Assembly (NCBI GenBank): GCA_902778325.1 | Contig: CACYWZ010000018.1 | Span: forward strand, 1-40,470 | Direction: 5' to 3' | Length of the DNA stretch: 40,470 nt | Source: an uncultured Spirochaetaceae bacterium | GTDB taxonomy: Bacteria; Spirochaetota; Spirochaetia; Treponematales; Treponemataceae | In this document: piece by piece, positions 1 to 40,470 of the stretch | Layout: each line of letters begins with the position of its first letter | Numbering within the stretch: position 1 is the stretch's first letter | Program-made: the position numbers and the translations under genes | The notes under the pieces: generated by a model | What the model was told of the DNA's origin: nothing | The model's input: only the letters and a program-made list of their open reading frames with translations | The model's database searches: none

Positions 1-400
1 GACCGACATAATGCAAAATCTCTCGTGCGCTCTGGTTCATCTTTTTCCAGTCGATTGCGTGGAACTTGTTCAGCGGCTCGTGTCCTGCAAAAATGTTTTC
101 TGCAACAGAGAGGTTTGTGCAAAGATTGACCTCTTGGAACACAGTCGAAATGCCGTTGAGCTGCGCCTCTTCTGGAGAATGGTTGTCTATCTTTTTTCCG
201 TTAAGGAAGATGTCGCCTGAATCCCTTGTGTGAACACCGTTCAAAACTTTTATCAATGTGCTTTTTCCAGCACCGTTTTCGCCCATCAACGCGTGTATCT
301 CGCCTTTTCTCAAGCAGAAGTCCACATTCTGCAACGCCTTTACGCCCGGAAAAGTCATAGAAATATTTTTCATTGAAAGCAATATTTCTTTTTCTTCCAT
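1..400 (-). CDS. ytfR: Sugar ABC transporter ATP-binding protein, 5' part (YtfR-like)
   Basis: The gene begins with ATG at 400-398 and runs off the left edge, so only about 133 N-terminal residues are present. The translation shows the first nucleotide-binding domain of a duplicated sugar ABC ATPase: the opening motif MTFPGVKAL, a Walker A motif GENGAGKST and the Q-loop region STVFQEVNLC. It should energise sugar import at the inner face of the cytoplasmic membrane. The gene lies just downstream of a gene for a galactofuranose-type binding protein, on the same strand, which suggests the YtfQRT system. A strong hairpin lies between the two genes, so ytfR is probably expressed less than the binding protein, by read-through. 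The ATPase family is certain from the motifs; the substrate is inferred from the neighbour. Confidence 0.88.
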   Translation of the reverse strand, partial: MEEKEILLSMKNISMTFPGVKALQNVDFCLRKGEIHALMGENGAGKSTLIKVLNGVHTRDSGDIFLNGKKIDNHSPEEAQLNGISTVFQEVNLCTNLSVAENIFAGHEPLNKFHAIDWKKMNQSAREILHYVG

Positions 401-480
401 AAAAAACCTTCTGAATTATTAAAAACGTTTTATACAAAGAGGAGTTATCCCCTTGCTACACAAATATGAAAAATACTCAC

Positions 481-525
481 AAAAAAAGCCGAAGATAACG
501 GAAACCATTATGCTTCGGCTTTTGC
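481..525 (-). terminator. Hairpin between ytfQ and ytfR (terminator or attenuator)
   Basis: An 11-base inverted repeat, AAAAGCCGAAG at 484-494 and CTTCGGCTTTT at 513-523, has an A-run on its left that reads as a T-run on the minus strand. It follows ytfQ and precedes ytfR. Such intra-operon hairpins commonly let the binding protein be made in excess over the ATPase and permease. It could also end transcription from the left on the plus strand. Confidence 0.8.
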
Positions 526-580
526 TTTAGCCATTGACTCTCACAAAAAGGTCAGCGGCTTTTACAAAAGAGCCTGTGGC

Positions 581-1591
581 TCAGTAAGCGCGAGTTGGGA
601 GGCGGTCTTTTGCGTTCTCTTCGTCGAAGACTTCCTCAACAACATACTGAATCTTGTCGACTTTCTTTCCAGCCTGCAAGTCCTTGATAATCTCGTCAAC
701 ACGAGGACCGTGCAATGGGTTGCACTCAACAGCGCAGTTGATTTCGCCTGAAATCATGCGGTTGAAAGTCTCTTTAACAGCGTCGAAACAGATGATGATG
801 ATGTCTTTTCCTGGCTCTTTTCCAGCAGCGCGGATAGCGTCAACAGCACCCCAAGCCATGTTGTCGTTCTCAGCAAAAACAACATCGATTTTTGGAGTTG
901 ACTTCAAGATAGACTCCATGACTTCCTGACCGCCCTTCTGTGTGAAGTCGCCAGACTGCTGTGCAACAAGTTCCCAATTTGAGTGCTTTGCGATACCTTC
1001 CTCGATACCCTGAGTGCGTCCAATCTGAGCTGAAGCACCGATTGTTCCCTGAAGGTCAACAATCTTGAGCTCGTCGTTCTCGCGTCCGATTTTCTTGAGG
1101 TAGTTCTCAAGCCAGATAACACTGTCGCGACCTTCCTTCAAGAAGTTTCCGCCAACCCAGCAAAGATAAAGGCTCTCGTCTGAAACGCTCATCTGACGGT
1201 CAGAAAGGATAACAGGAATACCTGCGTCCTTTGCCTCTTTCAAAACTGTCTCCCAACCTGTCTCAACAACAGGAGCAACTACGATGTAGTCAACATCCTG
1301 CTGAATGAAGTTGCGGATTGCCTTAATCTGGTTTTCCTGCTTCTGCTGAGCGTCATCGAAAATGAGCTTGTAGCCGTTTTCTGCAGTGAATGTCTTTTTG
1401 AAAGACTCTGTATTTGCCAAACGCCAGTCGCTTTCTGCACCGACCTGAGCGTATCCGACTGTCAAAACCTTTTTCTCCTCAGTTTTTGGAGCAGCAGTTG
1501 TTGCAGAAGCGTCAGTCTTTTTTCCGCCGCAACTTGTGAGTGCCAAAGCGCAGAGCAAAGCGCTTCCGAGCATAGATGCCATCTTTTTCAT
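581..1591 (-). CDS. ytfQ: Periplasmic galactofuranose-type sugar-binding lipoprotein
   Basis: This 336-residue protein is the solute receptor of a sugar ABC importer. It begins with a lipoprotein signal peptide whose lipobox is LTSC (Cys21), so the mature protein is probably lipid-anchored in the periplasm. The body matches Escherichia coli YtfQ in recognisable stretches: TVGYAQVGAESDWR, QQKQENQIKAIRNF, APVVETGWETVLKEAKDAGIP, LQGTIGASAQIGR and QSGDFTQKGGQEVMES. YtfQ binds the furanose form of galactose. The start ATG follows a GGGGGA ribosome-binding site. A dyad at 1634-1653 lies in the leader. ytfR follows downstream after a hairpin. The fold and family are clear; the exact ligand (galactofuranose or another furanose such as arabinofuranose) is inference. 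Confidence 0.93.
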   Translation of the reverse strand: MKKMASMLGSALLCALALTSCGGKKTDASATTAAPKTEEKKVLTVGYAQVGAESDWRLANTESFKKTFTAENGYKLIFDDAQQKQENQIKAIRNFIQQDVDYIVVAPVVETGWETVLKEAKDAGIPVILSDRQMSVSDESLYLCWVGGNFLKEGRDSVIWLENYLKKIGRENDELKIVDLQGTIGASAQIGRTQGIEEGIAKHSNWELVAQQSGDFTQKGGQEVMESILKSTPKIDVVFAENDNMAWGAVDAIRAAGKEPGKDIIIICFDAVKETFNRMISGEINCAVECNPLHGPRVDEIIKDLQAGKKVDKIQYVVEEVFDEENAKDRLPTRAY

Positions 1592-1633
1592 AATTTATTC
1601 CCCCTGTATTTGAAACAGTATGTGATAATATTA

Positions 1634-1653
1634 ACGCCGAATATCTGCGGCGT
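1634..1653. promoter_or_regulatory. Dyad upstream of ytfQ, possible operator
   Basis: ACGCCG at 1634-1639 and CGGCGT at 1648-1653 form a perfect six-base inverted repeat, 42 bases upstream of the ytfQ start codon. It could be an operator or a leader hairpin. No regulator is identified. Confidence 0.35.
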
Positions 1654-1808
1654 AAATGTGAATTTTTACGGACTTTTTTATAAGTTTTTCTTTTTGCGGT
1701 CAAAAAAAATCGTGAATAAGTTAGAAATTTTATGATTTTTCGTTCGTTTTTTTCTCAAGGAGCAAGAACAAGAATTGTTTTTCCTCAATTTTTCGCAAAA
1801 ATCCTTTT

Positions 1809-2093
1809 GGACAATTTGTTGTCGAGCCGCTTTCTTAAGAAAGTATTGAAATAATATTTGTTGCGAGGCATTTTCTTAAAAAAGTGTTGAAAAAACATTT
1901 GTTGTAAAGGTGTTTTCTTAAGAAAGTATTGAAAAAACATTTGTTGCAAGCCGTTTTCTTAAAAAAGTATTGAAAAACTATTTAGTGCAAGCCATTTTCT
2001 TAAAAAAGTGTTGAAAAACTAAATAGGTTAAGGTCATTTTCTTGAAAAAGTATTGAAAAACTAAATAGTTTCGACCCATTTTCTCACAAAAAC
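1809..2093. repeat. Array A: 41-42-base palindromic tandem repeat
   Basis: About 6.5 copies of one unit fill the gap between ytfQ and the RDD gene. The landmark AAGTRTTGAA starts at 1841, 1882, 1924, 1965, 2006 and 2048, so steps are 41, 42, 41, 41 and 42. Each unit carries a palindrome-like core; the best copy, CTTTCTTAAGAAAG at 1830-1843, is perfect. The second half of the later units holds a small dyad that appears as CTATTTAG at about 1978 and as CTAAATAG near 2018 and 2060. The array is AT-rich with A-tracts. There is no reading frame across it, because the unit is not a multiple of three. This gap (1592-2272) otherwise holds the ytfQ leader and one interspersed palindrome. Confidence 0.9.
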
Positions 2094-2135
2094 GCGTTCA
2101 CACAAAAAAGAATGAGGGCGAAAAAGTCATTTTGC

Positions 2136-2163
2136 TGTCATGCTGGACTCGTTTCAGTATCTG
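2136..2163 (+). repeat. REP-like interspersed palindrome, family 1, copy 1
   Basis: The sequence starting TGTCATGCTGGACTCG and ending TTTCAGTATCTG is a degenerate inverted repeat. It matches, in reverse complement, the element at 7690-7716. It sits just upstream of the RDD gene. Its dispersed position and palindromic form resemble repetitive extragenic palindromes. Confidence 0.6.
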
Positions 2164-2272
2164 CCTTGTTTGTGGTAGATTCAAAAACAAGGCAGCCAAT
2201 GACGAACTGCAAGGCTTGAGAAAAGAGCGGCAAAAAAATAAAATGCAACGAGTTTATTTTGAGGACAAAATT

Positions 2273-3259
2273 ATGACTGAAAACGAGGACAAAACGCCAA
2301 AACTCGCAACAAGACGAAACAGATTCTTTGCATTCGCAATCGACCTGCTCATCATCAGTTTTGTGATTCGCATGTCTGCTCTTGCTCTCGGCGATTTTTA
2401 TGCAAGGCTTGGCGGCTGGGGACGAGTGCTTGGCACGCTCATCGCTCTTTTTTATTTTGGGCTTGGCGACAGCGCTCTTTTTGGAGGGCAGACTCTCGGA
2501 AAGCTGGCGATGGGAATGAGAGTGGCAGACAAGCACTGTAAAAGCATCAGCGTTCAAAAAAGCTTTTTTCGCAGTTTTTGGCTCTTTCTTAGATTTGCGC
2601 TGGACGACCCGTCTTTTTCAAGCACAAAATACATTCTGATTTTGTTTTTGGAAGGGCTTGTTTTCTATTCAATTTCGTTCCTGGAGTTTTATTTTTTTAT
2701 CGTCAACCGCGACACACGGCAATCTCTTCACGATTTAATCGCGGGGACGTTTGTGGTTGAAGCTGAAAGCAAAGGCGAAATTGCTTTCGTGAACAAAAAG
2801 AATGCGATTCGCTTCTCGTTCGTTCTGGTGGGCTTCGTTTTCTTTGGAGCGCTTTGCATAACTTTGGCAGCACAAAAATTTGGCTTTGGGCAATCGCACA
2901 AGGTGCAAATGCAGATTCAAGAGGCTCTTCCTGTCTATAACACTTCGATTCGGCACAGAAAAACCAAGCAGAAAGGCAGCGACGGCACGGAGGTTTTCAA
3001 AAAAATTGTGATTCGAACTCGTCTGAAAGACAGCGAAAGCGACACAAAAGCGATTGGACTCGAAATTGCCAAAATTATATCAGAGGCGGGCTTGGCAGAA
3101 GAAGGCGAGGCTTGTTCGCTGATGTTTTACAAGGGCTACGACCTCGGCATTGCAGAAAGTTATGATACCGAAAGCTATTATGCTGGCAACATCGAGCAGT
3201 TGGAAGCGATGTTCTCGATACAAGCGCTGCTCGGCGAAGATGAGGAGAAAAGCGAGTAG
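2273..3259 (+). CDS. RDD family membrane protein
   Basis: I start the gene at ATG 2273, preceded by a GAGG ribosome-binding site at 2261-2264, rather than at an in-frame TTG at 2132, which lies in a repeat element. This gives 328 residues. RDD-domain signatures are visible: RRNRFFAFAIDLLI in the first membrane segment, GGQTLGKLAMGMRV after the second, and NRDTRQSLHDLIAGTFVV after the third. A fourth hydrophobic segment (FVLVGFVFFGALCITLA) is followed by a C-terminal domain of about 110 residues that I do not recognise. RDD proteins are inner-membrane proteins of mostly unknown role; a few act in Na+/H+ exchange. The gene stands alone, convergent with gguB. The family is clear; the function is unknown. 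Confidence 0.85.
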   Translation: MTENEDKTPKLATRRNRFFAFAIDLLIISFVIRMSALALGDFYARLGGWGRVLGTLIALFYFGLGDSALFGGQTLGKLAMGMRVADKHCKSISVQKSFFRSFWLFLRFALDDPSFSSTKYILILFLEGLVFYSISFLEFYFFIVNRDTRQSLHDLIAGTFVVEAESKGEIAFVNKKNAIRFSFVLVGFVFFGALCITLAAQKFGFGQSHKVQMQIQEALPVYNTSIRHRKTKQKGSDGTEVFKKIVIRTRLKDSESDTKAIGLEIAKIISEAGLAEEGEACSLMFYKGYDLGIAESYDTESYYAGNIEQLEAMFSIQALLGEDEEKSE

Positions 3260-3280
3260 TTTTTATTCTGGCGGCGAAAA

Positions 3281-3318
3281 GACAAAAAACCCAGACTCTG
3301 CAACGAGAATCTGGGAAA
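3281..3318 (-). terminator. Terminator after gguB
   Basis: CCCAGACTC and GAGAATCTGGG form a stem with one bulge. On the minus strand it is followed by a T-run (TTTTTTGTC), as expected for the end of the chvE-gguA-gguB operon. On the plus strand there is no T-run, so it is probably one-directional. Confidence 0.7.
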
Positions 3319-3342
3319 AGCTTGTCGATAAGGAGTTACTAC

Positions 3343-4560
3343 TTATTTGCTGCTTTTTCTTTTTTTGGAGATAACATCAAAGAGAACCGCCATCAAAAGA
3401 ACAAGACCTTTTACAGCGCGCTGCCAGTTGGCATCAACACCGAGGATTGACATACCGTTGTTGAGAACGCCCATGAAGACCGCACCAATAACAGCACCGC
3501 TGACTGTTCCAGTTCCGCCGTATGCAGAAGCGCCACCGATAAAGCATGAGCTGATAGCGTCCATTTCGTAGTTAGTACCAGCAGTAGGAGCTGCTGAGTT
3601 GAAACGTGCGATACAAACGAGAGCCGCAACTGCTGAAAGGAAGCCCATGTTTGTGTATGCAAAGAACATAACTTTGTCTGTGTCAACGCCAGAGAGCTTT
3701 GCAGCCTTTGCGTTTCCGCCGAGTGCATAAAGGTAGCGGCCAGGAACTGTGTTCTGTGTGTAATATCCGTAAACTGCAACGATAACAGCCATCAAGATGA
3801 GGATTACTGGAAGACCTGAATCCTGTCCCAAGAGTGCAGAAACAACAAGGATAACAGCGCTCAAGAGAGCAAGTTTTCCGACGAAAAGCGGAACTGCTTC
3901 AACTTCATAGCCCTTGCTGATTCTCTTCTTTCTCTTTCCGATTTCTGCGATGATGAATGCAATACAGCAAATAGCAGCGATAATCATTGTAATCATGAAG
4001 ATTTTTGCCTGAGCCGCTTCATAGCCCATTGCGTCGAATGCCTCATCAGAAATTGCCGGGATTGAGCTGTTGAACAAGCGCAAGAAGTTATCTGGCATTG
4101 GAGAAATGGTCAAGCCGTTCAATGCGATAAGAGCAGCACCGCGCCACAAAAGCATACCAGCCAATGTTACGATGAAAGGCGGGATATGAACGTAGGCAAT
4201 CCAAAGTCCGTGCCATGCGCCGATTAAAATACCAACGATAAGACAAAGCAAGATTGACACATAAATGTTCATGTGCCAGTTAACGATAAACGTTCCGGCA
4301 AGAGCGCCAACGAAACAAACGATAGAACCTACAGACAAGTCGATGTTACCACCGGTAAGGATACAAAGAAGCATACCAGTTGCAAGAATAACGACGTAAG
4401 AGTTTTGCTTGATGATATTTGTGATGTTAGACGGCGCAAAAAGAGAGCCGTTGTCTGTTGCCACGATTAGCACTTGGAAAAGCACCATAACCGCTATAAG
4501 TACTAAAAAGATAGTATTGCTTTTCAGTATTCGCTTGATGTTAGATGATGTTGAACTCAT
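3343..4560 (-). CDS. gguB: Multiple-monosaccharide ABC transporter permease (GguB/MmsB)
   Basis: This 405-residue, highly hydrophobic protein is the membrane channel of the ChvE-type sugar importer. The permease family is visible from NYVVILATGML-like and GGNIDLSVGSIV segments near the N-terminus and SSCFIGGASAYGGTGTVSGAVIGAVFMGVLNNG near the C-terminus, typical of BPD_transp_2 (XylH/GguB) permeases. It is longer than ribose permeases, as GguB and XylH are, because of a loop and extra helices in the middle (around GKRKKRISKGYEVEAVP). Start ATG 4560 follows AGGAG. It lies 20 bases after gguA in the same operon and is followed by a terminator. Substrates inferred from ChvE: xylose, arabinose, galactose and glucose. 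Confidence 0.92.
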   Translation of the reverse strand: MSSTSSNIKRILKSNTIFLVLIAVMVLFQVLIVATDNGSLFAPSNITNIIKQNSYVVILATGMLLCILTGGNIDLSVGSIVCFVGALAGTFIVNWHMNIYVSILLCLIVGILIGAWHGLWIAYVHIPPFIVTLAGMLLWRGAALIALNGLTISPMPDNFLRLFNSSIPAISDEAFDAMGYEAAQAKIFMITMIIAAICCIAFIIAEIGKRKKRISKGYEVEAVPLFVGKLALLSAVILVVSALLGQDSGLPVILILMAVIVAVYGYYTQNTVPGRYLYALGGNAKAAKLSGVDTDKVMFFAYTNMGFLSAVAALVCIARFNSAAPTAGTNYEMDAISSCFIGGASAYGGTGTVSGAVIGAVFMGVLNNGMSILGVDANWQRAVKGLVLLMAVLFDVISKKRKSSK

Positions 4561-4580
4561 AACTACTCCTGTTTCCTAAT

Positions 4581-6116
4581 TTACTTTTTATCAGAATTGA
4601 TAATGCAAGACATAATCTTTTCCTGCGAAGCCTCTTCTTTAGAAAGTTCCGCAATCATTCGTCCTGCGTTCATAACATATATGCGGTCGCTCATACCCAA
4701 AATCTCTGGCATTTCAGAAGAAATGAATATGACAGACTTTCCGTCTTCTACCATCTTGTTGATGATACAGTAAATCTCGTATTTAGCACCAACGTCGATA
4801 CCTCTCGTCGGCTCGTCCAAGATAAGAACGTCTGGGTCTGCAAAAAGCCACTTTCCAAGCAAAACCTTTTGCATATTGCCGCCAGAAAGGTTTCCTACAT
4901 TCTCTTCGATTGCAGCGCATTTTGTGTGCATCTCGCGAACATAGTGCTTTGCAACTTCTCTTTCCTTATCAAAATCAATAATCGCATGAGAAGAAATCTT
5001 CTCAGGCTTTGCCGCCGTCGTGTTGCGGCTGATTGCTTCCGTAAGGATAAGTCCGTTGCCCTTTCGGTCTTCTGTTACATAAGCAACATGGTGATTAATC
5101 GCTGTCTTGACATCAGGGAAAGAAACTTCTTTGCCGTCAAGGAAAATCTGACCACGAATATTTGCGCCATAAGAGCGACCGAAAATACTCATAGCAAGCT
5201 CAGTTCTTCCCGCGCCCATAAGCCCCGAAATACCAACAACCTCACCACGTCTGACGTTGAAATTAACATGGTCGCAAACCTTTATACCGTCAAAAATCGG
5301 GTGATCCACGCACCAGTCTTTTACCTCGAAGAACACATCGCCAATATGCTGGTTCGTTCTCTTCGGGAATCGGTCAGTAAGACTTCGACCGACCATTGCA
5401 GAAATAATCTTGTCTTCAGCGAAGGAATCCTTTGTTTTGTCCATCGTCTGAATCGTCTTACCATCGCGGATAACAGTGATTTTGTCCGCAACATAAGAGA
5501 TTTCGTTTAATTTATGCGAAATCAAAATAGAAGTCATGCCTTGCTTCTTGAACTCAAGGAGTAAATCAAGAAGGTGTTTTGCTTCGGTGTCGTTCAAAGA
5601 TGCCGTAGGCTCGTCAAGAATAAGAAGTTTTACGTTTTTGCCAAGAGCCTTTGCAATTTCAACAAGCTGCTGTTTTCCGACACCGATATCCTTAATCAAA
5701 GTATGGGAAGAATCTTTCAATCCTACAAGATGAAGAAGTTCATCTGCTTTCGAAAACGTCTCAGCCCAATCAATTTTTGAAGTTTTTCCCCGCTCGTTGC
5801 CGAGGAACATATTTTCGCCAATAGTAAGAAGCGGAACAAGAGCGAGCTCTTGATGAATAATAACAATGCCTTTTGCTTCACTATCTTTTATATTCTGGAA
5901 CTGGCATACTTCCCCGTTATAAACAATGTCGCCCTCATAAGTGCCATAAGGATAAATACCGCTCAAAACACTCATCAAAGTAGACTTACCCGCTCCGTTC
6001 TCACCAACAAGAGCATGGATTTCGCCTTCTTCAACCACGATATTCACATCGTCAAGCGCCTTGACACCAGGGAATGTCTTGGTAATATGCTTCATTTCCA
6101 ATAAAGTTTTTGCCAT
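4581..6116 (-). CDS. gguA: Multiple-monosaccharide ABC transporter ATPase (GguA/MmsA)
   Basis: The 511-residue protein has two fused nucleotide-binding domains, the usual layout for sugar importers. The first domain holds Walker [10 protein letters not shown] near residue 40, the signature [15 protein letters not shown] and Walker [11 protein letters not shown]. The second has a degenerate P-loop ([10 protein letters not shown]), the signature [16 protein letters not shown] and Walker [17 protein letters not shown]. The stretch [10 protein letters not shown] and [20 protein letters not shown] are typical of Agrobacterium GguA. Start ATG 6116 is preceded by GGAG. It sits between chvE and gguB and couples ATP hydrolysis in the cytoplasm to uptake of monosaccharides. 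Confidence 0.95.
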
Positions 6117-6140
6117 TGGAAGTCTCCGTTTAGTACTTAA

Positions 6141-6187
6141 AGAAAAGGCAGAAGAGGAAGATTTTTTTTCCAGTTCTGCCCTTTTCA
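6141..6187 (-). terminator. Hairpin between chvE and gguA (attenuator)
   Basis: AAAAGGCAGAA at 6143-6153 pairs with TTCTGCCCTTTT at 6174-6185 with one bulged base. It follows the chvE stop and precedes gguA. The T-run on the minus strand is short (TTTTCTTT), so partial termination is likely, giving more binding protein than ATPase. Confidence 0.6.
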
Positions 6188-6194
6188 GTTATTT

Positions 6195-7277
6195 CTACTG
6201 CAAGTCTGATGCGTTGTAATAGCCTGAATCAATCAGCAACTTCTTGTAGTTTGCTGTTGTGGCGAATACAGGGTCGCAAAGGTATGAAGGAATGATTCCT
6301 GTTCCGTTGTCGTATGTCTTGACATCGTTGATTTCAGGTTCTTTTCCCTGCATCATAGCGTCGACCATACCAACAACTTTCTCTGCCAAAGTGCGAGTAT
6401 CCTTGAAGATAGACATAGCCTGAGTGCCCTTGAGCATGTTCTTTACGTTCGGCTTGTCGCAGTCCTGACCTGTAACGATTGGGAAATCAGCTGCTGTGTA
6501 GCCTGCTGCAACGAGAGCGTTTGTGATACCCATAGCGACAGAGTCGTTTGATGAGTAAACAGCGTCAAGTTTCTTTCCGCGTGGACCGTATCCCTGTGAA
6601 GAGATGAGGTTCTCCATTCTCTTCTGAGCCTCTTCTGTTGACCAGTTGAGAGTTGCGCACTGAGCCTTTGAAGTCTGTCCTGATGGAACAACGAGAACGC
6701 CTGAATCGATGTATGGCTTCAAAACGTCCATAGCACCACCGAAGAAGAAGTTGATGTTGTTGTCATCTGGTGAGCCTGTGAAAAGCTCGATGTATGCTGG
6801 GTCGCTAGCAGTGCGAGTCTTCAAGTTGAGCTTGTCGACAAGGAAGTTGCCCTGAATTGTTCCAACCTTCCAGTTGTCGAAAGTTGCGTAGTATGAAACA
6901 GCGTCGCTGTTCATGATAAGGCGGTCATAAGCGATAACCTTAACACCCTTTCTCTTTCCCTGGTCAAGAACGCTCTTCAAAGCAGAACCATCGATAGAAG
7001 CGATAACAAGGATTTTGTTTCCTTTAGAAATCATGTTCTCAATCTGGCTTGTCTGAGTTGCGATATCGTTGTTTGCATACTGCAAGTCAACTTTGTATCC
7101 AGCCTTCTCAAGCTGAGCCTTCATGTTAGCGCCGTCCTGATTCCAGCGCTGAAGGTCTTTTGTCGGCATAGAAACACCGATTGGTGTTTTCTTTGAGATT
7201 TTCTTTGCCTTTGGAGCTGCGAATACCTGTGGAACAATCATGAGTCCAGCAAGTGCCATAGCAATAATTTTTTTCAT
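6195..7277 (-). CDS. chvE: Periplasmic multiple-sugar-binding protein ChvE
   Basis: This 360-residue protein is the solute receptor that delivers aldoses to GguA-GguB. A signal peptide (MKKIIAMALAGLMIVPQVFA) is followed by a body that closely follows Agrobacterium ChvE: GVSMPTKDLQRWNQDGANM, DLQYANNDIATQTSQIENMI, VIAYDRLIMNSDAVSYYATFDN, ELFTGSPDDNNINFFFGGAMD, VLKPYIDSGVLVVPSGQ and SIFKDTRTLAEKVVGMVDAMMQGKEPEIND. ChvE binds arabinose, xylose, galactose and glucose. There is no lipobox, so it should be soluble in the periplasm. The start ATG follows GGGGGA. The leader carries a small GGGC-TTTT-GCCC hairpin at 7300-7311. It is first in the operon with gguA and gguB. Confidence 0.96.
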   Translation of the reverse strand: MKKIIAMALAGLMIVPQVFAAPKAKKISKKTPIGVSMPTKDLQRWNQDGANMKAQLEKAGYKVDLQYANNDIATQTSQIENMISKGNKILVIASIDGSALKSVLDQGKRKGVKVIAYDRLIMNSDAVSYYATFDNWKVGTIQGNFLVDKLNLKTRTASDPAYIELFTGSPDDNNINFFFGGAMDVLKPYIDSGVLVVPSGQTSKAQCATLNWSTEEAQKRMENLISSQGYGPRGKKLDAVYSSNDSVAMGITNALVAAGYTAADFPIVTGQDCDKPNVKNMLKGTQAMSIFKDTRTLAEKVVGMVDAMMQGKEPEINDVKTYDNGTGIIPSYLCDPVFATTANYKKLLIDSGYYNASDLQ

Positions 7278-7464
7278 AAGGATTCCCCCTATTAGTTTTG
7301 GGCTTTTGCCCTACCAGTTTTGATAATCTAATTCTAAGCCCGAAGAGAAAGCCGTGCGTTTTGAAATTCTTGAATTTTTTGCTAAATTCATACACAAATT
7401 CAAAATCAAGCGTGAAAAATTTGCTCTCTTTTCTGGAATTTCTTGTCATTCAAAAAATCCAGAT

Positions 7465-7618
7465 TTCTTTCCTCGATGTTAAGGAGAGTTTCCTCGATGT
7501 TAAGGAGATGTTCCTTGAGGTTAAGGAGATGTTCCTCGAAGTTAAGGAAGAGTTCCTCGAAGTTAAGGAAATGTTCCTTGACGAAAAAAAACATTCCCTC
7601 GATGTGAAGGAATGTTTT
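7465..7618. repeat. Array B: 21-base tandem repeat ending in a terminator hairpin
   Basis: The hexamer TTAAGG starts at 7479, 7500, 7521, 7542 and 7563, exactly 21 bases apart. A related TGAAGG sits at 7605, 42 bases after the last. The unit is about CCTCGATGTTAAGGAGATGTT. It fills part of the gap between the chemoreceptor gene and chvE (7278-7737); the rest is the chvE leader and one interspersed palindrome. Because 21 is a multiple of three the array is open in several frames and would spell seven-residue repeats such as FLEVKEM, but no ribosome-binding site or known domain supports translation. Unlike the other arrays, its unit is not clearly palindromic. Confidence 0.9.
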
Positions 7619-7620
7619 TT
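7584..7620. terminator. Bidirectional terminator at the end of array B
   Basis: AACATTCC at 7590-7597 pairs with GGAATGTT at 7609-7616. An A-run lies before it and a T-run after it, so it can work on both strands. It is built from the last units of the repeat array. It is well placed to end transcription of the chemoreceptor gene (minus strand). Confidence 0.7.
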
Positions 7621-7689
7621 TATGGTTCTCTCTGTCTGAAAAAAAATTGCTATTGACGAACTTGTTTTCAGAATCTACTAAAATTAAGG

Positions 7690-7716
7690 CAGATGCTGAA
7701 ACGTGTTCAGCATGAC
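7690..7716 (-). repeat. REP-like interspersed palindrome, family 1, copy 2
   Basis: ATGCTGAA and TTCAGCAT form an eight-base stem around a five-base loop. The reverse complement (TGTCATGCTGAACACG then TTTCAGCATCT) matches the element at 2136-2163 with only a few differences. It lies just past the stop codon of the chemoreceptor gene. Confidence 0.65.
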
Positions 7717-7737
7717 AATAGTTTTTTGAAGGAGGAA

Positions 7738-9837
7738 TCAGACCTCGAAGTTGTCGATTTGCTCTCCGATTTTGGCGATTGAATCTTTCATTCCGGAGAT
7801 AATTTCGTAAAGGTTTTCGCCCGTCTCGCTGATGATGTCGGTGCAGTTTCTCATCTCGCGGACGCTGTCGTGCATGTCGGCAGTGGCGTCTTTGAGGCGC
7901 TTGACGTCGCTCAAAATAGCGCCGTTGCCGACTGACATCTCGGAGGATGCTCGGCGCACTTCTTCGGTGCTGCCGCTCATCGAGTGGAGCGCTTTTCCGA
8001 TTTGGGCGCTTCCGATTTGCTGCTCTTCCATGGCGCTCTTGATTTGCTTTACGATTTCGTCGGTATCGCTGATTTTTGCGGCGACAGACGAGAACATCTG
8101 GCTTGTCTTTTCGGAAGCAACGACGACTGAGCCGATGGAATTCTTGATTTTTCCGAGCTGTTCTCCGATTGAGCGCGACTGAAGGGCGGAGTTTTCGGAC
8201 AGTTTTCGGATTTCGTCAGAAACGACGGAGAAGCCTCGTCCTGCCTCCCCTGCGTGCGCGGCTTCGATTGCGGCGTTCATCGCCAGAAGGTTCGTCTGGC
8301 TTGCGATTGACGCGATGACTTTGTTTGCTTCAAGGAGCATTTCGCTTTGCTCTTCGATGAGGCTTATTCGCTTGTTCATCTCGCTTTGCATTTCGCTTCC
8401 CTGTCTTGAAAGCTCGCCGAGGTTGTCAAAAGAAGACGCCATTTTTTCAACGGAAGTATTCACGCTCGAGATGTTTCCAATCATCTCCTCGACGGCGGAA
8501 CTTGCTTCACAGACGCCTGCCGCCTGTGTCTCAATCATTCGCTCAAGGCTGCTGATGTTCGAAGCGATTTCGTTGACGGCGCTCGCTGTCTCGTTTACGC
8601 AATCGCTCTGCGAGTCGATTTGTGTATTCACGCGGTCGATGCTCATAACGATTTCGGCGATAGAGGTTGTCGTGTCCTCAAGACCGAGCGTGAGGTTGTT
8701 CTCGCTTTCAAAGAGGTCGCTTCTTGAGACTTTGATGTCTTTCATTATTGACTGCAACTTTTCGACGAACTTGTTGAAGCCGTCGGTGACGAGTCCGACT
8801 TCATCGCTTGTTGAAACTTCGAGACGCGTCGTCAAATCGGCGTTTCCCGAAGCGATTTCGTTTATGTTCTTGACGACTTTCTTTAGCGGACGAAGCGAAA
8901 TGTAGATGCTCGCCTGTGCTGTGATAATGAGGAAAACGGCTATTACAACGGAAATGAGTATCAAGAAGTTTCCGAGAGAGTTTGCGCTTTTGTACACGGT
9001 CTTTTCGGGAACGGAGAAGGCAAGCGACCACGAAGTTCCAGCAACTGGCGCATAAACAAGAAGGTGCTTTCCACCCTCTGCCCAAATCCAGCCATAGTTT
9101 TTGTTCTTGGCGCACATGTCTTTGGCAACCTCAGACAGTCCTTCATAATCCTTGTTGGGCTCTGTGAAGTTCACTTTCATCACGATGTCTTTTTGCGGAA
9201 AAGAGACGACAGTTCCTTTCTCGTCCAAAAGAAGCGCAAAGCCCTCGCCGCCGATGTTCTTGTTCTCAATGGCGCTAACAAGTGTTTCGTGGCTTATCGA
9301 TACTGCAAAAAAGCCGACTCGCTCGTCGTCTTTGCTTACGACTTTGCAAATGTAATAAACGGCATCGTCGGCGCTTTTTCCGACGGGGTTGCTGATGTAC
9401 TGGCTCAAGTTTCCGCTTTTCATTTTCTGGAAATATTCGGTGGCAGAAACGTCGAATGTCTCGCCTTCATCGGAATACGCTTTTCCTGTCTTGTAATCGC
9501 AATAGAAAACCGAAGTGAAATCTTTGCTCCTGATTTTCTTGTGATTCTTTAGCCACTCGGCGCACGTTTGGGCTGAAAAATCAGGCGAAGAAACGATATC
9601 GGACATTGTGTACATTCGAAGCTGCTGCATGAACTTTGAGTTTCGCTGATTGAGATTTGTGGCGAAAGAATCGACGAGCGATTCCATTGAATAGATAAAC
9701 TGTTCCTTTTGTGAATTTCTGGCTTTGGATACAGCGACAAAAACAAGAAGAGAAAGAAGAACAACAATTTCGCACCCGATTGTAAGACCGAAGCGAACGG
9801 ACATTTTGTTAAACATCTTCCCGAATTTCTTTTGCAT
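7738..9837 (-). CDS. Methyl-accepting chemotaxis protein with Cache sensor
   Basis: I start at ATG 9837, which follows AAGGAG at good spacing, giving 699 residues; an in-frame upstream ATG at 9939 lacks a site and overlaps the predicted promoter. Order of parts: membrane helix at about residues 16-38, a periplasmic region of some 260 residues that looks like a double Cache domain (motifs [48 protein letters not shown]), a second helix at about 305-328, a HAMP linker ([24 protein letters not shown]) and a cytoplasmic signalling coiled coil. The hairpin tip has the conserved [33 protein letters not shown]. There is no CheR-binding pentapeptide at the C-terminus. It passes ligand binding outside to CheA and flagellar control. 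The ligand is unknown. Confidence 0.93.
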
Positions 9838-9898
9838 AAAGAACTCCTTATGATATGCAATTCTGGTGTGTTGACAAAAACCGTTTTTTATTGAGAGC

Positions 9899-9928
9899 AT
9901 TTTATCGTAAAGGCTGTGCTTTTTCCAA
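9899..9928 (-). promoter_or_regulatory. Predicted promoter of the chemoreceptor gene
   Basis: On the minus strand a -35 TTGGAA (9928-9923) and a -10 TAAAAT (9904-9899) are separated by 18 bases. This lies about 60 bases upstream of the start at 9837 and supports that start over 9939. Confidence 0.5.
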
Positions 9929-10012
9929 TAGCACAACAAAATAAATATGCGCTCCTTACAGAATGTTTTTAAAGCTTTTGTTCCATTTCAAGGCAAGGTG
10001 AGAAAAATGACA

Positions 10013-10041
10013 TTGAGAAAGATTCGATTTTCCTGTAATCT
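10013..10041 (+). promoter_or_regulatory. Predicted dnaX promoter; message may be leaderless
   Basis: A -35 TTGAGA at 10013-10018 and a -10 TAATCT at 10036-10041 are 17 bases apart. Transcription would then begin at about 10047-10049, on the dnaX ATG at 10048. No Shine-Dalgarno sequence precedes dnaX, which fits a leaderless message. Confidence 0.45.
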
Positions 10042-10047
10042 TTGCTT

Positions 10048-11871
10048 ATGGCTTATGAAGTAACAGCGACAAGACGACGCCCTCAAAAGTTTGATGACCT
10101 TGTAGGGCAGGAATTTGTCGCAAACACATTGAAGAATTCAATTCAATCAGGGCGCATTGCTCATGCATATCTTTTTTCAGGTCCGCGCGGGTGCGGAAAA
10201 ACATCCTCAGCGCGCATTATGGCAAAAGCGCTCAACTGCGAGAAAGGCCCGACGACAGAGCCTTGCGGAGTGTGCGATGCATGCCGCGAAATTGCGCGCG
10301 GCGCTTCTCTTGACGTTCGCGAGATAGACGGCGCGTCAAACACAAGCGTCAACGATGTTCGCGAAATCAAAGACGAGGTTGTTTTTCCTCCAAACTCAAG
10401 CCGCTACAAAATCTATATCATCGATGAAGTTCACATGCTTTCAACAAGCGCTTTCAATGCGCTTTTGAAGACAATCGAAGAGCCTCCCGAATACGTCATT
10501 TTCATTTTTGCGACGACTGAATTGCAAAAAGTGCCTGCGACGATAAAAAGCCGCTGTCAGCAGTTCAATTTCCATCTTGTGCCGATTGAGCGCCTCAAGA
10601 ATCTTCTTGGAGAGGCGGCGAGCGAAATCGGAATAAAGGCTGATGACGAAGCGCTTTATTGGATTGCGAAGGAGTCGACAGGCTCAGTGCGCGACGCTTA
10701 CACGCTTTTTGACCAAGTCGCGGCGTTCTCGGACGGCGAAATCACTTACGAGAAAATCCGCGACAAGCTCGGTCTTGTCGGAATCGAGCAGCTGAACTCC
10801 ATCTTCGAGAAATGCAGTTCGGGCGACACAGAAAAGACGCTTGAGGAACTCGATTTGATTTTGCAAAACGGCATCACAATCGAGCAGTTCATCACGAACA
10901 GCGCTCAATATATTCGCTCGATAATGCTCATAAAGGCGGGCGTCACAAAAGAATCTCTTCTTGGACAAAGCGCCGAGCGCTACAGCAAGAGCGTTCTTGA
11001 AAACTGGGACAAAGTGCGCATTGAAAGAGCGCTTTCGCTTTTCCTCGCGCTTTACCGCGACATCCGCTATTCGCTTTCTCCGCGCTATGAGCTTGACCTT
11101 GCGTTCTCGCGACTTTGCAACCTCAGGGACGCAGCAAGCTCGTCCGAAATCAAGATGGCAATCGAGGCGACAAGAAAGCTCCTTGTTGAAGGCGCTCCTT
11201 CTTCAGCGATTTCGCCAATGCAAGAAAGGCAAAGACAAAGAGAGCCGAGCATAAATCCTTCGATTCCGCAGTTTTCAATGCTTTCAGCGAACACGAGCGA
11301 AAACCGCTCTGAAAACGTGGGCGCTCCTGAAAAAAAGGAAGAGCCTCAAAGCGCTCCACATTCAGAGCCGAGCGCGATTCCGATGTTTTCAGCGCTGAAA
11401 GGCAGCGAGACTCCAAAAGAGAGCGCTCCAACAAAGACAGAAGAGCCTTTGCCAAAGGTTGAGCCAATCAAAGAAGAGCCAAAGCAAGAGAGCGCCGCTC
11501 CTCAAAGCGTTGCGCCTGTCGCACCAGCAGCGCCGAGCACAGAAAACGCCATTGATGCAGAAACGCTCAAAAGAGAGACAATCGAAGAGCTAAAATACAA
11601 CGAAGTTCTTGCGGCAGGCGCGCTTTCAGAAGTGGATTTCGAGATAAGCGGCAACAAAATCATTGCGACAGCCCCGAACCAGTATCAGCAGATGCAGCTT
11701 GAAGTTTACAAAAAGCAAATCATCGCTGCTCTCAAAAAAGTTTCGGGCAAAGAAATAGAGTTTGAAAGCGCAGTGCAAAAAGAGATTGTCCGCGAAAAAG
11801 TCGATATTCCAAAATCAGTACAGATTCTCCGCGATGAGTTTCGCGGCACAATAGTTGGAGGTAAGATATGA
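10048..11871 (+). CDS. dnaX: DNA polymerase III subunit gamma/tau
   Basis: The 607-residue protein is the clamp-loader ATPase of the replisome. Visible motifs: Walker A GPRGCGKTS at about residue 45, the four-cysteine zinc knuckle in LNCEKGPTTEPCGVCDAC, Walker B YIIDEVHMLS, and the sensor-1 region FATTELQKVPATIKSRCQQF. After the AAA+ and collar domains (to about residue 365) comes a Pro/Glu/Ser-rich linker and a C-terminal region of about 100 residues for tau functions. The start is ATG 10048; a TTG six bases upstream is less likely. An in-frame A AAA AAG heptamer at 11330-11337 lies in the linker and may allow a short gamma form. The stop overlaps the ybaB start (ATGA), indicating translational coupling. 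Confidence 0.96.
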   Translation: MAYEVTATRRRPQKFDDLVGQEFVANTLKNSIQSGRIAHAYLFSGPRGCGKTSSARIMAKALNCEKGPTTEPCGVCDACREIARGASLDVREIDGASNTSVNDVREIKDEVVFPPNSSRYKIYIIDEVHMLSTSAFNALLKTIEEPPEYVIFIFATTELQKVPATIKSRCQQFNFHLVPIERLKNLLGEAASEIGIKADDEALYWIAKESTGSVRDAYTLFDQVAAFSDGEITYEKIRDKLGLVGIEQLNSIFEKCSSGDTEKTLEELDLILQNGITIEQFITNSAQYIRSIMLIKAGVTKESLLGQSAERYSKSVLENWDKVRIERALSLFLALYRDIRYSLSPRYELDLAFSRLCNLRDAASSSEIKMAIEATRKLLVEGAPSSAISPMQERQRQREPSINPSIPQFSMLSANTSENRSENVGAPEKKEEPQSAPHSEPSAIPMFSALKGSETPKESAPTKTEEPLPKVEPIKEEPKQESAAPQSVAPVAPAAPSTENAIDAETLKRETIEELKYNEVLAAGALSEVDFEISGNKIIATAPNQYQQMQLEVYKKQIIAALKKVSGKEIEFESAVQKEIVREKVDIPKSVQILRDEFRGTIVGGKI

Positions 11872-12173
11872 ACCCATTTGATATTTTGAAGAACGCTGAT
11901 GCGATTCAGCAGCAGTTCAAGCAGTTGCAGGAAGGACTCAGCGAAGTTTCGGTAACAGGCTCTTCCGGCGGAAATCTTGTCAACGTGACGATTAACGGCA
12001 GAATGGAAGTCACAGCCGTCCGCCTTGACCCGATTGCCGTTGACCCTCGCGACATACAAATGCTTCAGGATTTAATCGTTGCGGCTCATCACGACGCAAT
12101 CACAAAATTGCAGGAAGAAGTAAAAGAGCGCTACGGCTCACTTCTTGGCGCAGTGCCGGGAGCAGGACTTTGA
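11868..12173 (+). CDS. ybaB: YbaB/EbfC nucleoid-associated protein
   Basis: This 101-residue protein belongs to the YbaB/EbfC family of small dimeric DNA-binding proteins. The opening NPFDILKNADAIQQQFKQLQEGL, the glycine-rich SSGGNLVNVTINGRMEV and the helix DPRDIQMLQDLIVAAHHDAITKLQEEVKE are the usual pattern. It coats and bridges DNA. The Borrelia homologue EbfC binds a GTnAC palindrome, which matters here because the window is full of palindromic arrays, although their cores do not match that site in general. Its ATG overlaps the dnaX stop by four bases and its TGA overlaps the TTG start of recR, so the three genes form a coupled operon. Confidence 0.94.
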   Translation: MNPFDILKNADAIQQQFKQLQEGLSEVSVTGSSGGNLVNVTINGRMEVTAVRLDPIAVDPRDIQMLQDLIVAAHHDAITKLQEEVKERYGSLLGAVPGAGL

Positions 12174-12757
12174 ACGCCCTTGACGAAATAATCGACAGCT
12201 TTTCGCGACTGCCGGGCATCGGAAAAAAGAGCGCCGCCCGTATCGCAAACAGCCTTTTGAGCGCAGACACAGTCTTTATGCAGCGCTTTTCGAGCCAAAT
12301 CGCAACACTTCAGGAGCGAATCCGCCCTTGCTCGATTTGCGGAAGCTGGACAGAAAAAGACCCATGCCCGATTTGCTCAGACTCACTTCGCGACAAGAGC
12401 GTGATTTGCGTCGTTGAGCAGCCGCAGGACGTGCAGACAATCGAAAGCTCGCACACATTCCGCGGACTTTATCACGTCTTGGGCGGAGTCATTTCGCCTT
12501 TGGACGGCGTCGGTCCTTCTCAGCTCCGCATCTCTGAACTCCACCAAAGAGTTAGCTCCGGAGAAGTCAGCGAAGTGATTATCGCCACAAACCCTACAGT
12601 CGACGGCGACACGACAGCGCTTTATATCCAAAAAGCACTTGAGTCAAGCGGTGTGAAAATCACGCGCCTTGCAAGCGGAATCCCGGCAGGCGGCGACCTT
12701 GAATACGTTGACCGCCTCACTCTCGACCGCAGTTTCCGCGGACGAACCGCAATTTAG
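12170..12757 (+). CDS. recR: Recombination protein RecR
   Basis: The 195-residue protein loads RecA at gaps together with RecF and RecO. It shows the helix-hairpin-helix near the N-terminus (DSFSRLPGIGKKSAARIAN), the four-cysteine zinc finger CSICGSWTEKDPCPIC, and a Toprim domain (VICVVEQPQDVQTIE ... YHVLGGVISPLDGVGP ... EVIIATNPTVDGDTTALYI) with the Walker-B-like C-terminal end. The start is TTG at 12170, overlapping the ybaB stop (TTGA). No ATG nearby would keep the helix-hairpin-helix, so TTG is well supported. Length is normal for the family (about 200). Array C begins right after, and partly resembles, the 3' end of the gene. Confidence 0.95.
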   Translation: MNALDEIIDSFSRLPGIGKKSAARIANSLLSADTVFMQRFSSQIATLQERIRPCSICGSWTEKDPCPICSDSLRDKSVICVVEQPQDVQTIESSHTFRGLYHVLGGVISPLDGVGPSQLRISELHQRVSSGEVSEVIIATNPTVDGDTTALYIQKALESSGVKITRLASGIPAGGDLEYVDRLTLDRSFRGRTAI

Positions 12758-12759
12758 GT

Positions 12760-13062
12760 GCACGCGGTTACTCAACGAAACGGTTGCTGAGCGTAGTCGA
12801 AGCACAAACTGTATTGCGGTTTTCCTGACTTTTCGCTTGGACGAGCTCCACCGCGAGAGGTTTTTGAAGAAATTTCATTTGGACAAGCAAAACCGCATGC
12901 GGTTGAAGCCATTTGATTCTATGGACAGTAAAAACCGCACGCGGTTTTTGAAGAAATTTCGTTTGGACGAGCAAAACCGCAAGAGGTTTTTGAAGAAATT
13001 GTGTTTGGACGAAAAAAAACGCAAGAGGTTTTCAAAGAAATTGTGTTTGGACGAAAAAAACG
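12760..13062. repeat. Array C: 42-base palindromic tandem repeat
   Basis: The landmark GGTT starts at 12818, 12859, 12901, 12943, 12985 and 13027, with steps of 41, 42, 42, 42 and 42. Each unit holds a core that is often a perfect dyad: AACCGCATGCGGTT at 12891-12904 and AAAACCGCACGCGGTTTT at 12931-12948. Other copies read CCGCAAGAGG and are decayed. The left edge (12760-12818) is irregular and contains an 18-base interspersed element. The GGACGA of the unit also occurs in the last codons of recR, so the array may have grown from the end of that gene. The 42-base step keeps a reading frame open (14-residue repeats such as RFLKKLCLDEKKRK); I do not think it is translated. Confidence 0.9.
12786..12803 (+). 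repeat. Interspersed element, family 2, half copy
   Basis: GCTGAGCGTAGTCGAAGC is one arm of the palindrome seen at 22010-22055 (TGAGCGGAGTCGAA there). It is embedded at the left edge of array C. Confidence 0.55.
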
Positions 13063-13077
13063 CAAAACAGACACAAA

Positions 13078-13117
13078 AAAAGAGGCTGTTCCAAAAGGAG
13101 AGCCTCTTCTTTTTTTG
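13078..13117. terminator. Bidirectional terminator between recR and the TraB gene
   Basis: AAGAGGCT at 13080-13087 pairs with AGCCTCTT at 13101-13108. An A-run precedes it and a T-run follows, so it can end both the dnaX-ybaB-recR transcript and the minus-strand TPR-TraB transcript. Confidence 0.85.
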
Positions 13118-13126
13118 CGCTATTTT

Positions 13127-14326
13127 TTAGTTGGCGAAGAACTTTGTAAGAACGCTCGCGATTGTCTTCACGAAGGAAGCGCCCGCGACGAAAGTTCCGA
13201 GCGAAGAGCCGAGAGATGAGAGGGCAAAGACAAGAAGCACTCTCAAAATGCGGTTCTTGTAAAAGCCTTTGAGGTTGCAATCGCTTTGAATCGACTCAAG
13301 GTCGCTGACTTTCGGCTTGCACAAAAATGCCTGCGCCAAGCCTGCGACCATGCCGCAGCCGACAAGCGGGCAAAGAGATGTGAAAGGAGCGCTCAGCGCC
13401 GCAAGCAAAATCGCAAGCGGGTGCGCCGCTGCCGCAAGAGCGCCGATTCCTGCAAGAACGGAGTTCCAGATGCCCCAAGAAACCATCATGTTCCAGCCGT
13501 TCTTTTTTCCGCCAAAATAAAAGCCTGCGGCGATAAGGGCGATGATGATGAGAGGAATAAGCCAGCCTATGACTTTTGCGCTGATTTTCTTTTCGGGGAT
13601 TTTCTCGATTTCGCTTGTGTCAGCAGAGCCTTTTCCTTCCGCGAATGCGTTCAAGTGCGCGACGACGCCCGGAATGTGTCCTGCGCCAAGAACCGCAAGC
13701 ACTTTCTCACCAGGGCAATTCCATATGCGGCTGGCAAGATACAAATCGCGCTCATCGATGAGGACTGTCTTCACTGCCGGAAGATAAGCGGACAGCTCGC
13801 TCATCATATTGTCCATTTCAGAGGAGTTCTTAAGGTTCTCGATTTGCTCGTCTGTGACTTCCTCTGTGTCGAAAACGGAGGCAATCATGAGCGAAAGGAG
13901 CTTGCATTTTCCGATGAGGGAGTTCTTTGCCCAAGCGCGTCTGAGCGTCGTCTGGACAGGGCGGTCAACCATTTCTGTCCGAATGCCGAGCGACTGCGCT
14001 GTCTCGTAAGCCGCCTTCATGTCCTCGCCCGGCTTCACGCCGACGTTTGAGCCCATCTTTTTCTGGAACGATGAGAGAACGACGTTTGCAAGCATCACGA
14101 AGCCCTGATTTCTTTTGAGGACGCCCACGATATCGAGGTTCTTCCAAGATTCCTCTTCGGTCATCGTCTTGAGGCGCTGCTCATCGAGCTCGATTGCCAC
14201 GCAGTCAGGCTTCTTCTCCTCAACTGCCGCTTTCACTTCATTGACGCTCTCGGCTGAGATGTGCGCTGTTCCGATGAGAACAAACTCACGTCCGCCAAGG
14301 TTCAAAATATGCTCTGTCTGACTCAT
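13127..14326 (-). CDS. TraB/PrgY family membrane protein
   Basis: I start at ATG 14326, one base after the stop of the upstream TPR gene, giving 399 residues; the longer in-frame start at 14380 lies inside that gene. The N-terminal half is a TraB domain: FVLIGTAHISAESVNEVKAAVEE, CVAIELDEQRLKTM, and VLAVLGAGHIPGVV near the end of the domain. The C-terminal third has several membrane helices (IPLIIIALIAAGFYFGG, HPLAILLAALSAPFTSLCPLVGCGMVAGL, LLVFALSSLGSSLGTFVAGA). Enterococcal TraB/PrgY lowers pheromone activity and is thought to be a protease; the GxxH and GHI motifs fit a metal site related to the Tiki family. The physiological substrate here is unknown. It is co-transcribed with the TPR protein. 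Confidence 0.85.
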   Translation of the reverse strand: MSQTEHILNLGGREFVLIGTAHISAESVNEVKAAVEEKKPDCVAIELDEQRLKTMTEEESWKNLDIVGVLKRNQGFVMLANVVLSSFQKKMGSNVGVKPGEDMKAAYETAQSLGIRTEMVDRPVQTTLRRAWAKNSLIGKCKLLSLMIASVFDTEEVTDEQIENLKNSSEMDNMMSELSAYLPAVKTVLIDERDLYLASRIWNCPGEKVLAVLGAGHIPGVVAHLNAFAEGKGSADTSEIEKIPEKKISAKVIGWLIPLIIIALIAAGFYFGGKKNGWNMMVSWGIWNSVLAGIGALAAAAHPLAILLAALSAPFTSLCPLVGCGMVAGLAQAFLCKPKVSDLESIQSDCNLKGFYKNRILRVLLVFALSSLGSSLGTFVAGASFVKTIASVLTKFFAN

Positions 14327-14327
14327 T

Positions 14328-15725
14328 TTACATCGTGCTCCATTCTGCAAGGCGGAACTCAAAGAAGAGAGGAGCGGCAAGGTTTGTCACCTGTGAATAA
14401 TACTCTTCGGCAATCTCGCGGCTTCCTTTCATATCATAAAAAAGCGCGAGGTAAAAATAGAGTTTTCCTTTTGTGGTCTTGTTTTTCTCTTCGCTTACGG
14501 CGCGGATTGTCGAGGTTTCTGCGTTGATGCCGCCGCCGTTGTCGTGATACATTCGCATAACGGAATAAACTGCCTTGTTCTCGCGGAAATCCTTCAAGAC
14601 TGTTGCAAGATACGCCTTGCACTTGAGGTAGCTGTCTTTTTCGTTCTGGCGATAGTAAGTCGCTGCGACCATCATCGGATAGGACTCGTTTTTCGGGTTG
14701 TAGCTCGAAGCCTTCAGGAAGGCATTTCGGGAATTGATGAACTCGTTTTTGTGCCAGTACAGGATGCCGAGCGCCTCATAGGCGTAATAATATTTTGGAT
14801 TTGTCTCGGTGACTTTTTTCCATTGCTCGATTTCTTCTTCAAATCTTTCCTGCTCGTCATAAAGGGCGGCAAGATATGAATAGGCCAAGAAATAATCAGG
14901 GCGAAGGCTAACTGCAACTTTCCACTGCTCCTCAGCCAAATCCTGCTTTTCTCTCGTCTTTGCATAAGAGCCGTAATCAAGGCGATAATCATAGTTGTTC
15001 GGGTCATACTCGATTGCCTTCACAATGTATTTTTCAGCCTCTGCATATTTGTCATCTTCTGCGGCGAGTTTTCCGAGATATGCGTTGGCGCTGGCGTTTT
15101 TCGGGTCAACCTGAAGCATTCTGGTGAATGTTTTTTTGGCGCTTTCGATGTCGCCCGCGTAATAGCTTGTCTGACCGTAGCCAAAAAGAGCGGAAGTATT
15201 GTTCGGGTCTTTCAGCATTGCCGTTCTGTAATATTTTCTTGCGGTCGCATAATCCTTTGAAAGCGCCAAGTCCTCGGCATATTCGATATTCGCCTGAACA
15301 TTCTGAGGGTCTTTCTGGAGAATTGCCTTCAGCTCCGCGCTGCGCTTTCTTGTGTCGCCGCGCATTTTTGAAATCATAGATTTTAGCTCAAGAACGTCCA
15401 AATTATCGCTCTGGACTGAAAGAAGGCGCGTGCAAAGCGCTTCCGACTCGTCTAGGCGCTTGGCAGAAAAAAGAATAGACGCTTTCAAAAAAAGAATATC
15501 AAAGTCGTTTGCCATATCGTTTGAAAGAGAATCAAACAAAGCAAGCGCACCATCAAAATCATTATCGTTAAGGTACTTCTGGAGTTTTGTTGCAAAATCA
15601 GACCTTTGTTCAGGAGAGACTTTGTTCAGTGTAATCGGCGTTTGAACTGCGCTGAAGAGCGGAAGCGCCGACGAAAGCATAAGAGCGGCTGTTACAGCGG
15701 CTATCTTTTTGTTGAAACGTGTCAT
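14328..15725 (-). CDS. Periplasmic tetratricopeptide-repeat protein
   Basis: The 465-residue protein begins with a signal peptide ending ALPLFSA and then consists of TPR units from about residue 35 to 440. Clear repeats include ANIEYAEDLALSKDYATARKYYRTAMLKDPNN, ALFGYGQTSYYAGDIESAKKTFTRMLQVDPKN and ANAYLGKLAAEDDKYAEAEKYIVKAIEYDPNN (each shown in part as a 34-residue pattern). It should be a soluble scaffold in the periplasm. The start ATG follows GAGG at good spacing. The TraB-family gene follows one base later. No specific function can be assigned. Confidence 0.85.
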   Translation of the reverse strand: MTRFNKKIAAVTAALMLSSALPLFSAVQTPITLNKVSPEQRSDFATKLQKYLNDNDFDGALALFDSLSNDMANDFDILFLKASILFSAKRLDESEALCTRLLSVQSDNLDVLELKSMISKMRGDTRKRSAELKAILQKDPQNVQANIEYAEDLALSKDYATARKYYRTAMLKDPNNTSALFGYGQTSYYAGDIESAKKTFTRMLQVDPKNASANAYLGKLAAEDDKYAEAEKYIVKAIEYDPNNYDYRLDYGSYAKTREKQDLAEEQWKVAVSLRPDYFLAYSYLAALYDEQERFEEEIEQWKKVTETNPKYYYAYEALGILYWHKNEFINSRNAFLKASSYNPKNESYPMMVAATYYRQNEKDSYLKCKAYLATVLKDFRENKAVYSVMRMYHDNGGGINAETSTIRAVSEEKNKTTKGKLYFYLALFYDMKGSREIAEEYYSQVTNLAAPLFFEFRLAEWSTM

Positions 15726-15956
15726 TTTATCCTCAAATAATTATAGTGCCTTACTTTATCATTGCTTATGAAAGAAATTCAAGTATTTGTGCATTTTGAC
15801 TTTCAGATTTCATGTCCAAAGGGTAGTTAAGTGTATTCGAGCAGTATAGAAGGAGTCTTGCTAGAAATATTTTTATATGGAAAATTTGACGGCTGAAATA
15901 TAATGCCGCCTATTTTTTTGAGCACAGACAACGCTCTTTTGCTTAAGCCAACAGGC

Positions 15957-16395
15957 TTACTCGCCTGTGTAATCAAAGACAATTTCTGCCTTTTTGAGAG
16001 ACTTGTTATGCTTGTCGACTTTTATGGCTTTCCATTCCTTTTTGCTGCCGCGATAGTAAACGGTCAAAGAAGAATTGTCGTCTCCAAATCTACAATCGCC
16101 GATGCTCTTCACGCTCACAGGAATCACAATCGCTCTGCCTAGGAAGTCTGGAACAGATGTTATGCCGTCAGGAAGCGACAAGCGTTCTGCACGTTCAAAG
16201 GAGGGAGAGCGAACAATGGCATTTGCTTTTTGAGCCGCCTTAATCGCAGTGTAGTCGTCCGCGCTTACAGCCTTTTGAGCCTGTAACGATGAGGCGGGCA
16301 TGCGCCAAGTTCCCGAGCTCGATTGCGTCCTCGCCGCAATGAGTGCCCGTCAATGCCGAGATGCAAAGTAGCAACATACCTACTAATTTCTTCAC
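15957..16395 (-). pseudogene. Frameshifted leucine-rich-repeat (BspA-type) secreted protein remnant
   Basis: From GTG at 16395 a signal-peptide-like start reads VKKLVGMLLLCISALTG, but that frame soon diverges and stops. The adjacent frame, open from about 16350 to the TAA at 15957, reads SADDYTAIKAAQKANAIV and then a leucine-rich-repeat end: LPDGITSVPDFLG, IVIPVSVKSIGDCRFGDD, LTVYYRGSKKEWKAIKV. The last motif is typical of the end of BspA-like LRR_5 surface proteins. Joining the two frames needs one shift near 16340. So this is either a broken gene of about 145 codons or a gene with a sequencing error. Only one or two repeats remain where intact family members have many. A shorter intact product from ATG 16301 (114 residues) is possible but would lack a signal peptide. 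Confidence 0.6.
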
Positions 16396-16616
16396 TTTGA
16401 AGCTTCTTATATATTGAGTGATTATAAACTAAGTTATGTTATAAAATAATTCAAGACTAAAACAAAGTATTTCCCTTAAGAGAAATAGGAAATTTTCACG
16501 CTTTTTATGTGAAAAAAGTGCAAAATGAGTACATTTCCATAGTATCTCCCTAGACTATTAAGAATATTCATTGTATTATGAAAAAAATCACAAACACCCA
16601 TTTTTGGAGGGAACTT

Positions 16617-17054
16617 ATGAAAATATCTACGCGCGGACGTTACGCATTGCGATTTATGATTGACCTTGCGCTTCATAACAAGGGAGAATATACCGCGCTC
16701 AAAGACATTTCCGAACGACAACAAATCTCAATAAAATACCTTGAGCAAATTACAGCGCTTCTCAGCAAGTTCGGACTTTTATTGAGTGTGAGAGGACCTC
16801 AGGGCGGCTACAAACTTGCTAAAGCGCCGTCAGAATACAGTGTAGGCGAAATCTTGCGCATAACAGAGGGAAATCTCGCTCCTATTGCCTGTCTTGAGCA
16901 GACACAAAATACATGCGAAAGAAAAGACAGTTGCCCAACACTCAAGATGTGGACAGGATTCTACAAAATCGTAAACGACTATTTTGATGGCATTTCTCTT
17001 GAAGACCTCGTAAATCAAGCCGCTCCAGATACATACTTTGATTATGTAATTTGA
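16617..17054 (+). CDS. Rrf2 family transcriptional regulator (CymR/IscR-like)
   Basis: I start at ATG 16617, which follows GGAGGG, giving 145 residues; an in-frame ATG at 16578 adds 13 residues without a site. The protein opens with the Rrf2 winged-helix pattern MKISTRGRYALRFMIDLALH, then the helix-turn-helix region LKDISERQQISIKYLEQI, the wing RGPQGGYKLAK and the dimer helix. Three cysteines (in ACLEQTQNTCERKDSCPTL) sit where IscR carries its [2Fe-2S] ligands, though with spacing C-x7-C-x5-C instead of x5-x5. It lies directly upstream of cysK. In Bacillus and Staphylococcus the Rrf2 protein CymR controls cysteine synthesis and binds CysK, so a cysteine or iron-sulfur role is likely. The exact signal is inference. 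Confidence 0.9.
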   Translation: MKISTRGRYALRFMIDLALHNKGEYTALKDISERQQISIKYLEQITALLSKFGLLLSVRGPQGGYKLAKAPSEYSVGEILRITEGNLAPIACLEQTQNTCERKDSCPTLKMWTGFYKIVNDYFDGISLEDLVNQAAPDTYFDYVI

Positions 17055-17090
17055 TTTTCCAGTATATTTGGTAGGGTTTTAGTGTTTTGC

Positions 17091-17119
17091 TTGACAAAAG
17101 CAATCCAAGAATATATAGT
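17091..17119 (+). promoter_or_regulatory. cysK promoter with overlapping dyad
   Basis: A consensus -35 TTGACA at 17091-17096 and a -10 TATAGT at 17114-17119 are 17 bases apart. The perfect dyad GTAATTAC at 17118-17125 overlaps the -10 box and could be part of an Rrf2 operator. cysK can thus be transcribed independently of the regulator gene. Confidence 0.75.
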
Positions 17120-17161
17120 AATTACATATTGAATTAGTAGGAATCTATAGGAGGCTAGACA

Positions 17162-18097
17162 ATGGCAGAGCATATCGCAAAAAAAGTCACAGAACTTGTT
17201 GGTCACACACCACTTCTTGAGTTGACGAACACAGAAAAGAAATATGATTTGAAAGCGCGCATTCTTGCGAAGGTTGAATATTTCAATCCAGCGGGAAGCG
17301 TGAAAGACCGTATTGCAAAAGCGATTATCGATGAGGCTATAAAGAGCGGCAAAGTTACGGCGGATTCTGTTATTATCGAGCCAACCAGCGGAAACACTGG
17401 AATTGGGCTTGCGATGGTTGCTGCAAGTTATGGGCTTCGTGCAATTCTGACGATGCCTGAGACGATGAGCGTCGAGCGCCGCAGTCTTCTTAAGGCTTAC
17501 GGAGCAGAGATTGTCTTGACGGACGGCGCAAAGGGAATGAACGGCGCAATCGAAAAGGCAAACGAACTCGCTGCGACAACGCCGCACAGTTTTATTCCAG
17601 GACAGTTCACAAATCCTGTGAATCCTGAAACGCACTACAAAACAACAGGCCCTGAAATCTGGGAGGACAGCGACGGACACGTTGACGCTTTCGTTGCGGG
17701 TGTCGGAACGGGCGGAACGCTCAGCGGGGTTGGAAAATACCTCAAGGAAAAAAATCCGAACATCAAGATTTTTGCTGTTGAGCCAGCTTCTTCGCCTGTT
17801 CTTTCAGAGGGAAAGCGCGGCGCACACAAGATTCAGGGAATCGGAGCGGGCTTCGTTCCTGACACGCTCGACACAAAGATTTATGACGAGGTCATAAAGG
17901 TTGAAAACGATGCTGCGTTTGAAACAGGACGCAACTTCGGAAAGACAGAGGGCGTTCTTGTGGGAATTTCTTCGGGAGCAGCGCTTTGGGCGGCTTTGGA
18001 ACTCGCAAAAAGACCTGAGTTCGAGGGAAAGACGATTGCAGTTCTTCTTCCTGACACAGGCGACCGCTATCTTTCAACAGCGCTTTTCCAGGCATAA
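17162..18097 (+). CDS. cysK: Cysteine synthase A (O-acetylserine sulfhydrylase)
   Basis: The 311-residue, PLP-dependent enzyme makes L-cysteine from O-acetylserine and sulfide in the cytoplasm. Key features: the PLP lysine in [11 protein letters not shown] (about residue 45), the substrate loop [14 protein letters not shown], the phosphate-binding [10 protein letters not shown], and the C-terminal [13 protein letters not shown] and [13 protein letters not shown]. Start ATG 17162 follows AGGAGG. The length matches the family. It has its own promoter and is followed by a terminator at 18143-18177. The adjacent Rrf2 gene points to control by cysteine supply. Confidence 0.96.
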
Positions 18098-18142
18098 AGG
18101 CAAGTTGACAACGCCAAAATCGAAATAAAACTGAAAACAAAA

Positions 18143-18177
18143 AGAGTGTCGCTCAAAAAAAGGCGGCACTTTTTTTT
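18143..18177 (+). terminator. Terminator after cysK
   Basis: AGTGTCGC at 18145-18152 pairs with GCGGCACT at 18163-18170 (one G-T pair) and is followed by seven T. Array D begins just after it. Confidence 0.8.
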
Positions 18178-18376
18178 CTACGAAGGTCAATTTTAAAACC
18201 GAGCCTCGTTTAAACTACGAAGCATCTCCCGCATGCCAAAAATCAATCGTAGCGGCTACGAAGCATTTCCCGCATGCCGAAAGGCAATCGTTTAAACTAC
18301 GAAGCGTTTCCCGCGTGCCGAAAGCCAATCGTAGCAACTACGAAGCGTTTCCGCCATGCAAAACGTCAATCGTAGT
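18178..18376. repeat. Array D: 41-base palindromic tandem repeat
   Basis: The landmark CTACGAAG starts at 18215, 18256, 18297 and 18338, exactly 41 bases apart, with a decayed copy 37 bases upstream at 18178. The junction between units is palindromic in alternating forms: CGTTTAAAC at about 18207 and 18289, and CGTAGCGGCTACG at about 18249, or CGTAGCAACTACG at about 18330. A second small hairpin, TGCCGAAAGGCA with a GAAA loop, is visible in the unit at 18275. The last unit ends about 12 bases before the -35 box of nifJ. The gap 18098-18456 holds only the cysK terminator, this array and the nifJ promoter. Confidence 0.9.
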
Positions 18377-18387
18377 AAAGAAAGCGC

Positions 18388-18416
18388 TTGTATTTCGCTC
18401 AATTCCGCCTTACAAT
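18388..18416 (+). promoter_or_regulatory. nifJ promoter
   Basis: A -35 TTGTAT at 18388-18393 and a -10 TACAAT at 18411-18416 are 17 bases apart, about 40 bases upstream of the start codon. Array D abuts it on the upstream side. Confidence 0.65.
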
Positions 18417-18456
18417 CATATTCACACACTTAAAGCCATATTTTAGGAGGGCAAAA

Positions 18457-21400
18457 ATGTCCAGAAAGAAACAGTCAATGGACGGAAATCAGGCTGCGGC
18501 TCACGTTGCGTATGCTTTTACTGAAGTCGCGGGTATCTATCCGATTACTCCGTCTTCTCCGATGGCGGACTTTGTAGACCAGTGGTCTGCAAATGGTCAG
18601 AAAAACATCTTTGGCACAAAAACAAAGGTTGTGGAAATGGAAAGCGAGGCTGGAGCGGCAGGAACTGTGCACGGCTCTTTGGCTTCTGGTGCGCTTACCA
18701 CGACGTTTACGGCATCTCAGGGGCTTCTCTTGATGATTCCGAATATGTATAAAATCGCAGGAGAGCAGCTTCCGTGCGTCTTCCACGTTTCTGCCCGTAC
18801 TGTGGCTTCTCATTCTCTCAATATTTTCGGCGACCACAGCGATGTTTATGCTTGCCGTCAGACAGGCTTTGCAATGCTCGCCGAAACAAACCCGCAGGAA
18901 GTTATGGACTTGGCTCCTGTCGCGCATTTGGCGGCAATCGAGGGCAGAGTTCCTTTCATCAACTTCTTTGACGGCTTCCGCACAAGCCACGAAATCCAGA
19001 AAATCGAGCTTTGGGATTATGCTGACTTGAAAGATATGTGCAATATGGACGCTGTGAAGGCTTTCCGCGCACACGCTTTGAACCCGAACAATCCTTCAAT
19101 GCGCGGCAGTCACGAAAACGGCGACGTTTTCTTCCAGCACAGAGAGGCGGGCAACAGCGTTTATCTTTCTCTTCCTGATGTCGTGAAGAAATACATGGGC
19201 AAAATCAACGAGAAGCTCGGAACGAACTATGATTTGTTCAACTACTATGGCGCTCCTGACGCTGACAGAGTTATCGTCGCGATGGGCTCAATCTGCGATG
19301 TGGCGGAAGAGGTTATCGATTATCTTAACGCTCGCGGAGAGAAAGTCGGCTTAATCAAAGTGCGATTGTATCGCCCTTGGGTTTCTGACGCGTTCCTCAA
19401 AGTCTTGCCGAAGAGCGTGAAAAAGATGGCAATTCTTGACCGCACAAAAGAGCCAGGTTCTTTGGGTGAGCCGCTTTATCTTGATGTTGTTACGACTTTG
19501 CGCGAGGCGGGCTTGAACGACATCGTAACTTGTGGCGGACGCTACGGCTTGGGTTCAAAAGACACTCCGCCTAGCTCTGTGTTCGCGGTTTACAAGGAAC
19601 TTGAGAGCGCAAAGCCGAAAGCACGTTTCACAATCGGTATTGTTGATGATGTCACAAATCTTTCGCTTCCAGAAATCAAGCCAGCTCCGATTACAGCAGC
19701 AGCGGGAACTGTAGAGTGCAAGTTCTGGGGAATTGGCGGAGACGGCACTGTTGGCGCAAACAAGGATTCAACAAAAATCATCGGCGACCACACCGACAAA
19801 TATATTCAGGCGTATTTCCAGTACGACTCAAAGAAGACGGGCGGTATCACAATCAGCCACTTGCGCTTTGGCGACAATCCGATAAAATCTCCGTACTACA
19901 TCAATCAGGCGGATTTTGTTGCTTGTCACAATCAGTCATACATCATCAAGGGCTACAAGATGGTGCAGGATGTAAAGCCGAACGGAATCTTCCTTATTAA
20001 CTGTCAGTGGAGCGATGAGGAATTGGGCGAAAAGCTCAACGCCGAAAGCAAGAAATACATCGCAGACAACAACATCAAGGTTTACACTGTTGACGCTGTT
20101 GACATCGCGACAAAAATCGGACTGGGAAAGCGCACTTCAACTGTTTTGCAGTCAGCCTTCTTCAAACTGGCAAACGTTCTTCCTGCTGAAGAAGCAATCA
20201 AGTATATGAAAGAAAAGGTCGTCGCCAAGTTCTCAAAGAAGGGACAGGACATCGTCGATATGAACTGCAAGGCGATTGACGAGGGCGCGGGAGCATTGCA
20301 CGAGGTAAAGATTCCGATGAGCTGGAAGACCCCTGCTCCAGACGCTGCAAAGCCAAAACTCACGGGAGAAGCAAAGACTGTTGCGATGGTCGAAAAGCTT
20401 ATGAACCCGATTGCGCTCATGGACGGCGACAATCTTCCTGTCAGCGCATTCAAAGACGTTGCAGACGGTCAGTTTGAGCTTGGTGCTTCTCAGTACGAAA
20501 AGCGAGGAACGGCTGTTAATGTGCCTCTTTGGGACTCTACAAAGTGTATTCAGTGCAATAACTGTGCTTTCGTTTGCTCTCACGCAACAATCCGCCCATA
20601 TCTTTTGACGGACGAGGAAGCAGCAGAGGTTACAAAGAACGGTGGTGTCGCGGTCGATACAAAGCCAAAGGCTACAAAATACAAGTTCACGCTTAGTGTT
20701 TCACCGCTTGATTGTATGGGCTGTGGTGAGTGTACGACGGTTTGTCCTGTTCAGGCTCTTTCTATGGTGCCTCAGGAAACAAGACTTAGCGAGCAACCTG
20801 CTTGGAATTATCTTGTTGCCAACGTGTCTAAAAAGGCGGATTCTGGCATTGCAGAAAACTCTGTTAAGGGAAGTCAGTTCAATCAGCCGCTTCTTGAGTT
20901 CTCTGGCTCTTGCGCTGGTTGTGCAGAAACAAGCTATGCACGCCTTATCACACAGCTTTTCGGCGAGAATATGTACATCTCGAACGCAACGGGCTGTTCT
21001 TCAATCTGGGGCGGACCTGCGGCGACTTCACCGTACACAATCAACAAGAACTCAAAGCACGGTCCTGCTTGGGCAAACTCACTTTTCGAGGACAACGCAG
21101 AGCACGGCTTGGGAATGTATGTCGGTCAGAAATACATTCGCGACGGTTTGATTGCAAAACTCGAAGAGATGGCTGCAAAGGAAGGCACAAAAGAGAGCGT
21201 AAAGAACGCAATCGCCAAGTTTATGGAAACTAAGGACAGCACAACGGGCAATGTTGAGCCAACAAAGGCACTTATCGCTGAGCTTGAGTCTTGTGGCTGT
21301 GAGTGCGCAAAGGAAATCCTTGAGAAGAAGAACTATCTCAACAAGAAATCTGTGTGGATTATGGGCGGCGACGGCTGGGCGTACGATATTGGCTTTGGCG

Positions 21401-22002
21401 GTCTTGACCACGTTCTTGCAAGTGGCGAAAACGTCAACGTCATGGTGTTCGATACAGAGATGTATTCAAACACGGGCGGACAGGCTTCAAAGGCTTCAAA
21501 CATCGGAGAAGTTTGTCAGTTTGCGGCGGCTGGAAAAGAGGTCGGAAAGAAATCGCTCGCTGAAATCGCTATGAGCTACGGCTATGTTTATGTTGCACAA
21601 ATCGCTCTTGGTGCAAATCCTGCACAGGCTTTGAAAGCTATTCAGGAAGCAGAAGCGTACAATGGTCCGTCGCTCATCATCGGATATGCTCCGTGCGAAC
21701 TCCACGGTGTTAAGGGCGGAATGAACCACTGTCAAGACGAGATGAAGGCGGCTGTCAAGGCAGGATATTGGAACTTGTTCAGCTTCAATCCGCAACTCAA
21801 GGCTGAGGGCAAAAATCCGTTCACGCTCACTTCAAAAGAGGGCGACGGCAGCTATCAGGCATTCTTGAGCAACGAAACTCGCTATTCTGCGCTTACTCGA
21901 AAGTTTCCAGAGCGCGCAAAAGTTCTCTTCGACAAGAACGAGCAAGCAGCAAAAGCCCGCTTCGAGCACTTGAAGAAGTTGGTTGAGCTTTACAGCAAAT
22001 AA
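18457..22002 (+). CDS. nifJ: Pyruvate:ferredoxin (flavodoxin) oxidoreductase
   Basis: The 1181-residue protein converts pyruvate and CoA to acetyl-CoA and CO2, reducing ferredoxin or flavodoxin. It is the fused single-chain type of normal length. From the N-terminus: the pyruvate-binding domain (AYAFTEVAGIYPITPSSPMA), a transketolase-like domain, the gamma domain (GDGTVGANKDSTKIIGDHT), the ferredoxin domain with two 4Fe-4S motifs (CIQCNNCAFVCSHA and CMGCGECTTVCP), and the thiamine-diphosphate domain with the extra cluster cysteines (CAGCAETSY, ATGCSSIWGG) and the cofactor motif GGDGWAYDIGFGGLDH ... NTGGQASKAS. Start ATG 18457 follows AGGAGG; the earlier in-frame start at 18388 lies in the promoter. 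It is a core enzyme of anaerobic sugar fermentation. Confidence 0.97.
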   Translation: MSRKKQSMDGNQAAAHVAYAFTEVAGIYPITPSSPMADFVDQWSANGQKNIFGTKTKVVEMESEAGAAGTVHGSLASGALTTTFTASQGLLLMIPNMYKIAGEQLPCVFHVSARTVASHSLNIFGDHSDVYACRQTGFAMLAETNPQEVMDLAPVAHLAAIEGRVPFINFFDGFRTSHEIQKIELWDYADLKDMCNMDAVKAFRAHALNPNNPSMRGSHENGDVFFQHREAGNSVYLSLPDVVKKYMGKINEKLGTNYDLFNYYGAPDADRVIVAMGSICDVAEEVIDYLNARGEKVGLIKVRLYRPWVSDAFLKVLPKSVKKMAILDRTKEPGSLGEPLYLDVVTTLREAGLNDIVTCGGRYGLGSKDTPPSSVFAVYKELESAKPKARFTIGIVDDVTNLSLPEIKPAPITAAAGTVECKFWGIGGDGTVGANKDSTKIIGDHTDKYIQAYFQYDSKKTGGITISHLRFGDNPIKSPYYINQADFVACHNQSYIIKGYKMVQDVKPNGIFLINCQWSDEELGEKLNAESKKYIADNNIKVYTVDAVDIATKIGLGKRTSTVLQSAFFKLANVLPAEEAIKYMKEKVVAKFSKKGQDIVDMNCKAIDEGAGALHEVKIPMSWKTPAPDAAKPKLTGEAKTVAMVEKLMNPIALMDGDNLPVSAFKDVADGQFELGASQYEKRGTAVNVPLWDSTKCIQCNNCAFVCSHATIRPYLLTDEEAAEVTKNGGVAVDTKPKATKYKFTLSVSPLDCMGCGECTTVCPVQALSMVPQETRLSEQPAWNYLVANVSKKADSGIAENSVKGSQFNQPLLEFSGSCAGCAETSYARLITQLFGENMYISNATGCSSIWGGPAATSPYTINKNSKHGPAWANSLFEDNAEHGLGMYVGQKYIRDGLIAKLEEMAAKEGTKESVKNAIAKFMETKDSTTGNVEPTKALIAELESCGCECAKEILEKKNYLNKKSVWIMGGDGWAYDIGFGGLDHVLASGENVNVMVFDTEMYSNTGGQASKASNIGEVCQFAAAGKEVGKKSLAEIAMSYGYVYVAQIALGANPAQALKAIQEAEAYNGPSLIIGYAPCELHGVKGGMNHCQDEMKAAVKAGYWNLFSFNPQLKAEGKNPFTLTSKEGDGSYQAFLSNETRYSALTRKFPERAKVLFDKNEQAAKARFEHLKKLVELYSK

Positions 22003-22009
22003 TTGTCAC

Positions 22010-22055
22010 TTCGACTTCGCTCAGTTCCCGATTTCGGTGATTGAGCGGAGTCGAA
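22010..22055. repeat. REP-like interspersed palindrome, family 2
   Basis: TTCGACTTCGCTCA at 22010-22023 pairs with TGAGCGGAGTCGAA at 22042-22055 with one G-T pair. The loop contains a second small stem (CCGA, TCGG). One arm of the same element occurs at 12786-12803. It starts eight bases after the nifJ stop and could protect or end that message. Confidence 0.75.
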
Positions 22056-22094
22056 ACCACCCAAAATGACGAAACGCCTCTTGTGAGGAGATTT

Positions 22095-22142
22095 TCCTTG
22101 CGAGGGACGTTTTTTTTCGCACTCGCAAGATTTAATATTTTT
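22095..22142 (+). terminator. Possible terminator downstream of nifJ
   Basis: CTTGCGAG at 22097-22104 pairs with CTCGCAAG at 22122-22129. The stem is strong, but only an interrupted T-run follows (ATTTAATATTTTT), so efficiency is uncertain. Confidence 0.5.
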
Positions 22143-22174
22143 GGAAACTTGAAAAACAGTGGGGGCTCATACTT

Positions 22175-22207
22175 CATATTTTCATATTTCATACTTCGGG
22201 GTATAAT
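22175..22207 (+). promoter_or_regulatory. hicAB promoter with duplicated operator-like element
   Basis: A -10 TATAAT lies at 22202-22207. Upstream, 22175-22196 matches 22853-22874 in 21 of 22 positions, and in both places the block ends exactly five bases before the -10 hexamer. The block covers the -35 region and contains CATA-rich direct repeats. It may be bound by HicB, which represses its own operon in studied systems. Confidence 0.6.
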
Positions 22208-22225
22208 ATAAAAAGTGGAGAGAAT

Positions 22226-22483
22226 ATGGGAAAGAAAGAAAAGCTCATAGAAAAGTTGAAATCAAAACCAAAAGATTTTACATTTGATGAAGCAGAAACT
22301 TTGTTAGGGTATTTTTCTTACAGTCGTTCTAACAAAGGAAAAACAAGCGGTTCTAGGGTAATGTTTACTAGCGAAGAGCATAATGCACCAATTTTATTGC
22401 ATAAACCACACCCAAGAAAAGAATTGCTTGATTATCAAATAAAGCAGTTGCTTGAAGTTTTACAGCAGGAGGGCTTAGTATGA
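22226..22483 (+). CDS. hicA: HicA family toxin (mRNA interferase)
   Basis: The 85-residue protein is the toxin of a type II toxin-antitoxin pair that cleaves mRNA. It has the small dsRBD-like HicA pattern: an N-terminal helix KKEKLIEKLKSKPKDFTFDEAETLL, the loop NKGKTSGSRVMF, then HKPHPRKELLDYQIKQLLEVL. In classical HicA the loop reads GSHH or similar and its histidine is needed for activity; here it is GSR, as I recall for a subgroup with longer partners, and the histidines are in HKPHP. The gene overlaps hicB by four bases (ATGA). The promoter at 22175-22207 serves both. Confidence 0.85.
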   Translation: MGKKEKLIEKLKSKPKDFTFDEAETLLGYFSYSRSNKGKTSGSRVMFTSEEHNAPILLHKPHPRKELLDYQIKQLLEVLQQEGLV

Positions 22484-22821
22484 ATAATCTGATGGAATAC
22501 AAAGGCTATGTCGGCAGTGTTGAGTTTTCTGCAGACGATATGCTTTTTTATGGAAAAGTACAGGGAATCAGAGCTTTGATTTCTTATGAAGGCACTAATG
22601 CTCAAGAATTGCTTGATGATTTTCATTCTGCTGTAGATGATTATCTTGAATTGTGCAAAGCTGAGAACAAAGAGCCAGAAACAGCATACAAGGGAGAGTT
22701 TTATATTCACATTACGCCAAAACTTCATAAGGAAGTTGCAATGTATGCTCTTGAGCACGAAATGCCTCTTAATACGGTAATCGAAAAATCTCTTGAACGA
22801 ACTCTTGTTGCTACATATTAA
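22480..22821 (+). CDS. hicB: HicB family antitoxin
   Basis: The 113-residue protein is the antitoxin that blocks HicA and probably represses the operon. The N-terminal HicB fold is visible in MEYKGYVGSVEFSADDMLFYGKVQGIRALISYEGTNAQELLDDFHSAVDDYLELC (shown here as the family pattern over residues 4-59). A C-terminal segment ITPKLHKEVAMYALEHEMPLN, followed by TVIEKSLERTL, fits a ribbon-helix-helix DNA-binding domain. Its ATG overlaps the hicA stop, so the pair is translationally coupled. Confidence 0.9.
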   Translation: MNNLMEYKGYVGSVEFSADDMLFYGKVQGIRALISYEGTNAQELLDDFHSAVDDYLELCKAENKEPETAYKGEFYIHITPKLHKEVAMYALEHEMPLNTVIEKSLERTLVATY

Positions 22822-22852
22822 ATTAAAATGTGGTGAGGAGGCATGCATAGGG

Positions 22853-22885
22853 CATATTTTCATATCTCATACTTGATGTCATAAT
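22853..22885 (+). promoter_or_regulatory. Second copy of the hicAB-type promoter element
   Basis: The 22-base block at 22853-22874 repeats 22175-22196 with one mismatch, again five bases before a -10 (CATAAT, 22880-22885). It drives the small membrane protein at 22904. Confidence 0.6.
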
Positions 22886-22903
22886 AAAAGATGAGGAGGT
22901 CTT

Positions 22904-23164
22904 ATGCTCTTAATCGCACTAATTTTAATTGCAGGCTTAATTCTCTTTTTTGCACTACAAGTGCTATACTTTCTTGCAATCATCGCTATTGCAGTCGCGG
23001 TGTTTCTAATAATATTAGCCGTTTGTGCAATCCAAAAAAGAAAGCACAAAAATAATCGAATGAACAATTTCGAAATCAAAAAAGACGACTTTGAAGATTC
23101 AAACACAGAGCCAAAACCCGCACTGGAAGACAAAAATTACAGGAACGATGACATCGATAATTAG
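22904..23164 (+). CDS. Small two-helix membrane protein of unknown function
   Basis: This 86-residue protein starts with ATG 22904 after AGGAGG, the strongest ribosome-binding site of the region. Residues 1-43 are almost entirely hydrophobic (LLIALILIAGLILFFALQVL and FLAIIAIAVAVFLIILAVCA), probably two membrane helices. The rest is a hydrophilic, charged tail (KKRKHKNNRMNNFEIKKDDF...) ending in acidic residues. I do not recognise a family. It sits after hicAB and has a near-copy of the hicAB promoter, so it may be co-regulated with that module. Confidence 0.7.
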   Translation: MLLIALILIAGLILFFALQVLYFLAIIAIAVAVFLIILAVCAIQKRKHKNNRMNNFEIKKDDFEDSNTEPKPALEDKNYRNDDIDN

Positions 23165-23220
23165 AGCAAGAGTGGTTCAAAATATCAAATCATCTTCAAA
23201 AGCGGAAGCGTTATGGCATA

Positions 23221-23751
23221 TTACACGATGATTTTTCCCATTTCGATGCGAATATTGCGCTCTTTTGGTGCGCTGTTTGAATAGGCATAAAGGTCGAAAC
23301 CAATGATTTCAAACCCGTGCTTTTTGTAAAAGGAAATTGCTTTGAAATTGTAGCTTTGTGTTTCAAGCACAACCATTCGCGCACCGCTCTTTTTTGCTTC
23401 ACTCATAATTGCACTCAATAGCCTTTCGCCAAGTCCTTTTTTTCGTTCTGTTGAATCGAAAACGCAAATGTTCGTGATTCGGAAACGGTTGTTCCATTGC
23501 TCCAAAAAGCCTTCGACAAAGCCTAAAAGTTTTTTCTTGCCATTGTCATCGCAAAATGCGCCGAATGCAATCGGATTTTCAAGCCATTCACAAAGGATTG
23601 TGTCGGTCAAAGTCTTGTGCAATGGAGGCTCAGCAACTTTCCATTCAAGCGAAAAGCCTTTTTCAGTGCGCACGATTTCAAGGTATTTGTCGGAGGAAAT
23701 CTCCACGCTATACTCTTTTCCGCGCCACTCGTCGCCCAGTTTTCCAATCAT
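23221..23751 (-). CDS. GNAT family N-acetyltransferase
   Basis: The 176-residue protein has the acetyl-CoA-binding core of GNAT enzymes: ITNICVFDSTERKKGLGERLLSAIM, in which the pyrophosphate loop is RKKGLG, then VVLETQSYNFKAISFYKKHGFEIIGFDLYAYS. The last block resembles streptothricin-type acetyltransferases (LETQ...N..A..FYKK.GF..GGFD), so a small amine or antibiotic could be a substrate, but no substrate can be assigned. It starts two bases after the stop of the channel gene and is the last gene of a three-gene operon. Confidence 0.85.
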   Translation of the reverse strand: MIGKLGDEWRGKEYSVEISSDKYLEIVRTEKGFSLEWKVAEPPLHKTLTDTILCEWLENPIAFGAFCDDNGKKKLLGFVEGFLEQWNNRFRITNICVFDSTERKKGLGERLLSAIMSEAKKSGARMVVLETQSYNFKAISFYKKHGFEIIGFDLYAYSNSAPKERNIRIEMGKIIV

Positions 23752-23753
23752 AT

Positions 23754-24629
23754 TTATATTCCTAGAATCTGAGCCTTTTTGAGTTTGTATTCTTTTTCGT
23801 CGATAAGGTCGCTTTCAAAAAGTTCTTTTAGCGTTTTGAGTTGAACCGAAATATCTTCAATGTCAGTGTTATCGCATTTGCACGAGTTCTGCTCGATAAA
23901 GCCCGAAGAGATGATACCAGTCGGAACGGCAACAAGTGCAATTCCCAAAACAGCCATTATCATGCTCAAGATTCTTCCAGCTGTCGTAATCGGATAAATG
24001 TCACCGTAGCCAACTGTCGTGAATGTTGCAACAGCCCACCAGATGCCAGAAAATCCGTTCTGGAACACGTCGGGTTGCACGGGAGATTCAATCGTATACA
24101 TAAAGACTGACGAAATGAGCATCAGGATAAACACAACAAAAATCGATGAAATCAATTCTTGCGATTTGCTTTTTAGTACAGCAAAAACGCTTGAAAGAGC
24201 CTTTGTGTAGCGGTTCATCTTGAACAATCTGAAAAGACGCACAAGGCGAAGAGCACGCAATATTCTCAGGTCAATTTTGATGAAAAACGGAAAGTAAAAT
24301 GGCAAAATCGCTAGCAAGTCAATCAACGCCATAAACGAGAAAATGTATTTTATGGTTGCAACAGGCTTCGTTTTGTCAGGGAAAAGAAGCGGTGCTGTCC
24401 AAAGGCGAAGGGCGTACTCAATCGTGAAGATGATTACGGAAAACACTTCGATATAGCGGAAAGACAGGGATATTTCGTTTTTGATGGAGAATGTTTCCAA
24501 AAAGATAGACAGCACGTTGATGAAAATCAGGCCAATGATAAAGTCGTCAAAGATTTTGCTTGCCCTGTCGCCTTCCTTCCCCTTTTCGATGATTTCAAAT
24601 GTTCTCTCTTTTATCTTTGCAATGCTCAT
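23754..24629 (-). CDS. Voltage-gated-type potassium channel with SHOCT-like tail
   Basis: The 291-residue protein has six membrane segments. The S4 voltage-sensor helix carries regularly spaced arginines (LRILRALRLVRLFRLFK), and the pore loop has the K+ selectivity filter TTVGYGD between S5 and S6. After S6 the C-terminal end, LKTLKELFESDLIDEKEYKLKKAQILGI, looks like a SHOCT domain, a short oligomerisation-related module often found at the ends of bacterial proteins. It should conduct K+ across the cytoplasmic membrane. The gene overlaps the upstream unknown gene by four bases (ATGA) and precedes a GNAT gene by two. Confidence 0.92.
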   Translation of the reverse strand: MSIAKIKERTFEIIEKGKEGDRASKIFDDFIIGLIFINVLSIFLETFSIKNEISLSFRYIEVFSVIIFTIEYALRLWTAPLLFPDKTKPVATIKYIFSFMALIDLLAILPFYFPFFIKIDLRILRALRLVRLFRLFKMNRYTKALSSVFAVLKSKSQELISSIFVVFILMLISSVFMYTIESPVQPDVFQNGFSGIWWAVATFTTVGYGDIYPITTAGRILSMIMAVLGIALVAVPTGIISSGFIEQNSCKCDNTDIEDISVQLKTLKELFESDLIDEKEYKLKKAQILGI

Positions 24630-25705
24630 AGTGCGCTATCGTTTAAAAGTCGGGCGATATATATTCCCATCATTTCTACATCAGAAAACTCAAAGAATGG
24701 CTTTTTTCCAGTTTCTTTTCCAATTTCAATTCCGTTATTAAAAGGCGTGAAATCAAGAATTTTCGTCCACGGAATAACTTTGTTTTGCTTTTTTCCAACA
24801 AAAATAATTCGTTTGTTTGTAAAATAAACTTTGCCAGAATCAATGAGTTTCATATATTCTTCGGTGTGCCTAGACGGTGCAACATTTCCAGAGCGATATG
24901 TTATATGCTTCGTAACTTTGCGACTGTATGTATAACCAGAATATGAAACTGAAACAGTTCGAGTGCGTTCTTCATACCAATTTACGTTTGCTTTATAGCA
25001 ACAAGTTTCATTCTTGTGCAAAGCAATCGGCACTTCAAGCACAGGGAGTTCTCCGTTTTCAATTCTCCAAAGCTCTCTTAATCTGTTCAATCCAGAAGTT
25101 GAAAAATGAACAGATACATTTAAACCAGAAATCAAATCATTTAGTTCTTTATCATCATCTGGAGAACAGCGATTCGCAAAGATAATTCTGTCAACAACTC
25201 TCTGTATTTTATCCTGACATTCTTTGTTGTAAATTGAACGAGAATCAAGAACTGACAATGAAAATTCACCTTTTATTGCTTCAAGTTCATTTTTCTCTTT
25301 TTCAGTAACCACACCGTCCCAAATAGCATCAGAAACTTTGTTTTTGTAAATGCGCAAACCTTCTTCTTCAATTCTTGATTTCAAATAATGTTCATCAATG
25401 CAAAGCAGCTCTCTTAAAAAAGAAAGCTGCTGTTTTTCGTCATCAGAAAGTCTTTGGTCATCAAAAATACATTTGTTGATATATTTGTCCAAAAGGACTT
25501 CGCGTTCTCTTTTGAAATCTTTGTCATTGACTTTATATTTTTCTTTCAATGAAGCCAATACATCTGTTTTTACGGCAGTAATATTATCTTCATTTTCAGA
25601 GAGTAGATTTTCCAATTCAATGATGTAGTTTTGCTTCGGCAGCATCTTAAAGAGTTTGTGAAAAAACGAAACTTCTGTTAACGGACGTTTATGATAAATT
25701 TCCAT
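24626..25705 (-). CDS. Unknown cytoplasmic protein with PH/GRAM-like C-terminus
   Basis: The 359-residue protein starts with ATG 25705 after AGGAGA. There is no signal peptide or membrane helix. Residues 40-180 are helical and highly charged with acidic loops, somewhat like TerB-type tellurite-resistance modules (a weak impression). The C-terminal part, from about residue 285 (DSGKVYFTNKRIIFVGKKQNKVIPWTKILDF), has the pattern of bacterial PH or GRAM-like domains that sense membranes. It is the first gene of the operon with the potassium channel and overlaps it by four bases. A role tied to the membrane or the channel is inferred from that coupling only. Confidence 0.75.
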   Translation of the reverse strand: MEIYHKRPLTEVSFFHKLFKMLPKQNYIIELENLLSENEDNITAVKTDVLASLKEKYKVNDKDFKREREVLLDKYINKCIFDDQRLSDDEKQQLSFLRELLCIDEHYLKSRIEEEGLRIYKNKVSDAIWDGVVTEKEKNELEAIKGEFSLSVLDSRSIYNKECQDKIQRVVDRIIFANRCSPDDDKELNDLISGLNVSVHFSTSGLNRLRELWRIENGELPVLEVPIALHKNETCCYKANVNWYEERTRTVSVSYSGYTYSRKVTKHITYRSGNVAPSRHTEEYMKLIDSGKVYFTNKRIIFVGKKQNKVIPWTKILDFTPFNNGIEIGKETGKKPFFEFSDVEMMGIYIARLLNDSAL

Positions 25706-25749
25706 TTTATTCTCCTATAGTTAAACTTTTTGAGTTATTTATAACAAAT

Positions 25750-25778
25750 ATCATATACTCAAAATATCTATACATCAA
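25750..25778 (-). promoter_or_regulatory. Predicted promoter of the unknown protein-channel-GNAT operon
   Basis: On the minus strand a -35 TTGATG (25778-25773) and a -10 TATGAT (25755-25750) are 17 bases apart, about 45 bases upstream of the start at 25705. Confidence 0.55.
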
Positions 25779-25897
25779 GAGAACTAGTTTTAGGGCTTTG
25801 TTTTGATTCTTTTTGCGCACATGCAAGTATACCACCGTACTGTTTTTATTGGCATTATTGTGAGTTACCTCTATACATTTTACTCATTTCTGAAAAC

Positions 25898-25927
25898 TTG
25901 CAAAGGCAGCGTTTCTGGGCTTAAAAT
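25898..25927 (+). promoter_or_regulatory. Predicted GH115 promoter
   Basis: A -35 TTGCAA at 25898-25903 and a -10 TAAAAT at 25922-25927 are 18 bases apart, about 30 bases upstream of the start codon. Confidence 0.45.
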
Positions 25928-25957
25928 TAAAAACGTATTTATATACGAGGTGCAGTT

Positions 25958-28822
25958 ATGAAAATAAAGAGCATAGAAAAAGATTTGTGCTTTGTGTGCG
26001 ATGAAAGAGAGTTTTCAGGCGTGCAGAAAATCGCTTTGAAAGTGGCAAAAGACATCGAGAGAGTTTTTGGTTTTGAACCAACCAAATCTTATAATCTTGC
26101 GGGAATCAAAAAGAACGCGGTTATTTTTGGAACGCTGAACAAGAGCTATTTTATCAATGAACTTGCTCAAGCGGGAAAAATCGATGTTTCAAAAATTGCT
26201 GGAAAGCGTGAAGTCTTTGGCTTTTTTGTGCTTGATAACACAATCGTTGTTGCAGGAAGCGATAAGAGAGGCACAATTTACGGACTTTTCCATATCTCTG
26301 AGCTTTTGGGCGTTTCTCCGTTTGTGGATTTTGCAGATGTTGTTCCTGCAAGAAAAGACGCTTTTGAGTTCACAACAGAACACAATTTTGTTTCAAAAGA
26401 ACCTTCTGTAAAATACCGCGGTTTCTTTATCAATGATGAGTGGCCAGCGTTCGGAAACTGGAGCTTAAAGCAATTTGGAGGTCCTAACGCCAAATGCTAC
26501 GAGCACGTTTTTGAAATGCTTTTGAGATTGAAGGGAAATTACTTGTGGCCTGCGATGTGGTCTGCGGTTTTCTCTTGGGACGGGCCGGGATTGGCGAACG
26601 CGGAGCTTGCGGACGAATACGGCGTTGTGATGGGAACAAGCCACCACGAACCATGCTGCCGCGCGGGCGAAGAGCACCGAAAGTATCGCAACACCACAAA
26701 AGAATACGGCGATGAGTGGAATTTCCAGCACTGCCGCGAGGGAATTACTCGCTTTTGGCGCGACGGTCTTAGACGAAATCGCAATTTTGAGAACATCTAC
26801 ACTGTCGGTATGCGCGGAGAAGCGGACACAGCTATTCTTGGGCGAGAAGCCACTCTCAAAGACAACATTGATTTGCTCAAAGACGTTTTGAACACGCAGT
26901 ACAAGCTGATGAAAGAAGAGGTTAATCCAAATCTCAACGAAATCCCGCGCTTGCTCGTTATGTTCAGCGAAGTCGACAAGTTCTATTTTGGCAACAAAGA
27001 CACGCAGGGCTTGAAAGACACAGATTTGCTCGACGGCGTTACTATCATGATGACCGATGACAATTATGGCGTTCTTCGCGCTCTTCCAGACGAGTCAATG
27101 CGAAATCACAAGGGCGGTCTTGGTCTTTATTATCACTTTGATTTCCACGGCGGTCCTCATTGCTACGAGTGGACAAACGAAAACTATTTGCCAAAAGCGT
27201 GGGAGCAGCTCACTGCGGCTTATGAGTGGGGAATCCGTGAAGTTTGGATTGTCAACGTCGGCGACATGGGGCTTTTGGAGTTCCCGCTCAACTACTTTAT
27301 GGATATGGCGTATGATTATGAAAAATACGGCTCTCCAGAAAAGTGCAACACGCAAAAATGGACTCACGACTGGCTCTACAAGCAGTTCGGCTCTTACTTT
27401 GTCGACAGCGATATGCAAAAGATGGAGCAGATGGTGCAAGATTACACCTTCATCGTCAATCGCTGCAAAATAGAAGTGATGAACGGCAAGACTTACGACC
27501 CGCGCCATTTTGGGGAGGCTGATGAGCTTTACTCAAAGGCTCAGGAAATCGTTGAGACAGCGCAGTATCTTTTGAGCCACTGCCCGAAAGAAATTGAAGG
27601 CGCATTCTATGAGCTCGTTTACTATTCAGCGGCAGGCGCGGCGAACGTGTATCGGCTCTGGATTGCCTCTCAGAAAAATCACCTTTACGCAAAGCAGAAC
27701 CGCGTTGAAGCAAATGATTGGGCAAAGAAAGTCGATGATTATCTCAAGTTCGACGAAAATCTCACAGACGCGTATCACAACGTTGACGGCGGCAAGTTCT
27801 ACGGCTTTGGGCTTTCGGAGCATATCGGCTTTGACCACTGGAACGATGAGGACGACAAGAAGCCGATTTTGATGAACATCTATCCGTCAAAGAAGCCGCG
27901 CCTTGTTGTAAACCCTGTCGACCGCGCGGAGTATCTCGTCGGCACAGATTACAGCGAAAAAGAAATGCGAATCGACACGTTCTTGAACCCGAACGAGAAA
28001 AGCATTGCTATTGACCTTGCTCCATCGAACGAGATGGAAATCCCGTACACTGCCGAGAGCAATGTTCCGTGGCTCATCTTGTCGCACGAAAAAGGCGTTG
28101 CGCTTCACAGACACGACACGCTCATCGTGACAATCGACCGCGAAAAACTTGCAGCTGCTGGCGGAAAGGGCGAGGGCATTGTGAAAATCGACGCAATTTT
28201 GGAAAGCCAGCAAAGCCATATGCGCCTTATCTTTAGCGCACAGAACGCTGAAAACTTGCCAAAAGCCACAAAGCCGAACACATATTTTGAAACAAACGGC
28301 TACATCTCAATTCACGCCGACAAGTATTCCGAAAAGCACGACGCAGAGGCTTTCAGCTTCTCACATCTTGAAGGCTACGGACGCACGGCTTCTGCAATGA
28401 AGGTTTTGCCAGCCTTCCATGCGCCTTTTTCAAAAGAGAGCAAAGATGTGCCGTATCTTGAATACACTTTCTTTGCCGAGAACGACGGAGATTACACTGC
28501 GGAGTTTTTCTTCTCGCCAACGAACCCGCCTCTCATCGACAACGTTATGGAATACGCTTATAGCGTGAACGGCGGCAAAACTGTCGTGAAGAACGTCGTT
28601 AACAAAGACACTTTCGTAACGTATTTTAGCGATGAGTGGGCGAAGGGCGCAGAAGAGAATATCCAAAAGCGACGAGTGACCGTATCGCTCAAAAAAGGCG
28701 AGAACACGCTTCGCTTCTATGCTTACTGCCCGACAATCATTCTGGAAAAAATCGTGCTGTTCAAAGAAGGCAAAGAACCTCCGTCCTCGTTCCTTGGAGC
28801 AGCTGAAAGCTACAGAAAATAG
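25958..28822 (+). CDS. GH115 alpha-glucuronidase, cytoplasmic
   Basis: The 954-residue protein is a glycoside hydrolase family 115 enzyme, which removes glucuronic or 4-O-methylglucuronic acid from the xylose backbone of xylan. Family landmarks are the N-terminal domain ending GIYGLFHISELLGVSPF-like, then KYRGFFINDEWPAFGNW, EMLLRLKGNYLWPAMWSAVF, GVVMGTSHHEPCCRAGEEH, the region EVWIVNVGDMGLLEFPLNYFMDMAYD, and a C-terminal beta-sandwich region (from about residue 690). There is no signal peptide, so it acts on imported oligosaccharides in the cytoplasm. The start ATG follows GAGG. It stands alone between two long intergenic stretches. The length fits the family (about 850-1000). Confidence 0.94.
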   Translation: MKIKSIEKDLCFVCDEREFSGVQKIALKVAKDIERVFGFEPTKSYNLAGIKKNAVIFGTLNKSYFINELAQAGKIDVSKIAGKREVFGFFVLDNTIVVAGSDKRGTIYGLFHISELLGVSPFVDFADVVPARKDAFEFTTEHNFVSKEPSVKYRGFFINDEWPAFGNWSLKQFGGPNAKCYEHVFEMLLRLKGNYLWPAMWSAVFSWDGPGLANAELADEYGVVMGTSHHEPCCRAGEEHRKYRNTTKEYGDEWNFQHCREGITRFWRDGLRRNRNFENIYTVGMRGEADTAILGREATLKDNIDLLKDVLNTQYKLMKEEVNPNLNEIPRLLVMFSEVDKFYFGNKDTQGLKDTDLLDGVTIMMTDDNYGVLRALPDESMRNHKGGLGLYYHFDFHGGPHCYEWTNENYLPKAWEQLTAAYEWGIREVWIVNVGDMGLLEFPLNYFMDMAYDYEKYGSPEKCNTQKWTHDWLYKQFGSYFVDSDMQKMEQMVQDYTFIVNRCKIEVMNGKTYDPRHFGEADELYSKAQEIVETAQYLLSHCPKEIEGAFYELVYYSAAGAANVYRLWIASQKNHLYAKQNRVEANDWAKKVDDYLKFDENLTDAYHNVDGGKFYGFGLSEHIGFDHWNDEDDKKPILMNIYPSKKPRLVVNPVDRAEYLVGTDYSEKEMRIDTFLNPNEKSIAIDLAPSNEMEIPYTAESNVPWLILSHEKGVALHRHDTLIVTIDREKLAAAGGKGEGIVKIDAILESQQSHMRLIFSAQNAENLPKATKPNTYFETNGYISIHADKYSEKHDAEAFSFSHLEGYGRTASAMKVLPAFHAPFSKESKDVPYLEYTFFAENDGDYTAEFFFSPTNPPLIDNVMEYAYSVNGGKTVVKNVVNKDTFVTYFSDEWAKGAEENIQKRRVTVSLKKGENTLRFYAYCPTIILEKIVLFKEGKEPPSSFLGAAESYRK

Positions 28823-28840
28823 CGCGTTTTTTTTCAAAAT

Positions 28841-29096
28841 CAGCCGTTAAGTCCACTTAATCGCTTGCCAGAAAAAAAAGGAAGGCGTTAAGTCGACTTA
28901 ATTGCTCGCCAGAAAAAAAAGGAAGCCGTTAAGTGCACTTAATTGCCTCCCAGAAAAAAAAGGAAGCCGTTAAGTCGACTTAATGAGCCGCCAGAAAAAA
29001 AAGCTCTTCGTTAAGTGCACTTAATGGCGAGAAAAAAAATTTTTCATTAAGTGCACTTAACGGAGAGAAAAAGTTTTTTGTCGTTAAGTGCAAAAG
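28841..29096. repeat. Array E: 41-base palindromic tandem repeat
   Basis: The core GTTAAG starts at 28846, 28887, 28928, 28969 and 29010, exactly 41 bases apart; two shorter steps follow (29046 and 29083). The core is a perfect palindrome in two versions: TTAAGTCGACTTAA (28888 and 28970) and TTAAGTGCACTTAA (28929, 29011 and 29047). The first copy, TTAAGTCCACTTAA, is broken only in the middle. Each unit also carries an A8-tract (AGAAAAAAAAGGAAG). The array lies between the GH115 stop and the promoter of the outer-membrane protein; no ordinary terminator is seen in this 367-base gap. Confidence 0.93.
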
Positions 29097-29112
29097 TTTT
29101 CCTAAGTTACTA

Positions 29113-29142
29113 TTGAAAATAAAAGTAAAGTTATGTTATAAC
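29113..29142 (+). promoter_or_regulatory. Promoter of the outer-membrane protein gene
   Basis: A -35 TTGAAA at 29113-29118 and a -10 TATAAC at 29137-29142 are 18 bases apart, about 48 bases upstream of the start codon. Confidence 0.55.
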
Positions 29143-29189
29143 GCTCTTGTGCGGAAAAATCCGCGGACTTCTCAAAAAGGGAGAATATT

Positions 29190-29840
29190 ATGAAGAAGAT
29201 TTTATCAGTGGTGGTTGCGCTTTTCATGCTTGCAGGTGCATTCTCGGAATCAGGGCTTTATGCGAAGTTGAACGCGGGCTGGGCAGATGGTTCTGTCTAT
29301 ATCAAAGACGGAAGCTGGCACGATTCTACAGGCTTTTCGGGCTTTGAGCTTTTCCCTGCGATTGGATTTGCTCCAGAGGCAACAAGCGTTCCTGACAAGC
29401 CTTTTGACTTCACTTTCGAGGCATCATTGGGAATGATTTTGGGAAAAGGAGACGAATACAGCGATGTCGATGTAAAAGTTTTCAATCCTGGATTCACATG
29501 CTTTTTCAACTGGCACTTTGAGGGCTTTGACAGCGAGTTCTTGCAGCATTTTGTTCCATATGCAGGCGCGGGAATGTCTACTCCGATTCAGAGGGTTGAA
29601 GTAGAGTGGGAACACACATACGCCGACCATTATGACAATTATGGAAACCCTGACCATTGGCGAACAGACAGTTGGTCTCACAAAGCAACAACATTCGGAA
29701 TTGATTTGACGTTTGTTCTTGGTGCGCGCTATGCGTTCACCGAAAAAATCGAAGCAAACGCAGAGATTGGCTGGAACTCTTCCATCACAAACGCTTTGAA
29801 CAACAGATTCATTCGTGGTGGAATCTTCTATCGCTTCTAA
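29190..29840 (+). CDS. Outer-membrane beta-barrel protein, unknown role
   Basis: The 216-residue protein starts with a signal peptide (MKKILSVVVALFMLAGAFS). The rest is rich in alternating aromatic and polar residues, typical of beta strands (GLYAKLNAGWADGSVY, FTFEASLGMILGKG, FVPYAGAGMS, IDLTFVLGARYAF, IEANAEIGWNSSI), and it ends in an aromatic residue (GGIFYRF), the usual signal for barrel insertion. It is probably an eight-stranded outer-membrane barrel. The start follows GGGAG. I know no function; the tight size suggests a small porin-like or surface protein. It is followed by a bidirectional terminator. Confidence 0.75.
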   Translation: MKKILSVVVALFMLAGAFSESGLYAKLNAGWADGSVYIKDGSWHDSTGFSGFELFPAIGFAPEATSVPDKPFDFTFEASLGMILGKGDEYSDVDVKVFNPGFTCFFNWHFEGFDSEFLQHFVPYAGAGMSTPIQRVEVEWEHTYADHYDNYGNPDHWRTDSWSHKATTFGIDLTFVLGARYAFTEKIEANAEIGWNSSITNALNNRFIRGGIFYRF

Positions 29841-29850
29841 TTCTTAGATG

Positions 29851-29888
29851 AAAAACCCCTGAACAAATGCTCAGGGGCTATTTTTTTG
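29851..29888. terminator. Bidirectional terminator between the barrel gene and the efflux operon
   Basis: CCCCTGA at 29856-29862 pairs with TCAGGGG at 29871-29877. A-tracts on the left and T-tracts on the right allow use on both strands. Confidence 0.9.
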
Positions 29889-29905
29889 CTTCAAAGACTT
29901 TTTTA

Positions 29906-30190
29906 TTATTCACTGTCTTTGAGGGTAAAGAGCTTTACGCCCTCGTCTTTGAATGTCTTTTTGATTGCGCGAACAACAGCGCGCACTTTTTCAATTTCGC
30001 TGTCCTCAACATAGGAGAACAAAAGGAAATTTGTCTCCGGCCATGTCGTGTTTCCGAGTTTTCTGTCGCTTTTTCCCCTGCCCTGCACAAGCGGGCTTAT
30101 TGTGTACAAGATGTTCGGGATTGTCTGCTCAAGGAGTTCTGTCAAATCTTCCTGAATGGACTGGTTCGCAACAATTTCAGCTCTGTACAT
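29906..30190 (-). CDS. PG0541-type transporter-associated PII-like protein
   Basis: The 94-residue protein starts with ATG 30190 (an in-frame GTG lies one codon upstream); GAGG precedes it inside the RND gene. It has a small alpha/beta PII-like pattern: MYRAEIVANQSIQEDLTELLEQ, PLVQGRGKSDRKLGN and TNFLLFSYVEDSEIEKVRAVVRAIKKTF. Proteins like this, named after Porphyromonas PG0541, are encoded beside RND pumps. The gene overlaps the RND gene by 14 bases, so it is translated with it. It may modulate the pump; the mechanism is unknown. Confidence 0.75.
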   Translation of the reverse strand: MYRAEIVANQSIQEDLTELLEQTIPNILYTISPLVQGRGKSDRKLGNTTWPETNFLLFSYVEDSEIEKVRAVVRAIKKTFKDEGVKLFTLKDSE

Positions 30191-33100
30191 CACTTTCCTC
30201 CGTTACGCTCTTTTTTGCGCTCCTCTTTTTTGTCGTTGCCACTTTTGAAGCCTTGTCTGCTTTGGCGTTCAGCGAATCGCTTTTCTCGGCTGTTGTTTTT
30301 CTTGCGTATTTTCGCTTTGGCTTTTCTTCGTCTTGTGCGCTTTTCTCTTCTGTTTCAGCAGTTTTTCGGCTTCGCACACTCTTTTTTGGTGCAACTTGAG
30401 TTGCGCTTTCTTTTGATGTGTCCAAAAGCTCAACTTTGATTTTTGTTTTTGAAGCCTTTCTCTTTCTCATCACCAAAGAATAAAGGACGGGAATAAAGAA
30501 GAGCGTGATAAATGTGCTGCTCGTCAATCCTCCGACGACGGCGACGCCAATAGGCTGAACCATCGCCGCGCTTCCAGAAGAGGCAAAGCACATCGGTATC
30601 ATTCCCAAGATTGTTGTGAGCGTGGTCATCAAAACAGGGCGAAGACGGCTCTTTCCCGCTTCAAAGCAGGCTTCTTTGACCGAAAGTCCGCGGTCTACAA
30701 GAAGATTCGTGTAGTCAACGAGGATAATTCCGTTATTAACGACGATACCGACAAGCATAATAAGACCGATTGCGCTCATCATAGAAATCGACTGCCCGCT
30801 TATCTTGTAAATCGCAACGACGCCGATGACAAGGAACGGAATCGTGCAAAGGTTTATCAAAGGCGCTTTGAAGCTTTCGTAAGTTCCTGCCATGACGCCA
30901 AAGACGAGCAAAATTGCCATGATGAAAATCTTTCCGTAAGCCTTGCTTTGTTTTTTCATCTCTTTCCAAGAGCCTTCGTAAGAAACGTTCACGCCCTCAG
31001 GAATGATGAAACTTTCGGCGATTGCGTTCTGGATTTCTTTTTCAACGTCAGACGCATTCATATTCGTAACGATGCCCGCCGTGACATGAACGATGCGCGA
31101 TTGATTGTCGCGACTGATTGAAACAGGGCCTAAACCTTTCTTGACTGAAGCAAAGTTTGCGACGCTGACCTTGCCGTTCGTGCCTTTCACATAAATCGTC
31201 TCTAGGTCTGTAACTTTTGCTCTGTCTTCAGGGCGAAGCATTATAACAACGTTGTATTCTTTGCCGCTCTTTCGATAAACAGTGCTTGTAACGCCGTCGA
31301 TAGCGTAGTTTATTTCGTCCGCCACTGTCGTTACGTCAACTCCGAAGTTATAAGCGCGCTGTCTGTCGATAACGACTTCAACTTGTGGCAAACCTTCGGT
31401 TGTGTCAATCGTCGCTTCTCCGACATCGCTGACTTTTTGCATTGCCGCTTTTATCTTTTTGGCAGTATCCATCGCGGCGTCAAGGTCTGCGCTTCGGATT
31501 GCAATATCAATATCATCTCCCGCCATCTGCTGGCTTCTGCCCGCTCCGAACGAGAACTCTCCGTCTGCAAAGTCGGCAAAATGAGCGCGCAGCTTTTGCT
31601 GAATCGTTGCCGAAGTGTCGATTTGCTCGCTGCTTTCTGGCAAACGTATCTCGATTGAAGCTTTGTAAGAGCTTGAAGAGCCTCGACCAGTTCCGATTGA
31701 GGTGATAATCGTTTTGTAGCCCTTGATTTCGTCTCTGATAATCTGCTCCATCTGCTCGATAACGGCAGTTGTTTCAGAAAGCGTCGTTCCGATAGGCATC
31801 GTAAGCTTAACAGACACAGAATCGTCGTTCGTTCGACTAAGCATCGTTATTCTCATCGTCGGAATAAAGGCAATCGCAACAACAAGCGCACCAACACAGA
31901 AAAGAACCGTAATTGCTCGGTTATTCAAAGCCTTTCGCAAGATTTTTGCGTAAAAGTCAGTAACGATGTTCAAGATTTTATCGAGAAATCCATAGAAGCG
32001 GATTAAGAAGCGGCTCTTCAAAGGCTTTTCTTTGCGGTTGGTGAGCGGCAAAAAGTGTCCCGCAAGCACAGGCACAAGGAAAATCGCAACGAAAAGCGAA
32101 GACACAAGCGCGATTACGACCGTGAAGATAATGCCCTTGAACATCTGACCGATGAAGCTCAAATCCTTCATATAAAACAAGAAAGGAATAAAGACGCAGA
32201 TAGTCGTAAGGTTACCCGAAATGACAGACATAATCATTTCTTGGCTTCCGAGGATAGCCGCGACGTGAGGTTTTGCGCCTCTTGTGCGGTAGGAGTGAAT
32301 GTTTTCTATCATAACGATTGACGCGTCAACAATCATACCAACGCCAAGAATCAAACCCGTCAAAGTCATCATATTGAGCGTGATGCCGACCGCGTTCATA
32401 CACAAAAGCGTGATGACCATCGAAAGCGGAATGGAAATCGCAATGATAATCGTGCTTTTCATACTCTTTAAGAAGAGGAAAAGAATGATAATCGCGAGTA
32501 TCAAGCCTTGATAAGCCGACTCAATCAGCGTGTTTATCGTGTCGCGGATAGAATCGGTGTCGTCAGAAACGATTTCTAGCGTTATATCGCTCGGTAGTTG
32601 CTCCTTAATCTTCTCAAGTTTCTCATATACAGCGTTCGCAACAGTAACGCTGTTCGTTCCCGACTGCTTCGTTACCGCGACATAGATGCCAGGCTCGCCA
32701 TTTATGAAAACTTCGCTCGATTTATCTTGATACCCCAAGAAAGCCTGCCCTATATCAGAGAGCTTCAAGTCGTAACCGTTCACAGTTTTGATAACCGTGT
32801 TGTTGATTTCGTCGATGCTTGAGTATTCGCCCGTCGTTCTAATCGTGTAATCACGCTTACCCTCGCTGATTTTGCCTCCGCCAAGCTCAAGGTTCTGCTT
32901 ATTCAAAGCCGCCGAGACTGTGGAGAAAGTCAAATCATAAGCCGCAAGTCTATTTTGCGAAAGCTCAACGCGCACAATCTTAGTTCTACCGCCCGAAACG
33001 CTCGCTTCAGCCACTCCGTCAACCTGCTCCAAAGAGTCCACGATTGAGTCTTCTGCAATCTGCTTCAAATCATCGTTGCTTCTGTTTCCTCTAATCGCAA

Positions 33101-33521
33101 GGCGGATAATCGGCATAGAATTTGAGTCCATCTTCAATATCGAAGGAGTCGACGCATTGTCTGGCAGAGATTTTTTCACTCGGTCAATCTTGTCGCGAAT
33201 GTCGGTTGTGGCTACATCGAGGTTATATCCGTAGTCAAATTGCAAAACGATAAAAGAAGAGCCTTCAGAAGAGCTAGAAGTCATCTCTTGCAAGCCCGAC
33301 ACGCTCACAAGTGCGCTTTCTAGCACCTTTGTTACGCTTTTTTCCACGCTTTCAGGGCCTGCATTTTTGTATGTCGTCGAAACCATAATGACGGGCATAT
33401 CAATATCAGGCATAAGAGCAATTGCAACACGCTGAAGCGAGAACAATCCCAAAACGCCGAGAAGAGCGAAGACGATTAAAGTCAAAACTGGGTGCGATAA
33501 TGTGGTTTTCGATATGCTCAT
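30177..33521 (-). CDS. RND efflux pump, inner-membrane subunit with a basic C-terminal tail
   Basis: The 1114-residue protein is an AcrB-type (HAE1-like) proton-driven exporter. It starts with the RND pattern MSISKTTLSHPVLTLIVFALLGVLGLFSLQRV, with PDIDMPVIMVSTTYKNAGPE next, and has 12 expected membrane helices in two groups around residues 10-30, 340-540, 560-580 and 865-1020. In helix 4 the motif is GVGMIVDASIVMIENIH; only one of the two adjacent aspartates of AcrB is present, as in many HAE1 pumps of anaerobes. The C-terminus is extended by about 85 residues (from about 1030) rich in Lys, Arg, Ala, Glu and Ser. It starts 11 bases after the adaptor gene. The substrate is unknown. Confidence 0.93.
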   Translation of the reverse strand: MSISKTTLSHPVLTLIVFALLGVLGLFSLQRVAIALMPDIDMPVIMVSTTYKNAGPESVEKSVTKVLESALVSVSGLQEMTSSSSEGSSFIVLQFDYGYNLDVATTDIRDKIDRVKKSLPDNASTPSILKMDSNSMPIIRLAIRGNRSNDDLKQIAEDSIVDSLEQVDGVAEASVSGGRTKIVRVELSQNRLAAYDLTFSTVSAALNKQNLELGGGKISEGKRDYTIRTTGEYSSIDEINNTVIKTVNGYDLKLSDIGQAFLGYQDKSSEVFINGEPGIYVAVTKQSGTNSVTVANAVYEKLEKIKEQLPSDITLEIVSDDTDSIRDTINTLIESAYQGLILAIIILFLFLKSMKSTIIIAISIPLSMVITLLCMNAVGITLNMMTLTGLILGVGMIVDASIVMIENIHSYRTRGAKPHVAAILGSQEMIMSVISGNLTTICVFIPFLFYMKDLSFIGQMFKGIIFTVVIALVSSLFVAIFLVPVLAGHFLPLTNRKEKPLKSRFLIRFYGFLDKILNIVTDFYAKILRKALNNRAITVLFCVGALVVAIAFIPTMRITMLSRTNDDSVSVKLTMPIGTTLSETTAVIEQMEQIIRDEIKGYKTIITSIGTGRGSSSSYKASIEIRLPESSEQIDTSATIQQKLRAHFADFADGEFSFGAGRSQQMAGDDIDIAIRSADLDAAMDTAKKIKAAMQKVSDVGEATIDTTEGLPQVEVVIDRQRAYNFGVDVTTVADEINYAIDGVTSTVYRKSGKEYNVVIMLRPEDRAKVTDLETIYVKGTNGKVSVANFASVKKGLGPVSISRDNQSRIVHVTAGIVTNMNASDVEKEIQNAIAESFIIPEGVNVSYEGSWKEMKKQSKAYGKIFIMAILLVFGVMAGTYESFKAPLINLCTIPFLVIGVVAIYKISGQSISMMSAIGLIMLVGIVVNNGIILVDYTNLLVDRGLSVKEACFEAGKSRLRPVLMTTLTTILGMIPMCFASSGSAAMVQPIGVAVVGGLTSSTFITLFFIPVLYSLVMRKRKASKTKIKVELLDTSKESATQVAPKKSVRSRKTAETEEKSAQDEEKPKRKYARKTTAEKSDSLNAKADKASKVATTKKRSAKKSVTEESDVQS

Positions 33522-33532
33522 AGCTCAACCCC

Positions 33533-34642
33533 TCATCTTTCCCCAGTGCTTCCAACTCCGCCCCAACTGCGTTTCTTGCTTTTGGTGCTTTTCGCCATTT
33601 TTTCCGCATTGTCTTTGCTAACATCAGCGCTCTCTTTTTCGTCTGTCGCAGGGCGCTCCTCTTCATCGCTTTTTTTATCAGCGATTTCCTGTTCATCGCG
33701 CTCAATATTCTCGCTAATGTCGCGGATTTTCGCACCATCAGAAAGAGATGTTTGCCCTTCAACAACAATACGCTCACCTTCACTCACACCCTTCAAAATC
33801 TGAACCATTCCGTCAACTTTTTCGCCCAAAACAATCTCGCGCTGCTCAACAGTGTTATCGCGAGTGACAACGTAGGCGTAATTTTTTGAATCCTTTGTTA
33901 CAACACTGTCACTCGGCATGACAACAGCGCCCGTAAAATCGCGAGTGAAAAGCGTGACTTTTGCAAACATACCTGCATTTATGCGGCTGTCTTTCTTGTC
34001 AAAGTTCAAAATTATCTCTTTTGTGCGACTTGCAGCATCAACAACAGGCGAAACGCGCGAAACAGTCGCCTTAAAGATAACGCCAGGATAGGCTTCAAGC
34101 GAAATATCCGCGCTCAAGCCTGTTTTGAGGAGAGCAACATAGCGCTCTGGAACATTTGCCGTGATTTGAAGGCTCTCAACATCACCGATAATTGTTATCA
34201 CGCTGTTTGTGCTCACCGTCGTTCCCTCTTTTAGCGGAGTTGAAACAATAGAACCTGAAATCGGAGCGTAAACAGGAGAAAGCGCATACTGCGTTCCTGG
34301 CTCAGACGGGTCAACACGGGCAATCACACTGCCTTTTTTCACAGGAGAGCCCAAAGACACATAAACATTGCGGACTTTTCCGCCCATATCAGGGAAAACC
34401 TCAATCGAGCTTTGCGCTTCCACTTCGCCATTCGTCGAAACATAATCGTGCAAGACAGAGTTTTGTGCTTTCAGCGTTCTCACAGAAAAAACAGTGTCGC
34501 CACTAGGAGCGCGATTTCGCATTGAGCGCCCTCCTCCACCTTTTTTGCCTTGCAAAAGCGCATATGTTATCAAAAGCAATGTGCAAATTATAAAAATAAT
34601 AGTGATAAGAACCTTTAAGCCCTTGTTTGAAGTCCTAGCCAT
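33533..34642 (-). CDS. RND efflux periplasmic adaptor (membrane fusion protein)
   Basis: The 369-residue protein has one N-terminal membrane anchor (VLITIIFIICTLLLITYALL) and the lipoyl and barrel pattern of HlyD/AcrA adaptors: YVSTNGEVEAQSSIEVFPDMGGKV, VSLGSPVKKGSVIARVD, YAPISGSIVSTPLKEGTTV, and later VMPSDSVVTKDSKNYAYVV and ILKGVSEGERIVVEGQTSLSDG. The last 60 residues are a highly charged tail (DEQEIADKKSDEEERPATDEKES... then KSTKSKKRSWGG), which is not part of the usual fold. It bridges pump and outer-membrane channel. Start ATG 34642 follows GGAG and lies 16 bases after the tolC-like gene. Confidence 0.92.
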   Translation of the reverse strand: MARTSNKGLKVLITIIFIICTLLLITYALLQGKKGGGGRSMRNRAPSGDTVFSVRTLKAQNSVLHDYVSTNGEVEAQSSIEVFPDMGGKVRNVYVSLGSPVKKGSVIARVDPSEPGTQYALSPVYAPISGSIVSTPLKEGTTVSTNSVITIIGDVESLQITANVPERYVALLKTGLSADISLEAYPGVIFKATVSRVSPVVDAASRTKEIILNFDKKDSRINAGMFAKVTLFTRDFTGAVVMPSDSVVTKDSKNYAYVVTRDNTVEQREIVLGEKVDGMVQILKGVSEGERIVVEGQTSLSDGAKIRDISENIERDEQEIADKKSDEEERPATDEKESADVSKDNAEKMAKSTKSKKRSWGGVGSTGER

Positions 34643-34658
34643 TTATTTCTCCACAATT

Positions 34659-35948
34659 TTATTTAAGAAGAGTCCCGAAAGGCACTCCAATAATATTTTC
34701 CAAATCAAGAATACTTGAAACAAGCGAATATGCCTCGCTTTTGAGATTAACCTGCGACTCAAACACATCGTCAAGCGCCTTTTGGAGCGAAAGCAAATCC
34801 TTTGTGCCGCGCTGGTAAGCCAAGAACGTCATATCAAAAGTCTCTTTTGCAAGATTCGCGCTCGCCTGCAATGACAAAATCGCCGCTTTTGATTGCGCAA
34901 TCGAAAGAAGAGCGCTTTCAGTGCTGACTTTGAGCGAAGTCTTTTCGTCCTCAATCTGCAATTCAATCGACTCAACGCTGTCTTTCGCGCTCGCGATGTT
35001 TTGCGCGCTCGACGACCACGGCAAAATTGAATCAAGCGGAATTGTTACACTTGCCTTGAGCGTTTCAGAGTCAACCGCGTCATTGTCCCCTGTCTTGCTC
35101 CTTTGAACAGTGTAGCTTCCCGTCAAAGTTGGCGCATAAGCATTAAGTCGGCTTTTGAGCACAGAAGTTTTTGCCGCTTCAAGTTTGTTTTCGAGGATTT
35201 TGAGCGACGTGCTGTTTATCTCAACATCTTTTATCGTAATATCGCCAATGTTCAAAAAGTCATCGAGAGAGCCAGAAAGCGAAATCTCCGTTTCCTGAGA
35301 AATCCCAAGCATTTGCTTGAAACTTGCTTTGTCATTACTGAGCGTCGTTTCTGCGCTCAAGACCTTCGGCTTTTGAGTTTCCACACTAACTTGAGTGCTC
35401 AAGACATCGAGACGAGAAATTCCGCCAGAATTATACTTTGCAAGATTTTGCTGGTACTGCTTTTCGGCGCTTTCAAGATTTTGCTTTTGCAATTTGAGAT
35501 AATCCTCATCGTAAAGGATTTTGTAGAACGCCTTTCGCACATTCAGCTCAATCGTTTTAACAGCGCTTTCATAAGAAAGTTTGCCGTTTTCGTAATCAAG
35601 TTTTGCGCCTTTGACCGCCGCAAAAAGAGCAGGCGTAAAACTGATGCTCGCCGTGCCATAAACAGCCGCAGTTCCGTCCCCGTCATCACTTGGAGCGACA
35701 GGCTTCGTGTAAGAAGCGCCAGCCGAAACAGACGGAGAAACAGAGTTCCAAGAATACGTCGAAGAGCGCTTGTAGGCTCTCAAAGTAATCTCTTCTTCTT
35801 TTAGCGAAATATTGTTTTTAATCGCAAGAGAAACCGCCTCATCAACATCAAGATTTTCTTTTAATTCAGAAGAAGCAGCAAAGACAGGAACACAGCCGAA
35901 AAACACACAAAGCGTAATAGAAAAAGAAAGCAAACAAGATTTTTTCAT
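34659..35948 (-). CDS. TolC family outer-membrane efflux channel
   Basis: The 429-residue protein has a signal peptide (ending PVFA) and the two OEP repeats of TolC-like channels: LDVDEAVSLAIKNNISLKEEEI, YASISFTPAL-like strands, long coiled-coil helices (KLQKQNLESAEKQYQQNLAKYNSGGISRLDVLSTQVSVE), and the second repeat AYQRGTKDLLSLQKALDDVFESQVNLKSEAYSLVSSILDLENIIG. It provides the exit duct for the RND pump. Start ATG 35948 follows AGGAG. It is first in the operon tolC-adaptor-RND-PG0541. A good -10 (TATAAT) lies about 25 bases upstream of the start on the minus strand, but no -35 at normal spacing is clear. Confidence 0.92.
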   Translation of the reverse strand: MKKSCLLSFSITLCVFFGCVPVFAASSELKENLDVDEAVSLAIKNNISLKEEEITLRAYKRSSTYSWNSVSPSVSAGASYTKPVAPSDDGDGTAAVYGTASISFTPALFAAVKGAKLDYENGKLSYESAVKTIELNVRKAFYKILYDEDYLKLQKQNLESAEKQYQQNLAKYNSGGISRLDVLSTQVSVETQKPKVLSAETTLSNDKASFKQMLGISQETEISLSGSLDDFLNIGDITIKDVEINSTSLKILENKLEAAKTSVLKSRLNAYAPTLTGSYTVQRSKTGDNDAVDSETLKASVTIPLDSILPWSSSAQNIASAKDSVESIELQIEDEKTSLKVSTESALLSIAQSKAAILSLQASANLAKETFDMTFLAYQRGTKDLLSLQKALDDVFESQVNLKSEAYSLVSSILDLENIIGVPFGTLLK

Positions 35949-36117
35949 AATTGATAACTCCTAATCATTATAACCCGCCTCGCGCCGTAAAGATACCCTG
36001 TCAAATAACCGATTTTCAAAAAAAAGTGTTATTGATTATCAAAATTTATATTACACAACCTTAATTTGTGATAGTCTTTTTTTAAGTTTTAAACAAAAAA
36101 CTGCACGGGAGGAAAAA

Positions 36118-37947
36118 ATGAGTATCGGAACAACATTCGACACAAACACCGAAATCACCGACCCTGACGTTTTGATAGAAACATTCTTCAAAACTTACCC
36201 CGACTACAGCGAAGAAAAGAGCGCTGAACAAATAGAAAAAGCATGGCGTTATCTCGTTGAAAAAACAAAAGACATAAAACGCTCTTGTGGAAAGCCATAT
36301 TATCTTCACCCGATGCGAGTCGCCTGTATCCTCTCGCAAATGAAGATGGACACAGACACAGTTATCGCAGGCTTTTTCCACAACCTCGAAGAAGCACAAG
36401 CAAACAGCACAAGCGAAATAAAAACACTCTTCGGAGAGGACATCGCGAAAATCATAAGCGACACGAACAAAATCACGAGCCTCAAAATAAAGAACAAAAC
36501 GCTACAAGAAGCCGACGCAATCCGCAAAATGCTCTTTGCGATGATAGACGACATCAGAGTCATCATCGTAAAGATGGCAGACCGCCTCGACCGAATGCGA
36601 AATCTCCGCAACGTGCCCGCTGCCGCTCAGCGCGCTATCGCCGCAGAAGTGATTGACATCTGGGCGCCACTGGCAAGCCGCCTCGGAATGAGCGACATCA
36701 AAGGCGAGCTTGAAGACTTGAGCCTTAAATACTCAAACCCCGACGTTTTCCAGCAAATAAAGTCAATCGTGGCGCAAAAAAAAGACGAGCGTGCCGAGTA
36801 TCTCGACAAGGCAGTTCAGGCGATTTACAAAGCCGCAGAAAAGCGAGGAATCCACGTCACGATAAAAAGCCGCGCCAAGCACTTTTACTCGATTTACCAA
36901 AAGATGCGAAAACGAAACAAGGGCGCTGACGAGCTTTACGACCTTCTTGCCCTCCGCGTTATCTGCAACGAGACAAGCGAATGCTACACACTCATCGGAA
37001 TTGTCCACAGCCTTTGGACTCCGATGGAAGGCAGGTTCAAAGATTACATCGCAATGCCAAAAGCGAACGGCTACCAGAGCCTTCACACCACCGTTATCTG
37101 CGAAGGACGCCCGCTCGAAATCCAAATCCGCACCGCCGAAATGCACAACATCGCGGAGCACGGCGTTGCGGCGCACTGGCTTTACAAAAAAGGCACGAAC
37201 CACGACATGGTCAAAGCCTCCGACCTTTCAATCATCAATCAGCTCAAAGAACTCAGAAGCGAAAAACTCAACGACGAGTCGTTTTTCAAGCAACTCAAAG
37301 ACGAGCTTTTGGGCGACGAGATTTATGTGTTCACCCCGAAAGGCGACGTCGTCGAACTTCCCGCAGGAGCGACAGCAATCGACTTCGCCTACCACGTTCA
37401 CAGCGCAGTCGGCGAGAAAATCGTCGGCGCAAAGGCGGACGGAAAGATAATCCCGCTCTCAACCCCGCTTGAAAACACCCAAATCATCGAGATTCTCACA
37501 AACCCGCAGGCGCACCCGACCGAAAACCAGCTAAAACTCGTCAAAACGTCGAAGGCAAAGCAAAAAATACGCTCGTGGCTCTCGCAAAACGACAGCGCCT
37601 TTGCCGCCCTCGCTTCCGAAAAGCAAAAGCAAAGCGAAGGCGATGCCCCGCAGCGAGACCTTCCGCGAAAGCACAGAGCTGGAAGCGGCTACATCGAGCA
37701 AAAGCGCTACACGGGAAAAATCCGAATCGGCGACACAACGAACTTTTTCATCACGATTGCAAAATGCTGCAACCCAAAGCCCGGAGATTTAATCGTCGGC
37801 TACATCTCGCGCGTTCGAGGCGTTACCGTGCACAAAGCGACATGCGTCACCTATCAGCGAATCCCGAACATCGAGAACCGCTCTATTGAAGTCATTTGGG
37901 ACGAAAGCGAAGACGACGAAAAAGACAAGAAAACAAAGAAAAAATAG
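36118..37947 (+). CDS. rsh: RelA/SpoT homologue: intact synthetase, degenerate hydrolase, no ACT domain
   Basis: The 609-residue enzyme should make (p)ppGpp. The N-terminal HD hydrolase fold is present (YYLHPMRVACILSQM), but the hallmark HDxxED reads HNLEEA at residues 88-93: the metal-binding Asp is Asn89 and the second acid is Ala93. The downstream acid in VKMADRLDRMRNL (Asp155) is kept. The synthetase domain looks complete: RAKHFYSIYQKM, LYDLLALRVI, RFKDYIAMPKANGYQSLHT and EIQIRTAEMHNIAEHGVAAHW. A TGS domain follows (YVFTPKGDVVELPAGATAIDFAYHVHSAVG). The C-terminus ends after the cysteine-containing segment (IAKCCNPKPGDLIVGYISRVRGVTVHK..C) with an acidic and basic tail; there is no ACT domain. 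Start ATG 36118 follows GGGAGG. Confidence 0.92.
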   Translation: MSIGTTFDTNTEITDPDVLIETFFKTYPDYSEEKSAEQIEKAWRYLVEKTKDIKRSCGKPYYLHPMRVACILSQMKMDTDTVIAGFFHNLEEAQANSTSEIKTLFGEDIAKIISDTNKITSLKIKNKTLQEADAIRKMLFAMIDDIRVIIVKMADRLDRMRNLRNVPAAAQRAIAAEVIDIWAPLASRLGMSDIKGELEDLSLKYSNPDVFQQIKSIVAQKKDERAEYLDKAVQAIYKAAEKRGIHVTIKSRAKHFYSIYQKMRKRNKGADELYDLLALRVICNETSECYTLIGIVHSLWTPMEGRFKDYIAMPKANGYQSLHTTVICEGRPLEIQIRTAEMHNIAEHGVAAHWLYKKGTNHDMVKASDLSIINQLKELRSEKLNDESFFKQLKDELLGDEIYVFTPKGDVVELPAGATAIDFAYHVHSAVGEKIVGAKADGKIIPLSTPLENTQIIEILTNPQAHPTENQLKLVKTSKAKQKIRSWLSQNDSAFAALASEKQKQSEGDAPQRDLPRKHRAGSGYIEQKRYTGKIRIGDTTNFFITIAKCCNPKPGDLIVGYISRVRGVTVHKATCVTYQRIPNIENRSIEVIWDESEDDEKDKKTKKK

Positions 37948-37979
37948 TTTTTCTTGATTGACTCAAACACATTCTGGGG

Positions 37980-38212
37980 TGACTAAATTTTTAGTGCCCC
38001 CCATTTTTTTGTAAAGCGCACTCACTAAATTTTTAGCGAGCAAGACTTTTTAGTAAAATGACCTCGCTAAATTTTTAGTGACCTCGACTTTTTTGTAAAA
38101 CGACCTCACTAAATTTTTAGTGAGCAAGACTTTTTGATAAAATGAACTCGCTAAGTTTTTAGCGAGCCAGACTTTTTGGTAAAATGACCTCGCTAAGTTT
38201 TTAGTGAGCAAG
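37980..38212. repeat. Array F: 42-base palindromic tandem repeat
   Basis: The landmark CTAA starts at 37983, 38025, 38067, 38109, 38151 and 38193, exactly 42 bases apart every time. The core is a hairpin: CTCACTAAATTTTTAGTGAG (38105-38124, perfect) and CTCGCTAAGTTTTTAGCGAG (38147-38166, with the stem pairs changed on both sides). Other copies hold one mismatch or a G-T pair. The rest of the unit is about CAAGACTTTTTAGTAAAATGAC. Because 42 is a multiple of three, the minus strand is open and would spell 14-residue repeats (SFYQKVLLTKNLAR); this is probably not a gene. The array lies between the rsh stop and the sugar-sensor genes; there is no other terminator in this 342-base gap. Confidence 0.95.
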
Positions 38213-38238
38213 AAACGCGGGCGATGTAAAATCAAAAT

Positions 38239-38268
38239 TTGCGGAAATGGCGGTTTCGGGTGTAAAAT
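38239..38268 (+). promoter_or_regulatory. Predicted promoter of the sugar-sensor operon
   Basis: A -35 TTGCGG at 38239-38244 and a -10 TAAAAT at 38263-38268 are 18 bases apart, about 20 bases upstream of the start codon. Confidence 0.45.
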
Positions 38269-38289
38269 GTGTTATCCAAAGGAAAAAAT

Positions 38290-39273
38290 ATGGCTCACCA
38301 TTTTCGCAAGATTGCTATTTTTGGCTCGATTGCGCTTGTTGTTTCGCTCTTTTTTATTTTTCTTTCTCTTTATTTTTTTCTTCGAGGCGCGTTTGTCGTC
38401 GAAAAGCGTCCTGTCACGTTCGGCGCGGTTTATATGACGATGGACAATCAATATTTTGAGGTTTTGAACAGTCAAATCGCAAATCTTGTCGAGGCAAACG
38501 GCGATATTCTCATCGCGCGCGACGGGGTGGACTCTCAGGAGCGGCAGAACGAGCAGATACTGGACTTGCTGAGCGCGGGCGCGGACTTTATTTTCATAAA
38601 TCCTGTGGACAAAAGTCTTTGTCTTGGCGCGCTTTCGGAATGTGAGAGGAAAAAAGTGCCGTTTTTGGCTGTGGACTCATCGATTTTTGACACGAAAGAG
38701 TTTTCGATGTGTGTCGGCACGGCGGAGGCGGACAACGAAATGGCGGGAGAGCTTATCGCTCAGGATTTGATGCAAAGTTTGAAAAAGGCGCGGCTCGTCG
38801 TGCTTTACGACAAGGACATCGAATCGACTTGCACGCGTCTTTCTTCGTTTTTGAGCGCTCTCGACGAAGCAAAATATCCTTACGAGATTGTCTATTCGAT
38901 TTCGGCGACGACGCTTTTGCACGAGACGATGGTTGAATCGCAAAAGTTTTTGGACTTGCGCATTCCTTTTGACGCGCTTTTTGCGGCAAACGACCCGTCC
39001 GCGCTCGGCGCTCTTGCCGCAATCCAGAACAACAACGCTTTTTCAAATCAGCTCATCTACGGCATTGACGGCTCGCCTCAGGCAAAGACGATGGTGAGCC
39101 AGGGCTTCATGAAAGCGACTGCGGCGCAGTATCCGTCGGCGATTGCGCGGACGGCTGTCAATGCGGCGTACAAATATCTTTTGACGAAAGAAAAATGCGG
39201 CGATGTGAAAATCCCAGTTCGCCTTTTGACGAAGGAAAACATCGCCGAGACAACGCTGACGGGGTGGCAGTGA
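38290..39273 (+). CDS. Membrane-anchored periplasmic sugar-binding protein
   Basis: I start at ATG 38290 (327 residues), with AAGGAA upstream; an in-frame ATG at 38269 overlaps the predicted -10. A single uncleaved-looking N-terminal helix (IAIFGSIALVVSLFFIFLSLYFFL) anchors a ribose-binding-type domain in the periplasm: VTFGAVYMTMDNQYFEVLNSQI, AGADFIFINPVDKSL, KKVPFLAVDS, CVGTAEADNEMAGELIAQDL, PFDALFAANDPSALGALAA and LIYGIDGSPQAKTMVSQGFMKATAAQYP. No ABC ATPase or permease follows; the next gene, after one base, is a histidine kinase. The protein therefore most likely senses a sugar for the kinase, as XylFII does for LytS in clostridia. The ligand is not known. Confidence 0.87.
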   Translation: MAHHFRKIAIFGSIALVVSLFFIFLSLYFFLRGAFVVEKRPVTFGAVYMTMDNQYFEVLNSQIANLVEANGDILIARDGVDSQERQNEQILDLLSAGADFIFINPVDKSLCLGALSECERKKVPFLAVDSSIFDTKEFSMCVGTAEADNEMAGELIAQDLMQSLKKARLVVLYDKDIESTCTRLSSFLSALDEAKYPYEIVYSISATTLLHETMVESQKFLDLRIPFDALFAANDPSALGALAAIQNNNAFSNQLIYGIDGSPQAKTMVSQGFMKATAAQYPSAIARTAVNAAYKYLLTKEKCGDVKIPVRLLTKENIAETTLTGWQ

Positions 39274-39274
39274 G

Positions 39275-40470
39275 ATGAAAACAAAGGCCGATTTGTCAAT
39301 TCTTCGCTACGTTATGCTTTTGCTGAACATAACTGAATGTCTTTTTATCGCGCTCACCATCTTTTTGACGTCGCACGCGGCGCTTCTTGCACGAAAAGCC
39401 GATGTTTTTGTCTCATCTCTTTCCCGCGTCGTCGAAAACCCGCGCGTTTTGCTTTTTTTTGTGTCTGTCGTCTGCTTTTTGTCGTTCGCCTCGTTCACGA
39501 TTCGCCAGGCCGCCACGCACGCCCGACGGACAGCAACGGCGCTCACAATTGTCGCCGACACGTTCTTCGGCACTCTCCTTTTGTTTTCGCTCGACTTTAA
39601 CTGCAACGGCTTCATCTTGTATTTGCTCTCAAACATAATCTATTACATCAAAAGCTCAAGAAAGTACGTTGTTATCGCGCTCGGCTCGCTTTTGTACATG
39701 TTTTTCAGTCATGACGTTTTGAGTGTGTACTTTCCGCTTTTTTCGGTGAAGGAATATTTCTTGTTTTTTGACAGAACGATTCAGCACAGAATGTTTCTTG
39801 TTTTTTATGTGCTAAAATACCTCAACTTCGTGTGTTTTATCATCTTTTCGTCCGAGATAAGCCGTCGGCAGAAAAGCACGATTGACGAAATCCGCCGACT
39901 TTACGCAAAACTTCGCGAGGCGAACACGGCGCTCAAGGAATACGCGGACATCAAGGAGCGAATGGGCGAGACACGCGAGCGAAACCGCCTGGCGATGGAA
40001 ATCCACGACACAATCGGGCACGCGCTCACGGGGATTTCGGTCGGGGTGGACACTTGCATCGCCATTATGGACATAAATCCCGCTGTGGCAAAGAAGCAGC
40101 TTTGCGTTATCTCCAAAACCGCAAAAGAGGGAATCGCTGATGTCAGGCGCTCTGTTCGCGCCCTTCACGGCGAGGACGCTTCGACGTCGCTTTCGGCGGA
40201 AATCCGCGAAATGCTCGACAAAACGCGAAGCACTGCGGGGGTGGCGATAAAATATATCGCTGATTTGCCGCTGGATTTTGAGGGCGACGAGCGAAAGACG
40301 GTCTTTCGCGTCATTCAAGAGAGCGTCACGAACGCGATTCGGCACGGAAAGGCGAGTGAAATCACTATCCGCATTTCGTCCGAGGAAAAAGAGAGGGGAA
40401 AAGCGCTCGTCATAATCATTCAGGACAACGGAATGGGCGCTAAAGACTTTCAGTGCGGGTTCGGGACGAC
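39275..40470 (+). CDS. Sensor histidine kinase (HisKA_3 type), 3' end outside window
   Basis: The gene starts with ATG 39275, one base after the stop of the sugar-binding gene, and runs off the right edge; 398 residues are visible. The N-terminal 200 residues hold about five or six membrane helices and no large external domain (YVMLLLNITECLFIALTIF, VLLFFVSVVCFLSFASF, FFGTLLLFSLDF, YVVIALGSLLYMFF, YLNFVCFIIF). A coiled coil leads to the phosphoacceptor motif ERNRLAMEIHDTIGHALTGISV, with His244. The ATPase domain starts with the N-box VFRVIQESVTNAIRHG and the G1 box DNGMGA. It belongs to the NarX/LiaS/DesK group and would phosphorylate a LuxR-type regulator, probably encoded just outside. Confidence 0.9.
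   Translation, partial: MKTKADLSILRYVMLLLNITECLFIALTIFLTSHAALLARKADVFVSSLSRVVENPRVLLFFVSVVCFLSFASFTIRQAATHARRTATALTIVADTFFGTLLLFSLDFNCNGFILYLLSNIIYYIKSSRKYVVIALGSLLYMFFSHDVLSVYFPLFSVKEYFLFFDRTIQHRMFLVFYVLKYLNFVCFIIFSSEISRRQKSTIDEIRRLYAKLREANTALKEYADIKERMGETRERNRLAMEIHDTIGHALTGISVGVDTCIAIMDINPAVAKKQLCVISKTAKEGIADVRRSVRALHGEDASTSLSAEIREMLDKTRSTAGVAIKYIADLPLDFEGDERKTVFRVIQESVTNAIRHGKASEITIRISSEEKERGKALVIIIQDNGMGAKDFQCGFGT

Follow-up and report, generated by a model that had tools for sequence, protein, structure and literature searches.

The closest system described so far is the set of dispersed non-coding satellite families on chromosome I of Leptospira interrogans (Subirana and Messeguer 2019, PMC6749651). 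According to the available text of that survey, this chromosome carries 42 satellites, about two thirds of them intergenic; the intergenic satellites fall mostly into families, scattered by what the authors term transposition, and of its long-repeat families, five are listed, three with a length of 46 and the others with 37 and 69. The same text names this spirochaete as the one bacterium with satellite families. The arrays reported here are similar in having a spirochaete host and tandem non-coding repeats, with the same repeat at several loci (PMC6749651). However, two samples of the genome, together about 22% or one fifth of it, held 78 arrays with a step of 41 or 42 bp in 31 sequence families of one common core-and-belt anatomy (and four more arrays at 21 bp), whereas neither a common ruler nor palindromic cores are described for L. 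interrogans in the available text of PMC6749651. This genome has many more satellite families than the surveyed spirochaete, and, over differing sequences, these keep a single layout and a step that varies by no more than a base pair.

The 41/42-bp units and ~17-bp cores also recall the F-plasmid centromere parS-F/sopC, with its tandem units of about 43 bp and inverted-repeat core; sopC, in the accessible part of its description, is one plasmid site with its own ParB (PMC6238139), whereas here there are many chromosomal families and the assembly has no ParB_N match over the cut-off. Pneumococcal BOX elements are dispersed composites with a variable internal tandem run and distinct end modules; the arrays, also dispersed, may resemble them in this, end units of 36-37 bp having been seen by eye in families 4 and 5 only, but BOX has few families, and no common step over many families is described in the text available (PMC3049150). 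REP/BIME elements with RAYT are likewise dispersed intergenic palindromes, sometimes clustered, that spread inside one genome; unlike them, the arrays occur in a genome in which no Y1 transposase was found, and a strict 41/42 tandem step is not described in the REP/BIME text at hand (PMC3733652). TIGR stem-loop arrays, as far as their account is available, are tandem with variable palindromes, start and end in truncated edge repeats and are processed to units of 36 nt (PMC12045711). In contrast to TIGR, there are no variable guide spacers here, the non-core bases being about two-thirds identical within the eight families examined. No adjacent candidate for a Nop-domain Tas effector was found among the window genes scanned, and PF02371, a model that is not Tas-specific, had no hit in the assembly. 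CRISPR combines near-identical repeats with unique spacers, whereas here the whole unit repeats. As to lengths, boxB is about 45 bp, and 41 or 42 bp spans roughly four helical turns.

The window, that is the whole stretch of 40,470 nucleotides analyzed, from an uncultured Spirochaetaceae bacterium, had been given a sequence-only reading that placed six tandem arrays of 41-42 or 21 bp in it. TRF recovered all six where they had been placed:

Array 1 (family 0), 1814..2092, + strand: 41/42-bp units with TTTCTTAAGAAA and AACTAWWWAGTT-type cores; TRF periods 41, 42 and 83; flanked by divergent genes.
Array 2 (family 11), 7469..7616, + strand: 21-bp units TTCCTNNNNTTAAGGA; TRF periods 21, 42 and 63.
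Array 3 (family 7), 12831..13065, + strand: 42-bp units by TRF, core AACCGCAWGCGGTT; convergent recR and TraB/gumN-family genes on either side.
Array 4 (family 4), 18206..18375, + strand: 41-bp units, core TCGTAG-NNN-CTACGA or TCGTTTAAACTACGA; TRF periods 41 and 82.
End unit of array 4, from about 18178: 37 bp, with GGTCAATTTTAAAACCGAGCC; ends judged by eye.
Array 5 (family 5), 28842..29092, + strand: 41-bp units, core TTAAGTSSACTTAA, spacer containing an A8 tract; TRF periods 41, 82, then 36.
Array 6 (family 2), 37982..38213, + strand: 42-bp units, core CRCTAAATTTTTAGYG; TRF periods 42 and 84; a RelA/SpoT gene on one side and a periplasmic sugar-binding-type gene on the other.

Array 2 falls within a 113-aa TTG-start ORF, which we take to be spurious. 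The successive steps of array 5 are 41, 41, 41, 41, 36 and 37 bp, so that it ends in 36/37-bp steps (3.5 turns, off-phase) that are exceptions to the rule; by eye, families 4 and 5 include further arrays with such end steps.

The step was then sought by counting lagged 14-mer self-matches in a first sample of the same genome (431,432 bp). There were 86 matches at lag 40, 2588 at lag 41, 2651 at lag 42 and 3 at lag 43, compared with a single match (lag 41) and 34 matches (lag 42) in 446,959 bp of same-genus DNA; this directly observed 41/42 step is far beyond chance. In a second sample, part of which reads N, TRF returned periods of 41 (17), 42 (8), 84 (2), 21 (3) and 43 (1) among 48 groups, the single period-43 group counting against a strict step. 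The distribution of unit lengths is sharply peaked at 41/42 in both samples, which bears out the earlier proposal that many unrelated sequences have one fixed step in common. Within an array, between about 2.5 and 14 units follow one another head to tail, and one 14-unit array holds the 42 step across a hybrid core and a reversed spacer orientation. Outside the core, units are only 0.668 identical, yet lengths besides 41/42 are nearly absent; since about a third of the non-core bases differ while the lengths do not, unit length appears to be held.

The anatomy that the families share is likewise a direct observation: a ~17-bp palindromic core with a free centre of 2-4 bp, flanked by GC-rich belts that lie about 10 bp, or one helical turn, from the centre. 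Compared with controls made by permuting columns, palindromic centres were in excess in 42 of 47 arrays. A repeated palindromic core had been claimed for the long-unit arrays, and this largely stands, although window arrays 1 and 6 exceed their controls only slightly (0.94 versus 0.84 and 0.98 versus 0.78 palindrome hits per unit). Core arms are 0.914 identical against 0.668 for the rest of the unit, and higher in all eight families examined. Across 20 families, pairing is 0.31 at the centre and 0.68-0.93 in the arms (values within 9 bp being inflated by the choice of the best centre), and GC is 0.55 at 10 bp and 0.69 at 11 bp, with the belt higher in 18 of 20. The same anatomy recurs in ten families exclusive to the second sample, eight of them with the higher belt. 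Arm pairing in the eight families showed no covariation (944 of 1116 Watson-Crick pairs versus 930.1 expected if the arms vary independently), the sole exception being one innermost pair of family 5; conserved arms with no arm covariation make up an operator-like footprint. Whole-unit mirror symmetry, as would arise from rolling replication of a small dumbbell, was not supported (weaker half 0.416 versus 0.387 for the null; p<0.05 in 14 of 48 arrays).

The six arrays had been described as mutually dissimilar, and a common process had been preferred to a mobile repeat family. The dissimilarity holds inside the window; genome-wide, however, all six have siblings, and the arrays belong to directly observed dispersed families. 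Siblings of arrays 1, 2, 4 and 5 were found by genome search and those of arrays 3 and 6 in the first sample. Array 1 recurs at 14 further places (best match 88% over 264 bp; 40 candidates scored), family 0 having nine arrays in the first sample, and array 5 at eleven further places plus one 27-bp match (best 85% over 253 bp; 40 candidates scored). Array 2 has 21 genome-wide matches, itself counted, with siblings in stretch L026 and, by period and sequence, in stretch L212. Array 4 is found at three further places in the assembly (four candidates scored), with siblings in stretches L018, L019 and L024; those of array 3 are in L018 (193-410 and 12202-12419), and those of array 6 in L011, L012 and L015. 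Judged by eye, families 0, 2, 3, 4 and 6 carry two core types on similar spacers, and two family-3 arrays contain a hybrid core, with its left arm from one type and its right arm from another. From these we infer that cores are exchangeable as modules while the step is retained. Frequent flipping of modules was not supported (2 of 192 spacers, a flip in L024 being judged by eye).

How the arrays spread was examined in families 0 and 5. Among best matches in other arrays, the share lying in the same unit position relative to an end was larger than after unit shuffling (0.50 versus 0.30, P 0.003, for family 0; 0.59 versus 0.35, P 0.013, for family 5), and best matches within a unit's own array were not in significant excess (6/45 versus 2.5, P 0.087, and 2/26 versus 1.7). 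This observed position-wise likeness of siblings suggests that arrays spread as wholes and did not grow on the spot; the earlier idea of amplification at each site at a fixed step therefore does not agree with it. Similarity between siblings mostly ends at the array boundaries. Unit number differs between siblings, and neighbouring units are slightly more alike (0.843 and 0.865) than same-position sibling units (0.81 and 0.86), which makes some local homogenisation likely. Two near-identical family 5 arrays in L020 were considered as a fresh transposition, which was rejected: the copy includes the 3′ end of the neighbouring gene, which indicates that a segment was duplicated, its copies being separated by an unrelated gene.

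The arrays were absent from the relatives sampled; palindromic arrays of 20-23 bp do occur in the genus. None of the 41/42 step was seen in stretches of 27 same-genus genomes, family 0 gave only two matches of 24-44 bp in 38 relatives, and families 5 and 4, searched among 201 and 198 genomes of the genus (own included), were confined to their own, bar one match of at most 28 bp each. The repeats are thus at several loci of one genome and species-specific, the restriction having been tested on families 0, 4 and 5. The assembly, which is 94% complete, contained no Y1 (TnpA-REP) transposase (PF01797, present in 10 of 29 relatives), no IS110-type gene (PF02371) and no reverse-transcriptase gene, and origins through REP/RAYT, IS110-type elements or reverse transcriptases were rejected on the absence of all three. 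ParB_N (PF02195) reached at best 21.2 bits there, below the cut-off of 26.3, whereas 18 of 20 relatives had matches with E below 1e-26; a relative's ParA as query gave at best 39 bits. The patterns of families 5 and 4 had no match in IMG/VR viral contigs, and that of family 0 matched five contigs once each, which we take for chance. Family 5 had no plasmid match and family 0 no phage match, and on these searches phage, plasmid or viral carriage was set aside.

Most arrays lie in gaps between genes. By crude ORF calls and after merging, arrays that are not mostly inside an ORF number 46 of 52 in the first sample and 22 of 26 in the second; most overlaps are taken for over-extended or spurious ORFs, and at least one array of the second sample looks coding. 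With arrays less than 150 bp apart merged, the first sample had arrays in 32 of the 50 gaps that reach 300 bp, in 11 of the 32 measuring 200-299 bp and in none of the 104 measuring 40-199 bp, singly in 42 of 43 array-bearing gaps. In the partly N second sample, merged under 600 bp, the counts were 16/43, 5/20 and 1/68, all 22 single. The claim that every gap above 300 bp holds exactly one array and no smaller gap any is correct for the window and fails elsewhere, as the 32/50 and 11/32 of the first sample show.

Our leading interpretation, held tentatively, is that a phased nucleoprotein array keeps these dispersed non-coding satellites at their four-turn step and that they are copied as wholes. 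One dimeric DNA-binding protein, or several related ones, would stack on the cores into an ordered nucleoprotein array, putatively laid out like the F-plasmid centromere. The step would stay at 41/42 because the cores would have to sit on one helix face, four turns apart, and whole arrays would be copied into new gaps by a recombination or transposition route. A phased architectural protein, as the sequence-only reading proposed, is a fair inference. Against it stand the lack of a ParB_N match over the cut-off in the assembly, the off-phase 36/37-bp end steps, and the even spacing and convergent-gap excess of the first sample, which did not recur significantly in the second; 31 families would also require many proteins, or one reading symmetry instead of sequence. 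It is possible, if on balance unlikely, that the arrays are instead purely selfish non-autonomous elements with no host function. Each would be a small module with inverted flanking arms, the palindrome being the junction of neighbouring modules, and a recombinase or transposase would join modules at the centre, end-to-end geometry fixing 41/42. The arms are indeed inverted repeats around a free centre, families 0, 4 and 5 start and stop within a palindrome (by eye), and the hybrid cores, the position-by-position likeness of siblings and the placement in gaps, single in 42 of 43, as expected of tolerated insertions, all fit. However, core centres are not where the array ends gather: of the 70 ends of those 35 arrays whose cores are clear (13 of 48 arrays were dropped), 15 lie within -3..+6 bp and 38, by hand count, near either symmetry centre, versus about 29 expected. 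The two hybrid cores may be a single inherited event, none of the three gene types searched was found, and the viral (families 5 and 4), plasmid (family 5) and phage (family 0) searches gave no match.

We consider it doubtful that a single ancestral 41/42 array had its cores and spacers replaced stepwise, the step being inherited and not enforced. A spacer stretch is common to families 5 and 9, whose cores differ (a weak link), the two core types on like spacers point the same way, and 23 of 666 family pairs have a common 13-mer versus 7.2 +- 2.8 after shuffling; descent from one diverged ancestor is excluded only in part, and these matches allow it to explain part of the common step. Yet the other 643 pairs have no common 13-mer, and the step has not widened, as indels should have made it do once a third of the bases outside the core had changed. 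That the arrays act as RNA, as transcribed and processed stem-loop arrays like TIGR or as terminators or sponges, seems highly improbable. The palindromes, with centres of 3-4 nt, could fold as hairpins, and TIGR arrays also have variable palindromes (PMC12045711, in the text available); but the arms lack covariation bar the innermost family 5 pair, mismatches show no clear G.T preference (43 G.T, 32 A.C), the belts have no positive covariation across spacers (across cores, family 5 alone is nominally high, p 0.04), no Rfam family matched the window at the gathering cut-off, which also removes known RNA families as candidates, units lack unique guide-like spacers, and arrays lie between convergent, tandem and divergent genes alike. 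Local slippage during replication, favouring one step at every site, can hardly be the source: the tandem arrangement, the differing unit numbers and the slightly greater likeness of neighbours agree with it, whereas best matches in other arrays prefer the same end position, the own-array excess is not significant, and we know of no reason for slippage to pick 41/42 over unrelated sequences.

One step and one layout over differing sequences turn the vague question of why some bacteria tolerate satellites into a testable one, namely what protein or enzyme holds the 41/42-bp ruler. An architectural protein would make a bacterial link from satellites to packaging, like that proposed for eukaryotes; a recombinase would be a new kind of element-building enzyme. 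In a bolder and improbable form of the phased nucleoprotein interpretation, a symmetry-reading protein or a radiated DNA-binding family would hold hundreds of satellite arrays of many families at exactly four turns chromosome-wide, as a dispersed scaffold or centromere in a lineage whose assembly has no recognisable chromosomal ParA/ParB pair. If true, eukaryotic satellite DNA would have a bacterial counterpart whose unit length is set by a packaging protein.

We also assessed how the arrays are distributed along the chromosome. In the first sample they were in excess in convergent gaps (18/41 versus 25/145; Fisher p 0.0007), an excess that was not significant in the second (7/29 versus 15/102; p 0.26). 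Spacing was even for the 32 arrays of the first sample (CV 0.53 versus 0.75-0.80; P 0.005-0.015), which was not repeated for the 16 of the second (0.81 versus 0.75-0.83). Spacings below 3 kb were rarer in both samples (2 versus 6.4-6.9 in the first; 0 versus 2.2-3.3, P 0.013-0.064, in the second).

All six intergenic tandem arrays claimed for the window by the sequence-only reading were recovered by TRF where it had placed them. In a test of the step (the unit length of an array) that does not depend on TRF, 14-mers were matched, with at most two mismatches, to shifted copies of their own sequence. For the first sample, made up of the window and 20 other stretches of its genome, G000 (431,432 bp), matches at lags of 40, 41, 42 and 43 numbered 86, 2588, 2651 and 3, and those at 82, 83, 84 and 85 numbered 1333, 1280, 1469 and 4. 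TRF returned 66 groups, with a fundamental period of 41 in 32 and of 42 in 19; other periods were 83 (one group), 21 (three) and 23 (five). Several of these stretches had been picked for matches to family 0, the sequence family of window array 1, which biases the density of arrays but hardly their period. A second sample of 20 G000 stretches (380,419 bp, of which 84,006 are N) gave 48 groups, with periods of 41 (17), 42 (8), 84 (2), 21 (3), 23 (5) and 43 (1); here raw lag counts were swamped by N, lags 41 and 42 exceeding lag 40 by about 770 and 500. The sharp peak at 41/42 in both samples, by TRF and by lag count, bears out the common period proposed from the window.

Comparison by blastn (E 1e-8) sorted 85 arrays from both samples into 37 groups. 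The step was 41/42 in 78 arrays, 21 in four and 23 in three; 31 groups contained a 41/42 array, three were purely 21-bp and three purely 23-bp. Matches in G000 lay at 14 further places for array 1, and at eleven further places plus one 27-bp match for array 5; for array 2 they numbered 21, itself counted. Eleven of the 28 second-sample arrays fell into first-sample families and 17 into none. With 19 singletons and six pairs among the 37 groups, further families surely exist; a Chao-type estimate (our own arithmetic, three 23-bp singletons excluded) puts the total at about 55.

Similarity between sibling arrays mostly stops at the array ends. Best matches that fell in another array kept their position relative to an end at a rate of 0.50 in family 0 (nine arrays) and 0.59 in family 5 (seven, with a duplicated pair counted once); shuffling the unit order gave 0.30 and 0.35 (P 0.003 and 0.013). 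Best matches within the same array showed no significant excess (6/45, P 0.087, and 2/26, P 0.49). Together, these patterns suggest that arrays were mainly copied whole, rather than built by local replication slippage with a preferred step at each site, which we regard as very improbable. Mean likeness is slightly higher between adjacent units than between same-position units of sibling arrays, and some local homogenisation perhaps acted besides whole-array copying. One stretch (L020) holds two copies, 98% alike, of a 285-bp segment that includes a family 5 array (5184-5468 and 7382-7666). An unrelated 501-aa gene separates the copies; the second precedes a 509-aa gene, and a 3′-end fragment of that gene trails the first.

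Palindromic centres exceeded column-permuted controls in 42 of 47 arrays (1.15 versus 0.54 per unit). We aligned units on their best centre, a choice that raises the pairing values within 9 bp and has no such effect on the free centre or on the GC-rich positions further out (belts). Across 20 families the centre was unpaired (0.31), the arms were paired at 2-8 bp (0.68-0.93) and GC rose at 10 and 11 bp (0.55, 0.69); in 18 of these families the belt was richer than the remainder of the unit. Ten families found only in the second sample, one of which resembles a coding repeat, had the same anatomy in weaker form: pairing was 0.37 at the centre (null 0.57), 0.69-0.82 at 3-6 bp (null 0.54-0.60) and 0.57 at 7 bp, below the null of 0.62, and GC at 10-11 bp was 0.57-0.61 versus 0.35-0.39, with a richer belt in eight. 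In eight families, corrected for orientation, identity was 0.914 in the arms and 0.668 in the remainder. G/C swaps made up 27.6% of belt substitutions versus about 7% in core and spacer, an excess partly due to belts being GC-rich; belts therefore conserve composition more than sequence. By eye, some families have replaced the core while keeping the spacer. In the family 3 arrays of two stretches (L023 and L024) the core changes through a hybrid, with the left arm of one type and the right arm of the other, and the 42 step is intact; in L024 the spacer orientation flips at the hybrid. The two hybrids may share one originating event. Array ends showed no general coincidence with core centres.

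Watson-Crick pairs in the arms of these eight families numbered 944 of 1116, against 930.1 expected for independent arms, and mispairs included 43 G.T and 32 A.C. Arm covariation reached p<0.02 only at the innermost pair of family 5, in a test whose power is limited by strong arm conservation. Belts covaried positively across spacers in none of the eight families and were nominally high across cores in family 5 alone (p 0.04); five of 16 belt tests were nominally low (families 3, 4 and 8). This scarcity of covariation in arms and belts favours half-sites that would each be recognised on DNA over selection as hairpins.

G000 yielded no gene for Y1 transposase, IS110-type transposase or reverse transcriptase, and no canonical chromosomal ParB or ParA: ParB_N matches were all below cut-off and ParA matches weak, whereas a strong ParB is present in 18 of 20 relatives. 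G000 does carry the gene that adjoins parB in one relative (G002), though its surroundings differ. The missing ParB/ParA is no more than a lead, because two relatives (G007 and G008) likewise without a strong ParB match have no excess of arrays in the sequence sampled from them. Four helix turns at 10.4-10.5 bp each span 41-42 bp. Non-core sequence differs by a third, yet steps one base outside 41/42 are nearly absent, and the most economical reading is that the step is kept through selection on helical phase. Such selection would act through a protein array on the phased cores.

Crude ORF calls in the first sample gave 43 array-holding gaps, 42 with a single array. Gaps of 40-199 bp held an array in 0 of 104 cases in the first sample and 1 of 68 in the second. 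Neighbouring arrays closer than 3 kb were rare in both. Convergent gaps were over-represented among array sites, with significance only in the first sample, and even spacing, seen in that sample, was not repeated in the other.

As far as tested, the 41/42 arrays are confined to the one species. Its genus is inferred to be Treponema, to which the closest named relatives by dnaX belong. No TRF group of fundamental period 41 or 42 occurred in stretches from 14 relatives (nine same-genus), and the lag excess was absent from 22 genomes of the genus and from three named Treponema loci, with two exceptions: a dnaX coding repeat of T. saccharophilum and a G042 stretch high at every lag. The former (L084 11421-11633) is a 42-bp tandem repeat of 14 codons, not an intergenic array. 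In five additional same-genus genomes, three with N runs, lags 41/42 did not exceed 40/43. Coverage was 5 to 107 kb per genome (excluding L181, L190, L192 and L193, pieces of 0.5-2.9 kb), so sparse arrays in relatives could escape notice. Family 0 had two matches of 24-44 bp in 38 relatives. With 3-4 candidates scored per genome, searches for family 5 in 201 genomes of the genus and for family 4 in 198, each set including G000, found them in G000 only, bar one match of at most 28 bp each.

Among known cases Leptospira interrogans comes nearest: its satellite families are dispersed and intergenic, and of its five listed long-repeat families, three have a 46-bp repeat (PMC6749651). In layout the G000 unit matches sopC, a 43-bp repeat containing a 16-bp inverted repeat (PMC6238139), and in element design the arrays recall BOX (PMC3049150). 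Beyond these papers, and going by search listings, the accessible open-licence literature yielded no description of such arrays in Treponema or of a fixed-step satellite library.

Palindromic tandem arrays with a 23-bp step, possibly a simpler ancestral form, occur in G000 at:
L009 2258-2366, one array
L016 13811-13919 and 17343-17464, two arrays
L023 7069-7143, one array
Some relatives have palindromic tandem arrays of 20-22 bp (L051, L068). A 5-kb contig of relative G010 (L230, contig 119) has lag peaks at 46/47 and 92/93 and also a Y1 transposase gene, and perhaps holds a true REP array. A dispersed hairpin, GCTGAAACNNGTTCAGCATGAC, lies at 7695-7716 (+) of the window and, with 2 mismatches, at 2137-2158 (-). 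Exact copies were present in 13 of 264 loci, some overlapping one another or the window, and because these loci include other same-genus genomes (L056, L066, L175) the hairpin is a separate, wider repeat family. We also noted a run of 69-bp coding-like repeats (L252, about 7029-11591), a CRISPR-like array of 64-bp period in relative G109 (L176 112-401) and, at 22226-22821 of the window, a HicA-like gene (26.5 bits, slightly below cut-off) and a HicB gene that probably form a toxin-antitoxin pair.
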